From Parabacteroides distasonis ATCC 8503 (lineage in GTDB: Bacteria; Bacteroidota; Bacteroidia; Bacteroidales; Tannerellaceae): a stretch of 64,000 nt of DNA. The DNA lies in NCBI RefSeq assembly GCF_000012845.1, contig NC_009615.1:147501-211500 (forward strand), written 5' to 3'. The translations under genes and the position numbers were made by a program. Numbering within the stretch: position 1 is the stretch's first letter; each line of letters begins with the position of its first letter. Under the pieces are notes generated by a model. That model was not told the DNA's origin. It did no database searches and saw only the letters and a list, made by a program, of their open reading frames with translations. Positions 1-64,000 of this stretch are shown here, one piece after another.

Positions 1-8
1 AGAAATTG

Positions 9-16
9 TAATTTTG
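9..16 (+). promoter_or_regulatory. Putative -7 promoter box for the coiled-coil gene
   Basis: TAATTTTG matches the Bacteroidetes -7 consensus TAnnTTTG exactly and lies 27 bp before the ATG at 44. The -33 box would lie before the window, so it cannot be checked. Confidence 0.5.
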
Positions 17-43
17 TGCTTTTGTAATAGCTAAGAACCTCAT

Positions 44-949
44 ATGGATACTGAAAAGAAAGAGAATAAAGAAGTAAATAAACTTTCGCTACTTATCGTA
101 GCAGTTATAGTATTGGTACTGATTATTGCTGGTGCCGGTTATTATATTTATCATCAAAAGCAGCAAATGACTGATTTGGTGGAAACCTTTGATCTTGAGA
201 AAGAATCTTTGGAGGATGAATATAATGAATTGTCTCTTCAATATGAAGGTTATAAGTTTAGCGTAGGCAATGATTCCCTTGTTGCCCTATTATCTACGGA
301 GCAAGCAAAGGTACAACGTTTATTGGAAGAATTGCGTACGGTGAAGGCTACGAATGCGAAGGAAATAGCTCGCTTGAAAAAGGAATTGGATACCTTACGT
401 AAAATCATGCGTAACTATGTTGTCCAAATCGATTCCTTGAATCGTGAGAATGAGCAATTGAAGGTTGAAAAGAAAGAGGCTGTTCAGAAATATCAGAGGG
501 CTACTTCACAAGCTGCTACCTTGAAAAAGGAAAAAGAGAAATTGACGGAAAGAGTAACGTTAGCTAGTCGTTTGGATGCGACGGATATTAACGTGACTCC
601 TGTGAACTCTCGAGGTAAACTCGCTAAGCGTATTAAGAAGATGCAGCAATTCGTCGTGACTTTCAAGATAGCGAAGAACATTACCGCTCCTGTCGGCGAA
701 AAGATGGTATATGTACGGATCATGAAACCGGATGACGATATATTGGTGAAAAGCCGTGCGGATGTATTCGCTTTTGAAGGAAAGGAAATCAATTATTCTA
801 TGAAGAAAATGATAGAATATGAAGGTGAGGAGGTGGCAGTGACCATGTATTGGAATATCGAGGAATTCTTATCTCCGGGTACTTACCGTGTGGATATTTT
901 CTCTGACGGTAATTTGATCGGACAGAAGAGATTTACCTTGGATGATTAA
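44..949 (+). CDS. Membrane-anchored coiled-coil protein of unknown function
   Basis: The function is not recognised. The 301-residue protein has a lysine-rich start, one strong transmembrane helix (about residues 14-36) and a long charged heptad-rich coiled coil (about 38-175). It ends in a globular, strand-rich domain (about 200-301). The positive N-terminus suggests a cytoplasmic start with the coiled coil and C-terminal domain in the periplasm. A Crp-like regulator follows 2 bp after the stop, so the two are probably co-transcribed from the TAATTTTG box at 9-16. It may scaffold an envelope complex, but that is a guess from topology only. Confidence 0.8.
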   Translation: MDTEKKENKEVNKLSLLIVAVIVLVLIIAGAGYYIYHQKQQMTDLVETFDLEKESLEDEYNELSLQYEGYKFSVGNDSLVALLSTEQAKVQRLLEELRTVKATNAKEIARLKKELDTLRKIMRNYVVQIDSLNRENEQLKVEKKEAVQKYQRATSQAATLKKEKEKLTERVTLASRLDATDINVTPVNSRGKLAKRIKKMQQFVVTFKIAKNITAPVGEKMVYVRIMKPDDDILVKSRADVFAFEGKEINYSMKKMIEYEGEEVAVTMYWNIEEFLSPGTYRVDIFSDGNLIGQKRFTLDD

Positions 950-951
950 CT

Positions 952-1545
952 ATGAAATTATCTCCCGACTTTGAGAAGTTCCTAAGTTTTATTCCGGAGA
1001 TTCTGTCTCGAGATGAATCTTTCCTAAAGGATTTGGAAAGTTGTACTCGAGGTGTGACAATCCGGAAAGGGGATTATTTGATTCGTACGGGCGAGTTGTG
1101 CCAAGATGCCTATTTTATTAATAAAGGGCTTTTTATCAATCAATATATTAATGAGAATGGGAATGAATGCGTAACCGGTTTCTCCTCGGATAGTATGTAC
1201 CCTTTTGTTTCTACAATAGGTTATTTTACACAAGTCCCTTCCGAGTTTGAGGTGAAAGCTATCGAGGATGGTGAATTGCTCTGTTTTTCCCGGACGGATA
1301 TCGAACGTTTGTCGTTGGGATATCCAGCTTTCGCTACCTGTTATCAGAATGTGATGCTGATGATTATTTCCAAGCTCTATTCAATGTTCGCTGTCCGTCA
1401 AACCTGTAAGGCGGAAGAATTCCTGAAATATCTTTATACGAACCACCAATGGATCGTAAGCCGGGTCCCTGATAAATATATAGCTCAATATATGGGGGTT
1501 AGTGATTCTTGGTATTGTAAGTTGAAGAAACGTATCCTTTATTGA
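952..1545 (+). CDS. Crp/Fnr-family transcriptional regulator
   Basis: The 197-residue protein has a cyclic-nucleotide-binding-like beta-roll (about residues 30-120, with the GDYLIRTGE strand-turn typical of the family) and a C-terminal helix-turn-helix (about 150-197, around YIAQYMGVSDSWYCKLKKR). It belongs to the short Bacteroidetes branch of Crp-like regulators. The cAMP phosphate-binding Arg-Ser signature is not evident, so the ligand is unknown, and there is no cysteine cluster for an Fnr-type iron-sulfur centre. It starts 2 bp after the coiled-coil gene and lies just upstream of the efflux operon at 1657-6530, which it could regulate (inference). Confidence 0.85.
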   Translation: MKLSPDFEKFLSFIPEILSRDESFLKDLESCTRGVTIRKGDYLIRTGELCQDAYFINKGLFINQYINENGNECVTGFSSDSMYPFVSTIGYFTQVPSEFEVKAIEDGELLCFSRTDIERLSLGYPAFATCYQNVMLMIISKLYSMFAVRQTCKAEEFLKYLYTNHQWIVSRVPDKYIAQYMGVSDSWYCKLKKRILY

Positions 1546-1577
1546 ATTAGTTCAATTTTATATTCGCTTTAAACCTA

Positions 1578-1605
1578 TACTTTTGTGCGGGTTTTTATAT
1601 TTTTG
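1578..1605 (+). promoter_or_regulatory. Putative promoter boxes for the efflux operon
   Basis: Two overlapping -7 candidates match TAnnTTTG: TACTTTTG (1578-1585) and TATTTTTG (1598-1605). They lie 50-80 bp before the TolC-family gene. No convincing -33 TTTG is present at the right spacing for either. Confidence 0.45.
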
Positions 1606-1656
1606 TCACATAGGGAATATGATGGCATTATATAGGTAGGTTAAAACGATATAAAG

Positions 1657-3042
1657 ATGAAACGAACTATCTTACTATTAACATTTGTAGTCACGGTGAG
1701 CTGTATGCACGCTCAGCGAATGTTGACATTGGAAGAGTGCCGGAATCTGGCGATCCAGAACAATAAGGAGCTACAAATCTCTGGCGAAAAGATCAAGATG
1801 GCGGATAACGAGAAGAAAGCCGCTTTTACCAAGTATTTTCCTCAATTATCGGCAAACGGTGCCTATATGTGGAACCAGAAGGATATAAACTTACTGGACA
1901 TGGGCGCTTTGTCCTCATCCTTGAGCTCTTCTTTAGGTGGCTTGGCCCAATTACCGATGATCCAACATTTGATGAGTGGGGTGAACGATATGCAACATTT
2001 GGATGTGCAGAATATCTGGGTGGGTAATGTATCGTTGGTGCAGCCTGTGTTCATGGGCGGGAAGATCGTTAATTATAACCAAATCACTAAGTTTGCCAAG
2101 CAATTAGCGGAGTCAATGAATAATTTACAGTTGCAGGACTTGATTTATAAGACTGACGAGACCTATTGGCAGGTCATATCTTTGGTGAATAAGAAGAAAT
2201 TGGCGGACGCTTATGTGGATTTGCTCCGTAAGATGGATAGTGATGTGACCGCTATGATCTATGAGGGAGTCGCTACCGAGGCCGATGGTCTTTCTGTCAA
2301 GGTGAAACTGAATGAGGCGGAGATGGCTCAGACTAAGGTTGAGAATGGTCTGGCTTTAACCCGAATGCTTTTAGCGCAAATTTGTGGTCTGTCTTTAGAG
2401 GAGGATTTATCGCTTGCAGACGAGAAGCTGGATAATTTTCCGGTAGAGACAACACAAGCCTCGGCCGATCTGAATGAGGCTTTCATGAATCGTAATGAAC
2501 TGAGAAGTTTGGATCTGGCAACGAAAATCTATAAGCGAAAAGAACGTATTGCTTTGGCAGAGATGTTGCCTAATGTCGCTTTAGCGGCGAATTACTTCGT
2601 CACGAATCCGAATGTTTTTAATGGTTTTAAAAATGATTTCGCCGGTATGTTTAATGTCGGAGTTATGGTAAAGGTACCCTTGTCCGGTTGGTGGGAAGGC
2701 ACTTATAGGCGTAACTCGGCGAAAGCGGAAACGCGCATAAAAACACTGGAATGGCAGGATGCTCGTGAAAAGATCGAGTTGCAGGTAAATCAATCCGTTT
2801 ATAAAGTGAATGAAGCGGGCAAAAAGTTGATCGCTTCTTCCCGTAATATGGAAAATGCGGAAGAGAATTTGCGGCGTGCGAATTTCGGTTTTGAGGAAGG
2901 GGTTATCCCGGCTTTGAACTTAATGGAGGCGCAGACAGCATGGGTTTCTGCTCGCTCTAGTTTGATTGATGCTCAAATCGAGGTGAAATTAACAGAAGTT
3001 TATCTAAGCAAGGCTTTGGGTAAACTGTCCGCAAATGAATAA
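1657..3042 (+). CDS. TolC-family outer membrane efflux protein
   Basis: The 461-residue protein has a cleavable signal peptide (about residues 1-19, ending MHAQ) followed by the two alpha-helical repeats of outer-membrane efflux channels. The family hallmark near the start (TLEECRNLAIQNNKELQIS) and the C-terminal repeat (NLRRANFGFEEGVIPALNLMEA) are clear. It should form the trimeric outer-membrane duct for the HlyD-like adaptor and two permeases that follow in the same direction. The gap to the next gene is 30 bp. The cargo cannot be read from the sequence. Confidence 0.93.
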   Translation: MKRTILLLTFVVTVSCMHAQRMLTLEECRNLAIQNNKELQISGEKIKMADNEKKAAFTKYFPQLSANGAYMWNQKDINLLDMGALSSSLSSSLGGLAQLPMIQHLMSGVNDMQHLDVQNIWVGNVSLVQPVFMGGKIVNYNQITKFAKQLAESMNNLQLQDLIYKTDETYWQVISLVNKKKLADAYVDLLRKMDSDVTAMIYEGVATEADGLSVKVKLNEAEMAQTKVENGLALTRMLLAQICGLSLEEDLSLADEKLDNFPVETTQASADLNEAFMNRNELRSLDLATKIYKRKERIALAEMLPNVALAANYFVTNPNVFNGFKNDFAGMFNVGVMVKVPLSGWWEGTYRRNSAKAETRIKTLEWQDAREKIELQVNQSVYKVNEAGKKLIASSRNMENAEENLRRANFGFEEGVIPALNLMEAQTAWVSARSSLIDAQIEVKLTEVYLSKALGKLSANE

Positions 3043-3072
3043 GAGTAATAACAAATAAAAATATACACAGAG

Positions 3073-4086
3073 ATGAACGAGAACAAGAAGTTTTCTATCA
3101 GTAACATGATGTTAGCTTTTATCACGGTATTGGTCGTGATCGGATTGGTAGCCTTGGCGGGTTTCTTCCTGCTTACACCGCCTGACGATATTATAATGGG
3201 GCAGGCCGAGGCCACCCAAGTTCGTATCTCCGGTAAGGTTCCCGGACGTATCGCTTCTTATCGTTTTGGCGAAGGCGATCAGGTAAAAGCCGGAGATACT
3301 TTGGTCTTTTTAGATACGCCCGAGGTTATGGCGAAGCTGAAACAAGCGGAGGCGGCTCGTGCGGCAGCGGAGGCGCAGAACGCTAAAGCGATTAAAGGAG
3401 CCCGTGAACAGGAAATCACGGCCGCTTATGAGATGTGGCAAAAGGCGCAAGCTGGATTAACTATCGCTAAGAAATCTTTCGATCGTATTCAGAATTTATA
3501 CGAGAAAGGGGTGATGTCCGCTCAAAAAAGAGACGAGGTGGAGGCTAATTATAACGCTATGGTAGCGACAGAGAAGGCTGCCCGTTCTCAATATGAGATG
3601 GCAAAAGAAGGTGCCCGTAAGGAAGATAAGGCTGCCGCTGCCGCTATGGTCCAACGTGCGGAAGGTGCTATCGCCGAAGTGGAGTCGTATGTGGGCGAGA
3701 GCGCTTTGGTGGCTCCGATTGACGGGGAGGTTTCAGAACGGTTCCCGGAAGTCGGTGAGTTGGTTGGTACAGGCGCTCCGATCATGAATATCTCTGATTT
3801 AAATGATGTATGGGTAACTTTCAGTATTCGTGAGGATCTGTTGAAAGATATCAAGATTGGTTCGGAGGTAAATGCTTTTATTCCAGCGTTGGGGGACCTA
3901 CCGGTGAAGTTGAAAGTCTATTATATGAAGGATATGGGTTCGTATGCCGCATGGAAAGCGACAAAGACGAATGGACAATATGACTCGAAGACTTTCGAGG
4001 TGCGTGCTCGTCCGTTGGAGAAAGTCGCTGATCTTCGTCCGGGAATGTCCGTGATCTTAAAGAAAAAAGGGAAAGAGATCGTATGA
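3073..4086 (+). CDS. HlyD-family periplasmic adaptor protein
   Basis: The 337-residue membrane fusion protein has one N-terminal transmembrane helix (about residues 13-33), a split biotinyl/lipoyl-like domain (VRISGKVPGRIASYRFGEGD, then ALVAPIDGEVSERFPEVGE), an Ala/Lys/Glu-rich coiled-coil hairpin between the halves (about 90-200), and a C-terminal beta-barrel. It should bridge the inner-membrane permeases to the TolC-like channel. The stop overlaps the start of the first permease by 4 bp, which indicates translational coupling. It resembles the YhiI/EmrA branch. Confidence 0.93.
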   Translation: MNENKKFSISNMMLAFITVLVVIGLVALAGFFLLTPPDDIIMGQAEATQVRISGKVPGRIASYRFGEGDQVKAGDTLVFLDTPEVMAKLKQAEAARAAAEAQNAKAIKGAREQEITAAYEMWQKAQAGLTIAKKSFDRIQNLYEKGVMSAQKRDEVEANYNAMVATEKAARSQYEMAKEGARKEDKAAAAAMVQRAEGAIAEVESYVGESALVAPIDGEVSERFPEVGELVGTGAPIMNISDLNDVWVTFSIREDLLKDIKIGSEVNAFIPALGDLPVKLKVYYMKDMGSYAAWKATKTNGQYDSKTFEVRARPLEKVADLRPGMSVILKKKGKEIV

Positions 4087-5261
4087 CCTATAAAGAAAGT
4101 TTGCATAGAATCTGGCTTATCGCGAAGCGTGAGGTGCATCGGCTGGTGGCTCAACCGATTTACTTCTTTTGTATGCTGATCGCTCCGGCTATCTGTGTCA
4201 TTTTCTTTGTATCGTTGATGCATGAGGGATTGCCGACCGATCTGCCGATAGCGGTGGTGGATATGGATAACTCTGCTACCTCACGCAATTTGATTCGCCA
4301 GCTGGATGCCTTTGAGCAGACAGAGGTGTATATGAAAACCATGTCGTTTACCGAGGCTCGTCAGGAAATGCAGAAAGGGAATGTATATGGAATTTTTTAC
4401 ATTCCATCCGGTTTCGCCGTGGACGCCACATCTGGAAAGCAGCCCCGGTTGTCTTTTTATACGAATGGTACCTATTTGATCGCCGCTTCCTTGCTGTTTC
4501 GGGATATGAAAACGATGTCAGTATTGGCGGGGGCCGCTGTGGGTTTACAAACCGGACAAGCTAAAGGATATACCGAAGCGCAGATCATGGGACAGCTACA
4601 ACCGATCGTGATCGATACGCATCCGATCGGCAATCCGTGGTTGAATTATTCGGTATATTTGAATAATACGGTTTTGCCGGGTATCATTCAGTTGATGGTA
4701 TTTCTAGTGACAGTATTCAGTATCGGTACGGAAATTAAATATTCCACATCCCGTAAATGGTTGGATATGGGAGGGAGTTCTATCGCAGTTAGTTTGTTGG
4801 GAAAGTTATTGCCGCAGACGGCTATTTTTACGGTCGTAGGCTTTATGTATTGTGCGGTGTTGTATGGATTTAATTCTTTCCCGTTAAATAGCGGTTGGTT
4901 TCCGATGCTTTTGGCGATGTTTTTGCTGATTATATCCTCTCAGGCGGTAGGCGTATTTATGATCGGCGTATTACCGATTCCCCGTTTAGGGCTTAGCTTC
5001 GCCAGTCTGTTCGGAATGATCTCGTTCTCCATTGTCGGATTCTCGTTTCCGGTACAAGGTATGGACCCTACGTTGCAAGCGTTGGCACGTTTGTTTCCTC
5101 TGCGGCATTATTTCTTGATTTATGTCGATCAAGCCTTGAACGGGCGGGCGCTATTCTATACGTTGGGCGAGTACGCTTGGTTGTTGGGATTTCTGATCTT
5201 GCCGTTCCTTATCGGGCGGAACTTGAAGAGGGCGTTGTTGGATTTCAAATATCTACCGTAA
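4083..5261 (+). CDS. ABC-2 type transport permease (first of pair)
   Basis: The 392-residue inner-membrane protein has the ABC-2 / YhgE-like layout: one N-terminal transmembrane helix (about residues 25-47), a large periplasmic loop (about 50-195, including VVDMDNSATSRNLIRQLD) and five C-terminal helices. It pairs with the next gene. It overlaps the HlyD-like gene by 4 bp. No ATP-binding subunit is encoded here, so a separate ATPase must be recruited or the complex is energised differently. Confidence 0.9.
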   Translation: MTYKESLHRIWLIAKREVHRLVAQPIYFFCMLIAPAICVIFFVSLMHEGLPTDLPIAVVDMDNSATSRNLIRQLDAFEQTEVYMKTMSFTEARQEMQKGNVYGIFYIPSGFAVDATSGKQPRLSFYTNGTYLIAASLLFRDMKTMSVLAGAAVGLQTGQAKGYTEAQIMGQLQPIVIDTHPIGNPWLNYSVYLNNTVLPGIIQLMVFLVTVFSIGTEIKYSTSRKWLDMGGSSIAVSLLGKLLPQTAIFTVVGFMYCAVLYGFNSFPLNSGWFPMLLAMFLLIISSQAVGVFMIGVLPIPRLGLSFASLFGMISFSIVGFSFPVQGMDPTLQALARLFPLRHYFLIYVDQALNGRALFYTLGEYAWLLGFLILPFLIGRNLKRALLDFKYLP

Positions 5262-5273
5262 AAACTGTATGTG

Positions 5274-6530
5274 ATGAAAAGAGAACATCGTTTACGATAT
5301 ATCATAAAGGAAGGTCTTCTGGATACGTTTTATATTTGGAAAGATGAATTGAGAAACGTGTTTAAGGATGCGGGGGTCATGATCTTCTTTTTCTTGGTGC
5401 CTTTCGTATATCCGCTGCTTTATTCATTTATATATAATAACGAGGTAGTACACGAGGCGAAGATGGTGGTGGTAGACCAAAGTGATTCCTATTTGAGTCG
5501 TGAGTTTACCAGACGGGTTAACGCCACGCCGGATGTGGAAGTAGTGGGTGTTTGTCCGGATATGGCGGAAGCCAAGAAGATGTTAGATGAGAAGAAGGCC
5601 TATGGAATTTTGTTCTTTCCCCCGGATTATAGTAAGGACCTGCATGAAGGGCGACAGACAACCGTCTCGTTGTATTGCGATATGAGCGCCTTATTGTTTT
5701 ATAAGGCTTTCCTTTTGGCGACGACAGAGGTGTCATTGGATATGGGTAAGGAACTTCGGATGCATAATAATCCGTCGTCTACGGATAAGATGGACCAGAT
5801 CACGGTAGACCCGATCCCGTATGAATCGGTAGCGTTGTTTAATTCCCAGAATGGCTTTGCCAGTTTCTTGGTACCGGCTATCTTGATCTTGGTGTTGCAA
5901 CAGACTTTGATATTGGGTATCGGAATGTTGGGAGGAACGGCCCGGGAAAAGAACCGCTTTCATAGTCTGGTGCCTATTTGCCGGCATTTTAATGGGACTT
6001 TGCGTATCGTGTTCGGCAAGTCGCTGACTTATCTTTTGCTGTATGTGGTGGTTTGCATCTGGGTATTGGCTATTGTCCCTAAGTTATTCTCCTTACCTCA
6101 GGTTGGTGAGCCACTGACTATTTTGTTGTTTTTACTGCCTTACCTGTTTGCCTGTATTTTTATGTCTATGACGCTATCTGGATTTATGACGAGTCGTGAG
6201 TCACCTATGTTGGTATTCGTTTTCACGTCTGTCATCTTGTTATTTATCTCGGGTGTCTCTTGGCCGGAGGCGGCTATTCCTCCGTTTTGGAAAGTGGTGG
6301 GTTATTTGTTTCCTTCTACTCCGGGTATCCAGGGATTTATTCGTATCAATACGGCTGGCGCTTCCTTGCATGAGGTGGCGCATGAATATCGGGTATTATG
6401 GATTCAAGCGGGCGTATATTTCATCTTGTCTTGTATCATTTACCGTTATCAGATCATACGTAGCCGCAAGATGATTATTAAGCAATATCGGTATATGAAG
6501 ATGCGACGGATGTTGCGAGAGAGAGAATAA
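5274..6530 (+). CDS. ABC-2 type transport permease (second of pair)
   Basis: The 418-residue permease is a paralogue in layout of the preceding gene: N-terminal helix (about residues 30-52), large periplasmic domain (VVVDQSDSYLSREFTRRV), then five helices from about 200 and a basic C-terminal tail. I chose the ATG at 5274 over the in-frame GTG at 5271. It is the last gene of the TolC-HlyD-permease-permease operon and ends beside a 23-bp-period repeat array lying between it and a convergent gene. Confidence 0.9.
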   Translation: MKREHRLRYIIKEGLLDTFYIWKDELRNVFKDAGVMIFFFLVPFVYPLLYSFIYNNEVVHEAKMVVVDQSDSYLSREFTRRVNATPDVEVVGVCPDMAEAKKMLDEKKAYGILFFPPDYSKDLHEGRQTTVSLYCDMSALLFYKAFLLATTEVSLDMGKELRMHNNPSSTDKMDQITVDPIPYESVALFNSQNGFASFLVPAILILVLQQTLILGIGMLGGTAREKNRFHSLVPICRHFNGTLRIVFGKSLTYLLLYVVVCIWVLAIVPKLFSLPQVGEPLTILLFLLPYLFACIFMSMTLSGFMTSRESPMLVFVFTSVILLFISGVSWPEAAIPPFWKVVGYLFPSTPGIQGFIRINTAGASLHEVAHEYRVLWIQAGVYFILSCIIYRYQIIRSRKMIIKQYRYMKMRRMLRERE

Positions 6531-6537
6531 TCCCTCG

Positions 6538-6613
6538 TTTAGGTCTACCCTAATCGCTCATTTAGGGTGTCCCTAAACGGGGGATTAGGGTGAGGGTAAA
6601 TGTGTGATTAGAT
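6538..6613. repeat. Intergenic 23-bp-period array, four units
   Basis: The core [T/A]TTAG recurs at 6538, 6561, 6584 and 6607, exactly 23 bp apart, with G/T-rich filler. The first two units also carry the complement CCCTAA about 10 bp on, so each unit is itself a dyad (TTTAGGGTGTCCCTAAA at 6561-6577). The last unit overlaps the stop codon (6608-6610) of the convergent DUF1080 gene. It occupies the whole gap between two convergent genes. Confidence 0.75.
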
Positions 6614-7996
6614 TTTAACTTTCGGTTTATACATATCCTCAGCCGTCAGGCCACATTCTTTCATCATGCGGATACTGTAAGACAGATCGCTGACGTTTGG
6701 TGTCACGTTGTTACTTCCAAACGTGAATTTAACGCCGGCGGCTTTCGCCTTCATAATGATCGCTTTATTTGGAATATTGTATAGTTCGTTGATCTCTAAA
6801 GCTTTTCCGCTTTTTGCCAATGCCTCGACGAAACGGTTCATGCGGGCCTCCGTCCAGAATTCGTCAAAACGCTTATCCATCGGAGATGGCAAGAAACAAG
6901 GATTTACATAGATATCTACCGGCTCTTCCAATACGGAGCAGATACGATCTACGATCATGTCCATATATTGCTCCTCATTCTCGATCCAAGTCTCTTCCGG
7001 AATCCATAGGCGGGTACGGCGACCTTTATTGTCCTTGAACGTCAAAGCGTCCGTAAACACATAGTCGAATTCTTTAAGAGTCTCGGGAGAGAATGTGGTT
7101 ATCCATTCGCGTCCTTCCGCTTGCATGCCAAGGATGAAAGGCTGTGAGCGCATCTCATTTAGGTAATCCATGACTTGTTGGTCGTTCGTGATTGGGAAAC
7201 CGATGCCGCAGTTCGGTGCGATCGTATAATTGATACCGGTCTTGCGGGATTGCTTAGCGGCAACTTCCTTGGTTAAGCCACCTTTTAAGTGCACGTGATA
7301 ATCTAATACCGGGAAATCCGATTGATGTAATTTAATGATCTCGTCATTTTGCTCATCGTTAGCTTCCGCCAATTGTGCGTTGATATCGATCGTGGATTCA
7401 TCAATTACGTTCACGGTGATGTTCTTGATCTGGATCTCACCGCTACCATCACTCTCTATGGCAAATGTCCCTTCCGATAATAAGGCATAGGCGTTAGCGT
7501 CCGTACGATATGGGGCGGTCGGTTGGATATACTCCACAACCGGTTCGCCGTTTATATTTACATCAATCTCTTGTCCGGCTACCCGGATATCCATCTTGAA
7601 CCATTGATCTTCTTTTACGAAGCTTTTGGTCAAATTCCTCACGGAAACAAGACTTCCTGTCATTTTCCACCAAACCTTATCAGCCCGGTCATTATTGATA
7701 GCGATACGATATCCTTTCTTCAAGGTCGGGTCCGTATGGAACCAGACGGCGCCTTTGCCTCCCGGGGTAGTACGTAAATCAAGGGTCAGATCGAAGTTTT
7801 TGTATTTGCCGTTTTTCAGTACGGCCAGTGCATCCGTACCTTTCAAGGTCATTATGTCGTCTTGAACGGAGACATCGCCTGTCATTTTCCATTTGTTACT
7901 ATCTTTGCCATCGAATAAGGTACCACTGCCGGAAACACTACAGGCTGTGGTCAGGACAAAGAGAAGGCCCATCGCTAGAATTGATAATTTTTTCAT
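6608..7996 (-). CDS. Lipoprotein: DUF1080 (3-keto-glycoside hydrolase-like) plus PHP-like metal-dependent domain
   Basis: The 462-residue protein has a lipoprotein signal (Cys19 in LTTACS). Residues about 25-195 form a DUF1080 domain, a concanavalin-like fold known in 3-keto-disaccharide hydrolases. Residues about 225-460 resemble a PHP/amidohydrolase-type barrel starting with a His-x-His metal motif (H234, H236 in LDYHVHLKGG). The C-terminus carries FTFGSNNVTP. A sugar-modifying role on the cell surface or in the periplasm is likely. It is divergent from a sugar isomerase-like lipoprotein (8152-9054), which fits a shared glycoside pathway. The exact substrate is unknown. Confidence 0.8.
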   Translation of the reverse strand: MKKLSILAMGLLFVLTTACSVSGSGTLFDGKDSNKWKMTGDVSVQDDIMTLKGTDALAVLKNGKYKNFDLTLDLRTTPGGKGAVWFHTDPTLKKGYRIAINNDRADKVWWKMTGSLVSVRNLTKSFVKEDQWFKMDIRVAGQEIDVNINGEPVVEYIQPTAPYRTDANAYALLSEGTFAIESDGSGEIQIKNITVNVIDESTIDINAQLAEANDEQNDEIIKLHQSDFPVLDYHVHLKGGLTKEVAAKQSRKTGINYTIAPNCGIGFPITNDQQVMDYLNEMRSQPFILGMQAEGREWITTFSPETLKEFDYVFTDALTFKDNKGRRTRLWIPEETWIENEEQYMDMIVDRICSVLEEPVDIYVNPCFLPSPMDKRFDEFWTEARMNRFVEALAKSGKALEINELYNIPNKAIIMKAKAAGVKFTFGSNNVTPNVSDLSYSIRMMKECGLTAEDMYKPKVKI

Positions 7997-8109
7997 GATA
8001 TAAATGATTTAAGTAATAATATATCCTCCAAAGATAACGAAAATTAAAATACAATGTCCTTTTTGAAGATTTTAACTTCCATAAAGATATAAACCTAAGA
8101 ATATAGTCT

Positions 8110-8117
8110 TACTTTTG
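8110..8117 (+). promoter_or_regulatory. Putative -7 box for the isomerase-like lipoprotein
   Basis: TACTTTTG matches TAnnTTTG and sits 35 bp before the ATG at 8152. The -33 region is weak. Confidence 0.45.
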
Positions 8118-8151
8118 TAAAAATTCTCAATCAAACTTAATTAATAGTACT

Positions 8152-9054
8152 ATGCAGAACAGACGTAATTTTTTGAAGCAAGCCTCTTTGATGCTTGCGG
8201 GTGGGTTGGTAGCCCCGCAGTTATTATCTTCTTGTGGCGGTAAATCAGGACAAGCTGCCGCTACAGCATCGGAGTCTTCTAAATATATAGGGCTTCAATT
8301 GTATTCTTTAAGAGACCTTGTAAAAGAAGAAGGTATCCAGAAAGTATTGGAAACCGCCGCTAAGATGGGTTATAAGAATCTGGAGACAGCAAGCTATGAT
8401 AACGGAAAGATTTACGGTTTAGCTCCCGCTGAATTTAAGAAAATGGTGAATGACCTAGGTATGAAGTGTACGAGCGCTCACCTTGGACAGGCATTTACGA
8501 AAGAAAAAGAAGCCGAGGTTATGAGTTGGTGGGATCAAGCGATTGATGCTCATAATGAGTTAGGCGTTAAATATATGGTTCAACCGTGGATGCCGGTTAA
8601 CGATAAGACTACATTGGATGACTTGAAGATGTACTGCGATTATTTTAACACGGTTGGTTATAAGACCGCTGCCGCTAGCATCGCGTTCGGTTATCACAAC
8701 CACGACTTCGAGTTCCGTAAGATCGACGATCAGTTGATCTATGATTTCTTGCTGGATAACGTAAGCCCGAACCACGTATTCTTCGAGATGGATGTATACT
8801 GGGTAATGATGGGTGGCGGTGATCCTGTCGCTTACTTGAAGAACCGTCCGAGCCAGTTCAAGGCTATCCATATCAAGGATGAGAAAGAGATCGGCGCAAG
8901 TGGCAAGATGAATTTCAAGCCTATCTTCGATCAAATGTACGCTAATAACGTAAAGGATTGGTATGTTGAAGTTGAGCAATATACAAACAATGATCCGGTT
9001 GCCAGCGTTCAGCAGAGCTATGATTTCTTGAATAAGGCTGATTATGTGAAATAA
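8152..9054 (+). CDS. Sugar phosphate isomerase/epimerase-like TIM-barrel lipoprotein
   Basis: The 300-residue protein starts with a twin-arginine-like motif (RRNFLKQ, residues 4-10) followed by a lipobox with Cys28 (LLSSCGG). It is therefore probably exported folded and lipidated. Residues about 42-300 form the AP-endonuclease-2-type xylose isomerase-like barrel, with metal-site elements such as GYHNHDFEF, HVFFEMDVYW, AIHIKDEKE and WYVEVEQYT. This family is often linked with DUF1080 proteins in sugar oxidation/isomerisation loci. The neighbour at 6608-7996 is such a protein, divergently transcribed. A rho-independent terminator follows at 9071-9110. Confidence 0.88.
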   Translation: MQNRRNFLKQASLMLAGGLVAPQLLSSCGGKSGQAAATASESSKYIGLQLYSLRDLVKEEGIQKVLETAAKMGYKNLETASYDNGKIYGLAPAEFKKMVNDLGMKCTSAHLGQAFTKEKEAEVMSWWDQAIDAHNELGVKYMVQPWMPVNDKTTLDDLKMYCDYFNTVGYKTAAASIAFGYHNHDFEFRKIDDQLIYDFLLDNVSPNHVFFEMDVYWVMMGGGDPVAYLKNRPSQFKAIHIKDEKEIGASGKMNFKPIFDQMYANNVKDWYVEVEQYTNNDPVASVQQSYDFLNKADYVK

Positions 9055-9070
9055 TCCGTTCGATGATAAA

Positions 9071-9110
9071 AAAGAAGAGGCTACTTCATTATCGGGTAGC
9101 CTCTTTTTTT
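9071..9110. terminator. Rho-independent terminator after the isomerase-like gene
   Basis: The stem GAGGCTAC/GTAGCCTC (9077-9084 with 9096-9103) is followed by seven T on the plus strand and preceded by an A-run. It can serve both the plus-strand gene ending at 9054 and the minus-strand HAD gene ending at 9119. Confidence 0.85.
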
Positions 9111-9118
9111 ATGTTCGC

Positions 9119-9874
9119 TTATTTGGAATACTCGTTCAATCGGGTGGATTTCGCAAGCTCGATGATTTGTTTCCAATCTTTAGCTAAGTTTTCCATATCC
9201 GGATATAGTAAATCCGCTCCGGCATCTAATAAAACTTGATCGGGGAGAGGTCCGGTGTTTACGGCTATCGTAAAGATATTGGCTGCCACGGCAGCTTCTA
9301 CTCCCATGGGAGCGTTCTCTACCACAAAAGCTTCGTTAGGCTTCACATGCGCTTTTTGAAGTCCCATTAAATAAGGTTCGGGGTGTGGCTTGCCATATTT
9401 CACGTCGAAAGCCGTAACCATTTTCTCTCGGTTGAAATGTCCCGGATAGGTATGGTTTAGCTTATCGATCAAGCTATGTTGGCCGGAACCGGTGACAACC
9501 AATCGTTGCAGTCCAGATGCTTCCACTTCTTTTAGAACCTCTGCGGCGCCGGTCATGGGGGCACCGTCATTATAGGTATTGAATAGATCCGCTTTCTCTT
9601 TATAGATCGTTTGCTTCTCCTCGGCGGTAGCGTCTCGTTGGAAAGTGCGTTGGTATAGCTCGTTGATCGTGCTTTCCCCAGTACGTCCTTCGAACATATA
9701 AAAGTCTTCCGGCCGAGAAGTTAGCTGATGGAGGGTCGCTACCTCATGCCATGCCCGTGCATGAAAACGCATAGAGTCATATAATACACCATCCATATCG
9801 AAAAGAACAGCTTTGGGAGAAAGGGATTCCTGCCTGTGTTTACGCAGATATCGGATAATCGCTTCTTGAATCAT
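9119..9874 (-). CDS. HAD-family hydrolase (beta-phosphoglucomutase-like)
   Basis: The 251-residue cytosolic phosphatase or phosphomutase has all HAD motifs: motif I LFDMDGVLYDS (Asp26 nucleophile, Asp28 acid/base), motif II LVVTGSGQHS, the conserved Lys in KYGKPHPEPY, and motif III VVENAPMGVEAA. A helical C1 cap lies at about residues 40-110, as in beta-phosphoglucomutase and sugar phosphatases. The substrate is probably a small sugar phosphate. It has its own promoter box at 9900-9907 and a good Shine-Dalgarno-like AGAAGG before the ATG. Confidence 0.88.
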   Translation of the reverse strand: MIQEAIIRYLRKHRQESLSPKAVLFDMDGVLYDSMRFHARAWHEVATLHQLTSRPEDFYMFEGRTGESTINELYQRTFQRDATAEEKQTIYKEKADLFNTYNDGAPMTGAAEVLKEVEASGLQRLVVTGSGQHSLIDKLNHTYPGHFNREKMVTAFDVKYGKPHPEPYLMGLQKAHVKPNEAFVVENAPMGVEAAVAANIFTIAVNTGPLPDQVLLDAGADLLYPDMENLAKDWKQIIELAKSTRLNEYSK

Positions 9875-9899
9875 GTTATTACCTTCTTAAAAACCAATA

Positions 9900-9907
9900 C
9901 AAAGGTA
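9900..9907 (-). promoter_or_regulatory. Putative -7 box for the HAD gene
   Basis: On the minus strand TACCTTTG matches TAnnTTTG and lies 25 bp upstream of the ATG. It suggests that the HAD gene does not depend on the promoter inside the segment at 10155-10424. Confidence 0.5.
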
Positions 9908-9988
9908 CGTAATAAATCGGAATTAACAGAAATGGGAGGAAAGCTTCTTGAAATTAAATAAATATGATATATAATGGAATTTCATTTT

Positions 9989-10133
9989 ATGAAACAAAAA
10001 TGGTTTAAATGGGTGCTTACTTTTGATCCACCTACATGTACACCCTAACCGGATTGATAAATTTTATAATTATCTGGATGAGTTGATAGATGTATTGAAA
10101 AATAAGGGATATAAATTTATTTCGTTGAGATAA
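9989..10133 (+). pseudogene. Decayed polysaccharide deacetylase remnant
   Basis: An ATG at 9989 opens a reading frame encoding MKQKWFKWVLTFD, which looks like the start of a NodB-type polysaccharide deacetylase (the family motif is TFDDGP). It breaks after about 17 codons. From about 10025 a second frame reads LIHLHVHPNRIDKF and then LDELIDVLKNKGYKFISLR before a stop, matching the typical C-terminal end of the same family. The middle, over 150 residues in an intact enzyme, is missing. I read this as an internal deletion plus frameshift. The identification rests on motif recognition only. Confidence 0.5.
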
Positions 10134-10154
10134 TTAATCAATAAATTATGACGT

Positions 10155-10424
10155 AGTTCGGTGAGAACTTAGTTGTTTAATCATTGCAAATATATGAATA
10201 TTTGGGGAATATCAAAATATCATATATTAAAAATCAATGCATACAGAAATATTATATACCTAAATGCAGGTATAATTGAACCCCTTTCAGATAGACAAGT
10301 GAGACTTTGGTAGAAATATAATTAATAAGAAATAGTATACAGTATTATGATATCACTTATTCATAGCAAGTTATAGCCTTTGAAAATTCGTTATTAATGC
10401 GCTAACTAGAGTTCTCACCGGACT
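10155..10424. repeat. Inverted-repeat-bounded segment, probable invertible promoter
   Basis: The left site AGTTCGGTGAGAACT (10155-10169) and the right site AGTTCTCACCGGACT (10410-10424) are inverted copies with one mismatch. Homology extends inward (TAGTT after the left, AACTAG before the right). Each site is a short dyad (AGTTC/GAACT) around an asymmetric 5-bp spacer (GGTGA or TCACC), the layout expected of a tyrosine- or serine-recombinase crossover site. The roughly 240 bp between them are AT-rich, hold no gene, and carry a leftward promoter-like pair (10187-10216). No recombinase gene is in the window. The two sites could instead be paired operators for one dimeric regulator. Confidence 0.5.
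10187..10216 (-). promoter_or_regulatory. Leftward promoter inside the inverted-repeat segment
   Basis: On the minus strand TTTG (10213-10216) and TATATTTG (10187-10194) are 18 bp apart, a near-ideal Bacteroidetes promoter. In the present orientation it points at the deacetylase remnant and the HAD gene. If the segment flipped, it would point at the HU-family gene at 10461. Confidence 0.5.
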
Positions 10425-10460
10425 CTTTTCTGGTGAAGAATGGTATATTTATTATCTAGT

Positions 10461-10736
10461 ATGAATAGAGGAGAATTAGTACAATCTCTTGTGGAAGAAA
10501 CAGGATTGCCGAAAAATGTTGTTAGGGCCGTAGTGAATGCGTTACCGACTGTTGTGGCGAAAGGAATACGGGAAGGAGAATCTATTTCCATGAAAGGATT
10601 TGGATCTTTTGTACCTTGGCAACAATCCGAGCGATTGGCACGTAATCCGAAAACAGGGGAGGAAGTAATGATTACTCCACGTGTCTCGGTCAAATTCAAA
10701 GCCGGGAGCGATTTACTTAAAGAATTAAATGAGTAA
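10461..10736 (+). CDS. HU-family DNA-binding protein
   Basis: The 91-residue protein matches the HU/IHF fold along its full length: helical start MNRGELVQSLVEETGLP, the conserved GFGSF turn, and the DNA-binding beta-arm (ARNPKTGEEVMI) with its intercalating Pro replaced in context by RNPKTGE. I chose the ATG at 10461 because HU proteins begin this way and the upstream in-frame codons are not conserved in the family. It lies 36 bp after the right recombination-like site, and a strong terminator follows. Its expression could depend on the orientation of the 10155-10424 segment (inference). Confidence 0.92.
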   Translation: MNRGELVQSLVEETGLPKNVVRAVVNALPTVVAKGIREGESISMKGFGSFVPWQQSERLARNPKTGEEVMITPRVSVKFKAGSDLLKELNE

Positions 10737-10753
10737 TAAAAACTATTCAAACG

Positions 10754-10791
10754 AAAAAACGGTTTCCTCGTGATGAGAAAACCGTTTTTTT
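10754..10791. terminator. Bidirectional terminator between the HU gene and pgi
   Basis: The A-run and ACGGTTT pair with AAACCGT followed by T7. It sits between convergent genes and works in both directions. Confidence 0.88.
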
Positions 10792-10806
10792 ATGGGGTAA
10801 ATCGTA

Positions 10807-12150
10807 TTATAAACGTGCTTTGATAGCTTCGCTTTCTTTCTCGTATCCCGGCTTATTCAACAGGGCGAACATATTCTTCTTATAAGCCTCGACACCCGGT
10901 TGATTGAAAGGATTCACACCTAACATATAACCACTGATACCGCAAGCTTTCTCGAAGAAATAGAACAACTGACCGATATAGAATGCGCTTACTTCTGGCA
11001 TATTAACCTTAATATTAGGAACACCACCATCTACGTGAGCCAACTGAGTACCTAATTCGGCCATCTTGTTTACCTCGTCTACATGCTTGCCTGCCAAGAA
11101 GTTCAAGCCATCTAAATCGGCTTCATCTGTAGGGACCAATACGCTATGATCTGTAGCTTCCACGGAGATAACCGTTTCGAAAATCGTACGCTCACCGTCT
11201 TGGATCCATTGCCCCATGGAATGCAAATCGGTTGTCAAATCTACGGATGCTGGGAAAATACCTTTACCGTCTTTACCTTCGCTCTCTCCGTAAAGTTGTT
11301 TCCACCATTCTGCGATATAGTGCAATTTCGGATGGAAGTTAGCCAAGATCTCAATCTTTTTACCGTTCTTATATAATTCATTACGAGTAGCGGCATAGAT
11401 AGCGGCCATATTATCAGCGAAAGGAACGCTCGCGTCTGTAGCTTTTTCCATGGAAACTGCTCCAGCAACCAAGTCGCGGATGCTGATACCTGCCACGGCG
11501 ATCGGAAGCAAACCTACCGGAGTTAAAACAGAGAAACGTCCACCTACGTTATCAGGGATGATGAAAGTCTTGTAACCTTCTTGATCTGCCAAAGTACGCA
11601 AAGCGCCTCTCTTAGCGTCCGTGATAGCTACGATACGATGTTTAGCCTCTTCCTTGCCAACAGCATCTTCCAATTGTTTCTTCAAGATACGGAAAGCCAA
11701 AGCCGGCTCTGTAGTCGTACCAGACTTGGAGATATTGATAATACCGAATTGCTTACCTTTCAAAACTTCGCTTAATTCATAAAGATAATCCTCTCCGATA
11801 TTGTGTCCGGCGTATAACATAACCGGGTTTTTACGGTCGTTTTGCAACCAGTCGAAGCTGTTGTTTAACGCTTCTACTACCGCTTTGGTACCCAAATAGC
11901 TACCACCGATACCAATGGCTACGACCACCTCACATTTAGAACGAAGCACGTTCGCCGTATTCTCGATGTCGGCCAACTCTGCGTCCGTGATAGAAGAGGG
12001 GAGATGCAACCAACCCAAAAAGTCGTTACCTGCTCCGTTACCGTTATGTAATGTGGCAATACATTCCATTGCCTTGGCCTCTTGAGCGTAAACCTGTTCC
12101 TTGGAGACAGTGCCCAGAGCCTTGTCGATGTTTAAACTGATGTTTTTCAT
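10807..12150 (-). CDS. pgi: Glucose-6-phosphate isomerase
   Basis: The 447-residue enzyme interconverts glucose-6-phosphate and fructose-6-phosphate in glycolysis. It has the short bacterial form with the signatures [22 protein letters not shown] (about residues 80-90), [12 protein letters not shown] and a catalytic region around [16 protein letters not shown]. It follows gpsA by 8 bp on the same strand, making lysS-gpsA-pgi one operon. It ends at a shared bidirectional terminator. Confidence 0.97.
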
Positions 12151-12158
12151 ATGCTATT

Positions 12159-13154
12159 TTATTTAAACGTTTCCGTTAATTGACGAATGACCGTTGTCGG
12201 CGATTTCTTCTCGTACAATATATCATAAACAGCGTCCAGTATCGGCATGTTCACTTTATATTTCTCGTTGATCTCACGCATACACTTGGTTCCATAATAT
12301 CCCTCGGCGATCATTTCCATCTCCAGCTGCGCTGTCTTCACGGAATATCCTTTACCGATCATGGTTCCGAAAGTACGGTTACGGCTGAACCGGGAATAAG
12401 CGGTAACCAGCAAATCGCCAAGGTAGACGGAGTCGGTGATATCCCGCTCCAGCCCGTGTACGGCGTCCACGAAATTACGCATCTCCTCAATAGCGTTCGA
12501 GATAAATACGGCTTGGAAGTTATCGCCATATTTCATTCCATGGCAAATACCGGCGGCGATAGCGTACACGTTCTTCAGTACGGCGGCGTATTCGATACCG
12601 GTCACATCCTTACAGAAGGAATTCTTTAAGTATTGATTCTTGAAAACGGGGGATATCGTACGGACCTTCTCGATGTCAGAACAAGCCAACGTAATGTACG
12701 AGAGCCGTTCCAGAGCGATCTCTTCCGCATGACAGGGACCACCGATAACTGCTATATTTTCTGTTGGAACCTTGTAATACTCCGCGAAGTAATCCGTAAT
12801 CAACATATTCTCATCCGGTACGATACCCTTGATCGCCGAGATGATAAACTTATCTTTCAAAGAGGTCTTCACCTTCTTCAAATGTTGTTTCAAGAAAGGG
12901 GAAGGCGTAGCGAAGATCAAGGTATCCGAGTCCTTGATCGCTTGGTTGATATTGGAATAGAAGTTTATCTTGTTCGTGTCGAATTTCACGGCGGTGAGGT
13001 AACACGGATTGTGTCCCAACTGCTTGAACTCCTCGATACGATCGGGCCTACGCATGTACCAGTTGATACTATCTTGAGTTGAAAGTACGATCTTGGCTAA
13101 GGCGGTAGCCCAGCTACCACCTCCCATTATCGCGATTTTTCCGGGCAAATCCAT
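12159..13154 (-). CDS. gpsA: Glycerol-3-phosphate dehydrogenase [NAD(P)+]
   Basis: The 331-residue cytosolic enzyme reduces dihydroxyacetone phosphate to sn-glycerol-3-phosphate, the precursor of phospholipids. The N-terminal Rossmann motif is MGGGSWATALA (about residues 10-20), with the NAD-domain elements ATPSPFLKQHL and SAIKGIVPDENML, the GGPCHAEEIA signature and the catalytic Lys region (AAVLKNVYAIAAGI). The start lies 12 bp after the lysS stop, so the genes are co-transcribed. Confidence 0.97.
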   Translation of the reverse strand: MDLPGKIAIMGGGSWATALAKIVLSTQDSINWYMRRPDRIEEFKQLGHNPCYLTAVKFDTNKINFYSNINQAIKDSDTLIFATPSPFLKQHLKKVKTSLKDKFIISAIKGIVPDENMLITDYFAEYYKVPTENIAVIGGPCHAEEIALERLSYITLACSDIEKVRTISPVFKNQYLKNSFCKDVTGIEYAAVLKNVYAIAAGICHGMKYGDNFQAVFISNAIEEMRNFVDAVHGLERDITDSVYLGDLLVTAYSRFSRNRTFGTMIGKGYSVKTAQLEMEMIAEGYYGTKCMREINEKYKVNMPILDAVYDILYEKKSPTTVIRQLTETFK

Positions 13155-13166
13155 CGTATCACGCTT

Positions 13167-14897
13167 TTATTCTCCTACATTGGCTATCCAAGCTTCTATT
13201 TCTTGGACCGTAGGATTTTGCAGTTCTAACTTATATTTTTTATTAAGCTCGCAAAGCTCTTGTCTTAATTTGTTTGCGTTCGCATTTTTCAGCATTTCAA
13301 CCGTCAGATAGCCGGCTTTTTGCAAAGCGGGAACCCACTCCTCTGAAATGCCTAAGGCCACGTATTTGTCTGCGTTATCTTTTTTTACAGTTTTCTCCGG
13401 ACGCATTTGCGGGAAAAGCAATACTTCTTGGATTGTTGTCTGTCCGGTCATCAACATAACCAGACGGTCGATACCGATACCGATACCCGACGTAGGAGGC
13501 ATACCGAATTGAAGGGCGCGTAAGAAATCTTGATCGATGAACATCGCCTCGTCGTCCCCTTTCTCGCTCAAGCGTAATTGCTCCTTGAAACGTTCTTCTT
13601 GGTCGATCGGATCGTTCAGCTCGCTATAAGCGTTCGCCAATTCCTTTCCGTTTACCATCAACTCGAAGCGTTCGGTCAATCCCGGTTTGCTACGGTGCAT
13701 CTTAGTCAGCGGACTCATCTCAACCGGATAGTCGATGATGAAGGTCGGCTGGATAAACGTACCCTCGCAGAACTCCCCGAAGATCTCGTCGATCAATTTA
13801 CCTTTACCCATCGTATCGTCGATCTCCATCTTCAATTCCTTGCAGATCGCACGAATCTCGTCCTCTGTCTTACCTTCCAAGTCGTAACCCGTCTTTTCCT
13901 TGATCGCCTCCAAGATCGGCAAGCGGCGGAAAGGAGCCTTGAAGCTGATTGTCTTACCGTCGATCGTGCTCTCGCTCGTACCGTTCACGGCGATACAGAT
14001 ACGCTCCAACAGCTTCTCAGTGAAGCTCATCATCCAGTTATAGTCCTTGTATTGGACATAAAGTTCCATACAAGTGAACTCCGGGTTGTGCGTACGGTCC
14101 ATACCCTCGTTACGGAAATTCTTACCGATCTCATATACACCCTCGAATCCACCGACGATCAATCGTTTCAAATACAACTCGGTAGCGATACGCAAATACA
14201 GATCGATATCCAAAGAGTTGTGATGCGTGATGAATGGACGTGCGCTGGCTCCTCCTGCGATAGATTGCAGGATCGGAGTCTCTACCTCCGTGTATCCGGC
14301 CTCATCCAAGGCGGTACGCATGGTCTTGATGATAGCCGCACGTTTCATGAAAATATCTTTTACACCCTCGTTTACTACCAAATCCACGTAACGCTGGCGA
14401 TAACGAAGCTCCGGGTCATTAAAACCGTCGTAAGCGACACCGTCCTTATATTTAACGACCGGTAGCGGACGAAGTGATTTAGACAAAACTGTCAATTCTT
14501 GCGCATGAACGGAAATCTCTCCCATCTGAGTACGGAAAACGAATCCCTTGATCCCGACGAAATCACCGATATCCAGTAATTTCTTGAAAACGACATTGTA
14601 GGTGTCCTTATTCTCATCCGGGCAAATATCGTCACGGGAGATATAGACCTGTATTCTACCCTCGGAATCCTGTAATTCCATGAAGGAAGCCTTACCCATG
14701 ATACGACGGCTCATGATACGGCCGGCGATACTTACCGGGCGTGGCTCAGCGTCGTCTTTGAATGTCTCTTTTATTTCTTTGGAAAATGCGTTCGTTACAT
14801 ACTCAGCTGCGGGATAAGGCTCTATCCCCATCTGACGCAACTGCTCCATGCTATTACGTCTTATTATTTCCTGTTCACTCAGTTCTAATAGATTCAT
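13167..14897 (-). CDS. lysS: Lysyl-tRNA synthetase (class II)
   Basis: The 576-residue enzyme charges tRNA-Lys. It has an N-terminal OB-fold anticodon-binding domain (about residues 55-150), class II motif 2 ([15 protein letters not shown]) and motif 3 ([12 protein letters not shown]). A C-terminal extension of about 60 residues beyond the catalytic core ([17 protein letters not shown] onward) is longer than the E. coli form and looks like a Bacteroidetes addition. I chose the ATG at 14897 ([15 protein letters not shown]), because the ten residues upstream are unlike the family. A -7 box lies at 14925-14932. Confidence 0.97.
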
Positions 14898-14924
14898 TAT
14901 GCTATTATTTTGTATAATACGGCG

Positions 14925-14932
14925 CAAAAGTA
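14925..14932 (-). promoter_or_regulatory. Putative -7 box for lysS-gpsA-pgi
   Basis: On the minus strand TACTTTTG matches TAnnTTTG, 28 bp before the lysS ATG. Confidence 0.5.
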
Positions 14933-15005
14933 CAAAATATTTCTGATTTATGCTGACTTATGTGGTAAAAGGTTGAGGTCACCGATCTTGTTTGTTCATG
15001 GATAA

Positions 15006-15064
15006 AGTCTCTTAGGATCCTTGGTGAAGTATCTTAGGTTTGTAGGCCAATGAACTTAAGACCC
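15006..15064. repeat. Intergenic 22-bp-period array, three units
   Basis: AGTCTCTTAGG (15006), AGTATCTTAGG (15028) and ATGAACTTAAG (15050) are exactly 22 bp apart. An outer inverted pair (GTTCATGG near 14994 and CAATGAAC near 15048) could fold over the array. It fills the gap between the end of the peptide cluster and the lysS promoter. No gene is seen in 14898-15098. Confidence 0.6.
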
Positions 15065-15098
15065 AATAATTTTATCTTTCATCACTAAATACAATTCT

Positions 15099-15890
15099 CT
15101 ATCTTGAATCCAAGGAGAACTTTTCTCGAAGTTCCTCTTTGGAATAGTTTACTACTTCATTCATATCATGCATCGCTTTTTCGCTATGTATCCTTGAACG
15201 GAACATCCCATTTTGATCCCGGGGATGAGACAAATGGAATAAACAGCCCTCACTCCGATAAATCCGGTAGCCAAAACTCAACCAACGGTAATGTCTTTCT
15301 CCGTCCTCCAAGCCCCAGCCATAGAAATCCTCATTCTCCATACCCGCTTGCAGGTATTTTTCCGTTTGGGCGAAGACCGCTCCCCCGACTGCGCCTATCA
15401 CTCCCTCTACTGTGTACAAAGAGTTCATCTTTGCTTGATGTTTTTTTAGGAAATCTAAGTCACGATGGAGCCAATAATGTTCCCTCAATATATCTGACGT
15501 ATCTAAAAAATTACCATCATATGGATAAGCGACATCAGAAGTCCTAGTTCTAAGCTGTTTCACCGCATCCAATATTTGAAGGTGGTCCAGTATCACATCT
15601 GCGTCCCAAATACAAACAAGTGGAGTATCAACCTGCTTTGCGAGGATATTCAAGTATTTGGTCTTGTAGAATACAGGATCTTTATCCACGAGGAAAGTGT
15701 ACTTCACCGTATCATCTTTTATTAACGAGGGGATAATCTCATTTTGGTATGATGAGGCCTCCAGAATTAAGATGCGTGTCCGGAAATAACGTACTATTGA
15801 GTCCACGGACATCAACAGGTTCTCCAAACGGATCATGGAATCGATCCGTACAGGAATAATAAATGTTGTATCTGTCAAGTCTATTCGCAT
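15099..15890 (-). CDS. GT-A glycosyltransferase of the peptide cluster
   Basis: The 263-residue protein has a GT-A fold: N-terminal TTFIIPVRIDS, a DxD nucleotide-sugar/metal motif (Asp96-Ala-Asp98 in CIWDADVIL), and a galactosyltransferase-like C-terminal motif GWGLEDGERHYRW (residues 191-203). No membrane helix or signal peptide is seen, so it acts in the cytosol. It overlaps the LanC-like gene by 10 bp and is the last gene of a five-gene operon led by a Cys-rich precursor. It may glycosylate that peptide (inference by analogy with glycocins), or act on an unrelated acceptor. Confidence 0.82.
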   Translation of the reverse strand: MRIDLTDTTFIIPVRIDSMIRLENLLMSVDSIVRYFRTRILILEASSYQNEIIPSLIKDDTVKYTFLVDKDPVFYKTKYLNILAKQVDTPLVCIWDADVILDHLQILDAVKQLRTRTSDVAYPYDGNFLDTSDILREHYWLHRDLDFLKKHQAKMNSLYTVEGVIGAVGGAVFAQTEKYLQAGMENEDFYGWGLEDGERHYRWLSFGYRIYRSEGCLFHLSHPRDQNGMFRSRIHSEKAMHDMNEVVNYSKEELREKFSLDSR

Positions 15891-16924
15891 AAATATCTTT
15901 GCTTAATGTTTAACAATGCCAACACCGTACCGGGGAAACCATTCAGCAATCCTCTGTGTATATTATAGTAGTATTCGTTCTCCATTAGGGCATCCCAAGC
16001 GTCAGACGAGATGATCCGATCGTAAATTAGGTGCGGATTGAAAGGGATGGTGTATTCGGGGAAGTCCCTTTTTAATCCCTCCAACAAGAAATATAGAGAA
16101 GCGTATCCATTACTGATATAGATATCCCTGCCTTTGATCTCTCTATTATATATTATGTCTAGGTTGATTGATTTTCTTAGTTCATCCACATATCTTTGCC
16201 AATCCGGCGAACAAACCCGTAAAGGTAACATGCCCCATAACAGATATAGTCGGTTCAAATGCAGATGAGGCAAATGGGAGAACATATACAGAGATAGTTG
16301 TTCCAGAACCTTTTGTATCCGATCCTTGTAAAAATCATATTGTATAAGACAGGACAGGGTTTTCATTAATATCGGTACGTGATATTGGTAAATGGAAAAC
16401 GTATAGGATTCCTCGAAAAAGGAGGCGTCTATCAAATCGGCCAATTGATTAACTAACTTGATTGCTAAGCCCTCGAAAGGGAAACGCTCATTATCGTTTG
16501 TCTGGATTTCCAGCCTTTTATAAATGTAATATAAGAAATGGATGAGTTGAGACAGGGAATACCTAGATTCCATATTTCCGAAAACCAGCTTCTTGAATAG
16601 CAAATCATCGATACCACTTAGCAAATCATTAATATCACCGTCTACAAATTGCTTTTTTACAATATAATCCAATCCTAACGCAACTCCGCATAAACCTTCC
16701 TCCACGGTGAGTTCTGCGTTTTTAGAGAGATCGTTTTCCAAGAGATCGTCCAGCAATCGCTCAGCCTTCTCTTTATAAATAGCTTCTTGCGTATAATCAT
16801 ACAAATGGTATAAATAGATGAGTAATCCCATTTTGCCATGAGCCAACCCGAAAGGGTAACTTGTATGTAATGAGCCTATCAAATGCTTATTTAGCGAATC
16901 TATTTGTGATGCTAATTTATTCAT
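15881..16924 (-). CDS. LanC-like (lanthionine cyclase-like) protein
   Basis: The 347-residue protein shows the alpha/alpha-toroid repeats of LanC-like proteins: GLAHGKMGLLIYLYHLY (about residues 27-43), EEGLCGVALGLDYI (76-89) and a C-terminal HRGLLNGFPGTVLALL. The zinc ligands of true lanthionine cyclases (a Cys, then an adjacent Cys-His) are not visible: the last repeat has IHRG where CHG is expected. It is therefore probably a non-catalytic or differently acting LanC homologue. No LanB or LanM dehydratase is nearby. It lies 5 bp after the VKOR fusion gene and overlaps the glycosyltransferase gene. Confidence 0.75.
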   Translation of the reverse strand: MNKLASQIDSLNKHLIGSLHTSYPFGLAHGKMGLLIYLYHLYDYTQEAIYKEKAERLLDDLLENDLSKNAELTVEEGLCGVALGLDYIVKKQFVDGDINDLLSGIDDLLFKKLVFGNMESRYSLSQLIHFLYYIYKRLEIQTNDNERFPFEGLAIKLVNQLADLIDASFFEESYTFSIYQYHVPILMKTLSCLIQYDFYKDRIQKVLEQLSLYMFSHLPHLHLNRLYLLWGMLPLRVCSPDWQRYVDELRKSINLDIIYNREIKGRDIYISNGYASLYFLLEGLKRDFPEYTIPFNPHLIYDRIISSDAWDALMENEYYYNIHRGLLNGFPGTVLALLNIKQRYLCE

Positions 16925-16929
16925 AGTAC

Positions 16930-18477
16930 TTAATTTATTAAATACGACATATCCTTTAACTCATATTCTTCCGGCAATAAATAACCATTTGTCAAAACTG
17001 TTGGAGTGGAACTTATTGTATTGCGCCTAACCCATTCGTTTTGTGCTTGAAAATTGGCTAACATATCTTTGTCATTAGGATTTAATCTGTATCTTTTATA
17101 GCAATCCTCTTTTTTATGACGCCCTTTTGCATACCAGTCAGATAGGAATCGTAAATAATCCGATTCATTATTTAGTAGATACATGGAGGTCAGTAGCATG
17201 GCGCTAGGTTCTAATTCCTTGCTAAAAGAGGTCAAGATGATTTGTATGCAAATCTCTTCTTTATATTCTTTGAGTAACTTTTCTATTTGGAGATGTAATT
17301 TTGCGCAAGGAGCACAGTGTGGATTAGAGATAATGGTAATCCACTCTTTGGCATCCCTATTGCCCAATAATATTCCTGTATTTTTGTCAATGTCATATTG
17401 AGGCTGTTCGTTTAATAAGCTCTTAAATACAGAGGCATTCAGTTTTATGCTGCTAAGTTTATTGTTGCTTCGTTGGATTTGCTTTTCTTTTACGTATAAT
17501 GTAACAGTAAAATGGAGCGATAGAATGACGAGCCCATACACGCATCCAATGGTAGTGAAATCAAATAAATCCCATTGATTGAAATCCATGCCTATCGCGA
17601 ATAGAGAGATAAGAAAGGTGATCCATACGGTAGCTTGTACAGATAAACATAAAGCGCACCATTGTTTTACCCTAAATTTTTGGTACCATACGCTCCACGC
17701 TGTATAAGGTAATGCGATTATATTCAGAGTCTCTGCATATATAACATATTGGGGCAACAAGGCGATAAACAATATTGCGGAAAGAAAATATCCTAAGCCG
17801 AAGACACTCCAACTGATCCCCAAGAAATGAGATGCTTGGGAATCCAATGTCCCGTTGCAATCACTGGATTTCAAAAACAAGGAACAAATTTTGTTGACAT
17901 ATTTATCCGAGCCTAAGATCTCTCGAGAAAGCAGGATACCGCAGAAAGATGCTCCGATCACATTAACACCCCATAACCCCCAGATTCCTATCTCCATTCC
18001 TCTGTTGGTGATAAGGGCACACCCTATTAATGATAGAAGTAATGAAACGAAACATGCGATTACTATCCGCTGTCGTAAGTATTCCTTTCTATGCTCTTTA
18101 TAATCCGGTTCAATAGATTCATCGGTGGATTCGAAAAGAAGGACGATTCCTGACCATCGTTCCAAGAATACCGGGATAGATAATGTGATGTTTTTACCTC
18201 GCCATGAATAGATGATTGCCTCGGTAGAAACATGTCGTACCAATACAAACTCATGATCTACGTAAGCCACAAAGGGTACATCCAATGAGGATAAGCATTC
18301 TTGTGTTTTTTGAATTTCGGCTGCTACATTCTCTATCTTATAATAACGTAGCATCTCGGATAATCCAAACAGGCTGTTTTTGTGTGGATGCTTCTCGTAG
18401 AATCTTAGGGTAAAATCCTTCGTGTATTTTATCGATAAGATTTCTAAAATTTGGATGAACAGATTGTCATGTTCCAT
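16930..18477 (-). CDS. C39-like / VKOR / thioredoxin fusion, disulfide-forming membrane enzyme
   Basis: The 515-residue protein has three parts. Residues 1-115 resemble a C39 bacteriocin-processing peptidase (LFGLSEMLRYYKIENVAAEI, DVPFVAYVDHEFVLV, VFLERWSGIVLLFE), but there is no Cys before residue 61 and no Asp at the catalytic position, so it cannot cleave. Residues about 135-330 form a vitamin K epoxide reductase-like four/five-helix domain with loop cysteines C198 and C207 and the active pair C274-A-L-C277. Residues about 345-515 form a thioredoxin/DsbA-like domain with C388-A-P-C391. It should oxidise thiols to disulfides using quinone. Its neighbour encodes a six-Cys peptide, the probable client. 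Confidence 0.85.
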   Translation of the reverse strand: MEHDNLFIQILEILSIKYTKDFTLRFYEKHPHKNSLFGLSEMLRYYKIENVAAEIQKTQECLSSLDVPFVAYVDHEFVLVRHVSTEAIIYSWRGKNITLSIPVFLERWSGIVLLFESTDESIEPDYKEHRKEYLRQRIVIACFVSLLLSLIGCALITNRGMEIGIWGLWGVNVIGASFCGILLSREILGSDKYVNKICSLFLKSSDCNGTLDSQASHFLGISWSVFGLGYFLSAILFIALLPQYVIYAETLNIIALPYTAWSVWYQKFRVKQWCALCLSVQATVWITFLISLFAIGMDFNQWDLFDFTTIGCVYGLVILSLHFTVTLYVKEKQIQRSNNKLSSIKLNASVFKSLLNEQPQYDIDKNTGILLGNRDAKEWITIISNPHCAPCAKLHLQIEKLLKEYKEEICIQIILTSFSKELEPSAMLLTSMYLLNNESDYLRFLSDWYAKGRHKKEDCYKRYRLNPNDKDMLANFQAQNEWVRRNTISSTPTVLTNGYLLPEEYELKDMSYLIN

Positions 18478-18496
18478 AGCTTAGAGTTTTTAGTGA

Positions 18497-19615
18497 TTAT
18501 CTCAGCTTCCCGATAAACAGCACTGGATTACTCTCCTCGTTCAGTCCGGGGAAGCGTCGTGCGAACTCTTCCTTCTTCAAAACGTCTTCCGGATACATTA
18601 GCATGGCGCACCAGCCCTCATCTAACGAGAAGAACTGTTTGGGCAACCACCGGAAGTTGTCATCGAACTTGATGTTCTCTAAAACTCTTGCGTTTCCATC
18701 TTTTTTGTCGATTAAGGCAACCCCTTCAAGATCATCCCTTTTTCCCTTGAAGGAGAGTAATATTGTTTCCTTTGATTCCACGTAATCTGGGATATGACCG
18801 ATGTATCCTTTTTCAGCTTCCTCCATTACGATTTGCACATAGTCCTTTCCGTCTTGTGCCCAAAATCCCGCTGGAGGAATTTTATTGTCGATATTTATTC
18901 GATATCGAACTTTAGTACTATCCATCGTACACTCAAGTATCTCATTGCCTTGATAGCCATGAGAGATTATAAGTCCTTCAAAACGTTCGAATGAGTTTGT
19001 GAATGAGCTGATATATTTATTTTGTTTCTCTATGGAGTCATAGGTGCTGATATAGGTTCCGTTCTTATGATTGATTATTCTGTAACGCAATTGCCTCTCG
19101 GTAGGCGTACATTTTATAATGTATGAGCTGTCATTGAATAGGATGATAGCCTCTATAAGTCCAATATTCTCATGATCACTCCATTTGCGAATAAATTTGA
19201 ACGAATTGGAATAAGTAGTGACATCTCCTGATGAGGAAATTAAGATATCCCCATTAGGCCATATCGTGAAATTCCCTAAGAAGAAGTATGATTGTGGATC
19301 CTCCCCTTTTTTAGATAAGACACGTTTGATTTTTCCTGATTTATCATATGCTATTAAAATGTCATCAGAGCCGATGTATATGTCCTCTTGGAAGAGGGCG
19401 ATGTTTCTGATTTTGTAAAGTACGTCTATCAATGCATCGTCTCTTGTTTCCAAGGGGACATACCGATATTCCTCAAACATTTCATCCACGTCTTTTTCTA
19501 CCCGATGTGAGAGTGGAATAAAATACTCGATTGTTTCGTCCTTGCTATTATCCTTGGCTTGATCCGGATTACAACAGATAAGCAAAAGAGCGACTAAAAA
19601 TAGAAGATAGATCAT
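18497..19615 (-). CDS. 6-bladed beta-propeller lipoprotein (BF3164-like)
   Basis: The 372-residue protein has a lipoprotein signal ending LLLICC-NPDQ. The body carries the repeated blades of the Bacteroidetes 6-bladed beta-propeller family (RYVPLETRDDALI, IGSDDILIAYDKSGKI, KKGEDPQSYFFLGNFTIWPNGDI). I chose the ATG at 19615, because longer starts would run into the precursor gene and lack a signal. Such propellers are commonly encoded beside small Cys-rich secreted peptides in this phylum, so it may bind or display the cluster's peptide outside the cell (inference). Confidence 0.85.
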   Translation of the reverse strand: MIYLLFLVALLLICCNPDQAKDNSKDETIEYFIPLSHRVEKDVDEMFEEYRYVPLETRDDALIDVLYKIRNIALFQEDIYIGSDDILIAYDKSGKIKRVLSKKGEDPQSYFFLGNFTIWPNGDILISSSGDVTTYSNSFKFIRKWSDHENIGLIEAIILFNDSSYIIKCTPTERQLRYRIINHKNGTYISTYDSIEKQNKYISSFTNSFERFEGLIISHGYQGNEILECTMDSTKVRYRINIDNKIPPAGFWAQDGKDYVQIVMEEAEKGYIGHIPDYVESKETILLSFKGKRDDLEGVALIDKKDGNARVLENIKFDDNFRWLPKQFFSLDEGWCAMLMYPEDVLKKEEFARRFPGLNEESNPVLFIGKLR

Positions 19616-19689
19616 GATCGTTTTTGTTTTAAGAAAAAAAGCGGGTTTTAGCAGATGGCGCCTGCTAAAACCTGTTCTTTCTTTTGTTA

Positions 19690-19902
19690 CTAACCTCCTA
19701 TGGTATTGCAGTTTTGTACTCCTCCAAGACCATTGCATTTAGAATCACACTCAGAGCAGCTGGAGGCTTCAAAGGAACCGGAACTGTTCCAGCAATGACA
19801 ATACGCACTTCCTCCCCCTAAGATTTTCATCATTTGCTCTTTTGGAAGAACTTTACCTTGTTGGTTTAGTACGACTTTTGTCAGTTTTTTGAGTTTGTCC
19901 AT
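19690..19902 (-). CDS. Double-glycine leader peptide, six-cysteine RiPP-like precursor
   Basis: The 70-residue protein has a basic, Cys-free leader (residues 1-30: MDKLKKLTKVVLNQQ, then LPKEQMMKILGG) ending in a classic Gly-Gly processing site. The core (31-70) is Gly/Ser/Asn-rich with six Cys at 35, 37, 49, 52, 56 and 65, enough for three disulfides, one Trp, and a C-terminal Gly-Gly. It is the first gene of the cluster, with its own promoter-like pair at 19952-19982. I do not recognise the core as any named bacteriocin. Processing needs a C39 peptidase-exporter, which is absent from the window. Confidence 0.8.
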   Translation of the reverse strand: MDKLKKLTKVVLNQQGKVLPKEQMMKILGGGSAYCHCWNSSGSFEASSCSECDSKCNGLGGVQNCNTIGG

Positions 19903-19951
19903 AATTTGAAAGATTTAAAAAGTTAATAGATGTGTAATGCTTTGATGTTTA

Positions 19952-19982
19952 CAAATAAAATTAAAAAAATATTAAAAACAAG
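19952..19982 (-). promoter_or_regulatory. Putative promoter of the peptide cluster
   Basis: On the minus strand CTTG (19979-19982) and TTTATTTG (19952-19959, one mismatch to TAnnTTTG) are about 19 bp apart, some 50 bp before the precursor ATG. The stretch is very AT-rich. Confidence 0.4.
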
Positions 19983-20164
19983 AAAAACGGTGCTTTGTGT
20001 GTTTTGTTTAATGTATTTTATCTATTTAATTGTATAGGGTACAAAAATTAACTTTTACGGGAAGGTCATGAGAAATGATGTAACCTAATTTTATTTTGAA
20101 CTTCCTTGTTCTTTTATCGGTTAACATGAAGCTTAGAAAAACAGCTCATACTAACTTTCAACCC

Positions 20165-20260
20165 TGTGAAGTTTTTCAGGAGAAGGTTCTCTAAGATGTG
20201 AAGTACCTTAGAAAATAACAGTAAAATCTGTGAAGTAAATTTAGGCATAGTCAGTACGCT
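20165..20260. repeat. Intergenic 32-bp-period array, three units
   Basis: TGTGAAGT recurs at 20165, 20197 and 20229, exactly 32 bp apart. Part of the middle unit is a small dyad (CTAAG near 20191 with CTTAG near 20207). ACTAACTTTC also recurs at 20150 and 20283, on either side. The gap 19903-20392 holds no gene: it carries the cluster promoter, this array and the next array. Confidence 0.55.
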
Positions 20261-20276
20261 CATACATTTAAGATTG

Positions 20277-20354
20277 AGTAGTACTAACTTTCCTAAGTAA
20301 GTATATATCCTTTGCCACTAGCAGTATATATTCTATGGGCAAGTAAGTACTACT
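20277..20354. repeat. Intergenic 23-bp-period array, four units
   Basis: AGTAGTACT (20277), AGTATATAT (20300), AGTATATAT (20323) and AGTACTACT (20346) are spaced exactly 23 bp. The first and last are reverse complements of each other, so the array as a whole is roughly palindromic. It shares the word AAGTATATAT with the array at 62398-62453. Confidence 0.7.
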
Positions 20355-20392
20355 GCTTTTTTTCGGTTATATAAGTTGACAGACAGGTTTGT

Positions 20393-20959
20393 TTAGATCT
20401 TATAGTAGTAAGGCCGCACTCCTTCCGGCAGGAAGAAACGGATATCCTTGTCGGCTTGGTAAGCGTTACGGATAAATGTGGAGGAGATTTCCATCAAGGG
20501 AGCGTCTACCTTTTTCACGTTCGGATAAATGGCCGGGATCGAGATGTCGAATCCTAGGCGGGGATAAATCAGCAGTTTGTAGTCTTGGAGTATTTTTTCG
20601 TGTTCTTTCCATCGGGGAAAAAGCTGCCAGTTATCGGCTCCCATGATAAAATAAAAGTCCCGATTCGGATAGTTACGGGATAAGGTTCGTAGGGTATCAA
20701 TGGAATAAGAAGGTTTCGGTAGGTAGAACTCAATATCGCAGACCCTGAATTTAGGATATCCGTCAATAGCGGCTTGGGCCATTTCCAGCCGTAGTGAGTC
20801 ATCGAGCAGGTCATCCTTTTTCTTCAGCGGATTGTGAGGCGTGACTACGAACCACACCTCATCCAATCCCTCGAACTCACATAGCCAGTTCGCCAAGGCG
20901 AGATGGCCTATGTGAATGGGATTGAATGATCCACTGTAAATCCCGGTCTTGAGTCCCAT
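20393..20959 (-). CDS. nadD: Nicotinate-nucleotide adenylyltransferase
   Basis: The 188-residue enzyme adenylates nicotinate mononucleotide in NAD synthesis. It has the nucleotidyltransferase motif [14 protein letters not shown] (HxGH) near the start, [13 protein letters not shown], the [11 protein letters not shown] segment and the SSTFIR motif near the end. I chose the ATG at 20959 ([14 protein letters not shown]). The upstream candidate at 20989 would overlap the small membrane gene. It is the last gene of a gmk-containing minus-strand operon. Confidence 0.95.
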
Positions 20960-20970
20960 ACGATTTTTAC

Positions 20971-21150
20971 TTAACCCTTCTTTTGCCAACCCTTATAGTT
21001 GATGAAACAAATGAATATATTAAATATCAGGGCACCCCCGATGATATACTCCTTATAATACAGGCTAATACCACCTAATACGAGGCTCGCTATCCCACAA
21101 ACGATAGAAAGCCCCATCATAAAACGGGTATTCTTGAATATATTAGACAT
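20971..21150 (-). CDS. Small two-helix membrane protein
   Basis: A 59-residue frame starts at ATG 21150 ([19 protein letters not shown]) and ends with TAA at 20971. It has two hydrophobic helices (about residues 10-28 and 35-50) and a basic tail (NYKGWQKKG). It fits tightly between gmk (3 bp) and nadD (11 bp) on the same strand, which supports it being a real gene. Function is unknown. Confidence 0.65.
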
Positions 21151-21153
21151 AGA

Positions 21154-21720
21154 CTATTTGTTTAAGAACTCACGAATGATCTTCAACGCGTCTTTTTGGG
21201 CAGTCTCCAGATCATCGTTTACGACAACCTTATCAAACTGTCCCGTGAACCCTAATTCATACTCAGCCTTGGCGATACGGCTTTCGATAACTTCCGGGCT
21301 GTCTGTTCCCCGTCCTTCCAATCGCTTCCGTAGGTCATCGATGCAAGGAGGTTGGATAAAGACAGACAGGGCACGGTCTCCATAGAATTTCTTGATATTG
21401 CATCCGCCTACCACATCCACATCGAAAATCACGTTATCCCCTTCGTTCAAGATACGCTCTACCTCGCTCTTTAACGTACCGTAATATTTATCGGTATACA
21501 CCTCCTCATATTCCAAGAAGTCTCCATTAGCGATACGACTGCGGAACTCTTCCGGCGTAAGGAAATAATATTCCACACCATTCTTCTCGGTTCCCCGCGG
21601 AGCCCGGCTGGTAGCCGAGATGGAGAAGCGAAGGTGTAAATCTTGTTTCAAAAGATAATTAATAATGGTTGATTTTCCGGAACCCGAGGGTGCGGAGAAG
21701 ATAATTAATTTGCCAGCCAT
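21154..21720 (-). CDS. gmk: Guanylate kinase
   Basis: The 188-residue enzyme phosphorylates GMP to GDP. It has the P-loop FSAPSGSGKSTII (about residues 8-20), the GMP-binding element SRAPRGTEKNGVEYYF and the YGTLKSEVERIL lid region. It follows yicC by 14 bp, a common pairing in Bacteroidetes and elsewhere. Confidence 0.97.
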   Translation of the reverse strand: MAGKLIIFSAPSGSGKSTIINYLLKQDLHLRFSISATSRAPRGTEKNGVEYYFLTPEEFRSRIANGDFLEYEEVYTDKYYGTLKSEVERILNEGDNVIFDVDVVGGCNIKKFYGDRALSVFIQPPCIDDLRKRLEGRGTDSPEVIESRIAKAEYELGFTGQFDKVVVNDDLETAQKDALKIIREFLNK

Positions 21721-21734
21721 TCTCGTTAATCTTA

Positions 21735-22607
21735 TTATAATACGTTTAGTACCTGTTCCTTGATTTGTTCCAACTCGTCTTTCATCTGGACCACGATCTT
21801 CTGCATCTCGGCGTGGTTGCTCTTTGATCCGAGCGTATTGATCTCACGCCCCATTTCCTGAGCGATAAAACCGAGCTTCTTGCCTTGGCCGTGACCGGAT
21901 TCCATGGTTGAGATAAAATATTTCAAGTGGTTGTCCAAACGGTTCTTTTCCTCGTTGACATCCAGCTTCTCGATGTAATAGATCATCTCCTGCTCGAAAC
22001 GATTCTTGTCATAGTCCTTCTCGGCTATCTTTTGCAGGTTATCCATGATACGAGCCTTGATCTTCTCGATACGTTCCCCCTCGTATTTCTCCACTTCTTT
22101 CAACAGAGTGGCGATATTGGCTATCTTTTGCTCAAAAAGCTTTTGAAGCATGGCTCCTTCTTGGATACGGAAATCACACAGGTGCTTGATAGCGTCCTTT
22201 ACCGTTTCTAAAACCACCCCCCATTCGGATTCGTCCGGTTCTACGGTCTCGGACTTGATTGCGTCCGGCATCCGGAGCAAGGTCTGGAACCAATCGTTCG
22301 GAACGCTGATATTCAGTTTCTCTGCGATCACCTTGATTTGGTTGTAATAATTCTCTACGGCGGCAAGATTGATCTGTGTAGGAGTATCTTTGCCTATATA
22401 TTCTATAAAGATATTGAACTCAACTTTTCCCCGCTCCAAAGATTGAAGTAACAGGCTCCGAAGCTCCATTTCCTTATCCTTGTATATGGAAGGGATACGG
22501 GTGGACAAATCCAATTGCTTACTGTTTAAAGCCTTTATCTCTACGGTTACTTTTTTTGAAGGGAGCTCGGCAGTAACCTTACCGAACCCAGTCATTGATT
22601 GTATCAT
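21735..22607 (-). CDS. yicC: YicC-family endoribonuclease
   Basis: The 290-residue protein matches the YicC family: the N-terminal signature MIQSMTGFGK and the C-terminal DUF1732 region GKKLGFIAQEMGREINTLGSKSNHAEMQ. E. coli YicC is an RNase acting on the sRNA RyhB, but the client RNA here is unknown. I chose the ATG at 22607 because the family begins MIxSMTGFG. It is the first gene of the yicC-gmk-nadD operon, with a -7 box at 22626-22633. Confidence 0.93.
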   Translation of the reverse strand: MIQSMTGFGKVTAELPSKKVTVEIKALNSKQLDLSTRIPSIYKDKEMELRSLLLQSLERGKVEFNIFIEYIGKDTPTQINLAAVENYYNQIKVIAEKLNISVPNDWFQTLLRMPDAIKSETVEPDESEWGVVLETVKDAIKHLCDFRIQEGAMLQKLFEQKIANIATLLKEVEKYEGERIEKIKARIMDNLQKIAEKDYDKNRFEQEMIYYIEKLDVNEEKNRLDNHLKYFISTMESGHGQGKKLGFIAQEMGREINTLGSKSNHAEMQKIVVQMKDELEQIKEQVLNVL

Positions 22608-22625
22608 TTTTCTCAAAAGTTTGCG

Positions 22626-22633
22626 CAAAGATA
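22626..22633 (-). promoter_or_regulatory. Putative -7 box for yicC-gmk-nadD
   Basis: On the minus strand TATCTTTG matches TAnnTTTG, about 19 bp before the yicC ATG. Confidence 0.45.
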
Positions 22634-22695
22634 GTGGTTTCCTTTTAGATTTGATGTTTATTTTCTCATAAATAGATGTTTCTCATAGGGCTGCC

Positions 22696-22727
22696 TTGAT
22701 AGTATAATGAATTTTTGTATACCTTCG
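22696..22727 (+). promoter_or_regulatory. Putative tsaB promoter
   Basis: TTG (22696-22698) and TACCTTCG (22720-22727, one mismatch) are 21 bp apart, about 70 bp before the tsaB ATG. Confidence 0.4.
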
Positions 22728-22796
22728 CAGCCTAATCAGATTGAAGGATTGAGATTGTTTGTTCGTTCAATTATCAATTGTTAATAGTTAATTATT

Positions 22797-23513
22797 ATGT
22801 CATTGATCTTAAATATCGAGACATCCACTTCCGTATGTTCAGTAGCCCTGTCGGAAGGGGAGGAGGTGGTCTTTGAGAAGGCTTCCTTCGAGGGGCCGTC
22901 TCATGCGGCGTTATTGGGCGTTTATATGGAAGAGGCATTAGAGGCTGCGAAGTCGAAAGGGATGAAACTGGATGCCGTGGCGGTAAGTAGCGGACCCGGA
23001 TCTTATACGGGGTTACGCATCGGGGTGTCTGTGGCTAAAGGATTATGCTTTGGGTACGGTATTCCTTTGATCGGTATTCATACGCTGGATATTTTAGCGT
23101 CTGCCGCTATCCGGAAAAATAAGGAGGAGGCCGATTGCTTGTATTGCGCTATGTTGGATGCCCGTCGTATGGAAGTCTACTCTTCGATTTATGATTCCCA
23201 TCTCAACACGATACGTGCTACGACTGCTGATATCGTAGATGCTGATTCGTATGCTTCTTTTTTAGAGAACGGTAAGGTTTGTTTCTTTGGAGACGGTGCC
23301 GCTAAATGTGAGACGGTAATCACTTCTCCGAACGCCTGTTTTATAGATGGTATCTATCCATTAGCTGTAAATATGGCATCCTTGTCGCAGAAAGCATATG
23401 ATGATGGCCGTTTTGAGAATGTGGCTTATTTTGAGCCTTTCTATTTGAAAGAATTCCAAGCAACGATCGCTAAGAATAAAGTGCTGAACGAGGCGTTAGG
23501 GAAAAACAAATAA
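22797..23513 (+). CDS. tsaB: tRNA threonylcarbamoyladenosine biosynthesis protein TsaB
   Basis: The 238-residue protein belongs to the ASKHA-fold TsaB family, the scaffold partner of TsaD and TsaE in making t6A37 on ANN-decoding tRNAs. The sequence shows LNIETSTSVCSVALSEG at the start, the conserved VSSGPGSYTGLRIGVSVAKGL (about residues 62-82) and a C-terminal PFYLKEF. A small membrane protein gene follows 47 bp downstream. Confidence 0.95.
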   Translation: MSLILNIETSTSVCSVALSEGEEVVFEKASFEGPSHAALLGVYMEEALEAAKSKGMKLDAVAVSSGPGSYTGLRIGVSVAKGLCFGYGIPLIGIHTLDILASAAIRKNKEEADCLYCAMLDARRMEVYSSIYDSHLNTIRATTADIVDADSYASFLENGKVCFFGDGAAKCETVITSPNACFIDGIYPLAVNMASLSQKAYDDGRFENVAYFEPFYLKEFQATIAKNKVLNEALGKNK

Positions 23514-23560
23514 GAGTAAGGGTACACAACCAAATTCATGTTCCGGCTGTTTATTCTAAA

Positions 23561-23728
23561 ATGAATAAATCAGTTAAAGACATGAGAAAGAAAAGTGTGA
23601 ATACGCTATTGGTATTTGGTGTGGTTGTCGCTATAATCCTTTTGATGATCTGGTTGTTCCTCGGGACAACGTTGGTGGAGGATACGAGTACGGAGATTAC
23701 TCCGGTTCCTATAGAGCAAACTAACTGA
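23561..23728 (+). CDS. Small single-helix membrane protein
   Basis: A 55-residue frame starts at ATG 23561 (MNKSVKDMRKKSVNTLLVFG). It has one strong transmembrane helix (about residues 14-37) with a basic cytoplasmic start and a short acidic, Thr-rich outer tail. It is followed directly by a terminator. Function is unknown; support is the clean topology and its position after tsaB. Confidence 0.6.
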   Translation: MNKSVKDMRKKSVNTLLVFGVVVAIILLMIWLFLGTTLVEDTSTEITPVPIEQTN

Positions 23729-23740
23729 GAACAATAACAT

Positions 23741-23775
23741 AAAAAGGCGGGATCCTTTCGGACCTCGCCTTTTTT
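23741..23775. terminator. Bidirectional terminator
   Basis: AAAAAGGCGGG pairs with CTCGCCTTTTTT, with the loop containing TTTCG. It separates the small membrane gene (+) and mmdB (-), which converge. Confidence 0.85.
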
Positions 23776-23794
23776 AATATAGATAGTTGTTTTA

Positions 23795-24955
23795 TTAACC
23801 AAGGAATCCTAGCAAGATACCGGCAGCTACAGCGGAACCGATTACACCTGCTACGTTCGGACCCATAGCGTGCATCAACAAGTAATTGGTCGGGTCGTAT
23901 TCCAAACCTACGACTTGAGAGATACGAGCTGAGTCGGGAACAGCAGATACACCGGCGTTACCGATAAGCGGATTGATCTTATTGCCGTCTTTCAATATTA
24001 AATTGAATAACTTAACGAACAATACACCGGCGCAAGTAGCGATCACGAATGATAACGCACCTAGACCGAAGATCTTGATAGAGTTCAATGTCAAGAACTG
24101 TGTAGCTTGGGTAGAAGCACCTACCGTGATACCCAATAAGATCGTGATTGTATCGATCAGCGGACCACGAGCAGTCTCTGCCAAACGACGAGTCACGCCA
24201 CTTTCTTTCAATAAGTTTCCGAAGAATAGCATACCTAACAATGGTAAACCGGACGGAACCAAGAAGCAAGTAAGCAACAAGCCAACGATCGGGAAGATAA
24301 TTTTTTCCGTGGAAGAAACGGCTCTCGGCGGTTTCATACGGATCAAACGCTCTTTCTTAGTCGTAAGCAATCTCATGAACGGTGGTTGGATAATAGGAAC
24401 CAACGCCATGTATGAGTAGGCGGATACCGCAATCGCACCCATTAAGTTTGGCGCTAACTTAGAAGAAAGGAAGATAGCCGTCGGACCGTCAGCACCACCG
24501 ATAATACCGATAGCACCTGCTTGGTTCGGCTCAAATCCCATTTGAAGAGCAATCGTATAAGCACCAAAGATACCGAACTGAGCCGCTGCACCGATCAACA
24601 TCAACTTTGGATTGGAGATCAATGCGGAGAAGTCGGTCATGGCCCCGATGCCGAGGAAGATCAATGGCGGATACCATCCAGAGGTCACACCCTGATAGAG
24701 GATGTTCAGTACAGACCCTTGCTCATAAATACCTACTTGAAGACCTGCGTCCTTGAAAGGGATATTACCGATCAAGATACCGAATCCGATAGGGATCAAA
24801 AGCATCGGTTCAAACTCATATTTAATCGCCAGGAATATAAACAACAGACCTACCAGAATCATGATGAGATGTCCCGGAGTAGCGTTGTATACACCTGTAT
24901 AGGTAAGGAACAGTTGTAAGTTCTCACCTAAGAATGTTAAAAAGCTCTCTTGCAT
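23795..24955 (-). CDS. mmdB: Na+-pumping decarboxylase beta subunit
   Basis: The 386-residue polytopic membrane protein is the carboxybiotin decarboxylase that couples CO2 release to Na+ export. It has about nine to eleven helices, the family motif IIGGADGPTAIFL with the Na+-binding Asp156, and a second conserved segment GNAGVSAVPDSARI near the C-terminus. It lies 4 bp after mmdC. With the mmdA-like carboxyltransferase it forms methylmalonyl-CoA decarboxylase (or, less likely here, oxaloacetate decarboxylase). Confidence 0.95.
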   Translation of the reverse strand: MQESFLTFLGENLQLFLTYTGVYNATPGHLIMILVGLLFIFLAIKYEFEPMLLIPIGFGILIGNIPFKDAGLQVGIYEQGSVLNILYQGVTSGWYPPLIFLGIGAMTDFSALISNPKLMLIGAAAQFGIFGAYTIALQMGFEPNQAGAIGIIGGADGPTAIFLSSKLAPNLMGAIAVSAYSYMALVPIIQPPFMRLLTTKKERLIRMKPPRAVSSTEKIIFPIVGLLLTCFLVPSGLPLLGMLFFGNLLKESGVTRRLAETARGPLIDTITILLGITVGASTQATQFLTLNSIKIFGLGALSFVIATCAGVLFVKLFNLILKDGNKINPLIGNAGVSAVPDSARISQVVGLEYDPTNYLLMHAMGPNVAGVIGSAVAAGILLGFLG

Positions 24956-24959
24956 AGTC

Positions 24960-25391
24960 TTATCCGATTACTACGAGATCAGCACCTTCTAGCACAGAGT
25001 CTCCCTTGTGTACTTTAATTTCTATAATCTTACCGTCACGGTCTGCGTTGATGTTGTTCTCCATCTTCATAGCCTCAAGGATAATCAAGGTTTGACCTCT
25101 CTTCACGGTATCACCTACGTTGCACTTAACCTGCAAGATAACACCTGGTAGCGGAGTCTTAACAGCCCCTTGTGTCGTAGAAGCCGCCGGACGGGAAACA
25201 ACAGGGTCTCCACTTGCCGTAGTCGGGGCTTGAGCTGGGCGTTTCAATGTAACCATTTGTTTCTTTGCCGGTTTCTCCATCTTAACTTGGTAGGGAGTTC
25301 CGTTTACTTCAAGTTCTGCGATATCATCCACTACAGAATTGATGTGTACTTTATATACGTTACCGTTAATGGTATATTTAAAACTTTTCAT
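24960..25391 (-). CDS. mmdC: Biotin carboxyl carrier subunit of the decarboxylase
   Basis: The 143-residue protein has an Ala/Pro/Thr-rich linker (about residues 50-80) and a C-terminal biotinyl domain with the biotinylation motif EAMKMEN (Lys109). It shuttles the carboxyl group from the MmdA-like carboxyltransferase to MmdB. It sits in the conserved order carboxyltransferase, gamma, biotin carrier, beta. Confidence 0.93.
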   Translation of the reverse strand: MKSFKYTINGNVYKVHINSVVDDIAELEVNGTPYQVKMEKPAKKQMVTLKRPAQAPTTASGDPVVSRPAASTTQGAVKTPLPGVILQVKCNVGDTVKRGQTLIILEAMKMENNINADRDGKIIEIKVHKGDSVLEGADLVVIG

Positions 25392-25413
25392 TCTTTAGTT
25401 CGTTTTTAGATAA

Positions 25414-26307
25414 TTACTTTTGAGGAGTTTGACGTAAGCCATAGAGTTTTGAACTCCAAGGAGAATAAGCTCGTTGTACCTTACGTATAGTGAGAACCGT
25501 GTTCTCGATATCGTGATTATCATCGCTCATTTCGTATAGAGCGGTAGCGATGGCGGCGAATATCTCTCCAGATTCTTGTCCTGCGTCTGCGGTAACTGAA
25601 GCAGAACCTACGGCCTTCTCTACGTTACGTTTGCTAGCGGCGATAGATAATTTACCAATCTGCTTAAAGATGATGTACAACAAGAACAGACCTAAGAATA
25701 CAACAGCCATAGCCGTGATAGTCATACCGATACCTAAAGAGTCATTAACCCTGAAGTTATCGATTTTCTCATTGGAGTCCAACGTCAAGTTGTTCGTACT
25801 GGGAGTGACTTTCTTTAACTGTGCCCAGTCTTTTTCGCCATCAATCACTCTACCGTAGCTAATGTCTGCTAATTGGCCTGCCGGAATTGTGATCTCATCG
25901 ATCAAGGTCTTACCGTCGGCGTCATATAAGGCAACATAATTCTCCTTAGAGGGATCTAATACGAAGTTAACGTGGAATGTACCTCTGCCCGGCTGTCCGT
26001 CAGCCCAAAATAGTGTGTGCTGGCGGGGTTGGATCTGAGTTAATACGTCTCCCTTCGGGATCGGATATTTCATGGGATTGTTTTTGTCGTCTGTCAAATA
26101 GCATCCCGCGATATTTACCGTTCCGGCCGAAGTGTTGAACAACTCAATCCAGCCATGACGTTTGCCATAGTCATCAACGAAGTTATCCTCGTTGATAACC
26201 AATACTTCATTAATTCGCATGGAGGTTGCGCGCTGTGCCTTTGCCCCGAATGAAATGAGCAAAGCGAACAGTAGCAATACCCCTATTTTCTTATTTATCA
26301 TATTCAT
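25414..26307 (-). CDS. Lamin-tail domain / OadG gamma-subunit fusion
   Basis: The 297-residue protein starts with a signal peptide (about residues 1-25, ending GAKAQ). It then carries a lamin-tail-like (LTD) immunoglobulin-fold domain (about 28-170; RINEVLVINEDNFVDDYGKR, GWIELFNTSAGTVNIAGCYL), one transmembrane helix (about 193-217) and an OadG-type cytoplasmic tail (ALYEMSDDNHDIEN, LTIRKVQRAYSPWSSKLYGL). It should be the small anchoring subunit of the decarboxylase with an added periplasmic domain. The gamma subunit of other bacteria is under 100 residues, so the LTD is an accessory whose role is unknown. Confidence 0.85.
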   Translation of the reverse strand: MNMINKKIGVLLLFALLISFGAKAQRATSMRINEVLVINEDNFVDDYGKRHGWIELFNTSAGTVNIAGCYLTDDKNNPMKYPIPKGDVLTQIQPRQHTLFWADGQPGRGTFHVNFVLDPSKENYVALYDADGKTLIDEITIPAGQLADISYGRVIDGEKDWAQLKKVTPSTNNLTLDSNEKIDNFRVNDSLGIGMTITAMAVVFLGLFLLYIIFKQIGKLSIAASKRNVEKAVGSASVTADAGQESGEIFAAIATALYEMSDDNHDIENTVLTIRKVQRAYSPWSSKLYGLRQTPQK

Positions 26308-26322
26308 CTCCTGTTTTACGGA

Positions 26323-27876
26323 TTATAGAGGCAGGTTATCATGTTTCTTAGCAGGATTGCTTAGCTTCTTAGTCTGCAATTGCTGCAAAGCACGAATTAT
26401 ACGGAAACGAGTGTTACGCGGTTCGATAACATCGTCGATATAACCGTATTGAGCTGCGTTATAAGGATTAGCGAATGCTTTCTTATATTCAGCTTCTTTC
26501 TCTGCTGCGCATGCTTTCGGATCTTCAGCGGCTGCTACTTCCTTGGCGAAGATAACCTCTACGGCACCGCTCGGGCCCATAACGGCGATCTCGGCTGTCG
26601 GCCATGCGTAATTCATATCACCACGTAAATGTTTAGAACTCATCACGCAATAAGCTCCACCGTAAGACTTACGCAATGTAACGGTAATCTTAGGAACGGT
26701 AGCCTCACCATAAGCGTAAAGCAATTTAGCGCCATGAAGGATTACACCGTTGTATTCCTGACCTGTACCCGGAAGGAATCCCGGAACGTCAACCAATGTT
26801 ACCAAAGGAATATTGAAAGCGTCGCAGAAACGAACGAAGCGACCTGCTTTACGAGATGCGTTGCTATCCAAGCATCCTGCCATAACCTTCGGCTGGTTGG
26901 CTACGATACCGACAGATTGTCCGTTGAAACGAGCGAAACCTACGATGATATTCTTAGCGTAGTCCGCATGGACCTCTAGGAACTCGTTGTTATCGACGAT
27001 CGTACCGATAACCTCGTACATATCGTAAGATTGGTTAGCGTTATCGGGAATGATATCATTCAATACATCATCCAGACGATCGATCGGGTCTTTGCACTCA
27101 ACTAACGGAGTTTCTTCCAAGTTGTTCTGTGGTAAGAAACTGAGCAATTTACGGATCAATTGCAAACCATCCTCTTCTGTATCGACAGCGAAATGGGCTA
27201 CACCCGATTTCGTGGTGTGTACGCTGGCTCCACCCAACTGCTCTTGGGTTACATCCTCACCTGTTACGGTTTTTACTACTTTCGGACCTGTCAAGAACAT
27301 GTAGCTGGTACCACGTGTCATGATGTTGAAGTCTGTCAAAGCCGGAGAATAAACGGCTCCACCGGCGCAAGGGCCGAAGATACCGGAAATCTGGGGAACA
27401 ACACCAGATGCCAAGATGTTACGTTGGAAAATCTCTGCGTATCCTGCCAAGGCGTTTACACCTTCTTGGATACGAGCTCCACCGGAGTCGTTCAAACCGA
27501 TAACGGGAGCGCCCATCTTCATGGCTTGATCCATTACTTTACAGATCTTCATAGCCAAAGCCTCAGACAAGGCTCCACCGAATACGGTGAAATCTTGAGC
27601 GAAGATATATACCAAACGTCCGTCGATCGTACCATAACCTGTTACGATACCATCGCCTAAATATTTAGTTTTCTCGATACCGAAGTTTGTACAACGGTGT
27701 TGAACAAACATGTCGAATTCCTCGAAACTACCTTCGTCAAGCAACATGGCGATACGCTCACGAGCGGTATATTTGCCTTTTTTGTGCTGTGATTCGATTC
27801 TTTTCTCTCCTCCACCCAAACGAGCTTGCTCACGAAGTGCGATGAGCTCTTTTACTTTTTCAAGCTGGTTACTCAT
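26323..27876 (-). CDS. mmdA: Methylmalonyl-CoA decarboxylase carboxyltransferase (alpha) subunit
   Basis: The 517-residue protein is an acyl-CoA carboxylase beta-type carboxyltransferase with both crotonase-like halves. Signatures include the N-terminal [20 protein letters not shown], the oxyanion-hole [19 protein letters not shown] and [12 protein letters not shown], and the second-half [15 protein letters not shown] with [13 protein letters not shown]. It moves the carboxyl of (S)-methylmalonyl-CoA to biotin on MmdC. The gene lies between the epimerase gene and the gamma subunit, which favours methylmalonyl-CoA over oxaloacetate. A carboxylase use cannot be excluded by sequence. Confidence 0.94.
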
Positions 27877-27912
27877 TGTATTTTGATTTGTTGTTAGAAA
27901 TGAACGGATTAA

Positions 27913-28323
27913 TTATTTGTTGCCCGGCATGCAAAGTTCTGTCAATACGCTGCAAGTTGATTTCGGGTGAAGGAAAGCGATGTTCAAGCCTTCCGCGCCA
28001 CCACGGGGAGCTTTATCGATTAATTTAACGCCTTTTTCCTCAGCCTCGTTCAAAGCTGCCTGTACATCAGGTACCGCAAATGCGATATGGTGGATACCTT
28101 CACCTTTTTTCTCGATAAATTTCGCAATCGTGCTATCTTCGCTGGTCGGCTCTAGTAATTCAATCTTAGTCTGTCCTACCTTGAAAAATGCGGTTTTTAC
28201 TTTTTGGTCTGCTACTACTTCGATATTGTAGCATTTTAATCCAAGAACGCCTTCATAATAGGGTAAACAAGCCTCGATACTCTTCACTGCGATACCTAAA
28301 TGTTCGATATGTGTAAGTTCCAT
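27913..28323 (-). CDS. mce: Methylmalonyl-CoA epimerase
   Basis: The 136-residue VOC-fold enzyme interconverts (R)- and (S)-methylmalonyl-CoA. Metal ligands are visible in THIEHLGIAV, KIELLEPTSEDSTIAKFIEKKGEG (one Glu) and GIHHIAFAV, with the conserved LTELC end. It is first in the mce-mmdA-oadG-mmdC-mmdB operon. This supplies the correct stereoisomer for decarboxylation in the succinate-to-propionate pathway. Confidence 0.95.
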   Translation of the reverse strand: MELTHIEHLGIAVKSIEACLPYYEGVLGLKCYNIEVVADQKVKTAFFKVGQTKIELLEPTSEDSTIAKFIEKKGEGIHHIAFAVPDVQAALNEAEEKGVKLIDKAPRGGAEGLNIAFLHPKSTCSVLTELCMPGNK

Positions 28324-28370
28324 GTCAATAATAATTTAAAGATTTAGTAAATGTTTGTTTCTATTGTGTG

Positions 28371-28378
28371 CAAATGTA
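28371..28378 (-). promoter_or_regulatory. Putative -7 box for the propionate operon
   Basis: On the minus strand TACATTTG matches TAnnTTTG, about 48 bp before the mce ATG. Confidence 0.5.
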
Positions 28379-28451
28379 CACTACTTTTTATGAATGAGGA
28401 AATAATTTTTTGTTTTTATCTCCCAGTAAATGTGTTTAAAGATACATTTTA

Positions 28452-30863
28452 TTAAAAATCGACAATCAGACGAACGTTCAATTGACGTCCGGTCAGATAG
28501 TTTGGAACTGCGTATTGGACATTATATACATCTGTTATCCAATAATAGGAACTAACGTTTTTGATGTCTAATATGTTAAATACATCCAGACCTAGCCAAA
28601 TGTTTTTCAAATGGCGGAAGAAGCCCCTGTCCATGATAGCGTCCGTGCCTCCTGCCAATTGGTAGGAGAGGCCGATATCTACACGTTTGTAGGCGGGCGT
28701 ACGGAAATAGCCGGCTTCGTATCCTTTGCCCGGGATTGTCTGGGGAAGTCCTCCGGATAGAACTCCTTTCAGATTTAGCTTGACTCGTTTATAGCCCGGG
28801 AAATAATCTTGGAAGAAGAGTGAGATGTTGTAGCCTTGGCTATTGGCCATAGGAACGGTCGTTGTTTCCCGGATGGTTTGCTGGGCTTTCATCAAGGAGA
28901 AGCTGATCCATGAGTCGGTACCCGGTACGAATTCTCCGAAGAATTTGACATCGAGTCCCATGGCGTAACCTTTGGCGCAATTCTCGCCGTAATAGCGGAT
29001 CTTGACGTTATCTACGGTGTAGGGATTCAGATTGTCCAGCTTTTTATAGTACATCTCGGCGGTCACCTTGAAATTCCGGTCTACGGCACGGAACGTATAA
29101 TCTCCTCCCAAGATGAAATGGATGGAGCGTTGTGACTTTAGATCTTTGTTCAATACCGTGATATTATTGCCGTTCTTATCTTTGTCTACTCTACGTAATT
29201 CCTTGTAGAAGGGCGATTGATAATACAGTCCGGTGGCGAAACGGAGCGTCAAGTCTTGGTCGAAGTTCGGGATAAAGCCCAATGAGGCACGGGGACTGAA
29301 AAGGAACTCCTTATTATAAGTCCAATAACTACCTCTAACCCCTGCGACTAACGTGAACAGACCTTGCTTGGTCCTGAATTTGAACGCGTCTTGCGCATAA
29401 GCGGAAAAGCGTGTGCTTTCTATCTGATTATCAGAAAAGAGGTTCGAATATACGCTTACGTTATTACCCGTTTGGGGCAAAGAATAACCCGAGGAATCCC
29501 TTTTTTCCCATTCACTGATCTTATCATTGATTTTTTCCATTTGTACCGTGGCTCCCCATTTCAACGTATTGTTTAAAAGGCGGGCCATCCCATAATGCCC
29601 GACATTCATGACGGTGGAGTTCAAACGGTTTCGTGCGTGCTCGTGATAACGGCCTACGGACATGGCGGCTGACGCATCGTCATCCGGATTTTCCGCTCCG
29701 TTCTCGCTCAGCCAATATTCTCCGGCAATATCGTATCCCTCTTCTTCCTTGCTTTTGAAAGCGGAGGCTTGAAGTCCCAACTCTGTGTTCTCATTGGGAT
29801 TGTGTTTCAATGTAAGCGCACCGAATAAGGTTTGGAAACGGTCTCTTTCCCTTCCGTCGAAATAGACTTTGAAGTTCTTGGGATGCTCGGCTGTACCGAA
29901 AGAGGTTTCCCGACTATAAGGGGTGAATTTATAATTATTGTTAGCGAGGTTTCCCAAGAAATTGATTTCCCATTTAGGGGCCAATTGGTACGTGATGTAA
30001 GTTTGCAGATCGATAAATTTAGGGTCGTATTCAGCGTCTGTATCCATGGTACCCAAAATAGACCGACCGCTTTTAAAGCGGAAACCCGTTACTTGGGTAA
30101 ATTTACCGATAGAACTGCCTACATAAGCATTTGCGCCCAACAAGCTCGCGGAAGCCGAACCTTCGAATATCTTAGGCTTTTTATAGGTAATATCCAGCAC
30201 GGAACTCATCTTGTCTCCGTAACGAGCCTCGAAGCCACCGGCGGCGAAATTGACCGCCTCCGTTAGGTCCGGATTGATAAAGCTAAGGCCCTCTTGTTGT
30301 CCCGAGCGAATCAGAAGCGGACGGAATACCTCGATACCATTCACATAAACGATATTTTCATCATAACTACCTCCACGTACGGAATACTGGGAACTTAGCT
30401 CGTTATTGGACGATACGCCGGCAAACGTAACGACCAAGCTCTCTATACTACCTCCGGAGGGATCGGGCAATAACTTGATTTTGTCTGCGTTTAGGGACTC
30501 CATGGTCGTGGTCTGCTTGCGGATGGCAGTAACGGATACTTCCCCTAAATCAAATGAGGTATTGTTCATCTGTACGTTCAGGCGCATGTCGGCTTGTGCC
30601 GAGGGAATGATACGCTCGGCTTTATTATATCCCAGACAGGAGTAAATAATGGAGATAGAGTCTCCCGGCGATATGGAAAAGGAATAATATCCCTTCTCGT
30701 TGGTCATGGAGCCGATCAACGTGTTCTTAACCCGGACATTCACTAATTCCAGGGGGTTACCGTCGGCGTCACGGACATAACCAGTGATTTTTATGCGGCC
30801 CTCGCCAAAGGCACTCACGGAAATAAGTATAAATAGCAGCGCGGCTATCGCACGAATCTTCAT
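28452..30863 (-). CDS. TonB-dependent outer membrane receptor
   Basis: The 803-residue protein has a signal peptide (about residues 1-20), a carboxypeptidase-regulatory-like domain (about 23-105, KITGYVRDADGNPLELVNVRV), a plug domain (QYSVRGGSYDENIVYVNGIE, about 160-215) and a 22-strand barrel ending in a terminal Phe (RLIVDF). No SusD partner is next to it, so it is not a classic glycan-uptake pair. Metal, vitamin or peptide import are all possible. It is divergent from a nitroreductase gene. Confidence 0.92.
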   Translation of the reverse strand: MKIRAIAALLFILISVSAFGEGRIKITGYVRDADGNPLELVNVRVKNTLIGSMTNEKGYYSFSISPGDSISIIYSCLGYNKAERIIPSAQADMRLNVQMNNTSFDLGEVSVTAIRKQTTTMESLNADKIKLLPDPSGGSIESLVVTFAGVSSNNELSSQYSVRGGSYDENIVYVNGIEVFRPLLIRSGQQEGLSFINPDLTEAVNFAAGGFEARYGDKMSSVLDITYKKPKIFEGSASASLLGANAYVGSSIGKFTQVTGFRFKSGRSILGTMDTDAEYDPKFIDLQTYITYQLAPKWEINFLGNLANNNYKFTPYSRETSFGTAEHPKNFKVYFDGRERDRFQTLFGALTLKHNPNENTELGLQASAFKSKEEEGYDIAGEYWLSENGAENPDDDASAAMSVGRYHEHARNRLNSTVMNVGHYGMARLLNNTLKWGATVQMEKINDKISEWEKRDSSGYSLPQTGNNVSVYSNLFSDNQIESTRFSAYAQDAFKFRTKQGLFTLVAGVRGSYWTYNKEFLFSPRASLGFIPNFDQDLTLRFATGLYYQSPFYKELRRVDKDKNGNNITVLNKDLKSQRSIHFILGGDYTFRAVDRNFKVTAEMYYKKLDNLNPYTVDNVKIRYYGENCAKGYAMGLDVKFFGEFVPGTDSWISFSLMKAQQTIRETTTVPMANSQGYNISLFFQDYFPGYKRVKLNLKGVLSGGLPQTIPGKGYEAGYFRTPAYKRVDIGLSYQLAGGTDAIMDRGFFRHLKNIWLGLDVFNILDIKNVSSYYWITDVYNVQYAVPNYLTGRQLNVRLIVDF

Positions 30864-30938
30864 AATCTATTGTTCAATTATAAAAATACTAACGAGAAAA
30901 AAGAACGATACGTATATATGGGTGCAAAAAATTATATT

Positions 30939-30946
30939 TATATTTG
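30939..30946 (+). promoter_or_regulatory. Putative -7 box for the nitroreductase operon
   Basis: TATATTTG matches TAnnTTTG, 38 bp before the chosen ATG at 30985. Confidence 0.45.
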
Positions 30947-30984
30947 CGAATCTTAATATTAAAAGAGTACAAAGAACGAAAAAA

Positions 30985-31545
30985 ATGGAGAGTTTTGCAA
31001 CACTTATACAAAATAGAAGAAGTACACGTAAGTTTACCGAACAACTACTTTCACCCGAGCAGGTAGAACTGATCTTGAAGGCGGCGTTGATGGCTCCGGC
31101 CTCAAAACGTAGTAATCCTTGGCAGTTCGTGGTCGTGGAAGATAAGGAAATGTTGAAGAAACTTGCCGGGTGTAAGAAAAATGGTTCCGCTTTTCTGGAG
31201 GGTTGTGCCTTGGCCGTGGTTGTCTTGGCGAATGTGATGGAAAGCGATGTTTGGATCGAGGACGCTTCGGTCGCTTCTATTTATATGCAATTGCAAACAG
31301 AGGATTTGGGATTGGGCAGTTGCTGGTGTCAGATCCGGAACCGGGTAACAGAGGACGAGGAGGATTCGAATAATTATGTTCGTTCGTTGCTGGATATCCC
31401 TTATCAATTGGATGTCTTGTCTATCATTGGTATCGGTTATAAGGATCAGGTTCGTAAGCCTTTTGATGAATCCCATTTACAATGGGAGAAGATACATATA
31501 GGAAAGTTCTCTCTTCCGGAAGAAAATAAAGAGACGGGAGAATGA
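30985..31545 (+). CDS. Nitroreductase-family flavoprotein
   Basis: The 186-residue FMN enzyme has the family N-terminus TLIQNRRSTRKFTEQ (the Arg-Arg-Ser phosphate contact), PASKRSNPWQFVVVED and GSCWCQIRN. The substrate is unknown (quinones, nitro compounds or bile-related compounds are family precedents). I chose the ATG at 30985 (MESFATLIQNRRS). Longer in-frame starts overlap the divergent TonB receptor gene and are unlike the family. It overlaps the next gene by 4 bp. Confidence 0.9.
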   Translation: MESFATLIQNRRSTRKFTEQLLSPEQVELILKAALMAPASKRSNPWQFVVVEDKEMLKKLAGCKKNGSAFLEGCALAVVVLANVMESDVWIEDASVASIYMQLQTEDLGLGSCWCQIRNRVTEDEEDSNNYVRSLLDIPYQLDVLSIIGIGYKDQVRKPFDESHLQWEKIHIGKFSLPEENKETGE

Positions 31546-32309
31546 GAGTCGTATTTGTTGGTGCCGGAAACTTAGCTACCCGGCTTTCGTTGGAAATGCG
31601 TAAGTCTGGAATGAGTATCGGGCAAGTATATAGTCACACAAGTGAGCATGCTAAGATTTTAGCTGATGAATTGGGATGTGGGTGGACCGTGATCCCGGAA
31701 GAGATTGTGGAAGATGCCGACTTGTATGTTTTCTCTTTGAAAGATGCCGTGCTCCAAGATGTTATCGCCCGTGTAAAACCGAATAACGGTTTGTGGGTGC
31801 ATACGGCAGGGAGTATGCCTATCTCTGTATTTGAAGGTCTTACGGCTAGATATGGGGTGGTTTATCCGTTACAAACGTTTAGTAAGAGTAGGGAGGTGGA
31901 TTTCAAGAAAATACCGTTCTTTTTAGAGGCGAACTCGTCTGAAGATGAGAAGGTGCTGGGAGAGGTGGCTAGGGCGCTCTCCTGTGATGTCCGTTTCCTC
32001 TCCTCCGAGAAGCGAAAGAACTTACATTTAGCGGCGGTTTTCGCTTGTAATTTTACGAATCATATGTATGCGCTAGCTGAAAAGATCTTGGAAGAACAGC
32101 AAATACCGGGAGAGGTCTTGCTACCTTTGATAGACGAGACAGCCGCTAAGGTACATGTAATGTCGCCGGCGCGGGCCCAAACGGGACCAGCTATACGATA
32201 TGACGAAAATGTGATAAACAAACATATGGCTATGCTTAAAGATCCGGATATGCGAAATCTATATGAGCTGATTAGCCGAAGTATACATAAGGAGGCTCGA
32301 CATGAGTAG
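31542..32309 (+). CDS. Rossmann/DUF2520 dehydrogenase-like protein
   Basis: The 255-residue protein has an N-terminal NADP-binding motif [13 protein letters not shown], a mid-region [10 protein letters not shown] and the DUF2520 helical domain ([19 protein letters not shown]). It resembles F420/NADP oxidoreductases and ketopantoate reductase-like proteins with unknown substrate. It overlaps the nitroreductase gene by 4 bp and kdsC by 8 bp, so the three are translationally coupled. Confidence 0.88.
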
Positions 32310-32823
32310 TATAAACTATGATTTGAGAAAAATAAAGGCTTTTGTCTTTGATGTAGACGGGGTGCTATCCTGCGATGTGATTCCGCTTCACCCGAATGGC
32401 GATCCGATGCGTACGGTCAATATCAAGGATGGCTATGCCTTGCAATTGGCCGTGAAGAAAGGTTATGAGGTCGCTATAATTACGGGCGGATATACGGAAG
32501 CCGTACAGATTCGCTTTTCTCGTTTAGGAATACAACATATTTATATGCGTAGCGCTGTAAAGGTGCATGACTTTAAGGATTTTATGGAAAAAACGGGCTT
32601 GTCTCCTGAGCAAATCATGTATGCGGGTGATGATATTCCTGATTATGAGGTAATGACGCGAGTTGGATTGCCGGTGGCACCTGCGGATGCGGCTCCGGAG
32701 ATCAAGGAGATAGCGAAATATATATCCTCCCGGCGAGGTGGCGAAGGCGTAGCTAGGGACGTGATCGAGCAAACGATGCGGGCGCAAGGACACTGGTTCG
32801 GCGAGGAGGCTTTTGGGTGGTAA
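32302..32823 (+). CDS. kdsC: KDO 8-phosphate phosphatase (HAD-IIIC)
   Basis: The 173-residue HAD phosphatase lacks a cap domain and has motif [18 protein letters not shown], the ITGG motif II region and motif [15 protein letters not shown]. This matches KdsC, which dephosphorylates KDO-8-P in lipid A/LPS core synthesis. Members of the same subfamily can act on other acidic sugar phosphates. Position in a DUF2520-kdsC-maf operon recurs in Bacteroidales. Confidence 0.88.
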
Positions 32824-32860
32824 AATTTTGGTGAATGTGTAACGCTTAATCGAATAGGTT

Positions 32861-33442
32861 ATGTTAGAGAATTTAAAAAAGTACAAGATCGTCTTAGCCT
32901 CTAATTCTCCGAGACGACGGAATTTGTTATCTGGTCTGGATATCGACTTCGAGGTGAGGGTAATTTCGGATATTGACGAGTCTTACCCGGATTCTATTGA
33001 CTCCATGGAGATCCCTTTATATATTGCCCGTTCGAAAGCGGAGGCCTATAAACCGACTATGGCGGATGATGAATTGCTAATCACGGCAGATACGATCGTT
33101 TGGACGTTTGACGGGGTTATGGGAAAGCCTGCGAATCGAGAGGAAGCTTATGCTATGCTTCATGCTTTGTCGGATCATGTACATCAGGTAATAACCGGTG
33201 TTTGTATCATGACGAAGGACAAAAATGTAGGCTTTTCCGTCGAATCTGCGGTTTGTTTCGCTAAATTGGGTGATGAAGAGATTAATTATTATTTGGATAA
33301 ATATAAACCTTATGATAAAGCGGGAGGGTATGGCATTCAGGAGTGGATCGGTTATATCGGGGTAGAGGCTATCAATGGTAGCTTTTATAACGTGATGGGA
33401 TTACCTGTGCAAAAGCTTTATCAGGAATTGAAACATTTTTAA
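32861..33442 (+). CDS. maf: Maf-family nucleotide pyrophosphatase
   Basis: The 193-residue protein has the Maf signatures LASNSPRRRNLLSGL, ARSKAEAY, ITADTIVW and YDKAGGYGIQEW. The family hydrolyses dTTP/UTP or modified nucleotides as house-cleaning and affects septation in some bacteria. It ends the nitroreductase-DUF2520-kdsC-maf operon and runs into a convergent gene with only 2 bp between stops. Confidence 0.94.
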   Translation: MLENLKKYKIVLASNSPRRRNLLSGLDIDFEVRVISDIDESYPDSIDSMEIPLYIARSKAEAYKPTMADDELLITADTIVWTFDGVMGKPANREEAYAMLHALSDHVHQVITGVCIMTKDKNVGFSVESAVCFAKLGDEEINYYLDKYKPYDKAGGYGIQEWIGYIGVEAINGSFYNVMGLPVQKLYQELKHF

Positions 33443-33444
33443 TC

Positions 33445-33822
33445 TCAATTCAAGGTAAAGTATTTATCCTTCATATAATATTCTATCTGATTTAATGTGT
33501 GCGCTAAGGCTGGGGGAATCGGTAAGACGACCGGTTTCTCCACATTCCATTCCGGGTCATTTATGATCATGTCGGATAGACTGCCCGCATGTATTAAGAT
33601 AAGGCGGGTAGGGGCTGAGGCTATAACCTTATGATTGGTGTTTTGCGCAAGTAGCATGAAATGATCTTTTGCCACTTCCGCTATATGTGTCCCTTCTTGG
33701 CTGTAAATAATAAGTTTTCCCGAAAATACGAAGATTAATAGGTTATCCGTGGTTGTGGTATTAAACAGGGAATCTCCGGCTCTCAGTATTTTGCATTCAA
33801 GTTGATTTAGATAACGCTTCAT
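33445..33822 (-). CDS. Short cupin-like protein, possibly an AraC-type sensor without its DNA-binding domain
   Basis: The 125-residue protein has a beta-rich, cupin-like fold (IFVFSGKLIIYSQEGTHI, FMLLAQNTNHKVIASAP, RLILIHAG) resembling the sensor half of Bacteroidetes AraC-family regulators. It stops after a short helix (PPALAHTLNQIEYYM) where the helix-turn-helix domain would follow. The stop is 2 bp from the convergent maf gene. It is either a truncated regulator or a stand-alone sensor. It follows apbE by 8 bp. Confidence 0.6.
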   Translation of the reverse strand: MKRYLNQLECKILRAGDSLFNTTTTDNLLIFVFSGKLIIYSQEGTHIAEVAKDHFMLLAQNTNHKVIASAPTRLILIHAGSLSDMIINDPEWNVEKPVVLPIPPALAHTLNQIEYYMKDKYFTLN

Positions 33823-33830
33823 GTAGGAAC

Positions 33831-34862
33831 TTAAGGATTTTCGAGGATAGCCAATGTTTTTCTGTTAGGAAGGTATTCCAACATACCTTTTGAGTAGGTG
33901 ACTTTCTGTTGTCCGTTGTTGTCCGCATAAATAATGAAATACTCTATTTGGGGGATGGATTGTGCCAGTAGCTTCGCTTTCTCGACTCCCAAAACCATGA
34001 AAGTCGTAGCGTAAGCGTCTGCTGTCATACAATCTTCCGCCACGATTGTCGCGCTAAGGATATTTTGTCCAGCGGGATAACCGGTCGCTGGATTGATCGT
34101 ATGGGCATATTTCTTACCATCCTTGATGTAGAAGTTTCGGTAGTCACCAGAAGTAGCCACCCCCCCTTTTTGGCATAATTGTACGATCTCTTCAACATCA
34201 TTTGTTACGCCACTTGTCCCTATTTCCGGCTTGTTGATGCCGACTCGCCAACAGTCACCTTGTTGATTTACGCCTTTCATGGTAACCTCACCACCTATTT
34301 CTACCATGTAGTTCTTTACGCCTTCCTTTTCCAGCAGGCGGGCGATGACATCGCAAGCATAACCTTTTGCGATGGACGAACAATTCAATAGAATCCGGGG
34401 ATCTTCTTTGATGATTTTCTTTCCTTCCAATCTTACTTTTTGATAACCGACGAAAGCCTTTATGCTATCGATCATCTGCGGGGTTACGCTATCCATCTTA
34501 CTGAATCCGAATCCCCATAGATTAATTAATGGAGCACAAGTAATATCAAAAGCTCCTCCTGATTTTTGGGAGATTTCTTCCGCCTTATTGAATACTTCGG
34601 TAAACCATTCGTCTACCTCCACATCCTCGTTATTATTGACTTTCGCGATCGTGGAGTTGGGGTTGAAAGGATTTAAGGAGAGGTTAAAACGTTGCAGCTC
34701 GCTGTCGATCTTATCGGTTAGGATTTGCTTGGCCTTGTATTTGATGTGGTAACTTGTATGAAAAACAGAACCACTCTCTTCGAAATATTGGCCCTTGTCC
34801 GAGCAAGCCGTAAGCGATAAGATCAACAGGCTGACTAATATGGTAATATTCTTGCGCATCAT
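33831..34862 (-). CDS. apbE: FAD:protein FMN transferase (ApbE)
   Basis: The 343-residue lipoprotein (signal ending LTACSDKG) belongs to the ApbE family: MVEIGGEVTMKG, TSGDYRNFYI, the YAHTINPATGYPA metal/FAD site and AEDCMTADAYATTFMVLG. It attaches FMN covalently to Thr in subunits such as NqrB/NqrC and RnfG in the periplasm. It is second in a minus-strand operon after an IlvD/Edd dehydratase. Confidence 0.94.
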   Translation of the reverse strand: MMRKNITILVSLLILSLTACSDKGQYFEESGSVFHTSYHIKYKAKQILTDKIDSELQRFNLSLNPFNPNSTIAKVNNNEDVEVDEWFTEVFNKAEEISQKSGGAFDITCAPLINLWGFGFSKMDSVTPQMIDSIKAFVGYQKVRLEGKKIIKEDPRILLNCSSIAKGYACDVIARLLEKEGVKNYMVEIGGEVTMKGVNQQGDCWRVGINKPEIGTSGVTNDVEEIVQLCQKGGVATSGDYRNFYIKDGKKYAHTINPATGYPAGQNILSATIVAEDCMTADAYATTFMVLGVEKAKLLAQSIPQIEYFIIYADNNGQQKVTYSKGMLEYLPNRKTLAILENP

Positions 34863-34884
34863 TATGAAATTTTATGTCGCGAAC

Positions 34885-36609
34885 TTACATAAAAAATTCC
34901 ATATATGCCCCTTTCATGGGGGAGACGCTATTGTGTGTATAAATATCAAGGATTCCTTTTTTATATTGTGACTCTGATTTTATCCAATGTGCACGCCTTT
35001 CGGATAGGATCTTTTCTATCTCTTCCACGCTTCTCTCAATACTGTCGGTACCGATTATATCCAATGTTCTCGCTGGAATATCGATACGGATCAAGTCATC
35101 GTTCTCGACCAAGGCGATTGGTCCCCCCTCGGAAGCCTCCGGGGATACATGTCCGATCGCCGGGCCTCGGGTCGCTCCGGAGAAACGACCGTCGGTGATC
35201 AATGCGATGGTCTCTACCAACTCAGGATCGGAGGCGATCGCTTCTGTCGTATAAAACATTTCTGGCATTCCACTTCCTTTCGGTCCTTCATAACGGATAA
35301 ATACCGCTTCTCCCGGATGGATTTTCTTTTGTAATACCGCCTCAATAGCGTTCTCCTCACAATCGAATACCCTCGCTTTCAGGGTGACTTGCATCAAGCG
35401 GGGTGAAATCGCCGAATGTTTTACGACTGCCCCTTCGGGCGCTAAATTTCCTTTCAATATAGCGATGGCTCCTTGTGCCTTGATCGGTGTATGAAGAGGT
35501 TTGATAATATCGCCAACCTTTACTCCTAGGGCAGGAAGATATTTATGGCAATTCTCATAGAAGCCGTTGAGTTGTAAATCTTTTAAGTTTTCTCCCAATG
35601 TTCTGCCGGTAACGGTCTTGACATCGAGATGGAGGAATTCCTTGATTTCTTTCATGATCGCCGGTACGCCTCCCGCATACCAGAAATATTCGCCGGGCCA
35701 AAAACCGCTGGGACGTATATTTAAAAGGTAGGGGATCTTACGATGTATCTTGTCGAACAAATCCGGTGATAACTGGATTCCCAGTTCATGGGCGATAGCT
35801 GGAAGATGAAGCAGGCTGTTGCTGGAACCCGCTATGGCGGCATGTACCATGATCGCATTTTCAAACGCTTGTATCGTCATGATATCGGAGGGTTTTAACT
35901 CTTCTTTCGCCAGTCCGAGTGCATGTTCTCCGGCTTTACGGGCGGTTTCTTTTAACTCGGGTAAATGGGCGGGGATCAAGGCGGAGCCCGGTAAAGCGAT
36001 GCCAAGCGCTTCTGCCATTACTTGCATCGTAGAGGCGGTACCCATGAAAGAGCAAGCTCCACAATCCGGACATGCGTCACGCTTATAAACCATGAATTGT
36101 TCTTCCGTTATTTCTTTTCGCTCGTATTGGGCGCTATAGGTACCGATTTGTTCTAACGTGAGTAGGTTGGGACCGGCTTTCATTATACCACCGGGCATGA
36201 ATATAGCAGGCATATCTAGCCGGGCTATCGCCATCAAATGCGCAGGGACGGATTTGTCGCAACTGGCTATAAAGACACCAGCGTCGAAAGGAGTCGCTTT
36301 TACATGAATCTCCATCATGGCGGCCATGATATCACGGGAGACTAATGAGTAGTTCATACCATCGTGTCCCTGCGCCTCTCCATCACAAATATCAGTGACG
36401 AAGTAGTTTGCGGCACGTCCCCCCTTTTCCTTTATACCGATTCCGGCCTCGTCCACCAATTTATCCAGATGGGCGCTTCCCGGATGGCTATGTCCGTAAC
36501 TGCTTTCTACAATGATTTGCGGTTTACTCAATTCGTCGATTTTCCAACCGCTGCCTAGCCGGAGTGAATCCAGCTCCGGCGCTAGTTTTCGTAATTGCTG
36601 GCTTTTCAT
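34885..36609 (-). CDS. IlvD/Edd-family dehydratase (probable sugar-acid dehydratase)
   Basis: The 574-residue protein is an Fe-S dehydratase of the IlvD/Edd family, with cluster Cys in FIASCDKSVPAHLM and CPDCGACSFMGTASTMQ and the C-terminal DGRFSGATRGPAIGHVSPEA. Family members dehydrate dihydroxy-acids in branched-chain amino acid synthesis or sugar acids such as pentonates and gluconate-6-P. No ilv genes are adjacent, so a sugar-acid role is at least as likely. It is the first gene before apbE. Confidence 0.85.
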   Translation of the reverse strand: MKSQQLRKLAPELDSLRLGSGWKIDELSKPQIIVESSYGHSHPGSAHLDKLVDEAGIGIKEKGGRAANYFVTDICDGEAQGHDGMNYSLVSRDIMAAMMEIHVKATPFDAGVFIASCDKSVPAHLMAIARLDMPAIFMPGGIMKAGPNLLTLEQIGTYSAQYERKEITEEQFMVYKRDACPDCGACSFMGTASTMQVMAEALGIALPGSALIPAHLPELKETARKAGEHALGLAKEELKPSDIMTIQAFENAIMVHAAIAGSSNSLLHLPAIAHELGIQLSPDLFDKIHRKIPYLLNIRPSGFWPGEYFWYAGGVPAIMKEIKEFLHLDVKTVTGRTLGENLKDLQLNGFYENCHKYLPALGVKVGDIIKPLHTPIKAQGAIAILKGNLAPEGAVVKHSAISPRLMQVTLKARVFDCEENAIEAVLQKKIHPGEAVFIRYEGPKGSGMPEMFYTTEAIASDPELVETIALITDGRFSGATRGPAIGHVSPEASEGGPIALVENDDLIRIDIPARTLDIIGTDSIERSVEEIEKILSERRAHWIKSESQYKKGILDIYTHNSVSPMKGAYMEFFM

Positions 36610-36653
36610 GTCTATTAATTAATGTATAAGGTTATTTATTCAATAAGGTATCC

Positions 36654-37220
36654 CTAGCTAAAGAATAAATGCTCTATTAAAATTTTTGTACCGATACCGA
36701 TTAAGATTAAACCTCCGATGAGGTCCAGCTTCAAGTCGATTCTCTTGCCGAATCGGTTACCGAAATAGACACCGAAGGCAGAGATAGCGAAGGTGACAAC
36801 ACCGATAGTCGAGGCTTGCAGCAAGAGTGGTGATTTTAAGATCGCCAGAGAGATTCCTACGGCGAGGGCATCGATACTTGTCGCTATTCCCAATCCGCAT
36901 AATGTCCGGTTACATAGAGGATCGAATTTCCCGTCTTCCTCCTCTTCCTTCGTGCTATCGTATATCATTTTTCCACCTAAGTAAAGCAAGAGGGTAAATG
37001 CGATCCAATGATCGAAGGCGCAAATGTATTTTTCGAATCCTAATCCCATCGTATAACCAATCACGGTCATTCCGGCTTGGAATATACCGAGCACGCTCGC
37101 TATCTTAATAATATTACCGGCGGTGCAGTTGTTCTTAAGAACTGCGCCGCCGGTAACTGATACTGCTAGGCTATCCATGGATAAGCCGATCGCTAGTAGC
37201 AGAACTTCAATGTATAACAT
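36654..37220 (-). CDS. mntP: Manganese efflux pump MntP
   Basis: The 188-residue protein has six helices and the duplicated acidic motifs of MntP: SMDSLAVSVTGG in the first half and SIDALAVGISLA in the second. It exports Mn2+ across the inner membrane. It starts 1 bp before the end of a nitroreductase-family gene and shares its transcript. No yybP-ykoY riboswitch is seen upstream. Confidence 0.93.
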   Translation of the reverse strand: MLYIEVLLLAIGLSMDSLAVSVTGGAVLKNNCTAGNIIKIASVLGIFQAGMTVIGYTMGLGFEKYICAFDHWIAFTLLLYLGGKMIYDSTKEEEEDGKFDPLCNRTLCGLGIATSIDALAVGISLAILKSPLLLQASTIGVVTFAISAFGVYFGNRFGKRIDLKLDLIGGLILIGIGTKILIEHLFFS

Positions 37221-37221
37221 A

Positions 37222-37743
37222 CTAGAATGATTCCCGTTTAATAATTTCTTCTATGGGCTTACGTCTCTTTGGAGTCTCATCGAATAATGCCGGGTCGGAA
37301 GGATAGCCGAACGGTATCAATACAACAGGCTCGATCGTTTCCGGAATTTTAAAATGTTTACGGCAAAGTTCCGTGTCGAAATTGCAAACCCAACAAGTTC
37401 CCAATCCTTGTTCGGCAGCGGCTAAACAAATGTGTTCCGTAGCGATAGCCGTATCGATATCCATATGATCCTTATGATCGCCCCGTTTCCAAGATTGCTG
37501 ATGATCTCCGCAAACGATCAAGTAATAAGGCGCTTGCTTGAACCATTCCCGGGGATAGCATTCTTGTAATTTAGCTTTTCCTTCCGCACTTTGAACCCAT
37601 ACAAAATACCAAGGTTGATAATTTACCGCCGAAGGGGCCAAACGAGCTGCTTCTAGGATATAATCAATCTTTTCTTGCTCTACGTTTTTGGGGGCATACT
37701 TTCGGATAGAACAACGTTTTCTCGCTAATTCTAGGAAACTCAT
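37222..37743 (-). CDS. Nitroreductase-family flavoprotein (second)
   Basis: The 173-residue FMN enzyme has the N-terminal RKRCSIRKYAPKNVEQEK, APSAVNYQPWYFVWV and GLGTCWVCNFDTE. It is distinct from the paralogue at 30985-31545. It overlaps the upstream glycosyltransferase gene by 4 bp and precedes mntP by 1 bp. Substrate unknown. Confidence 0.9.
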   Translation of the reverse strand: MSFLELARKRCSIRKYAPKNVEQEKIDYILEAARLAPSAVNYQPWYFVWVQSAEGKAKLQECYPREWFKQAPYYLIVCGDHQQSWKRGDHKDHMDIDTAIATEHICLAAAEQGLGTCWVCNFDTELCRKHFKIPETIEPVVLIPFGYPSDPALFDETPKRRKPIEEIIKRESF

Positions 37744-38690
37744 ATCTCATCCTCTATTTTATAGTTATTGCGATTCGGAGAATTGCGGGAAATCAACTCC
37801 CCGATAAAGCCCGCTAGGAACATCTGGGTTCCCAGAATCATCGCTGTCAATGAAATATAGAAATAAGGGGAACTTGTAACCAAAGGTCTTAGATCTCCAG
37901 AGTACATCGAGATCAATTTCATGCTGAGTACGATTACTAGAGCGATAAAACCAATGAAGAACATAGCGCTTCCCCATAAACCGAAGAAGTGCATCGGTTT
38001 CTTTCCGAATTTGGAAGTAAACCAAAGCGTGATCAAATCAAGATAACCGTTCACGAAGCGATCCAACCCGAATTTAGTAGTTCCGTACTTGCGGGCTTGA
38101 TGTTTCACTACTTTCTCGCCAATCTTGTGAAATCCGGCAATCTTAGCTAAATAAGGTATGTAACGGTGCATATCGTTATACACCTCTATATTTTTAATGA
38201 CAACATTCTTATACGCTTTCAATCCGCAATTGAAATCGTGTAAGTTCTTTATTCCCGAGAATTTACGAGCTGTCGCGTTGAATAATTTCGTGGGGATCGT
38301 CTTAGACAACGGGTCATATCTTTTCTTTTTCCAGCCGGATACCAGATCGTACCCGTCTTCGGTGATCATCCGGTAAAGTTCGGGTATCTCATCCGGGCTG
38401 TCCTGCAGATCGGCGTCCATGGTAATGACCACGTCACCTTTAGCCCGTTGGAATCCGCAATGCAATCCCGGCGACTTACCGTAGTTGCGACGGAACTTGA
38501 TTCCCCGGACGTGTGGAGAACGTTGCTTCAACTCCTCGATCACTTCCCAAGAATTATCCGTACTGCCGTCATTCACGAAAATGACTTCATAGGTATAATT
38601 ATGTTCTTTCATCACCCGCTCTATCCACGAGAATAACTCGGGTAAAGACTCGGCTTCGTTATACAACGGGATAACAACTGATATGTCCAT
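37740..38690 (-). CDS. Membrane GT2 glycosyltransferase (polyprenyl-phosphate type)
   Basis: The 316-residue protein has an N-terminal GT-A family 2 domain (SVVIPLYNEAESLPEL, the DxD in ITMDADLQDSPDEI, and FRRNYGKSPGLHCGF) and two C-terminal transmembrane helices (about residues 233-260 and 272-296). This is the layout of ArnC/GtrB-type enzymes that transfer a sugar to undecaprenyl phosphate. It is preceded by a DUF4199 protein, a recurrent Bacteroidetes pairing. Confidence 0.92.
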   Translation of the reverse strand: MDISVVIPLYNEAESLPELFSWIERVMKEHNYTYEVIFVNDGSTDNSWEVIEELKQRSPHVRGIKFRRNYGKSPGLHCGFQRAKGDVVITMDADLQDSPDEIPELYRMITEDGYDLVSGWKKKRYDPLSKTIPTKLFNATARKFSGIKNLHDFNCGLKAYKNVVIKNIEVYNDMHRYIPYLAKIAGFHKIGEKVVKHQARKYGTTKFGLDRFVNGYLDLITLWFTSKFGKKPMHFFGLWGSAMFFIGFIALVIVLSMKLISMYSGDLRPLVTSSPYFYISLTAMILGTQMFLAGFIGELISRNSPNRNNYKIEDEI

Positions 38691-38711
38691 TATTTGTCTG
38701 TAATTAACTTT

Positions 38712-39242
38712 TTAGCGGTTTTCAGTGATGGAACCTGTCGAATTGTTCCTGCACAAGAGAGCCGCTACCGGTATAGAAAGTATGATGCCGTAAAATACGT
38801 TATTAAATATTCCTTGTATGGCCATGTGGATTGGCGAGATACGAATCTTGCTGAGCGAGTCGATCATCTCCGAGCTGACTTGGCTATCCTTTAGTACAGT
38901 CGTTAATTGCCCGATCGCATTTGCCACGAAATCAGGCGAGGCGATGAACTGATAAAAGACAAAGTATTCAAGCGAGACGATCAATGCGGCGAAAAAATAC
39001 AACATCGTGCCGAATCTCCATGCATGAAAGAAACTGATCCTTCCACCGATGTCGTGCCGATATCTTTTCGTCATGTAGTAGGCGATGAAAGGGACGGCGA
39101 GCGTCAATAGCCAATAGACAAGACTTAAGGAGGGGACGGAAACGCTGAAGATGAAAAAGATGTATTTCACTACCCAATATATACCCATGGCCAAACCATA
39201 AGTCATAGCGCCTTTTAAAAGTAAATTCTTATTCTCTTCCAT
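38712..39242 (-). CDS. DUF4199 membrane protein
   Basis: The 176-residue four-helix protein matches the DUF4199 pattern (LLKGAMTYGLAMGIYWVVKY, FHAWRFGTMLYFFAALIVSL). Function is unknown. I chose the ATG at 39242 (MEENKNLLLKGAMTYG), because the upstream hydrophobic stretch is not conserved in the family. It lies 21 bp before the glycosyltransferase gene, so it may support that membrane enzyme (inference). Confidence 0.85.
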   Translation of the reverse strand: MEENKNLLLKGAMTYGLAMGIYWVVKYIFFIFSVSVPSLSLVYWLLTLAVPFIAYYMTKRYRHDIGGRISFFHAWRFGTMLYFFAALIVSLEYFVFYQFIASPDFVANAIGQLTTVLKDSQVSSEMIDSLSKIRISPIHMAIQGIFNNVFYGIILSIPVAALLCRNNSTGSITENR

Positions 39243-39320
39243 GATGCTGCAGTTTTGAATTCTTATCAGCAAAATTAATATATTAATGCAAATGCGCAAC
39301 TATATTATGCCTAAAATGCG

Positions 39321-39352
39321 AAAAAGGAAGCCTATTTATAAGCTTCCTTCTT
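39321..39352 (-). terminator. Terminator after ffs and tRNA-Thr
   Basis: GGAAGC (39326-39331) pairs with GCTTCC (39342-39347). On the minus strand the stem is followed by a T-run (plus-strand A-run at 39321-39325). Confidence 0.75.
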
Positions 39353-39370
39353 TAAGATGTGTCTTATCTG

Positions 39371-39444
39371 AGCCTCTTGTCGGATTCGAACCAACGACCC
39401 CGAGATTACAAATCACGTGCTCTGGCCAACTGAGCTAAAGAGGC
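39371..39444 (-). tRNA. tRNA-Thr (UGU anticodon)
   Basis: On the minus strand a complete cloverleaf is seen: acceptor GCCTCTT pairs with AAGAGGC plus discriminator T, D-arm GCTC...GAGC, anticodon stem with loop TTTGTAA (anticodon TGT), and T-arm with GTTCGAATCC. No CCA is encoded. Its 5' end is only 4 bp from the 3' end of ffs, so the two RNAs are probably made as one precursor. Confidence 0.95.
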
Positions 39445-39447
39445 AGG

Positions 39448-39545
39448 TGGGTAAGCTTACTACATCGCGCCGCTACGACCAAGTACCCTTGCTGCGGTCA
39501 AGCCCTGGGGGATTCCGAGGGAGCATGCCGTGTAGGACTTACCCG
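39448..39545 (-). ncRNA. ffs: Signal recognition particle RNA (4.5S)
   Basis: On the minus strand the roughly 98-nt RNA closes with GGGTAAG/CTTACCC and TACA/TGTA. The apical SRP54-binding region is present as CAGGGC-TTGA-CC-GCAGCAAGG, where the GCAGC and AAGG internal-loop elements are as in E. coli 4.5S and the loop is TTGA. The 3' side ends with the usual GCGATGTAGT before the closing stem. A strong promoter lies just upstream (39550-39579). It forms SRP with Ffh for membrane protein targeting. Confidence 0.88.
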
Positions 39546-39549
39546 GGTG

Positions 39550-39579
39550 CAAAAGTAGATATTATTTTTTACTTTGCAA
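39550..39579 (-). promoter_or_regulatory. Promoter of ffs
   Basis: On the minus strand TTG (39577-39579) and TACTTTTG (39550-39557) are 19 bp apart, placing the start of transcription at the first bases of ffs. The -33 box is embedded in AAACGCTTGCA, which is shared exactly with the tRNA-Tyr promoter at 59538-59567. Confidence 0.75.
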
Positions 39580-39707
39580 GCGTTTTCTTACTCTTGGGAT
39601 GATAATTGTTTATAAAGAATTGAAAACCTTATGCTTTTGGTTGTGTTAAAGAATGTTTTATGTGTTGTGGCCGATGGTTTATCAAAGAATGTTGATTTTT
39701 TCATTGT

Positions 39708-39786
39708 GAGGCAAAAATATTTTCATCATGAAGAAAAAGTATTTTCACCATGAAGAAAAAGTATTTTCATCACGATGAAAAAACAG
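39708..39786. repeat. Intergenic 22-bp-period array
   Basis: Units start GAAGAAAAAGTATTTTC at 39730 and 39752 and differ at two positions (ending ACCAT and ATCAC). A partial unit precedes (39708-39729) and another follows (GATGAAAAA at 39774). Each junction is a dyad of the form TTTTCATCAT/GATGAAAA. It ends 2 bp before the stop of the YhiM-like gene. The rest of the gap (39558-39707) holds the ffs promoter and nothing else I recognise. Confidence 0.75.
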
Positions 39787-39787
39787 T

Positions 39788-40834
39788 TTACTTGGAAGAG
39801 GTTCCGCTTTCCAATATGCTGACGATGGAGAACAACGTAAAGCAGATCGCTCCCAGTCCGGCCAATACCCGTGCGGGAATGGCATAATAACTATGCTCGG
39901 CCGCCATCTCGAAAAGGAAAGCGGAGAGGAAAAGGCAGAATAAAGCCGTGAATATAGGAATTAATGGAATCCGGTTGGCAAGCTTGAATTCTTCCCTCCA
40001 TATTTTAGACAGCAAGATCACCTTGCTGGAGATACTATAGCAAACTAATCCAAGGCCGATCATGATATATCCGGTTGAGGCATTAGCCGGGTCGCTATCT
40101 CCTAATACGAAGAGACCCCATATCAGACTGATAGATCCCATCAGGATGACAAAACGGTGCCATAGCCTTTTTTCCAATCGGGAATATGTGTTTCTTATTT
40201 GTCGGGCGATCGTGGCGACTAAAGCGATTAAGCTAGTGCAAATACATGCTAGTCCGGCCATCACGTGCCCGGCGACGAAGTATTGGGAATGCTCCTCGCT
40301 ATGCGCTAGCAACCGGTAAGCCCAAATCCATGCGACTATGGATATAAGAGATGCTACAAGGATCAAGAATAACCCTTGCCAAAAGTTGAACGCTTTATCC
40401 GGTATTCTGGGATCGTCGCTTTTGGCGTTCATTTGTATTAAGGTGAATCGGGTAGAGGCGGTAGCCGTTGTCGCTACGCATGCGGTTATAAGGCCCACCC
40501 CGCAAATGACATGGCCTGCGACAAAGTCTGCTGGCGCCGGTGAGGACATGAGTAAGATAAAGCCCGCCAGAAAAGTGATGGTTGCCGAGAGATATCCAAG
40601 GATAGGCAAAGCGAATCTGGCTACATTATCATATGTATGGATAATTTGACGAATAATGGTCGCTGCCGTAGCGAACAAAGCTATACAAATAAAGCCAAGA
40701 GAGAATACGACAGGTCCGGCGACGAATCTGCTGGAGTCCACTCCATAGTTAAAGACAAAAAATCCATAACCGAAACAAAAGAGGGCCATTAGCAATGGAA
40801 TCGCCCTGAATAAGACACTAATCCCGTAATTCAT
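39788..40834 (-). CDS. YhiM-like inner membrane protein (DUF2776)
   Basis: The 348-residue protein matches E. coli YhiM closely in length and motifs, notably LANRIPLIPIFTALFCLFLS and the C-terminal VLAGLGAICFTLFSIVSILE. YhiM is linked to acid resistance, with an unknown mechanism. Five to six related two-helix units recur, each with a version of FVAGHVxxGLxxIC (about residues 35, 95, 190, 260 and 325). I chose the ATG at 40834 because YhiM begins at the equivalent point. The ATG at 40864 adds only a basic stretch. Confidence 0.85.
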   Translation of the reverse strand: MNYGISVLFRAIPLLMALFCFGYGFFVFNYGVDSSRFVAGPVVFSLGFICIALFATAATIIRQIIHTYDNVARFALPILGYLSATITFLAGFILLMSSPAPADFVAGHVICGVGLITACVATTATASTRFTLIQMNAKSDDPRIPDKAFNFWQGLFLILVASLISIVAWIWAYRLLAHSEEHSQYFVAGHVMAGLACICTSLIALVATIARQIRNTYSRLEKRLWHRFVILMGSISLIWGLFVLGDSDPANASTGYIMIGLGLVCYSISSKVILLSKIWREEFKLANRIPLIPIFTALFCLFLSAFLFEMAAEHSYYAIPARVLAGLGAICFTLFSIVSILESGTSSK

Positions 40835-40969
40835 AACTTGTTTTTTATTTAGATTTTTCTTCAAACAGAGATGCGATCCTTTTTGTTCAAGAAGAATTTT
40901 AGAGGTTATACGATGTTTTTGCGTGTTATTTCATCATTTTTGTTTTTCTTTGCGGAAAATATCAGAGAA

Positions 40970-41698
40970 GTGAATCTTATTATAGAACAAGGTAACACGT
41001 CATCAAAGGTCGCTGTGTATAAAAATGGGCATATAGAGGCTTCTTTTGTATACAAGCAATTCGGTGTATCTGTGGTCGCTGCTCTTTTTGAGAAGTACGC
41101 TTTTACGCAAGGCATTTTATCGACGGTGATAGATACGGACGATGAGTTGATCGCTTATCTAAAAAATAAGCTTCAGCGTTTTGTCTTTCTGGATGAACAT
41201 GTAGCTTTACCGATCAAGGTGGAATATGGGACGCCGAAAACGCTAGGCAAGGACCGTTTGGCCGCTGTCGTGGGGGCGAATTATTTGCGGCCGGGAAAAA
41301 ATCTGCTGGTTATCGATGCCGGTACCGCTATCACGTATGAGGTGATAGAAGCGCCGGGTATCTTTCTGGGAGGGAATATCTCTCCGGGGATGACAACCCG
41401 TTTTCGAGCGTTGAACCATTTTACGAAGAAACTGCCTTTGGTAACGGAAGAGGATGATATACCGCTTATCGGGAGAAGTACGGAAACGGCTATCCAAGCG
41501 GGTGTGGTGAATGGGATTGTTTACGAGATGGACGGATATATTGACGAGCTGAAAGTAAAATATCCGGATCTTTTGGTTTTTTTAACAGGCGGTCATTCGT
41601 TTTATTTTGAAAGACGGCTAAAAAACTCCATCTTTGCAGACATTAATTTAGTGTTGACAGGATTAAACAGAATCTTAGAGTATAATGTTGAAAATTAA
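40970..41698 (+). CDS. coaX: Type III pantothenate kinase
   Basis: The 242-residue enzyme phosphorylates pantothenate in coenzyme A synthesis. It shows LIIEQGNTSSKVAVY (ATP phosphate-binding, with Glu where many members have Asp), GTPKTLGKDRLAAVVGA (pantothenate site) and LLVIDAGTAITYEVI. I chose the GTG at 40970 (VNLIIEQGNT), which gives the family's normal length. The ATG at 40871 would add 33 hydrophobic residues ahead of the nucleotide-binding strand, which is incompatible with the fold. Confidence 0.9.
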   Translation: MNLIIEQGNTSSKVAVYKNGHIEASFVYKQFGVSVVAALFEKYAFTQGILSTVIDTDDELIAYLKNKLQRFVFLDEHVALPIKVEYGTPKTLGKDRLAAVVGANYLRPGKNLLVIDAGTAITYEVIEAPGIFLGGNISPGMTTRFRALNHFTKKLPLVTEEDDIPLIGRSTETAIQAGVVNGIVYEMDGYIDELKVKYPDLLVFLTGGHSFYFERRLKNSIFADINLVLTGLNRILEYNVEN

Positions 41699-42965
41699 TA
41701 AGGTAGTAATAATAAGTTTTCTTATCTTTACACAATTGCCATTGTGGGCTCAAAATAACACGAACTCGCCTTATACGCGATTTGGATATGGAGAGTTGGC
41801 GGATCGATCTTTTGGTGCCGGAAGGGCGATGGGTGGAGTCGGTTATGGATTAAGGTCCTCTAAACAGATAAATCCATTAAATCCAGCATCTTATAGTTGT
41901 ATGGATTCGTTGACATTCCTTTTTGATTTTGGTGCGTCCGGTCAGGTGTCTTGGTTCTATGACGGTACGAATAAGCAACGACAGATGAATGGAAACGTGG
42001 AGTATATCGCTATGCAATTTCCGATCACCCGGCGTTTAGCGATGAGTATTGGTTTATTACCTTATTCATATGTAGGATATGATTTCGGCGAGAGCCGTAC
42101 TGAGGGCGGTTTAAGTTGGGGAGAAAGCTTTAGTGGCGAAGGTGGCTTAAGCGATGCCTATTTAGGGCTCTCCTATGATATTTGGAAGAAGCGTCTTTCC
42201 ATTGGTTTGAACGCCGGATTTTTATTTGGAAATATAACACATTCCCGCAACTTGATTTTCCCGAGTTCGACAGGGGCGGACGATGTGTATAGAAACCAAC
42301 GTTATGAGATTCGTGATTTAAAGTTAGATTTTGGTATTCAATATACGCATCCTTTGAGCAAGACGGAGCATGTCACGGTAGGTTTCGTTTATTCTCCTGG
42401 GAAAAAGCTGAATACGACTGTGTATGATACTCAACTTGTCGGTTCTTCGGCTACATCCGGATATACAAGGAACGATACAATTAAGAATTATCGGTTTGAT
42501 ATGCCAAACTCTTATGGAGCGGGTATCTCTTATGTGAAGGAGAACCGGTTGACGTTAGCTGCGGACTTCTTATATGAGGACTGGGCGAACGCTTATTTTG
42601 ATAACGAGAAAGGTCAATTCAAGAATCGTACACGTGTAGCGGCTGGTGCCGAATTTATTCCTCGTTATGATAATCGTAATTATCTGGGACGTATCAGATA
42701 CCGTGCCGGTTTTCATTATAGCAATTCGTACTTAAGAGTCAGTCGCTCCGAGGAGAATGGTTATAAAGGACATGGTTATAATGAATATGGGGCGAGTATC
42801 GGTTTTGGGCTTCCATTGATCGATAACCGTTCATTAGTGAACCTGTCATTTGAATACGTGAAGATCCGTCCGGAATTACGTACAATGATTGATGAGCAGT
42901 ATTTCCGGTTTACGGTGAACTATACATTTAACGAATTATGGTTTTTTAAACGAAAAGTGGATTAA
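41685..42965 (+). CDS. Outer membrane beta-barrel protein
   Basis: The 426-residue protein has a signal peptide (about residues 1-22, ending LWAQ) and many amphipathic strands with Gly/aromatic patterns (NTNSPYTRFGYGELADRSFGAGRAMGG, then repeated barrel strands). Its start resembles FadL/PorV-like Bacteroidetes barrels. It overlaps coaX by 14 bp. Just downstream is a TPR secretory protein, then lptC, so it may be part of an envelope-maintenance block. Cargo is unknown. Confidence 0.82.
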   Translation: MLKINKVVIISFLIFTQLPLWAQNNTNSPYTRFGYGELADRSFGAGRAMGGVGYGLRSSKQINPLNPASYSCMDSLTFLFDFGASGQVSWFYDGTNKQRQMNGNVEYIAMQFPITRRLAMSIGLLPYSYVGYDFGESRTEGGLSWGESFSGEGGLSDAYLGLSYDIWKKRLSIGLNAGFLFGNITHSRNLIFPSSTGADDVYRNQRYEIRDLKLDFGIQYTHPLSKTEHVTVGFVYSPGKKLNTTVYDTQLVGSSATSGYTRNDTIKNYRFDMPNSYGAGISYVKENRLTLAADFLYEDWANAYFDNEKGQFKNRTRVAAGAEFIPRYDNRNYLGRIRYRAGFHYSNSYLRVSRSEENGYKGHGYNEYGASIGFGLPLIDNRSLVNLSFEYVKIRPELRTMIDEQYFRFTVNYTFNELWFFKRKVD

Positions 42966-43049
42966 ACCGGGAATGGCCGAAAGGGTCTAATGAGTATGAT
43001 ACTTTTTTGAAGGAATATAAATTTATAGCTAACTTTAATAGAAAGAGAT

Positions 43050-44414
43050 ATGAAGATCAAAGTTTTATTACTAGCGCTTGGATGTACTATGGGTACATTG
43101 GGTGCTTATGCGCAGAAAGGAGTAGATAATGGTACACAGTTCGGTTCCGGTGAGGATAGCGTGCGTTGTATTACCAATATCAGCTTGTTCGTTCCTTACG
43201 CGAAAGCCGGAAACTTCAAAGATGCCTATGATTTCTGGAAGATCGTGTACGATGAGTGTCCTGCCGCTACAAAAGATATCTATTTGTACGGTGTGAAAAT
43301 TATGGGCTGGAAGATCGCCCAAGAGAAAGATCCCGCTAAGAAGAATGCTCTTATTGATGATTTGATGGGGGTTTACGACAAGCGTGTGAAATATTTTGGA
43401 AATGATCGCCGGTATGGAAAAGACTGGATCGTTGCTCGAAAAGTGCAAGATTATTTAGCGCAAACAGGCGATAATGCCGACTATAATCAGGCCTATACTT
43501 GGTTGAAGGAGATCGTTGATGAGAAAGGTGCTGATACGGAGGCTCTAGGTCTCTCCTTGTTTAGTTTCTCTTCTATGAAGAAAATGCTTAACGATCCGAA
43601 CTTCAAAGAGCAGTATATTCAAGATTATTTGAAGGTTTCTGCTGGCTTGGATGCTCAGTTAAAAGCTGCGCAGGCTGCAAACAATCAAAAAGAAGTGAAT
43701 GCCTTGACCGCATATAAGAGTGGTGTTGATAATGCCTTTGCAAATAGTGGTGCTGCCGATTGCGAGACTTTGCAGAATTTGTATGCTGCTAAGATCGAGG
43801 AGAATAAGGATAACTTACCTTATTTGAAAGAGACTATATCTTTGTTGAGAAGAACAGGTTGCCAAGAAATCGAGGCTTACTTTTTGGCATCAGACTATGC
43901 TTATCGTCAAGAACCTAGTGCCGAGGCAGCTGTTGGGCTAGGAAAGAAAGCCGTTAAGATAAAGGATTATGATACGGCTATTAAATACTTTGATGAGGCC
44001 GCGAATTTAGAAACGGACGCGACTTCAAAAGCTGATGATTATTATATGATCGCATTGTTGCTGTTTGAGCAAAATGCTTATTCGAAGGCTAGACAATATT
44101 GCCAGAAAGCTTTGGAGGTAAATCCAAACTATGGTAATGCTTATTTATTGATCGGCAAGATGTATGCCGCTACTTCTAAATCTGTCTTCCCGAATGATGG
44201 AGTGTTGGCAAGAGCTGCTTATAATGCCGCTATCGATAAATTTGAGAAAGCGAAACAGGTAGATCCGAGTGTTGCTGAAGAGGCTAATACTTTGATATCA
44301 TCTTATCGTGCTCACCTTCCTTCTACGGAGGAGATCTTCATGCACCCGGATTTGGAGAAGGGCAAACCTTTCACTGTCGGTGGTTGGATCGGAGAGCGTA
44401 CAACGATTCGGTAA
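43050..44414 (+). CDS. Secreted tetratricopeptide-repeat protein
   Basis: The 454-residue protein has a signal peptide (about residues 1-21, ending GAYAQ) and a mostly helical body. At least two clear TPR units lie at about 290-375 (AAVGLGKKAVKIKDYDTAI, and ARQYCQKALEVNPNYGNAYL). It is predicted periplasmic and probably mediates protein contacts. It is followed immediately by lptC, 2 bp after the stop. Confidence 0.85.
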   Translation: MKIKVLLLALGCTMGTLGAYAQKGVDNGTQFGSGEDSVRCITNISLFVPYAKAGNFKDAYDFWKIVYDECPAATKDIYLYGVKIMGWKIAQEKDPAKKNALIDDLMGVYDKRVKYFGNDRRYGKDWIVARKVQDYLAQTGDNADYNQAYTWLKEIVDEKGADTEALGLSLFSFSSMKKMLNDPNFKEQYIQDYLKVSAGLDAQLKAAQAANNQKEVNALTAYKSGVDNAFANSGAADCETLQNLYAAKIEENKDNLPYLKETISLLRRTGCQEIEAYFLASDYAYRQEPSAEAAVGLGKKAVKIKDYDTAIKYFDEAANLETDATSKADDYYMIALLLFEQNAYSKARQYCQKALEVNPNYGNAYLLIGKMYAATSKSVFPNDGVLARAAYNAAIDKFEKAKQVDPSVAEEANTLISSYRAHLPSTEEIFMHPDLEKGKPFTVGGWIGERTTIR

Positions 44415-44416
44415 TT

Positions 44417-45082
44417 ATGATAGGAAATCGTTTTCATTGTAAAACGGAAAATATGGGCATAACAACTACCTTCGTGGTGGTTGTTATGCTTCTTTTGTTT
44501 TCTGCCTCTTGCAGTAAGGAACATAAGGAGGTGGTTGATGTTGAGTTTGATCCGGACAAGACTTATACGATGAAGGCTACGGATGTGTCATCCTTGATCT
44601 CCGATTCTGGTATCACGAGATATCGCTTGAAAGCGAAAGAGTGGCAGATTTACGGGAAGGCGGCGGAACCCCATTGGTATTTCCCCGAGGGGATCTACGT
44701 GGAGAAGTTCGATACCTTATTCCAGACAGAAGCGAGTATTAAGGCGGATACAGCCTATTATTATGATAAAAAAGGGCTTTGGGAGCTGATCGGTAATGTA
44801 GAGGTGGAAAGTCTGCAAGGGGAGCATTTTGAGACTTCCCAATTGTTCTGGGACCAGAAGCAGGAGAAGGTTTATTCTGATAAGTTTATGCGTATCGAGC
44901 AAGAAGATAAGATCATAACAGGCATAGGCTTTGAGTCGAACCAAGATATGACTCAGTATAAGATATTTAACTCACAAGGTATTTTCCCGGTGAGCGATGC
45001 TCTGGCCGATACGACACGGACAGTTCAGGGGGATAGTGCCCGGGGAGATGTGTCACAAATAGATTCAATAAAAAGTAATTAA
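44417..45082 (+). CDS. lptC: LPS export protein LptC
   Basis: The 221-residue protein has an N-terminal hydrophobic segment with a lipobox-like LLFSASCSKE and then the LptC/OstA-like beta-jellyroll (SLISDSGITRYRLKAKEWQIYG, YFPEGIYVEKFD, AYYYDKKGLWELIGNVEVES). It should bind LptBFG and pass LPS to the LptA bridge. I chose the ATG at 44417, 2 bp after the TPR gene. The next candidate is at 44453. A CBS-domain membrane protein follows. Confidence 0.87.
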   Translation: MIGNRFHCKTENMGITTTFVVVVMLLLFSASCSKEHKEVVDVEFDPDKTYTMKATDVSSLISDSGITRYRLKAKEWQIYGKAAEPHWYFPEGIYVEKFDTLFQTEASIKADTAYYYDKKGLWELIGNVEVESLQGEHFETSQLFWDQKQEKVYSDKFMRIEQEDKIITGIGFESNQDMTQYKIFNSQGIFPVSDALADTTRTVQGDSARGDVSQIDSIKSN

Positions 45083-45083
45083 G

Positions 45084-46337
45084 GTGGGGACGCTGACTTA
45101 TATTTTAATTTCCCTCGCATTTTCCGCATTCTTTTCCGGGATGGAGATCGCTTTTATCTCCTCCAATAAGCTTCGTTTCGAGCTGGATAAGAAGGAACGT
45201 AGTCTATCCAGTAAGATACTGGGTATTTTCTATCGTAATCCAAATTTGTTTATCTCTACCATGTTGGTAGGAAATAATATTGCGTTGGTCGTTTATGGTC
45301 TTCAGATGGCAATCGTATTGGAGCCGTTTATAGCCAAGGTGGTTGCGAATGAGGCATTGATCGTTTTTATCCAATCCGTGATATCTACGATCTTGATCTT
45401 GTTTGCCGGGGAGTTTATTCCCAAGACCATATTTAAGTTGAATCCTAATTTATCACTCAATATATTTGCGATACCATTATTTATTATATATATCATCCTG
45501 TATCCGGTCTCCAAGTTCTCTTCCCTGCTATCTTTTTTGATTTTGAAGTTAGGGGGCGTGAAGAACTTGAAAAGTTCACCTCAGGCATTAGGCAAGGTAG
45601 ACTTGGATTATTTTATACAGCAAAGTCTGGAAGATGCACCTCAAAATTCGGATATGGATACGGAGGTTAAGATTTTCCAGAATGCCTTAGACTTCTCGAA
45701 TGTCCGTTTGAGGGATTGTATCGTGCCCCGGACGGAGATCGTAGCCTGTGATACGTCGGCTACGATGGAGGAATTGCGTTCTAAGTTTATCGAGACAGGA
45801 CTTTCGAAAATATTGGTGTATAACGAGAATATTGACAACATTATCGGATATATCCATTCTTCCGAGCTTTTCAAGAATCCGGAGGATTGGACCCAGCATA
45901 TCCGTAGCGTATCGATCGTTCCGGAGACGATGGCAGCGAATAAACTGATGAAACTGCTGATGCAAGAGAAGAAGAGCTTGGCTGTTGTCGTGGATGAGTT
46001 TGGCGGTACGTCGGGTATCGTGACACTTGAGGATTTGGTGGAGGAGATTTTCGGAGAGATTGAGGACGAGCACGATATGAAGTCGCATGTGGCTAAAAAA
46101 GTATCGGACAATGAGTATTTGCTGTCGGGTAGGATGGAGATTGATACCTTGAACGAAATGTTCGGGTTGGATCTTCCTGAGTCGGATGATTATGTCACCA
46201 TCGCCGGTTTTATCTTGCACTTCTATCAAAAATTCCCGAAATTGAACGAGACTGTCCAGATCGATAAATATTCGTTTAAGATAATCAAAGTAACGGCTAC
46301 GAAGATCGAACTTGTACGTATGAAAGTAGGGATTTGA
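45084..46337 (+). CDS. HlyC/CorC-type membrane protein (CNNM domain plus CBS pair)
   Basis: The 417-residue protein has an N-terminal CNNM domain with about three to four helices (ISLAFSAFFSGMEIAFISSNK, FISTMLVGNNIALVVYGLQMA), two CBS domains (about residues 200-330; IVPRTEIVACD, VVVDEFGGTSGIVTLEDLVEEIFGE) and a C-terminal CorC/HlyC transporter-associated domain. Family members affect Mg2+ or Co2+ transport. The start is GTG at 45084, directly after the lptC stop. A terminator follows. Confidence 0.93.
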   Translation: MGTLTYILISLAFSAFFSGMEIAFISSNKLRFELDKKERSLSSKILGIFYRNPNLFISTMLVGNNIALVVYGLQMAIVLEPFIAKVVANEALIVFIQSVISTILILFAGEFIPKTIFKLNPNLSLNIFAIPLFIIYIILYPVSKFSSLLSFLILKLGGVKNLKSSPQALGKVDLDYFIQQSLEDAPQNSDMDTEVKIFQNALDFSNVRLRDCIVPRTEIVACDTSATMEELRSKFIETGLSKILVYNENIDNIIGYIHSSELFKNPEDWTQHIRSVSIVPETMAANKLMKLLMQEKKSLAVVVDEFGGTSGIVTLEDLVEEIFGEIEDEHDMKSHVAKKVSDNEYLLSGRMEIDTLNEMFGLDLPESDDYVTIAGFILHFYQKFPKLNETVQIDKYSFKIIKVTATKIELVRMKVGI

Positions 46338-46377
46338 TAAAAAAAAGGATTATATGCTGTGGAATTTCCTTTTTTTC
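46338..46377 (+). terminator. Terminator after the CBS-domain gene
   Basis: AAAAAAAGGA pairs with TTTCCTTTTTTT across a loop of about 15 bases. The T-run leads straight into the ppiD promoter box. Confidence 0.7.
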
Positions 46378-46378
46378 A

Positions 46379-46386
46379 TATCTTTG
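46379..46386 (+). promoter_or_regulatory. Putative -7 box for ppiD
   Basis: TATCTTTG matches TAnnTTTG and follows the preceding terminator by 1 bp, 47 bp before the ATG at 46434. Confidence 0.5.
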
Positions 46387-46433
46387 TGCCCTTAAAATGT
46401 GAAATAATAAACTTTAAAAAATAATAAAGATAA

Positions 46434-48569
46434 ATGGCTACGCTGGAAAAAATTAGAAGCAAAGCAGGACTGCTGGTACTCGTGGTGGGTTTGGCATTGT
46501 TCGCTTTTATCATTGGAGACTTTTTAAACTCTGGTTCTACTTATTTTAGGCAATCACAGGAACGGATCGCCGAGATTGATGGAGAGGTTGTAAAAATTCA
46601 AGATTATCAAGGTCGCGTTGATGAGATGGCCGAGATGTATAAGATGCAATCCGGTTCAGCCAGCCTGCCCGAGGAATATATGACACAGATTCGCCAGTCC
46701 GTATTCGATGCGATGGTACAAGAGGTCGTGTTGGACGAGGCTACTGCTAAATTAGGTATGGGAGTAAGTCCGGAAGAATTGTTTGATATGGTTCAAGGTG
46801 AGAATATCTCTCCGTTGATCCAACAAATGCAAATGTTTACGAATCCTCAGACTGGTGCTTTTGATAAGGCCGCTTTGTTGAATTTCTTGAAACAAATCGA
46901 TTCCGATAATATCGCTAGCTATCCGGCAGATCAACAGGCACAGCTGATTCAAGCTAAGAACTTCTGGTTGTTCTGGGAGAAGAACATCAAACGTCAACGT
47001 TTGGAGCAAAAATATACGACATTATTGAGTAAGGCTATTTCCGCGAATTCATTGGACGCTAAGGAAGCTTATAATGATAATGCCGAGAATTCGGATATCA
47101 TTTACGCTATGCAATCATATGCTACGATTCCGGATTCAACGATTGAGGTAAGCAAGAGCGAGATCGAGAAATTGTATAACCAACGCAAGGAGCTTTATAA
47201 ACAAAAAGAATCTAAGGTAATTAAATATATCGCCGTAGATATCCGTCCGAGTAAAGAGGATTATGATAAGGCACAGGCCGAGATCGAGAGCTTGAAAGAG
47301 GAGCTAGCTACGTCTGAAAGAGTGGCTGATGTAGTAAACGAGAACTCTGAGGTTCCTTATGTTGACGCTTTCTTCACGGAGAAGGCTTTGGATCCTGAGA
47401 TGAAACAATTCGCTACGACTTCTGAGGTTGGCGCTGTTTATGGTCCTGTATTCGAGAATGACAAATACAGAATGTTTAAGCTAGTCGATAAGACGGTCGC
47501 TCCGGACTCAGTAAAAGTTAGCCACATCATGTTGGCCGGTAAATCTGAGGCTGAGACAACAGCTTTGGCTGATAGCTTGATGGGGGCGTTGAAAGGTGGC
47601 GCTAATTTCGCTGAATTAGCTAAGAAATACTCAGCAGACCAAGCTGCCGAGAATGGTGGTGAACTAGGTTGGTTTACAGAGGTTACCGCTTTGAGAGGTG
47701 TGAATGATGATTTTAAGAAGGCTGTCTTCTCAACTCCATTGAATGAGGTAGCGGTTGTGAAATCTTTATATGGTACTCACCTTGTAAAAGTAACAGAGAA
47801 AACAGGAAATGTTGAAAAATATAAGATCGCAGATATCGACATGACTGTATCTCCTAGCTCTAAGACCTATAGCAACATCTACAATGAGTTGAATCAGTTC
47901 GTATCTAAGAACAACTCTATGGCTAAATTGGAGGAGAATGCGAAGGAAGCCGGTTATAACTTGATTTCAGGTGCAACGGTTACTACAGATGATCAGTTGT
48001 TAGGTTCTATCAAGAATTCACGTCCGGTAATTCGTTGGGCGTTCCAGAACGATAAAGGTTCTATCTCTGAGATCTTCGAGTGTAGTGATAAATTTGTCGT
48101 GGCTGCTGTAGAAGGAAGTATTTCCGAGGGGTATCGTCCGGTTGATATGGTCGCTCCGGCTTTGAGAGCTGAATTGGCTGCCCAGAAGAAAGGCGATAAG
48201 ATCGCTCAGGAATTGGCTGCTAAGAATTTAACTTCAGTTGAGGCATATGCTGAAACGATGGGTTCTTCTGTAGACTCTGTGAAGTTCGTGAACTTTGGTA
48301 CTCGCCGTATCGCTGGTATCGGTATCGAACCGAACTTGAACGCTATGGTTTCTATGGCTCAAGTTGACCAAGTAAGTGCTCCGGTTAAAGGTAACAACGG
48401 TGTATATGTGTTCAAAGTATACGCAAGAAATAAAGATGGTAAGGAGTTCAACGAGGCTGAGGAAATCCGTGCGTTGGATGCTTCGAATGCGTATCGTGTA
48501 GGATTCCAAGCTATCCAATCTATGGTCAACAACGCTAAGGTGGAAGACAACCGTATCCGTTTCTATTAA
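46434..48569 (+). CDS. ppiD: PpiD/SurA-type peptidylprolyl isomerase
   Basis: The 711-residue protein has one N-terminal membrane helix (about residues 12-31) and a SurA-N-like chaperone region (about 35-200). A parvulin domain follows at about 345-450 (KVSHIMLAGKSEAETTALAD, GANFAELAKKYSADQAAENG, GELGWF), with a second degenerate PPIase-like segment after it. It should act in the periplasm on outer-membrane protein folding. A strong terminator follows. Confidence 0.93.
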   Translation: MATLEKIRSKAGLLVLVVGLALFAFIIGDFLNSGSTYFRQSQERIAEIDGEVVKIQDYQGRVDEMAEMYKMQSGSASLPEEYMTQIRQSVFDAMVQEVVLDEATAKLGMGVSPEELFDMVQGENISPLIQQMQMFTNPQTGAFDKAALLNFLKQIDSDNIASYPADQQAQLIQAKNFWLFWEKNIKRQRLEQKYTTLLSKAISANSLDAKEAYNDNAENSDIIYAMQSYATIPDSTIEVSKSEIEKLYNQRKELYKQKESKVIKYIAVDIRPSKEDYDKAQAEIESLKEELATSERVADVVNENSEVPYVDAFFTEKALDPEMKQFATTSEVGAVYGPVFENDKYRMFKLVDKTVAPDSVKVSHIMLAGKSEAETTALADSLMGALKGGANFAELAKKYSADQAAENGGELGWFTEVTALRGVNDDFKKAVFSTPLNEVAVVKSLYGTHLVKVTEKTGNVEKYKIADIDMTVSPSSKTYSNIYNELNQFVSKNNSMAKLEENAKEAGYNLISGATVTTDDQLLGSIKNSRPVIRWAFQNDKGSISEIFECSDKFVVAAVEGSISEGYRPVDMVAPALRAELAAQKKGDKIAQELAAKNLTSVEAYAETMGSSVDSVKFVNFGTRRIAGIGIEPNLNAMVSMAQVDQVSAPVKGNNGVYVFKVYARNKDGKEFNEAEEIRALDASNAYRVGFQAIQSMVNNAKVEDNRIRFY

Positions 48570-48592
48570 TAAAGAGTATTTATACTTAAGAT

Positions 48593-48657
48593 AAAAAAGA
48601 TCCCCTGTTTTGCCGTCAAAATAAATATATCTTGACGACAAAACAGGGGATCTTTAT
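48593..48657 (+). terminator. Strong terminator after ppiD
   Basis: AAAGATCCCCTGTTTTG (from 48596) pairs with CAAAACAGGGGATCTTT, with further pairing CGTCAA/TTGACG toward the loop, then a T-rich tail. Confidence 0.92.
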
Positions 48658-48705
48658 TTTGTGGAATATTTCTCGTACTTTCGCGAATAAGAAAATATCG
48701 ATAGA

Positions 48706-49737
48706 ATGGTTGACAAAAGACAATTATTAGGGATGACCTTGGAGGAACTGAAAGGTGTAGCGTCTGAGGTGGGTCTTCCCGCATATGCGGCTAAGCAAAT
48801 GGCCGATTGGATTTATAAGAAGAAAATAACCCGGATTTCGGAGATGACGAATATAGCGGTAGCCAAACGTGCTTTATTAGAGGATTCATTCGAGATCGGG
48901 GCTTATCCGCCATCTGAGTATCAAAAGTCGAAAGACGGTACGATCAAATATCTATATGCTGCCGGACCGGGGCGTTTTGTTGAGTCTGTTTATATTCCTA
49001 CGGATGATCGGGCGACTCTTTGCGTCTCTTCTCAAGTCGGATGCAAAATGAATTGCTTGTTTTGTATGACGGGAAAACAAGGCTTCACGGCAAACCTGAC
49101 AGCGAACCAGATATTGAACCAGATCCAGTCTTTGCCGGAAAACGATTCATTGACGAATATCGTTTTCATGGGAATGGGGGAGCCACTGGATAACGTAGAC
49201 GAGCTTTTCAAGGTTTTGGAAATACTCACGGCCCCGTATGGATATGCGTGGAGCCCGAAGCGTATCACGGTTTCAACCATCGGTGTGACGAAAGGCTTGA
49301 AACGCTTTTTAGAGGAGAGCGAATGTCATCTGGCCGTAAGTCTGCACTCGCCCTATCCTATGGAACGTCTTTCCTTGATGCCGGTTGAAAAGGCATTCCC
49401 AGCGAGGGAGGTGATCGATTTAATCAAACAATATGATTTTTCGCATCAACGACGTGTCTCTTTTGAGTACATTGTTTTTAAAAATTTGAACGATAGCTTG
49501 AAACATGCCGAAGCTTTGAGTTGTTTATTAGGTGGAATACCTTGTCGGGTAAACTTGATCCGTTTTCATGCGATACCGAATGTGTCTTTAGAGACTTCCG
49601 ATATCGCTAAAATGGAGGCGTTCCGGGATTTCTTAAACGCCAAAGGAGTTGTATGTACGATAAGGGCATCACGAGGGGAGGATATTTTCGCCGCTTGTGG
49701 AATGCTTTCTACCGCAAAAAATGTTACATTTGTATAA
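48706..49737 (+). CDS. rlmN: 23S rRNA (A2503-C2)/tRNA (A37-C2) methyltransferase RlmN
   Basis: The 343-residue radical SAM enzyme has the cluster motif CKMNCLFCMTGKQG, the FMGMGEPLDN segment, and the second catalytic Cys near the C-terminus (IFAACGMLS). It methylates C2 of A2503 in 23S rRNA and A37 of some tRNAs, supporting decoding accuracy. A near-consensus promoter box (TACTTTCG) lies just upstream, and the start of the next gene overlaps its end. Confidence 0.96.
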   Translation: MVDKRQLLGMTLEELKGVASEVGLPAYAAKQMADWIYKKKITRISEMTNIAVAKRALLEDSFEIGAYPPSEYQKSKDGTIKYLYAAGPGRFVESVYIPTDDRATLCVSSQVGCKMNCLFCMTGKQGFTANLTANQILNQIQSLPENDSLTNIVFMGMGEPLDNVDELFKVLEILTAPYGYAWSPKRITVSTIGVTKGLKRFLEESECHLAVSLHSPYPMERLSLMPVEKAFPAREVIDLIKQYDFSHQRRVSFEYIVFKNLNDSLKHAEALSCLLGGIPCRVNLIRFHAIPNVSLETSDIAKMEAFRDFLNAKGVVCTIRASRGEDIFAACGMLSTAKNVTFV

Positions 49738-49753
49738 TATAAAACACACGGGT

Positions 49754-50791
49754 ATGAAAACACGTTCTTTATTCATCGGTATGTTGCTGCTTCTTGTTTT
49801 GATGGGAGCATGTAATTCGGGTTCTGTGATGACTCAAGCTACGGGCTTCGCATATGAGGTTGTCGTGGTTATGGATCAAAAGGATTGGAAAGGCCCTGCG
49901 GGAGAAGCCATAAAGTCTGAGTTGGCCTCTTCGGTGCCCGGACTGCCGCAAGCCGAGCCTTCTTTGAAGATTACCTACGTACAACCAAAGGATTTTACAG
50001 GTCTGTTACGGTATGTAAGGAATATATTAGTGGTTACGATAGATCCCACCGCTTATACGAAAGTTTCTGTAGGCTACGAGAATAATGTCTGGGCTAGAGG
50101 ACAGGTGGTTGTTTCGCTGAAAGCTCCTAATACGGAGTCGATCGTCGAGTATTCAAAGACCCATGAGAAGGCGTTGGTCAACTTCTTCGTAAAGGTGGAG
50201 ATGAATCGTGCGATAGAGCAATTACAAAAGGAATATAGTATGGTGGTTATGGATAACCTGAAAAGCGACCTGAACGTGATGTTAAACGCTCCGGCAAACT
50301 TCACGTACTATAAGGATACGACAGATTTCTTCTGGTCTTCCAATAACGCTAACACAGGCCGTATGGACTTAATCGTATATACTTTCCCTTATACTGATCC
50401 GAATACGTTTACGGAGGAATATCTGGTCGCTAAACGAGATTCTGTATTGAAGGCGAATCTGCCGGGTTCGTTCCCGGGTTCCTATATGCAAACAGAAACG
50501 CGTGCGGGAGTGGAGTATACGCCAATAACCTTAAATGGTAAATATTGTGGCGTGATGCGCGGTTTGTGGAGAATGCAAGGCGATATGATGGGAGGCCCGT
50601 TCGTAAGCCACACCCGCTTGGATGAAAAGAATCATCGTGTGGTTGTAGCCGAGGGATTTGTGTATGCTCCGGAGACAGACAAGCGTAATTTCATGCGTAG
50701 AATAGAAGCTGCCTTATTTACGTTACGTTTGCCGGGTGAATTTGATGAACCGGTAACTGAGACATTGGATATCCCCAAAGAGAAAAAGTAA
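49754..50791 (+). CDS. DUF4837 lipoprotein
   Basis: The 345-residue protein has a lipoprotein signal (LLVLMGACNSGS) and a DUF4837 body. The family is restricted to Bacteroidetes and has no known function. I chose the ATG at 49754 (MKTRSLFIGML), since longer frames lack the signal and run into rlmN. It sits between rlmN and pdxA on one strand, 16 bp before each neighbour. Confidence 0.88.
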   Translation: MKTRSLFIGMLLLLVLMGACNSGSVMTQATGFAYEVVVVMDQKDWKGPAGEAIKSELASSVPGLPQAEPSLKITYVQPKDFTGLLRYVRNILVVTIDPTAYTKVSVGYENNVWARGQVVVSLKAPNTESIVEYSKTHEKALVNFFVKVEMNRAIEQLQKEYSMVVMDNLKSDLNVMLNAPANFTYYKDTTDFFWSSNNANTGRMDLIVYTFPYTDPNTFTEEYLVAKRDSVLKANLPGSFPGSYMQTETRAGVEYTPITLNGKYCGVMRGLWRMQGDMMGGPFVSHTRLDEKNHRVVVAEGFVYAPETDKRNFMRRIEAALFTLRLPGEFDEPVTETLDIPKEKK

Positions 50792-50807
50792 TAAACAAAC
50801 AAAATAT

Positions 50808-51917
50808 ATGGAAGAACGACTGATTAAAGTGGGGATCACCCACGGAGATATAAATGGTATCGGCTATGAGGTGATATTAAAGACCTTTTCCGATACCCGC
50901 ATGGCGGAGCTTTGCACGCCGATTATCTATGGCTCGTCCAAGATAGCCGCTTATCACCGGAAGGCATTGGAGCTTCCTCCTATCAATATGAATATTATTT
51001 CACATGCGGAGGATGCGGGAGTAAACCGGGTGAACATTATTAACTGCGTGGAGGACGAGACCAAGGTGGAGTTGTCGAAATCTACGCCGGTTGCCGGTGA
51101 GTCGGCTTTCAAGGCGTTGGAAGCGGCGGTTACGGATATGAAGCGGGGAGTAGTGGATGTACTGCTTACCGCCCCGATCAATAAACATAATATCCAGAAC
51201 GAGGATTTTCATTTTCCCGGGCATACTGAGTATTTGGAGAAATGCTTCGGTGGCTTGGATAAAAAAGCCTTGATGATCTTGATGAAAGATGATCTTCGTG
51301 TCGCTTTGGTGACGGGGCATATTCCATTGTCGCAAGTTGCGTCTTCCCTCAACGTGGGCGATATCGTGAATAAGCTGCGTATTTTCAATCAGTCGTTAAA
51401 GCAAGACTTCGGTATTGTGAAGCCACGCATCGCGGTTCTTTCCTTAAACCCTCATGCGGGTGATGCCGGATTGCTGGGTACGGAAGAGGAGACGATTATC
51501 ATACCGGCAATGCAAGAGGCGGAGAAAAAAGGCGTAATGTCATTTGGCCCTTATGCGGCTGACGGTTTCTTTGGTTCGCAGATGTATGATAAATTTGATG
51601 GTGTCTTAGCGATGTATCATGATCAAGGGCTCGCTCCTTTCAAGACGTTGGCGATGGATGACGGGGTGAACTATACGGCAGGATTGCCGATCGTACGGAC
51701 TTCTCCGGCACATGGAACAGCTTATGACATAGCCGGGCAGAACGTGGCCTCAGAAGAGTCGTTCCGCCAAGCCTTATATGCGGCGTTGGATATCTTCCGG
51801 AACCGGTTACGTTATCAGGAGGCTACCGCCAACCCGTTGCGTAAGCAATATTTCGATAGGGGGGGAGATAATGAGAAATTGGATTTGACGAAAGACGACG
51901 ATACGGACGGATTATAG
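50808..51917 (+). CDS. pdxA: 4-hydroxythreonine-4-phosphate dehydrogenase
   Basis: The 369-residue enzyme acts in the DXP-dependent vitamin B6 pathway. Signatures include the N-terminal VGITHGDINGIGYEVILK, TAPINKHNIQ, HFPGHTEYL (metal His), VTGHIPLSQVA and YHDQGLAPFKTL (metal His) with TVRTSP-like IVRTSPAHGTAYDIAG. A strong terminator follows at 51951-51997. Confidence 0.96.
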   Translation: MEERLIKVGITHGDINGIGYEVILKTFSDTRMAELCTPIIYGSSKIAAYHRKALELPPINMNIISHAEDAGVNRVNIINCVEDETKVELSKSTPVAGESAFKALEAAVTDMKRGVVDVLLTAPINKHNIQNEDFHFPGHTEYLEKCFGGLDKKALMILMKDDLRVALVTGHIPLSQVASSLNVGDIVNKLRIFNQSLKQDFGIVKPRIAVLSLNPHAGDAGLLGTEEETIIIPAMQEAEKKGVMSFGPYAADGFFGSQMYDKFDGVLAMYHDQGLAPFKTLAMDDGVNYTAGLPIVRTSPAHGTAYDIAGQNVASEESFRQALYAALDIFRNRLRYQEATANPLRKQYFDRGGDNEKLDLTKDDDTDGL

Positions 51918-51950
51918 TAGATCTTTCCTGACAAGTTTCAATAAATACAT

Positions 51951-51997
51951 AAAATGTCATGTTAATAACGAATGGATGTTATTGACATGACATTTTT
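51951..51997 (+). terminator. Strong terminator after pdxA
   Basis: AAAATGTCATGTTAATAAC pairs with GTTATTGACATGACATTTTT with one G-T pair, then T5. The loop is GAATGGAT. Confidence 0.92.
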
Positions 51998-52053
51998 GTA
52001 TGGGACGTGGGACGCTTTTTGGTTTTAAACTTTTAAGATAGGAAAAGTTTGCG

Positions 52054-52061
52054 TAAGTTTG
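52054..52061 (+). promoter_or_regulatory. Putative -7 box for the lipid headgroup operon
   Basis: TAAGTTTG matches TAnnTTTG, 24 bp before the ATG at 52086. Confidence 0.45.
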
Positions 52062-52085
52062 CGGTTTAAAACGAAAATTACGATT

Positions 52086-52553
52086 ATGTTTAAAGACAAA
52101 ACGATAGTATATACATCCGGAACGTTTGATATGTTCCATTATAATCATCTTAGGATGATCAATTACGCCCGTAGTTTGGCGGATATATTGATCGTCGGGG
52201 TTAGTACAGATGAGTTGGTCTCTTCTTATAAAGCGAAGCCGATCATTCCGTTCCATGAACGTTTGCAGATCATCGAGGCGTTGAAGACTCCCGATATCGT
52301 TATTCCACAACATTCCTTGGATCATACGGAAATCGTGAAGAAGCTGAATATCGACGCTTTCGTGGTAGGTGATGACTGGTTCGGAAAGTACGACTATCTG
52401 AAGGATTTAGGCGTTCAGGTATTTTATTTCCCTTACGGAACGGGGGTTTCCTCCTCGAATCTGAAAAAAACGATACATGATTCTTATGAGGCGAATCTGA
52501 CAACCCAACGTCAGGCGAAGCCGGAAACAGTGAAAGGATCTGCCGCTAAATAA
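52086..52553 (+). CDS. Cytidylyltransferase-like nucleotidyltransferase (TagD/PCT type)
   Basis: The 155-residue protein has the HxGH-type nucleotidyltransferase core as YTSGTFDMFHYNHLRM (HYNH in place of HxGH), then VGVSTDELVSSYKAKP and the RTxGVSSS-like GTGVSSSNLKKTI. It resembles glycerol-3-phosphate and phosphoethanolamine cytidylyltransferases. The next genes (SDR, CDP-alcohol phosphatidyltransferase, acyltransferase) suggest it makes a CDP-alcohol for headgroup transfer. I chose the ATG at 52086 (MFKDKTIVYTSGTFD). The alcohol is unknown. Confidence 0.83.
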   Translation: MFKDKTIVYTSGTFDMFHYNHLRMINYARSLADILIVGVSTDELVSSYKAKPIIPFHERLQIIEALKTPDIVIPQHSLDHTEIVKKLNIDAFVVGDDWFGKYDYLKDLGVQVFYFPYGTGVSSSNLKKTIHDSYEANLTTQRQAKPETVKGSAAK

Positions 52554-52564
52554 CGATCAGTTTC

Positions 52565-53293
52565 ATGGATAAATTTATTTTAATTACCGGTGGGACAAAA
52601 GGGATAGGAAAGGCGGTAGCGTCCTGTTTAGGAAAGGCCGGATATAACCTTATACTGACTTATGCTTCCGACCAAGCGGCGGCCGAGGAGGTACGTAGCG
52701 AGTTGGTGGGGCGTTTCGATATACAGGTTTCTATTCTGCGGGCCGATATCTCGGATCGGAATACGATCGGGGTTATCGATTCTTTCTTGGAGGAGAATAG
52801 GCTACGTTTGGACGGCCTTGTGTTCAATGCGGGAATGACCTGTCGGGATCCTTTTGAGGAACTTTCATTCGAGGATTGGGACCGGGTTTTCTTTGCTAAT
52901 ATCCATTTCCCGATCTTCCTTTTACAGAAGATTGTTGGACGGATTAATAAGGGGGGAAGTATCGTGTTTACGGGTTCCTTGATGGGAATACAGCCTCATT
53001 CGGTATCCTTGGCATATGGAGTGACGAAAAGTGCTGTTCATGCGCTGGTCAAAAACATGGTGAAGTTCTTAGTTCCCTATGAACTGCGTGTGAATGCCGT
53101 GGCTCCCGGTTTTGTCGATACGGAATGGCAGAAAACAAAGCCTGCCGAGATCCGTCGGAATATAGAGAACAAGGTCTCTTTGGGACGGTTCTGCGACCCG
53201 GATGAATTGGCGGAAGTTTATAAAATGTTGATAGAGAATAGTTATTTTAATGGCGAGGTAGTCATTGTGGATGGCGGTTACTCGTATAAATAA
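52565..53293 (+). CDS. Short-chain dehydrogenase/reductase
   Basis: The 242-residue NAD(P)-dependent enzyme has ILITGGTKGIGKAVAS (cofactor motif), NAGMTCRDPF, the catalytic Ser-Tyr-Lys as FTGSLMGIQ...YGVTKSA, and VAPGFVDTEW. It resembles FabG, but is embedded in a headgroup operon, 11 bp after the cytidylyltransferase gene. It may reduce a keto-sugar or keto-alcohol phosphate to the polyol that is then activated (inference). Confidence 0.88.
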   Translation: MDKFILITGGTKGIGKAVASCLGKAGYNLILTYASDQAAAEEVRSELVGRFDIQVSILRADISDRNTIGVIDSFLEENRLRLDGLVFNAGMTCRDPFEELSFEDWDRVFFANIHFPIFLLQKIVGRINKGGSIVFTGSLMGIQPHSVSLAYGVTKSAVHALVKNMVKFLVPYELRVNAVAPGFVDTEWQKTKPAEIRRNIENKVSLGRFCDPDELAEVYKMLIENSYFNGEVVIVDGGYSYK

Positions 53294-53300
53294 GAAACAA

Positions 53301-54188
53301 ATGAGCGAGTTGGATAAGGAATACGAAGCATCGTTAAAGTCGATAGAAACAGAAAATAAGATAGACCGAATTTTTTATCGTCCGATAGGATTTCGTATTG
53401 CTCGTATGTTGCGAGGCACGGGGATTACCCCGAATATGATTACGGTTATCTCGATCTTCGTGGGTGCGGCGGTCGGATTTATGTTTTATCACGATAATTT
53501 GACATATAATATCTGCGGTATATTATTGTTGGTATTTGCCAATATCCTCGACTGCGTGGATGGGCAGCTGGCACGTCTTACAGGGATCAAGTCCGCTATC
53601 GGGCGTATCTTGGACGGATTCGCCGGGGATATCTGGTTCGCTTCGATCTATATCGGATTCGCTCTTCGTTTGTCTCATGATTACGGTACGGATTGGTTCT
53701 TTGCCTTGGCGGTCTTATCCGGTCTGTCTCATTTAGTCCAAGCGAATATCACGGATTATTATAAGACGCTTCACCTTTATTTTATCAGTAAGGATAAAGG
53801 CTCGGAGTTTCAGTCTTTGGAACAGGTGGAGGCGAAACATAAGGAGATGAAGTATGGCATTAACAAGTTTTTCTACTTCTTATATCGTTGGTATACGATG
53901 TTGCAAGTGAAGGCTACGCCTACCTTACAGAGTATGTTACAAAATTTGCACGCGAAGTATGGGGACAATATTCCGGAGAATATCCGTGTGGACTTTCGTA
54001 AACAGAGTCGTCATTTAATGCGTTACATAGACTTGTTGACCTTTAATGGCCGGACGATGGTTATGTTTGTGATCGTACTAACGGGACAGGTCTGGGCTTA
54101 TTACCTATACGAGATCATCGTGTTGAACATCGTACTAGCGATAGTGATGAGGAAACACGAGAAGATGTGTGCCTCGTTTTTAGGATAA
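53301..54188 (+). CDS. CDP-alcohol phosphatidyltransferase
   Basis: The 295-residue membrane protein carries the complete signature DG-x2-AR-x8-G-x3-D-x3-D (DCVDGQLARLTGIKSAIGRI, then LDGFAGD). Several helices lie on either side, with a longer soluble insert (about residues 180-240). It should join a CDP-alcohol or CDP-diacylglycerol to a second hydroxyl partner at the inner membrane. I chose the ATG at 53301 (MSELDKEY), after the SDR stop. The headgroup is not readable from sequence. Confidence 0.9.
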   Translation: MSELDKEYEASLKSIETENKIDRIFYRPIGFRIARMLRGTGITPNMITVISIFVGAAVGFMFYHDNLTYNICGILLLVFANILDCVDGQLARLTGIKSAIGRILDGFAGDIWFASIYIGFALRLSHDYGTDWFFALAVLSGLSHLVQANITDYYKTLHLYFISKDKGSEFQSLEQVEAKHKEMKYGINKFFYFLYRWYTMLQVKATPTLQSMLQNLHAKYGDNIPENIRVDFRKQSRHLMRYIDLLTFNGRTMVMFVIVLTGQVWAYYLYEIIVLNIVLAIVMRKHEKMCASFLG

Positions 54189-54191
54189 AGT

Positions 54192-55019
54192 ATGAAGAAG
54201 AGTGTTGTTGACATTTACGATTTGCAAGAGATGGCCCCGTTCTTCAAGGGGCGAGTGGGGACATGGTTGGGTAAGTTGCTGATAAAGTGCTTACGTGTGG
54301 ATCTGGTTAATAAGGTACATGCCCGGAATTGTCATTTACGGGGCGCTGAGTTTACTTCCGCTTTATTGCATGACCCCATTATCGATCTCAGCTATGAGGT
54401 TCATAATAAAGAGATTTTAGATCATCTGCCGGAAGGGGCTTTTGTTACCGTTTCCAACCATCCGATCGGTTCGTTGGATGGAATCATGCTGATTGATATT
54501 TTCGCTTCCCGCCGTCCGGACTTTAAGGTGATGGTGAACGGCATCTTGACCAAGATCGGGGCGATGGAGGATAATTTCATATCCGTGGTGCCCGATTCCC
54601 ACAAGCGAGGGGCGAATCCGGCGAATGTTAATGGCGTGCGACTATCCCTGCAACGCCTGAAAGAAGGTCATCCGATGGGTTTCTTCCCTGCTGGAGCGAT
54701 CTCATTTTATAATAAAAAAGAGAAACAGGTACGGGATTTATCGTGGGCGCATAGCGTGATCCGCTTAGTTCGTAAGGCGAAAGCACCGGTATACCCTGTT
54801 TATTTTGATTTCCAAAATACCCATTTTTTCTATTGGCTAGGGAATATCAGCTGGCAAATACGTACCTTGCGTATTCCTACAGAGGCTTTCAATAAGCGTG
54901 GAAAGAAAGCGGATGTATATATCGGTGAGCCTATCTCGCCGGAAGAAATCGCCGCCATCCCGGAAGACAAGGATCTTGCCGAGTTCTTGTATAAACGTAC
55001 ATATGGTGCTAAAAAATAA
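54192..55019 (+). CDS. Lysophospholipid acyltransferase-like protein
   Basis: The 275-residue protein has the acyltransferase pair VSNHPIGSLDGIMLID (an H-x5-D spacing variant of the classic H-x4-D), MGFFPAGAIS and an AKAPVYPVYFD segment. This resembles the acyltransferases of Bacteroidetes aminolipid and phospholipid synthesis. It is last in the cytidylyltransferase-SDR-CDP-transferase operon, 3 bp after the previous stop. The acceptor may be the new headgroup lipid. Confidence 0.87.
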   Translation: MKKSVVDIYDLQEMAPFFKGRVGTWLGKLLIKCLRVDLVNKVHARNCHLRGAEFTSALLHDPIIDLSYEVHNKEILDHLPEGAFVTVSNHPIGSLDGIMLIDIFASRRPDFKVMVNGILTKIGAMEDNFISVVPDSHKRGANPANVNGVRLSLQRLKEGHPMGFFPAGAISFYNKKEKQVRDLSWAHSVIRLVRKAKAPVYPVYFDFQNTHFFYWLGNISWQIRTLRIPTEAFNKRGKKADVYIGEPISPEEIAAIPEDKDLAEFLYKRTYGAKK

Positions 55020-55071
55020 GAAACGACCGATAGAATCTGTTATCAATAGTGGTAGTTTGAATTAAGATTTG

Positions 55072-55079
55072 TAATTTTG
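55072..55079 (+). promoter_or_regulatory. Putative -7 box for the sigma-54 activator operon
   Basis: TAATTTTG matches TAnnTTTG, 44 bp before the ATG at 55124. Confidence 0.45.
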
Positions 55080-55123
55080 GCAGAGTAACTGAAATAATTA
55101 CAGATTTTAAAAGTGAAAGAGTG

Positions 55124-56314
55124 ATGAAGGTTGATGTACAACAGATAAAACAGCGTTTTGGGATTATTGGTAATAACCCGGGATTAAATCGTGCGATCGA
55201 TGTTGCGCTCCAGGTAGCGCCAACCGACTTATCTGTTCTTATTACAGGAGAAAGTGGTGTCGGAAAGGAGACTTTCCCGCAAATTATTCACCAGAACAGT
55301 CAGCGTAAGCATGGACAATATATAGCCGTAAACTGTGGCGCTATTCCGGAAGGGACGATAGATTCGGAGCTTTTCGGGCACGAGAAAGGTTCTTTTACCG
55401 GGGCGTTGGCCGACCGTAAAGGGTATTTCGAGGTAGCGGACGGTGGAACGATCTTCTTGGATGAGGTAGGAGAGCTGCCAACTCCTACGCAAGCACGCTT
55501 GCTTCGTGTGTTGGAGACGGGTGAGTTTATCAAGGTCGGTTCCTCCAAGGTACAGAAGACGAATGTACGTATCGTTGCCGCTACGAACGTGAATTTAGTG
55601 CAGGCGGTTTCGGAAGGTAAATTCCGTGAGGATTTGTACTATCGTTTGAATACGGTGCCTATTCAAGTGCCTCCCTTGCGGGAGCGTCCGGAAGATATCG
55701 TCTTATTATTTCGTAAGTTCGCCAGTGATTGCGCCGAGAAATACCGGATGCCGCCGATCCGCTTGGATGATGAGGCCCGTCAATTATTGGTTTCTTACCG
55801 TTGGCCGGGTAACGTGCGTGAGTTGAAAAATATCACGGAACGTATCTCCGTAATCGAAGAGACACGGGATATAACGGCGGATGTCCTGCGCCTTTATCTG
55901 CCGAACGTAAATGTTGAGAAATATCCGGTATTGGTGAAGCAAGATTCGGATCAAAAGATATTTAACAGCGAGCGGGAGATCCTTTATCAAGTCTTGTTCG
56001 ATATGAAAAAGGACGTGAACGAGCTAAAGAAATTAGTGCATGATATCATGGGAGGGAATATCCCGATGCCAACGGTGGCGGATGATACCCCTTATGCGCA
56101 TCCGATCCATCCGGCGGCGGTTCATGCCATGCACCCGACGATCCAAGATGCCGAGGATGTGGAAGAGGAGACTTTATCCTTGGAAGAGGTGGAGAAGGAG
56201 ATGATCCGTAAGGCTCTGGAGAAGCATAACGGGCGACGGAAGAACGCGGCGGCCGACTTGAAGATATCGGAGCGTACGTTATATCGAAAAATCAAGGAAT
56301 ACAATTTGGAATAA
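55124..56314 (+). CDS. Sigma-54-dependent transcriptional activator without receiver domain
   Basis: The 396-residue protein opens directly with the AAA+ domain: Walker A TGESGVGKE (about residues 45-53), the sigma-54-contacting loop as GSFTGA where most members have GAFTGA, Walker B GGTIFLDEVGE, and the arginine-finger region. A Fis-type helix-turn-helix lies at the end (KNAAADLKISERTLYRKIKEY). There is no response-regulator receiver, so activity must be set by level or a partner. I chose the ATG at 55124 over a GTG 3 bp earlier. lptE and secG follow closely. Confidence 0.93.
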   Translation: MKVDVQQIKQRFGIIGNNPGLNRAIDVALQVAPTDLSVLITGESGVGKETFPQIIHQNSQRKHGQYIAVNCGAIPEGTIDSELFGHEKGSFTGALADRKGYFEVADGGTIFLDEVGELPTPTQARLLRVLETGEFIKVGSSKVQKTNVRIVAATNVNLVQAVSEGKFREDLYYRLNTVPIQVPPLRERPEDIVLLFRKFASDCAEKYRMPPIRLDDEARQLLVSYRWPGNVRELKNITERISVIEETRDITADVLRLYLPNVNVEKYPVLVKQDSDQKIFNSEREILYQVLFDMKKDVNELKKLVHDIMGGNIPMPTVADDTPYAHPIHPAAVHAMHPTIQDAEDVEEETLSLEEVEKEMIRKALEKHNGRRKNAAADLKISERTLYRKIKEYNLE

Positions 56315-56318
56315 AAAT

Positions 56319-56855
56319 ATGCTAAAGAAGATTGTCAACATACGTTTGTCGGCAGCCAATTGGCTTATACTCTCATTTTTGACGGTATTGGCTACGGCTT
56401 GCTCTATTTCCTATAAGTTTAATGGAGCCTCTATCGATTATACGAAGGTGAAGACCATTACGATTCGTGACTTCACGAACCAAGCTCCCTACGTGAATCC
56501 GACCCTTGCGCCGCAGTTTACGGAGGATTTGAAGGATATTTACATCCGTCAGACTCGTCTGCAACTGGTTCCGAGCAATGGCGACCTTGAGTTGGAGGGT
56601 GAGATCACTGGTTACGATTTCGCTCCAATGGCCGTGAAGGAGGATGCTATCGCCTCGCAGACGAGGTTGACGATCACGGTGCGGGTTCGTTACTCCAACC
56701 GGGTTAACCCGGATGAGGATTTTGAGCAGTCGTTCTCCGCTTACCGCGAGTTCGACAGTAACTTGATGCCGCAGCAGGTAGAGGGAACATTATGCGAGGA
56801 AATCATAGAGGAAATAGTAGACCAAATCTATAACGCTACGGTTGCCAATTGGTAG
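56319..56855 (+). CDS. lptE: LPS assembly lipoprotein LptE
   Basis: The 178-residue lipoprotein (signal with lipobox LATACSISY) matches Bacteroidetes LptE: YKFNGASIDYTKVKTITI, a periplasmic alpha/beta sandwich, and the end ECEIIEEIVDQIYN-like EEIIEEIVDQIYNATVANW. It plugs the LptD barrel that inserts LPS in the outer membrane. It starts 4 bp after the sigma-54 activator gene. Confidence 0.92.
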   Translation: MLKKIVNIRLSAANWLILSFLTVLATACSISYKFNGASIDYTKVKTITIRDFTNQAPYVNPTLAPQFTEDLKDIYIRQTRLQLVPSNGDLELEGEITGYDFAPMAVKEDAIASQTRLTITVRVRYSNRVNPDEDFEQSFSAYREFDSNLMPQQVEGTLCEEIIEEIVDQIYNATVANW

Positions 56856-56856
56856 A

Positions 56857-57624
56857 ATGAGGGCGGAGGATTTATATCGTTTGATGGAGGAGCCTTCGGA
56901 ATTGACCGAGGGGACTCTTCTTGAGTTGCGACGAATCGTGGAGGATTACCCGTATTTTCAAGTGGCACGGATGTTGTATCTAAAGAATCTGGCCGTATTA
57001 AATGATATGAGTTTTACCTCGGAGCTGGAGAAGATGGCGATATTCTTGCCGGACCGGAAAAAGCTGTTCCAACTGATAGAGGGAGATAAATATGGCTTGA
57101 ACTCCCGTGTGGAGCATGAGCCGGATATGCGAAAAGAGGATACTTTCTCCTTGATAGACGCATTCCTCTCTAACCGTAACGAGGAACCGGAGCCTAAGAA
57201 AGAAGCCTCGTTCCTGTTCCAGCCATCGGTATCGTCAGATTATATGTTTTGGTCATTATCGAAAGAGGAAGAAGAGAAGCCATCTGGAGAGGATGCGGAG
57301 AATAGGCTTCGACATCACGACTTGATCGATTCGTTCATTAAAAATGACCAACAGCGTATGCCGGGTAGTGGGCTGGAAATCCGTGAGGAAACCAGCCGTG
57401 CGGAGACTCCAGAGTCGGTGAAAGATTTGGATGATGAGCAGTCCAAATCGCTGGAAGACTCGTGCCTTACGGAAACTTTAGCTCGGATTTATATAAAACA
57501 GAAACGATATGATAAGGCTTTGCAAATTATTAAAAACTTAAGCTTGAAATATCCAGAAAAAAATGTTTACTTTGCAGACCAAATCAGATTTTTGGAAAAG
57601 TTGATTATTAACACTAAAAAATAA
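56857..57624 (+). CDS. TPR-containing cytosolic protein
   Basis: The 255-residue protein has an acidic, low-complexity middle (about residues 90-200, charged Glu/Asp/Ser) and a C-terminal TPR (LTETLARIYIKQKRYDKALQIIKNL). I chose the ATG at 56857 (MRAEDLYRLMEEP), 1 bp after the lptE stop. It lies between lptE and secG in a conserved Bacteroidetes order. Function is unknown. Confidence 0.82.
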   Translation: MRAEDLYRLMEEPSELTEGTLLELRRIVEDYPYFQVARMLYLKNLAVLNDMSFTSELEKMAIFLPDRKKLFQLIEGDKYGLNSRVEHEPDMRKEDTFSLIDAFLSNRNEEPEPKKEASFLFQPSVSSDYMFWSLSKEEEEKPSGEDAENRLRHHDLIDSFIKNDQQRMPGSGLEIREETSRAETPESVKDLDDEQSKSLEDSCLTETLARIYIKQKRYDKALQIIKNLSLKYPEKNVYFADQIRFLEKLIINTKK

Positions 57625-57631
57625 AACTAAG

Positions 57632-58015
57632 ATGTACGTATTTATTTCTATCTTAATCCTGATCGCCTCTATACTATTAATCTTGATCGTGTTGATCCAG
57701 AACTCGAAAGGTGGAGGTTTGGCTTCAGGGTTCTCTTCTTCTAACCAAATCATGGGTGTACGTAAGACCACGGACTTTTTGGAGAAAGCTACTTGGAGTT
57801 TGGCGGGTACCGTAATCGTATTGAGTATCTTGATTACCGCATTTATCCCCAGAGCGGAGCATGCCGCTCAATCTGAGATCAAGCAACAAGTAAACGACGC
57901 TATCTCTATCGATCCGAATACGATCGCTCCGGACTTTGGTACGGCTCAACAACCGGCAGTTCCGGCAGAGGAAACTCCCGCTACTACTACACCTGCGGAG
58001 GAAAGCAACAGATAA
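57632..58015 (+). CDS. secG: Preprotein translocase subunit SecG
   Basis: The 127-residue protein has the two SecG helices (about residues 2-24 and 50-70) and the conserved loop IQNSKGGGLASGFSSSNQIMG. It joins SecYE at the inner membrane. A longer Ala/Pro/Thr-rich tail (about 95-127) is typical of Bacteroidetes SecG. It lies 7 bp after the TPR gene, and a terminator follows. Confidence 0.95.
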   Translation: MYVFISILILIASILLILIVLIQNSKGGGLASGFSSSNQIMGVRKTTDFLEKATWSLAGTVIVLSILITAFIPRAEHAAQSEIKQQVNDAISIDPNTIAPDFGTAQQPAVPAEETPATTTPAEESNR

Positions 58016-58040
58016 GAATCTTATTTGAAAACAATATAGA

Positions 58041-58076
58041 AGTCATGTCCACTAACAATGGATGTGACTTTTTTTT
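58041..58076 (+). terminator. Terminator after secG
   Basis: AGTCATGTCCA pairs with TGGATGTGACT (one mismatch) across a 7-8 base loop, then T8. Confidence 0.88.
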
Positions 58077-58124
58077 GTGCTACTTTAAGTGTAAGCTTCT
58101 TTAGGTCTTGATCTTTTCACCTAT

Positions 58125-58207
58125 GTGAAAAGATCGTATCACAAGGGTGAAAAGATCGTATCACGTATATGAAAAGATCGTTTCATCTTTGTGAGACGAT
58201 TATTACG
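58125..58207. repeat. Intergenic 22-bp-period array, three full units plus flanks
   Basis: GTGAAAAGATCGTATCAC starts at 58125 and 58147, and ATGAAAAGATCGTTTCAT at 58169, spaced exactly 22 bp. A partial unit (GATCTTTTCAC) precedes at 58110 and another (GTGAGACGAT) follows at 58191. Each unit is nearly self-complementary around GATC. The gap 58016-58308 holds this array, the secG terminator and one promoter, and no gene. Confidence 0.8.
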
Positions 58208-58265
58208 AATAGAGGTTTCTATCTCTTCATAGAAAGAAATGATTAGTTAAGTGGAATATTGTTTG

Positions 58266-58273
58266 TATATTTG
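58266..58273 (+). promoter_or_regulatory. Putative -7 box for the DUF4491 gene
   Basis: TATATTTG matches TAnnTTTG, 36 bp before the ATG. Confidence 0.45.
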
Positions 58274-58308
58274 TTACATATAATAGTAATAAGTATAAAT
58301 ATTCAGAT

Positions 58309-58629
58309 ATGGATATGATAAATTTTGATGGGTTGTTGATCGGTATCGTTACATTCTTGATTATCGGTCTGTTTCATCCGGTAGTCGTGAAGGCCGAGTA
58401 TTATTGGGGGACGAAGTGCTGGTGGATATTCCTTGTCTTGGGGATTTTAGGGGTGATAGCTTCCCTGTTTATAGACAGCGTGTTTGTGTCCGCTATTTGC
58501 GGCGTATTCGCCTTCTCATCGTTCTGGACGATCAAGGAGATTTTCGAGCAGGAGGAGCGTGTGCAGAAAGGTTGGTTCCCTAGAAATCCGAAAAGAAAAT
58601 ACCCTTGGGACGATAGTGAGGTGAAATGA
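58309..58629 (+). CDS. DUF4491 membrane protein
   Basis: The 106-residue protein has three hydrophobic helices (about residues 8-26, 38-56 and 58-76) and a basic tail with RNPKRKYPWDD. It matches the DUF4491 pattern (FDGLLIGIVTFLIIGLFHPV, FWTIKEIFEQEERVQKGWFP). Function is unknown. It has its own promoter box. Confidence 0.88.
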   Translation: MDMINFDGLLIGIVTFLIIGLFHPVVVKAEYYWGTKCWWIFLVLGILGVIASLFIDSVFVSAICGVFAFSSFWTIKEIFEQEERVQKGWFPRNPKRKYPWDDSEVK

Positions 58630-58639
58630 ATTCTTTTCG

Positions 58640-58647
58640 TATCTTTG
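58640..58647 (+). promoter_or_regulatory. Putative -7 box for the small basic protein
   Basis: TATCTTTG matches TAnnTTTG, 34 bp before the ATG at 58681. Confidence 0.45.
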
Positions 58648-58680
58648 CGCTCGTGAAAGCGATATAAAAGCAATAAAGCT

Positions 58681-58881
58681 ATGAAGACAAAGAGAAAAAA
58701 GCAAGATCCGTTAGTCGAGTACATAAAGGCTAACCGGAAAGGCAGTCGTGAGGCCGAGTTAGAAAACCACGGCAGGCCGGTCAGTCATAACCGGATTCAT
58801 GTATCGAAGAAAGTTTATAATCGTAAAAGAATGAAGGCAGATGCCCAGAGGCATCTGCCTTATTTGTTTTTAGTGGCCTAA
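58681..58881 (+). CDS. Small basic protein whose 3' end holds a terminator hairpin
   Basis: The 66-residue Lys/Arg-rich protein starts KTKRKKQDPLVEYIKANRKGS and carries HGRPVSHNRIHVSKKVYNRK. Short basic proteins like this occur in Bacteroidales. The last 16 codons overlap a perfect hairpin (58836-58859) followed by a T-rich tail, so either the coding frame was extended through the terminator or the hairpin has a dual role. No known function. Confidence 0.6.
   Translation: MKTKRKKQDPLVEYIKANRKGSREAELENHGRPVSHNRIHVSKKVYNRKRMKADAQRHLPYLFLVA
58836..58871 (+). terminator. Terminator within the end of the small basic ORF
   Basis: GGCAGATGCC (58836-58845) pairs perfectly with GGCATCTGCC (58850-58859) over a CAGA loop, followed by a T-rich stretch. 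Confidence 0.82.
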
Positions 58882-58890
58882 AAGGAGACC

Positions 58891-59223
58891 TTAGTTCGCT
58901 GTATTGTTATTGATCGGTGTCTTTTCCTTGAACCACTCCACTAGTATCCCATTCTTGAAGCTTAGGATGTAGTAGCCTTCAGAGTAGTCGGCTATCGTCA
59001 TGGTTACCGTCTTATAACTGATACTCTCTATCGGACCGTCGGGGGTTATCCGTGCGCCAGCCGACTCAAAATCCTTTCCTAGTATCGATATAACCTTTTG
59101 CTTGGTCATCCCTAGCTCTATCTTATGCATTCGGTTGTCCATTTTATAAGGATTCATTACCGTAGCGCATCCCATCAATAGGAACATTGTCAGCAACACG
59201 TATATCCCTTTCACCATCTTCAT
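58891..59223 (-). CDS. Small lipoprotein, BamE/SmpA-like
   Basis: The 110-residue protein has a lipoprotein signal (LLMGCATVMN) and a small alpha/beta body with KIELGMTKQKVISILGKD, the helix-turn typical of BamE/SmpA-like and DUF3192-like folds. Those bind partners at the outer membrane. This one has no readable partner. Confidence 0.75.
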   Translation of the reverse strand: MKMVKGIYVLLTMFLLMGCATVMNPYKMDNRMHKIELGMTKQKVISILGKDFESAGARITPDGPIESISYKTVTMTIADYSEGYYILSFKNGILVEWFKEKTPINNNTAN

Positions 59224-59295
59224 CTCTCTTTTTGTTATTTGTTGTATTGGGGGCTAAAGTAGACATTATCCCGGATATATAGTAATACGAGGATA

Positions 59296-59331
59296 TAAAA
59301 AAAGAGGAAAACCTTTCGATTTTCCTCTTTT
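59296..59331 (-). terminator. Terminator after tRNA-Tyr and tRNA-Gly
   Basis: AAAGAGGAAAA pairs with TTTTCCTCTTT. On the minus strand the stem is followed by a T-run (plus-strand A-run at 59297-59303). Confidence 0.8.
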
Positions 59332-59336
59332 CCTAG

Positions 59337-59409
59337 AGCGGAAGACGGGGCTCAAACCCGCGACCCTCAGCTTGGAAGGCTAATGCTCTATCAACTGAGC
59401 TACTTCCGC
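59337..59409 (-). tRNA. tRNA-Gly (UCC anticodon)
   Basis: On the minus strand: acceptor GCGGAAG pairs with CTTCCGC plus discriminator T, anticodon stem with loop CTTCCAA (anticodon TCC), and the T-arm with GTTTGAGCC. It follows tRNA-Tyr by 25 bp on the same transcript. Confidence 0.96.
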
Positions 59410-59434
59410 AATAATATGTTGCGAATTAAAAAGG

Positions 59435-59517
59435 TGGGCAGTGATGGATTCGAACCACCGAAGGCGAAAGCCAGCTGAGTTACAGTCAGCCCCATTTGGC
59501 CACTCTGGTAACTGCCC
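59435..59517 (-). tRNA. tRNA-Tyr (GUA anticodon)
   Basis: On the minus strand: acceptor GGGCAGT pairs with ACTGCCC plus discriminator A, anticodon loop CTGTAAC (anticodon GTA), a long class II variable arm, and T-arm GGTTCGAATCC. It is the first RNA of a tRNA-Tyr/tRNA-Gly unit with a strong promoter. Confidence 0.96.
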
Positions 59518-59537
59518 CCTTGTTCTTAATTGCAGTG

Positions 59538-59567
59538 CAAAGGTACGATTTATTTTGAAACCTGCAA
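59538..59567 (-). promoter_or_regulatory. Promoter of tRNA-Tyr/tRNA-Gly
   Basis: On the minus strand TTG (59565-59567) and TACCTTTG (59538-59545) are 19 bp apart. The -33 box sits in AAACGCTTGCA, identical to the ffs promoter. It adjoins the ribH stop codon (59572-59574). Confidence 0.75.
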
Positions 59568-59571
59568 GCGT

Positions 59572-60054
59572 TTAGGCAGAAAAATTTACCATTTTTATTG
59601 CGGTAACCGCTGCCTCGTCCCCTTTATTGCCATATCTACCTCCCGCACGATCCTCGGATTGCTGCATGGTGTCGGTAGTTAACAGGCCGAAAATGAAAGG
59701 AATATCGTACATTAAATTCAATTCTGTAATGCCTTGCGTAACGCCGGAACAAACGTAATCAAAATGTGGCGTATCGCCTCTTACGACGCATCCCAGAACG
59801 ATCACAGCGTCTAATTCTTTAGTCTCGGCCAATCTTTTGGCTCCAAAAGTCAGTTCAAAACTACCCGGAACTCGTTTAACTACGATGTTCTCCGGTTTCA
59901 CCCCGTGCTTTTCAAGCGTGTTGCAAGCACCTTCCAATAACTTCTCGGTAATGTTCTTGTTCCATTCAGCAACTACGATGCCGATGTTCATCTCTGAAGC
60001 ATCAGGTACGCTGTTGAAGTCGTACTCGGATAAATTCTGATAAGCTGTAGCCAT
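59572..60054 (-). CDS. ribH: 6,7-dimethyl-8-ribityllumazine synthase
   Basis: The 160-residue enzyme makes the riboflavin precursor and forms a 60-mer in many bacteria. It shows [50 protein letters not shown] (catalytic His) and [22 protein letters not shown] chose the ATG at 60054 ([13 protein letters not shown]), because the 15 residues upstream are not conserved. It follows a TPR protein gene on the same strand. Confidence 0.95.
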
Positions 60055-60130
60055 ACTTGTCTCTTTAAAAGAAGAGGATGCCTTGTTTGACCGAGACATC
60101 CTCTGTTATACTATATAATATACTGTTTAT

Positions 60131-60814
60131 TTATTTTCCTGCCGAAGCACGGGTGATATACTTATCGATATCGGATGCCTCCATGGAAGTGTAATACTTG
60201 TCCTTGATAGTCGTGTAAGCCTTTACAGCCTTGTCATACTCTTTCAAGTTCTCGTAAGCGATACCGGCCTTCTTCAAGTAAATCGGGCTGATTACCTCGT
60301 TGTCGGCCTCCTTAGCGGCTTTCTCGAAATAGCTGATTCCTTCTTTCGTATTACCCATGTTCACGTAGCAATCACCGATCAAGCCTGTAACCGCCGGAGA
60401 TACCATTTGGTCCTTTCCGCTGAAAGATTTCAATAAATCGAGCGCCTTCTGTGTATCGCCCATCTTGTAGTAACAGATACCTGCGTAAGCCTTCGCCAAG
60501 TTTCCGGCGTCCGTGCTTCCATATTGGTCGATGATAGCCTCGAAACCTTCATAGTCAGCTCCATTGCCGTTTAAAGCCAAGGCGAAAGAATCTCTGGCGA
60601 AGTATTGCTCGCCCTTGAACATGGCGGCGGCGGCTTTTTTCTCCTGAGGAACTAAATAACCATGCTTGATTCCCAAAACAGCTCCAACAACGAGTGCGAC
60701 AGCTATTATACCGTAAATAATCTTCTTTGAATTGTTTTCAATGAATTGCTCCGATTTGGAGACAATCTCTTCTACTTCTAACTCCTTGTTGGTGTCCTTT
60801 TCTTTAGTAGCCAT
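60131..60814 (-). CDS. Membrane-anchored TPR protein
   Basis: The 227-residue protein has one helix (about residues 34-52) after an acidic, basic start, and then tetratricopeptide repeats (AGICYYKMGDTQKALDLLKSF; GDCYVNMGNTKEGISYFEKA; AYENLKEYDKAVKAYTTIKD). It resembles YfgM-like periplasmic TPR anchors. ribH follows it after 76 bp. Confidence 0.87.
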   Translation of the reverse strand: MATKEKDTNKELEVEEIVSKSEQFIENNSKKIIYGIIAVALVVGAVLGIKHGYLVPQEKKAAAAMFKGEQYFARDSFALALNGNGADYEGFEAIIDQYGSTDAGNLAKAYAGICYYKMGDTQKALDLLKSFSGKDQMVSPAVTGLIGDCYVNMGNTKEGISYFEKAAKEADNEVISPIYLKKAGIAYENLKEYDKAVKAYTTIKDKYYTSMEASDIDKYITRASAGK

Positions 60815-60885
60815 AATGTGTTATAGTTATTTATTAATTTTATCGCTGATTTTAAGCCATACCATACGGTTGGCGATTCAAAGCG

Positions 60886-60893
60886 CAAAAGTA
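60886..60893 (-). promoter_or_regulatory. Putative -7 box for the TPR-ribH unit
   Basis: On the minus strand TACTTTTG matches TAnnTTTG, about 72 bp before the ATG. Confidence 0.45.
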
Positions 60894-60935
60894 GTTTTTT
60901 TTGCTGATATAATCTATACTTAGAAGTATATTTTT

Positions 60936-60943
60936 TAATTTTG
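60936..60943 (+). promoter_or_regulatory. Putative -7 box for recF
   Basis: TAATTTTG matches TAnnTTTG, 19 bp before the ATG at 60963. Confidence 0.45.
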
Positions 60944-60962
60944 TACGATTAATACGGTTTAG

Positions 60963-62060
60963 ATGATACTAAAGAAGCTTTCTGTTCTCAATTACAAAAA
61001 TATACTTCAGTCCGAGGTTATTTTCTCGCCCAAGATGAATTGCTTTTTCGGCAATAACGGGATGGGGAAGACGAATCTATTGGATGCTATTCATTATCTC
61101 TCGTTTTGCAAGAGTCATGTCAATACGCCTGATAGCCAGATAATAAACAGTGATCAAGATCTTTGCGTGGTGCAGGGTAACTATGATTATGAGGGACGTG
61201 AGGAGGAGATTTTCTGTGCCATGCGGCGTAGGCAACGCAAACAGTTCAAACGGAATAAGAAGGAGTACGACAAGCTGTCCGAGCATATCGGCCTATTACC
61301 GTTGGTCATGGTCTCTCCGGCTGATGCCGACTTGATCCGGGGGGGGAGCGATGAGCGACGCCGTTTTCTGGACTTAATCATCTCGCAGCAGGACAAGCCT
61401 TATCTGCATGCGCTTATCCAATATAATAAAGCGTTGCTCCAACGGAATACGTTGCTGAAAGATCAGAGCATGGATGCCTCTCTTTATGAGGTATTGGAGA
61501 TGCAGCTGGGTATGTACGGCCAAATCGTTTACGAGAAGCGGAAAAAACTGGTGGAGGATTTTACCCCGATCTTTAATGAGTACTACCAGACGATCTGCGG
61601 CTCTGCCGAGGAGGTAGGGCTACATTATATCTCGCAATTGGAGGAAACGGAGCTTGCCGGTAAATTGGCGATGAGCCGGGAACGGGATCGTATATTGGGC
61701 TATACCTCTTCCGGTATCCATAAGGATGAGCTGGAAATGACGTTGGGCGGGTACCTGATTCGCCGGGTTGGTTCGCAAGGACAGAATAAGACGTATCTGA
61801 TCGCCTTGAAACTCGCTCAGTTCGCTTTCCTAAATAAACGGGGACAGACTACACCTATCTTGCTGTTGGATGATATTTTCGATAAGCTGGACGCTAGCCG
61901 TGTGGAGCAGATCATCAAACTGGTCAGTGAGAATGGCTTCGGGCAGATCTTTATTACGGATACGAACCGGAAGTATCTGGATGAGATCTTATTGGCTATG
62001 AATCATGACTATGCCCTCTTCCGTGTGGAACGTGGCGAGGTACAACCTATGGAGGAATAA
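60963..62060 (+). CDS. recF: DNA replication and repair protein RecF
   Basis: The 365-residue SMC-like ATPase helps load RecA at gaps with RecO and RecR. It shows the Walker A FFGNNGMGKTNLLDAI, the ABC signature-type VGSQGQNKTYLIALKLAQ, and Walker B LLLDDIFDKLDASR. dnaA and dnaN are not adjacent, so this is not the classic origin cluster. It overlaps nothing and leads directly into the DUF721 gene. Confidence 0.95.
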   Translation: MILKKLSVLNYKNILQSEVIFSPKMNCFFGNNGMGKTNLLDAIHYLSFCKSHVNTPDSQIINSDQDLCVVQGNYDYEGREEEIFCAMRRRQRKQFKRNKKEYDKLSEHIGLLPLVMVSPADADLIRGGSDERRRFLDLIISQQDKPYLHALIQYNKALLQRNTLLKDQSMDASLYEVLEMQLGMYGQIVYEKRKKLVEDFTPIFNEYYQTICGSAEEVGLHYISQLEETELAGKLAMSRERDRILGYTSSGIHKDELEMTLGGYLIRRVGSQGQNKTYLIALKLAQFAFLNKRGQTTPILLLDDIFDKLDASRVEQIIKLVSENGFGQIFITDTNRKYLDEILLAMNHDYALFRVERGEVQPMEE

Positions 62061-62062
62061 GG

Positions 62063-62356
62063 ATGCAGAGAAGAAATACACAGACATTGGGTGAGGTGCT
62101 TCGTGACTTTTTCGAGGATAATACCGAGTTGTACGAGAAAATGATGGAGATCCGGGTTCAGCGTGCGTGGGGAGAAGTTTTAGGGCCTACGATCATGCAG
62201 TACACACGTAATATATATGTACGTGATAAGGTGCTTCATGTCTCATTGACTTCCTCCGTACTTCGTAGCGAGTTGACGCTTTGCCGGGAACGGTTGGTGA
62301 AAAGCTTGAATGATTACGCGGGTGCCTCGGTCATTACCAACATCGTTTTTCATTGA
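62063..62356 (+). CDS. DUF721 protein
   Basis: The 97-residue protein has the DUF721/DciA-like pattern (QTLGEVLRDFFEDN, VQRAWGEVLGPTI, LHVSLTSSVLRSELTLCRERL). In other phyla the DUF721 protein DciA loads the replicative helicase. It starts 2 bp after recF, a frequent pair. Confidence 0.88.
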   Translation: MQRRNTQTLGEVLRDFFEDNTELYEKMMEIRVQRAWGEVLGPTIMQYTRNIYVRDKVLHVSLTSSVLRSELTLCRERLVKSLNDYAGASVITNIVFH

Positions 62357-62397
62357 GTGTGGCTTTACCATTCGCAATATTACTTACAGGGTCAAGT

Positions 62398-62453
62398 AAC
62401 ATATACTGCCCAGCCTCGGTAAGTATATATGGCTTGACCCAGTAAGTATATAT
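62398..62453. repeat. Intergenic 23-bp-period array with hairpin
   Basis: AAGTATATAT occurs at 62421 and 62444, 23 bp apart, with an inverted version (ATATACT) near 62401. GGGTCAAG (62389-62396) pairs with CTTGACCC (62432-62439), so the array can fold. It fills the gap between convergent genes and shares AAGTATATAT with the array at 20277-20354. Confidence 0.65.
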
Positions 62454-62465
62454 TCTGCGGAGAGA

Positions 62466-63020
62466 TCAATAGATGGTGTCTTCTGTTATTACGTAATCCA
62501 TTTTCTTGTCGAGTGGCTCTACCGGGACTTGCGGTATCATCTGGAACCCGAAGCATATGCCAACCTTGGGAGCGTTGAGCGTGGAAAGAAGGCGGTCGTA
62601 GAATCCCCTTCCTCGTCCCATGCGGTTCTTGTCTTTATCAAAGGCGACTCCGGGCACGATAATCAAGTCGATCTCATTCTTTGGAACTTCTATGCCGTCC
62701 GCCTTAGGCTCTAATATTCCGAAAGGTCCGGGTTTTAGGGATTCCGGTCCTTCGTAAAGAAGCAATCTCAAATCATCACCGACGATCAAGGGCAACAGAA
62801 GCTTTTTCTTCTGGTACCATTTCTCGATAAAGCCGGCGGTCTGTACTTCTCCCGGTATGGCGTGATAAAGGGCGATGCAAGAAGCCGCTTGGAACAGTTC
62901 CGTCTGTTCCAAGCGGTCCATGATCTTATCCGATAGCTCGCACAAGGTAATCCTCGAATATTCTTTTTTTCGAGAGGCCATATCTTTTCGTAGGGCCTGC
63001 TTGGCTGTGTAAGTCTCCAT
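62466..63020 (-). CDS. 5-formyltetrahydrofolate cyclo-ligase
   Basis: The 184-residue enzyme converts 5-formyl-THF to 5,10-methenyl-THF with ATP. It shows the N-terminal AKQALRKDMASRKKEY, YHAIPGEVQTAGFIEKWYQ, and the ATP site IIVPGVAFDKDKNRMGRGRG followed by FYDRLL. The start at 63020 fits the family. It overlaps the end of the S41 protease frame by 95 bp on the same strand, an unusually long overlap. Confidence 0.94.
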   Translation of the reverse strand: METYTAKQALRKDMASRKKEYSRITLCELSDKIMDRLEQTELFQAASCIALYHAIPGEVQTAGFIEKWYQKKKLLLPLIVGDDLRLLLYEGPESLKPGPFGILEPKADGIEVPKNEIDLIIVPGVAFDKDKNRMGRGRGFYDRLLSTLNAPKVGICFGFQMIPQVPVEPLDKKMDYVITEDTIY

Positions 63021-64000
63021 TCGCTGATTGTTTTAATAGTTCCGCATTCGGCACAGATTTTCCCTCTTGCAAGATCTTGATCGCACGTAATAAGGTAACG
63101 TCATCTTTTAGGAAAATGGGGTAGAAGCCCGCCTCGTCGAAGAAATTCCTTACGATATACGCTTGCAATTGGTTCTCGATTAACTTGCCGGATATATTAA
63201 TTAATGTAGGACGTCTCTTGATGCCCTTGGTAGCGGCGAAGTTCACGAAGTCGGAAAGGAGCGGTTGTTGCTGCAAGTAATTATATAATTCCTCCCAAGT
63301 CTTGAATGAGCCTAGTTTCTCCCGATGGCGGTCTGAGTACTCGAGCGCATACAGGTAAAGCACGCCGCTATTTACCACATTTGAGTAGTAAGAGGTAACG
63401 CCGCTCGTGTCACGAGGGATAAAGATATCTGGCATGATACCGCCCCCGCCGTATACGGTACGTCCGCCTACGGTCTGGTATTTCAAGGAATCATCCATCT
63501 TGATGCTATCGGCCGAGTCGAACTCGCCGTGCATATATCGGTTATAGATATCTTGGTCGTAAGCGTCCGTATTACCCATCTCATATTTCTTCTGGATGCA
63601 GCGACCGGACGGCGTGTAATAACGGGCGATGGTCAATCGCATCTCTGAACCGTCGCTCAATGACATTTGAGTTTGTACCAGACCCTTGCCATACGTTCTT
63701 CGTCCGATAATCGTACCACGGTCGTTATCTTGGATCGCTCCGGAGAATATCTCACTGGCGGAAGCCGAGATCTCATCGGTCAATACTACGATCGGGGCGT
63801 CTTTACAAGTTCCGGTTCCGTTTGCGTATACGTCGGAACGGGGGAACGACTTACCTTCCGTGTAGACGATCAAGCGTCCTTCCGGCATAAACTCGTTAAT
63901 CATATTGATAGCGGCATCCATATATCCGCCGGTATTACCCCGTAAGTCGATCACGAAAGAGGTACAGCCCGCTTGTTTCAGCTTGGCGATCGCCGTGATG
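62926..64000 (-). CDS. S41-family C-terminal processing peptidase (partial)
   Basis: The visible 358 codons enter from beyond the window (its start lies past 64000). They cover the S41 catalytic core with FVIDLRGNTGGYMDAAINM, the catalytic Ser in TDEISASASEIFSGAIQDN, and the Lys four codons apart in RRTYGKGLVQTQ. A PDZ domain would lie upstream. Its C-terminal 31 codons overlap the cyclo-ligase gene. Members are periplasmic proteases, and the N-terminal signal is not in view. Confidence 0.9.
   Translation of the reverse strand, partial: ITAIAKLKQAGCTSFVIDLRGNTGGYMDAAINMINEFMPEGRLIVYTEGKSFPRSDVYANGTGTCKDAPIVVLTDEISASASEIFSGAIQDNDRGTIIGRRTYGKGLVQTQMSLSDGSEMRLTIARYYTPSGRCIQKKYEMGNTDAYDQDIYNRYMHGEFDSADSIKMDDSLKYQTVGGRTVYGGGGIMPDIFIPRDTSGVTSYYSNVVNSGVLYLYALEYSDRHREKLGSFKTWEELYNYLQQQPLLSDFVNFAATKGIKRRPTLINISGKLIENQLQAYIVRNFFDEAGFYPIFLKDDVTLLRAIKILQEGKSVPNAELLKQSANGDLHSQAGPTKRYGLSKKRIFEDYLVRAIG

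Follow-up and report, generated by a model that had tools for sequence, protein, structure and literature searches.

Genome-wide palindromic arrays with a 21-23 bp period in Parabacteroides: possible DNA-binding platforms spread in part as mobile elements

Introduction

A 64,000-nucleotide stretch of the Parabacteroides distasonis ATCC 8503 chromosome (NC_009615.1, positions 147,501 to 211,500; hereafter the window) was previously read, from its letters alone, as carrying seven short intergenic arrays of imperfect units, six of them with a strict period of 22 or 23 bp. This raises the question of whether such arrays form a distinct class of chromosomal element and, if so, what their common period reflects.

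Arrays in the window

All seven sequences are present where the sequence-only reading placed them. For each gap region, the best of lags 21-23 was compared to 1000 dinucleotide shuffles (p floor 0.001; p values are uncorrected for the number of gaps). The features, none of which is assigned a strand, are as follows.

6528..6611, array of period 23 with about 3.6 units of the TTTAGGG-TGT-CCCTAAA type, which takes up the space separating two convergent stop codons
14996..15064, putative 22-bp array (uncorrected p=0.003 for its gap), which matches no other sampled array above the null
20165..20260, claimed 32-bp array (score 9.0, p=0.019 at lag 32, uncorrected), to which no sampled array is related above the null
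20277..20354, weak array of period 23, of the AGTATATATCC family as at 62398 (p=0.009)
39695..39789, array of period 22 with 4.3 units of the TTTTCATC-ATG-AAGAAAA type, immediately following the stop codon of ORF 39788-40864 on the minus strand
58110..58207, type A array of period 22 with four TCAC-N4-GTGA centres and GATC between them (score 29.4, p=0.001)
62398..62456, array of period 23 with 2-3 units of the AAGTATATAT type, between convergent ORFs (p=0.001)

Three arrays are strong on their own. The array at 6528..6611 (score 19.2, p=0.001; dyad p=0.005) has a second genomic place at C1:678741-678814 and one more in the related genome G004, that at 39695..39789 (score 44.4, p=0.001; Tandem Repeats Finder score 114) is matched in 8 of 38 genus genomes, its own counted, and the type A array has more copies elsewhere in the genome as well as an orthologue with equal spacing in L067 and G004. 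The arrays at 20277 and 62398 are weak alone, and they seem to be members of one family because they match each other and the same two loci: the former scores 29 against L052:13005, 28 against L037:16004 and 21 against 62398 (null maximum 14), while the latter scores 21 against 20277, 18 against L052 and 16 against L037 (null maximum 16). The array at 15006 is no more than a candidate, and the 32-bp array at 20165 is not supported and lies outside the phenomenon. Tandem Repeats Finder (score of at least 30) reported period 22 in the window only at 39698-39782 and 58110-58194, and no repeat of period 21 or 23. No array is visible at 58125 or 62398 in the alignable gaps of more distant Parabacteroides, and these two arrays are therefore not essential.

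Genome-wide periodicity and sequence families

Across 323 intergenic gaps (those of the window and of a further 800 kb of G000, the 4.81-Mb genome to which it belongs), self-similarity at lags 21, 22 and 23 shows in 5, 22 and 16 gaps, respectively, compared to approximately none in dinucleotide shuffles; at a score of at least 12, this amounts to 43 lag-gap matches versus approximately none in 20 shuffles. When only the 40 stretches are considered at a score of at least 13, lags 21-23 give 34 matches versus 0.00 in 10 shuffles, while the other lags of 12-41 give 6 versus 0.60. The excess at lags 21-23 is genome-wide and exceeds chance; it is larger than the sequence-only reading supposed when it proposed such a scan, and the strict two-turn period and intergenic placement described there hold as well. 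A control of 779 kb of coding sequence gave 2 matches at lag 22, none at lags 20 and 23, and 4 each at lags 21 and 24. Arrays occur in approximately one tenth of the intergenic gaps of this genome, or about 190 per genome when extrapolated from the sampled gaps. Most contain 2.5-4.5 units, with about four palindromes, and the period is constant inside one array and ranges from 21 to 23 bp from family to family. Other Bacteroidales families were sampled in 13 genomes (18 stretches); in the sampled genomes outside Bacteroidales, where the E. coli control consisted of stretches of the K-12 record, the lag peak is weak or absent. No description of Parabacteroides arrays of this type was found among the literature matches listed from open-licence PMC articles.

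A separate phenomenon contributes part of the lag-21 matches, namely AT-rich heptamer-like repeats (3 x 7), seen in G000 and above all in G011.

Most arrays are dyadic (22 of the 28 scoring at least 17, window included), as had been noticed for many units in the window. The impression that unit sequence differs at nearly every site fails genome-wide because the arrays group into recurring families: 32 arrays fall into 16 clusters, and 24 of them belong to clusters with several members. One family, judged by eye, has units in mixed orientation.

Placement in gene gaps

Convergent gaps hold 10 of 30 arrays, compared to 3.5 expected by length, or 9 if the array at 58125 is excluded, whose convergent class hinges on the choice of right-neighbour ORF. 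Counted by gap, arrays occur in 10 of 44 convergent gaps versus 20 of 236 others (Fisher p=0.013). Among the 15 arrays in tandem gaps, 10 lie closer to the stop and 4 closer to the start, with 1 tie. The distance from stop to array is below 40 nt in 25 of 61 cases, and an intrinsic terminator is predicted in 5 of the 36 longer stop-to-array segments versus 48 of 226 background segments, lengths being unmatched. Terminator avoidance near arrays is suggestive.

This placement, including the short stop-to-array distances and the few predicted terminators, would suit arrays that act in RNA as multiple hairpins ending or stabilising mRNA 3' ends, with bidirectional terminators between convergent genes among them. 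However, mismatches show no bias of G-T over A-C (63 versus 52, p=0.35), as wobble pairing would leave, and local complementarity does not exceed cross-unit complementarity (0.69 versus 0.68, p=0.57), so that local RNA hairpins with compensatory change are rejected. Covariation for fold-back is weak (6 of 48 arrays at p<0.05, Fisher p=0.03), and whole-array fold-back was likewise discarded as the chief constraint. In addition, the arm letters of type A are themselves conserved, and hairpins need no base-exact period. An RNA-level role is therefore improbable, and the earlier statement that the arrays are not simple terminators holds for ordinary terminators.

Comparison with known repeats

As the sequence-only reading stated, the arrays are not CRISPRs: units abut or leave few variable bases, there are no unique spacers, and no CRISPR family is among the 4 Rfam matches in the window at gathering scores. 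Their closest published relative is BrickBuilt, which is described as a MITE of Porphyromonas gingivalis with 19 elements in one family, 1 to 22.8 intergenic, imperfect tandem repeats of 23 nt without spacers, predicted dyad symmetry and stem-loops, variable unit number, and a leader and tail in complete copies (PMC4596501). Both belong to the order Bacteroidales and share intergenic, spacerless, imperfect repeats of approximately 23 nt (21-23 in the present arrays), dyads and varying unit number. Unlike the single BrickBuilt family, the present arrays form many unrelated families per genome, mostly of 2.5-4.5 units. Moreover, the same source gives BrickBuilt IS5-like terminal repeats, GAGACCTTTGCA / TGCAAAGGTCTC (PMC4596501), whereas the present arrays are without such ends. 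With at most one mismatch, these ends are absent within 350 bp of 32 arrays and within 450 bp of the midpoints of 20 G023 loci. With at most two, they match near 2 of the 32 arrays (1.8 in shuffled sequence) and at 15 of the 20 G023 loci, where all 15 matches are the array unit GAGATCTTTTCA and not an element end. Identity with BrickBuilt is rejected, since its terminal repeats are missing around these sampled arrays and loci.

REP and BIME sequences are described as short extragenic palindromes that lie chiefly 3' of genes, as well as between convergent ones, with several families per genome, a GTAG or CGTC tag, and an association of GTAG families with Y1 transposases (PMC3733652). The present arrays resemble them in being extragenic palindromes of several families, often 3' of genes or between convergent genes. 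A GTAG or CGTC tag phased in at least 70% of units was found in 0 of 32 arrays, and the Y1 tyrosine transposase domain PF01797 is not matched in G000 (threshold E <= 0.001); it is matched in 8 of the 38 genomes of the genus. REP/RAYT mobilisation is thereby ruled out for G000. To our knowledge, REPs do not follow a 22-bp lattice. A parallel for the period is offered by plasmid iterons and phased operator arrays, in which differing sequences are repeated at about two helical turns and bound cooperatively on one face, as the present arrays also combine differing sequences with one such period. Iterons lie at replication origins, one set per replicon, unlike the approximately 190 arrays per chromosome in gene gaps.

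Mobility of type A

At least one array family is mobile: its copies, many of which have a leader and a tail, may be MITE-like, and one has inserted in a sister species, a property left out of the sequence-only reading. Type A is dispersed and insertion-polymorphic. By eye, a leader and tail, at least partial, are common to 16 of 20 fetched copies in G023 and also to some copies in G000; the ends, again judged only by eye, are ragged and imperfectly inverted. One G023 copy is absent from the orthologous G000 gap, whose flanks are 93-95% identical, and this inserted copy adjoins another array. No autonomous parent with the type A leader and tail was found at five of the loci matched by a search of four genomes; all five bear an array. 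By eye, families B and C have no common flanks, leader or tail.

It is possible that the arrays are purely selfish, MITE-like minisatellites without host function, as BrickBuilt may exemplify (PMC4596501), and that their conservation results from recent spread and gene conversion. Consistent with this are the leader and tail of type A copies, the greater abundance of type A in G023 (28 matches versus 13 in G000, overlapping matches and both strands counted), the insertion beside another array, and the 1, 3 or 4 centres of G023 copies (two copies have a single unit), together with a one-unit difference at 62398. However, selfishness alone would leave the 21-23 bp period of unrelated families, B and C included, unexplained, and would not account for four units retained at one gap in four species (below). 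We consider this explanation a serious but rather unlikely one.

Conservation in related genomes

At six orthologous loci, 16 of 17 type A arrays (G000, G004, G023 and L067) have four centres exactly 22 bp apart, as found by a search that joined only 22- or 44-bp steps and in which a displaced unit would appear as a broken cluster; in the seventeenth, one centre escaped detection because of a substitution. Core GTGA/TCAC positions differ between G000 and G004 at 4 of 192 sites and between G000 and G023 at 2 of 128 (approximately 2%), while spacers differ at 32 of 96 and 34 of 64 (33-53%). Flanks differ at 246 of 1275 positions (G004 plus L067) and 205 of 744 (G023). Core conservation could stem from gene conversion among copies, since the core is common to all of them. 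The number of units differs between relatives at 62398, where the orthologous gap measures 109 bp in G000 and L069 and 86 bp in L067, shorter by one 23-bp unit; type A orthologues keep four units and vary in their spacers.

The same gap in P. goldsteinii, P. gordonii, P. faecis and Parabacteroides sp. BH.2_3 contains four units of a second, unrelated family. This array aligns without an internal gap across the four species, and alignment is lost just downstream. Between P. goldsteinii and P. gordonii it differs at 18 of 88 positions, no better than its surroundings (approximately 80-83% identity). Conservation is higher in a segment lying farther upstream than in the array. Indels occupy 0 of 552 aligned array columns versus 7 of 1091 outside, a difference in the expected direction that is not significant (p=0.10).

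Spacers also bear on a mutational origin, in which template switching duplicates hairpin-prone palindromes, the step size being dictated by the geometry of replication, and so yields minisatellites of approximately 22 bp without selection. Three of 24 orthologous spacers between G000 and G004 are exact reverse complements versus 0.54 expected (assuming that the 8 spacers with at least two changes are drawn from the spacer pool), which points to hairpin-mediated inversion. However, 0 of 16 G023 spacers are flipped (0.56 expected), genomes sampled beyond Bacteroidales show little or no lag peak, and type A keeps its core letters while its spacers are free. A purely mutational by-product is accordingly very improbable.

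Possible role of the arrays

What is observed (a fixed period, dyads, sequence families, placement in gaps, one insertion and, in one family, conservation that depends on position) leads us to prefer, at slightly less than an even chance, the explanation that the families are sequence-specific, phase-locked platforms for binding double-stranded DNA, partly spread as mobile elements. Each array would present about four palindromic sites at a fixed centre-to-centre distance of 21-23 bp. With two short conserved half-sites per site, a half-site would appear at roughly every helical turn, its orientation alternating from one to the next. A putative oligomeric DNA-binding protein may load several dimers onto one helix face, mostly closer to gene 3' ends and particularly between convergent genes. 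Movement as non-autonomous mobile elements may account for part of the spread and renewal of the platforms, as the leader, tail and MITE-like insertion of one family suggest, and units may be renewed by gain or loss and by spacers being replaced or inverted as blocks. The sequence-only reading had likened the arrangement to cooperative binding by proteins along one DNA face; the contrast between core (approximately 2%) and spacer (33-53%) substitutions, the fixed 22 bp, the units facing both ways in one family (by eye) and the lack of wobble bias fit sequence-specific binding, while protein binding itself, cooperativity and any function in the cell are what we infer. Lrp/AsnC, the sole regulator family examined, has 4 matches in the genome, too few for one such regulator per array cluster, and that arrangement is ruled out.

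More broadly, and still more tentatively, Parabacteroides and related Bacteroidales may carry chromosome-wide platforms, approximately 190 per genome in over a dozen clusters, that are read by oligomeric DNA-binding proteins, mark or insulate gene ends, and belong to families born and spread as mobile elements. With the Parabacteroides arrays, BrickBuilt no longer stands alone and becomes part of a wider class, and the sharing of one physical period by unrelated families suggests a common machine acting on all of them. Were this machine a family of proteins, it would amount to a level of organisation of chromosomes or transcript ends that has gone unrecognised in abundant gut bacteria; a mechanism of transposition or replication would instead account for the origin of palindromic minisatellites.

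Genome-wide excess of 21-23 bp arrays

The window spans C1:147501-211500 of a genome consisting of a single contig of 4,811,379 bp; a protein encoded in it has Parabacteroides relatives, with P. distasonis the closest (98% identity). Genes were taken from simple, uncurated ORF calls and gaps of at least 50 bases between ORFs were tested for self-similarity lag by lag. In the main sample of 323 gaps (72.9 kb, drawn from the window and from 40 further stretches, each of 20 kb), a score of 12 was reached by 5 gaps at lag 21, 22 gaps at lag 22 and 16 gaps at lag 23, compared to a mean of 0.0 at each of these lags in 20 dinucleotide shuffles, which is the excess over shuffled sequence that the sequence-only reading had proposed to look for. 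Harmonics of these lags account for the peaks at 44 and 46. When the window was excluded and a score of at least 13 applied, 34 matches fell at lags 21-23 and 6 at the remaining lags from 12 to 41 (0.00 and 0.60, respectively, in shuffles). The matches at lags 21-23 fell in 32 of 300 gaps, giving an estimate of ~192 array gaps (132-272) genome-wide. Coding sequence (779 kb) contained 4 matches at lag 21, 2 at lag 22, none at lag 23 and 4 at lag 24.

The sequences of all seven stretches originally proposed as arrays were as described. Three of these arrays are strong (39708, 58125 and 6538), and two more (62398 and 20277) are short but form one family with arrays at fetched loci L052:13005 and L037:16004. 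The array at 15006 is a candidate, with an uncorrected p of 0.003 in shuffles of its own gap and no match above the null among the arrays sampled. The proposed 32-bp array at 20165 is unsupported. The gap holding the 39708 array also contains a gene for the Bacteroidales small SRP RNA, which abuts tRNA-Thr on the minus strand (window 39371-39551). Elsewhere in the window, at 10440-10736, a small open frame inside a long gap labelled intergenic by the simple gene list resembles a putative HU-type DNA-binding protein.

Array families and placement

Single-linkage clustering of the 32 arrays with scores of at least 15, of which 3 lie in the window, yielded 16 clusters, with 7, 4, 3, 2, 2, 2, 2 and 2 members plus eight singletons; single linkage may lump two types within the cluster of four. 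Families thus recur, and the suggestion that array sequence is specific to each locus does not hold; at least one "singleton", the 6538 array (also named 6528), has a second place in the genome, at C1:678741. Arrays contain 2 to 6 units (2.5 to 4.5 in 28 of 32). As had been proposed, many units are dyads, which column-permutation tests detected in 22 of 28 arrays with scores of at least 17, and in 41 of 48 once 20 further type A, B and C copies were added.

Array types
Type A (58125 family): TCAC-N4-GTGA centres, with a GATC between neighbours; period 22
Type B: CTTACAATG-GG-CATTGTAAG; period 23; at least 13 places in the genome under study, from one query
Type C: TGCCAY-N4-RTGGCA; period 22; at least 6 places

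Type B centres occur in both orientations inside arrays, and no shared flanks were seen in 130 bases on either side of this type; likewise, no common flanks were seen for type C. At locus L065, a long palindrome (TTGTAGAGACGGGGCATGCCCCGTCTCTACAA) immediately precedes the type B array at 8262.

Arrays prefer convergent gaps. Among the 30 of 32 arrays that could be assigned to a gap (2 could not), 10 lie in convergent gaps (3.5 expected by length; 58125 is counted here depending on the choice of right-neighbour ORF), 15 in tandem gaps (18.3 expected) and 5 in divergent gaps (8.2 expected). Within tandem gaps, the stop was nearer in 10 of 15 arrays and the start in 4, with one tie.

Conservation of type A

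Type A is present in four of 38 genomes of the genus (G000, the genome under study, G004, G007 and G023; E <= 0.001). Its orthologues were compared at six loci, comprising 17 arrays (6 from G000, 6 from G004, 4 from G023 and 1 from locus L067, identical to the G004 array). Four centres 22 bp apart were found in 16 of the 17, and three in the remaining array, where a substitution hides the fourth; since centres were joined only at 22 or 44 bp, this tests for broken clusters and is not a free measurement of spacing. Conservation is position-specific, with free spacers.

Positions changed in type A, G000 versus G004 and versus G023
Core letters: 4 of 192; 2 of 128
GATC: 4 of 96; 5 of 64
Rest of arm: 14 of 144; 27 of 96
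Spacers: 32 of 96; 34 of 64
Flanks: 246 of 1275 (duplicate L067 counted in); 205 of 744

No indels were seen in type A arrays, a difference from the flanks that is not significant, the G023 flanks also having 0. Relative to G000, 3 of 24 G004 spacers were exactly reverse-complemented (0.54 expected from the pool, taken over the 8 spacers changed at two or more positions), compared to 0 of 16 G023 spacers (0.56 expected).

In P. goldsteinii, P. gordonii, P. faecis and Parabacteroides sp. BH.2_3, an unrelated family (GCTTGTCGATAATTATCGACAA) has four units at one shared gap. Aligned under a raised gap penalty, the four species show no gap inside the array; the alignment is lost just downstream, and conservation is good in a stretch further upstream. 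Between P. goldsteinii and P. gordonii, 18 of 88 array positions changed, similar to the surroundings.

Mobility

Type A moves. Of 28 type A matches in G023, 20 were fetched, and a leader and tail outside the array were common, at least in part, to 16 of these copies by eye; the flanks of the other four match G000 loci L005, L003, L006 and L007 as orthologues. For one G023 leader/tail copy, the counterpart gap in G000 lacks the type A element, with flanks 93-95% identical; the copy lies beside a type B array that is seen in both genomes. Another gap contains an array of the GTAGTACTGCAAC type in G000 and a type A element in G023, one flank being only 69-71% identical. Copies with one or three centres occur. 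Leader/tail matches (E <= 0.001) numbered 36 in G023, 3 in G004, 1 in G000 and 0 in G007.

A change in unit copy number, which the sequence-only reading had proposed to look for between strains, is seen at 62398, where L067 has one 23-bp unit fewer. In alignable gaps of more distant Parabacteroides, no array was seen by eye at 58125 or 62398. Separately, two identical stretches of ~40 bases or more (TAATTGAAAAGTGCACCGTATTT...) lie in separate gaps (L066:4443-4482 and L048:19891-19930) and are probably part of a common mobile element.

Taxonomic range and known relatives

In 80 records of loci near one gene, where one gap may count at two lags, other Parabacteroides gave 15 matches at lags 21-23 in 238 gaps (mean of 0.20 in 5 shuffles). 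The corresponding counts were 11 in 163 gaps for Tannerella together with Tannerellaceae MAGs, 7 in 138 for other Bacteroidales, 1 in 21 for Massilibacteroides and 1 in 19 for the distasonis clade (shuffle means 0 for these four). Random stretches gave 8 matches in 89 gaps for genome G011 (5 have lag 21, and at least 4 of these 5 are AT-rich or heptamer repeats), 4 in 95 for genome G014, 2 in 157 for 13 other Bacteroidales genomes, 3 in 82 for the remaining orders of the class (including at least one simple repeat) and 0 in 68 for other classes; E. coli K-12 had 0 matches in 42 gaps. From these counts, arrays are commonest in the genome under study and present in other Parabacteroides, in Tannerellaceae and in part of the other Bacteroidales; beyond these groups, few or none were seen. 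Intergenic AT-rich heptamer-like repeats (AATTCTC / AGTTGAA type; L056:61-97, L044:16512, L066:867 and G011 loci L267-L271) give signals at lags 14 and 21 and are a separate repeat class.

The arrays share a 23-nt repeat and predicted stem-loops with BrickBuilt, a Porphyromonas gingivalis MITE (PMC4596501), and type A copies also resemble it, by eye and at least in part, in having a leader and tail; however, BrickBuilt is a single family, whereas many families occur here, and its end sequences were not found, at one mismatch or fewer, within 350 bp of the 32 arrays or 450 bp of the midpoints of 20 G023 loci. The BrickBuilt paper also mentions earlier-noted 22-, 23- and 41-nt tandem repeats in strain W83, and BrickBuilt copies are annotated in resequenced P. 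gingivalis (PMC5771137). Membership in REP/RAYT was rejected for the genome under study, as neither a Y1 transposase (PF01797, E <= 0.001) nor, in any of the 32 arrays, a phased GTAG/CGTC tag was found.

Possible mechanism

A fixed two-turn palindrome lattice recurs in many unrelated families. The strongest rival to a protein-binding function is that the arrays are purely selfish MITE minisatellites. Gene conversion could also mimic array conservation, which counts against the protein reading, and that reading is weakened by the GCTTGTCGATAATTATCGACAA family, conserved no better than its surroundings. One Lrp/AsnC protein per family was considered and rejected, with just 4 matches, fewer than the families need.

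Arm letters that are conserved, spacer letters that vary freely and the mixed orientation of type B units suggest recognition by protein, which is favoured over action as RNA because wobble or compensatory changes in the arrays gave no clear signal. A putative oligomeric protein would recognise the double-stranded DNA of an array on one face of the helix.
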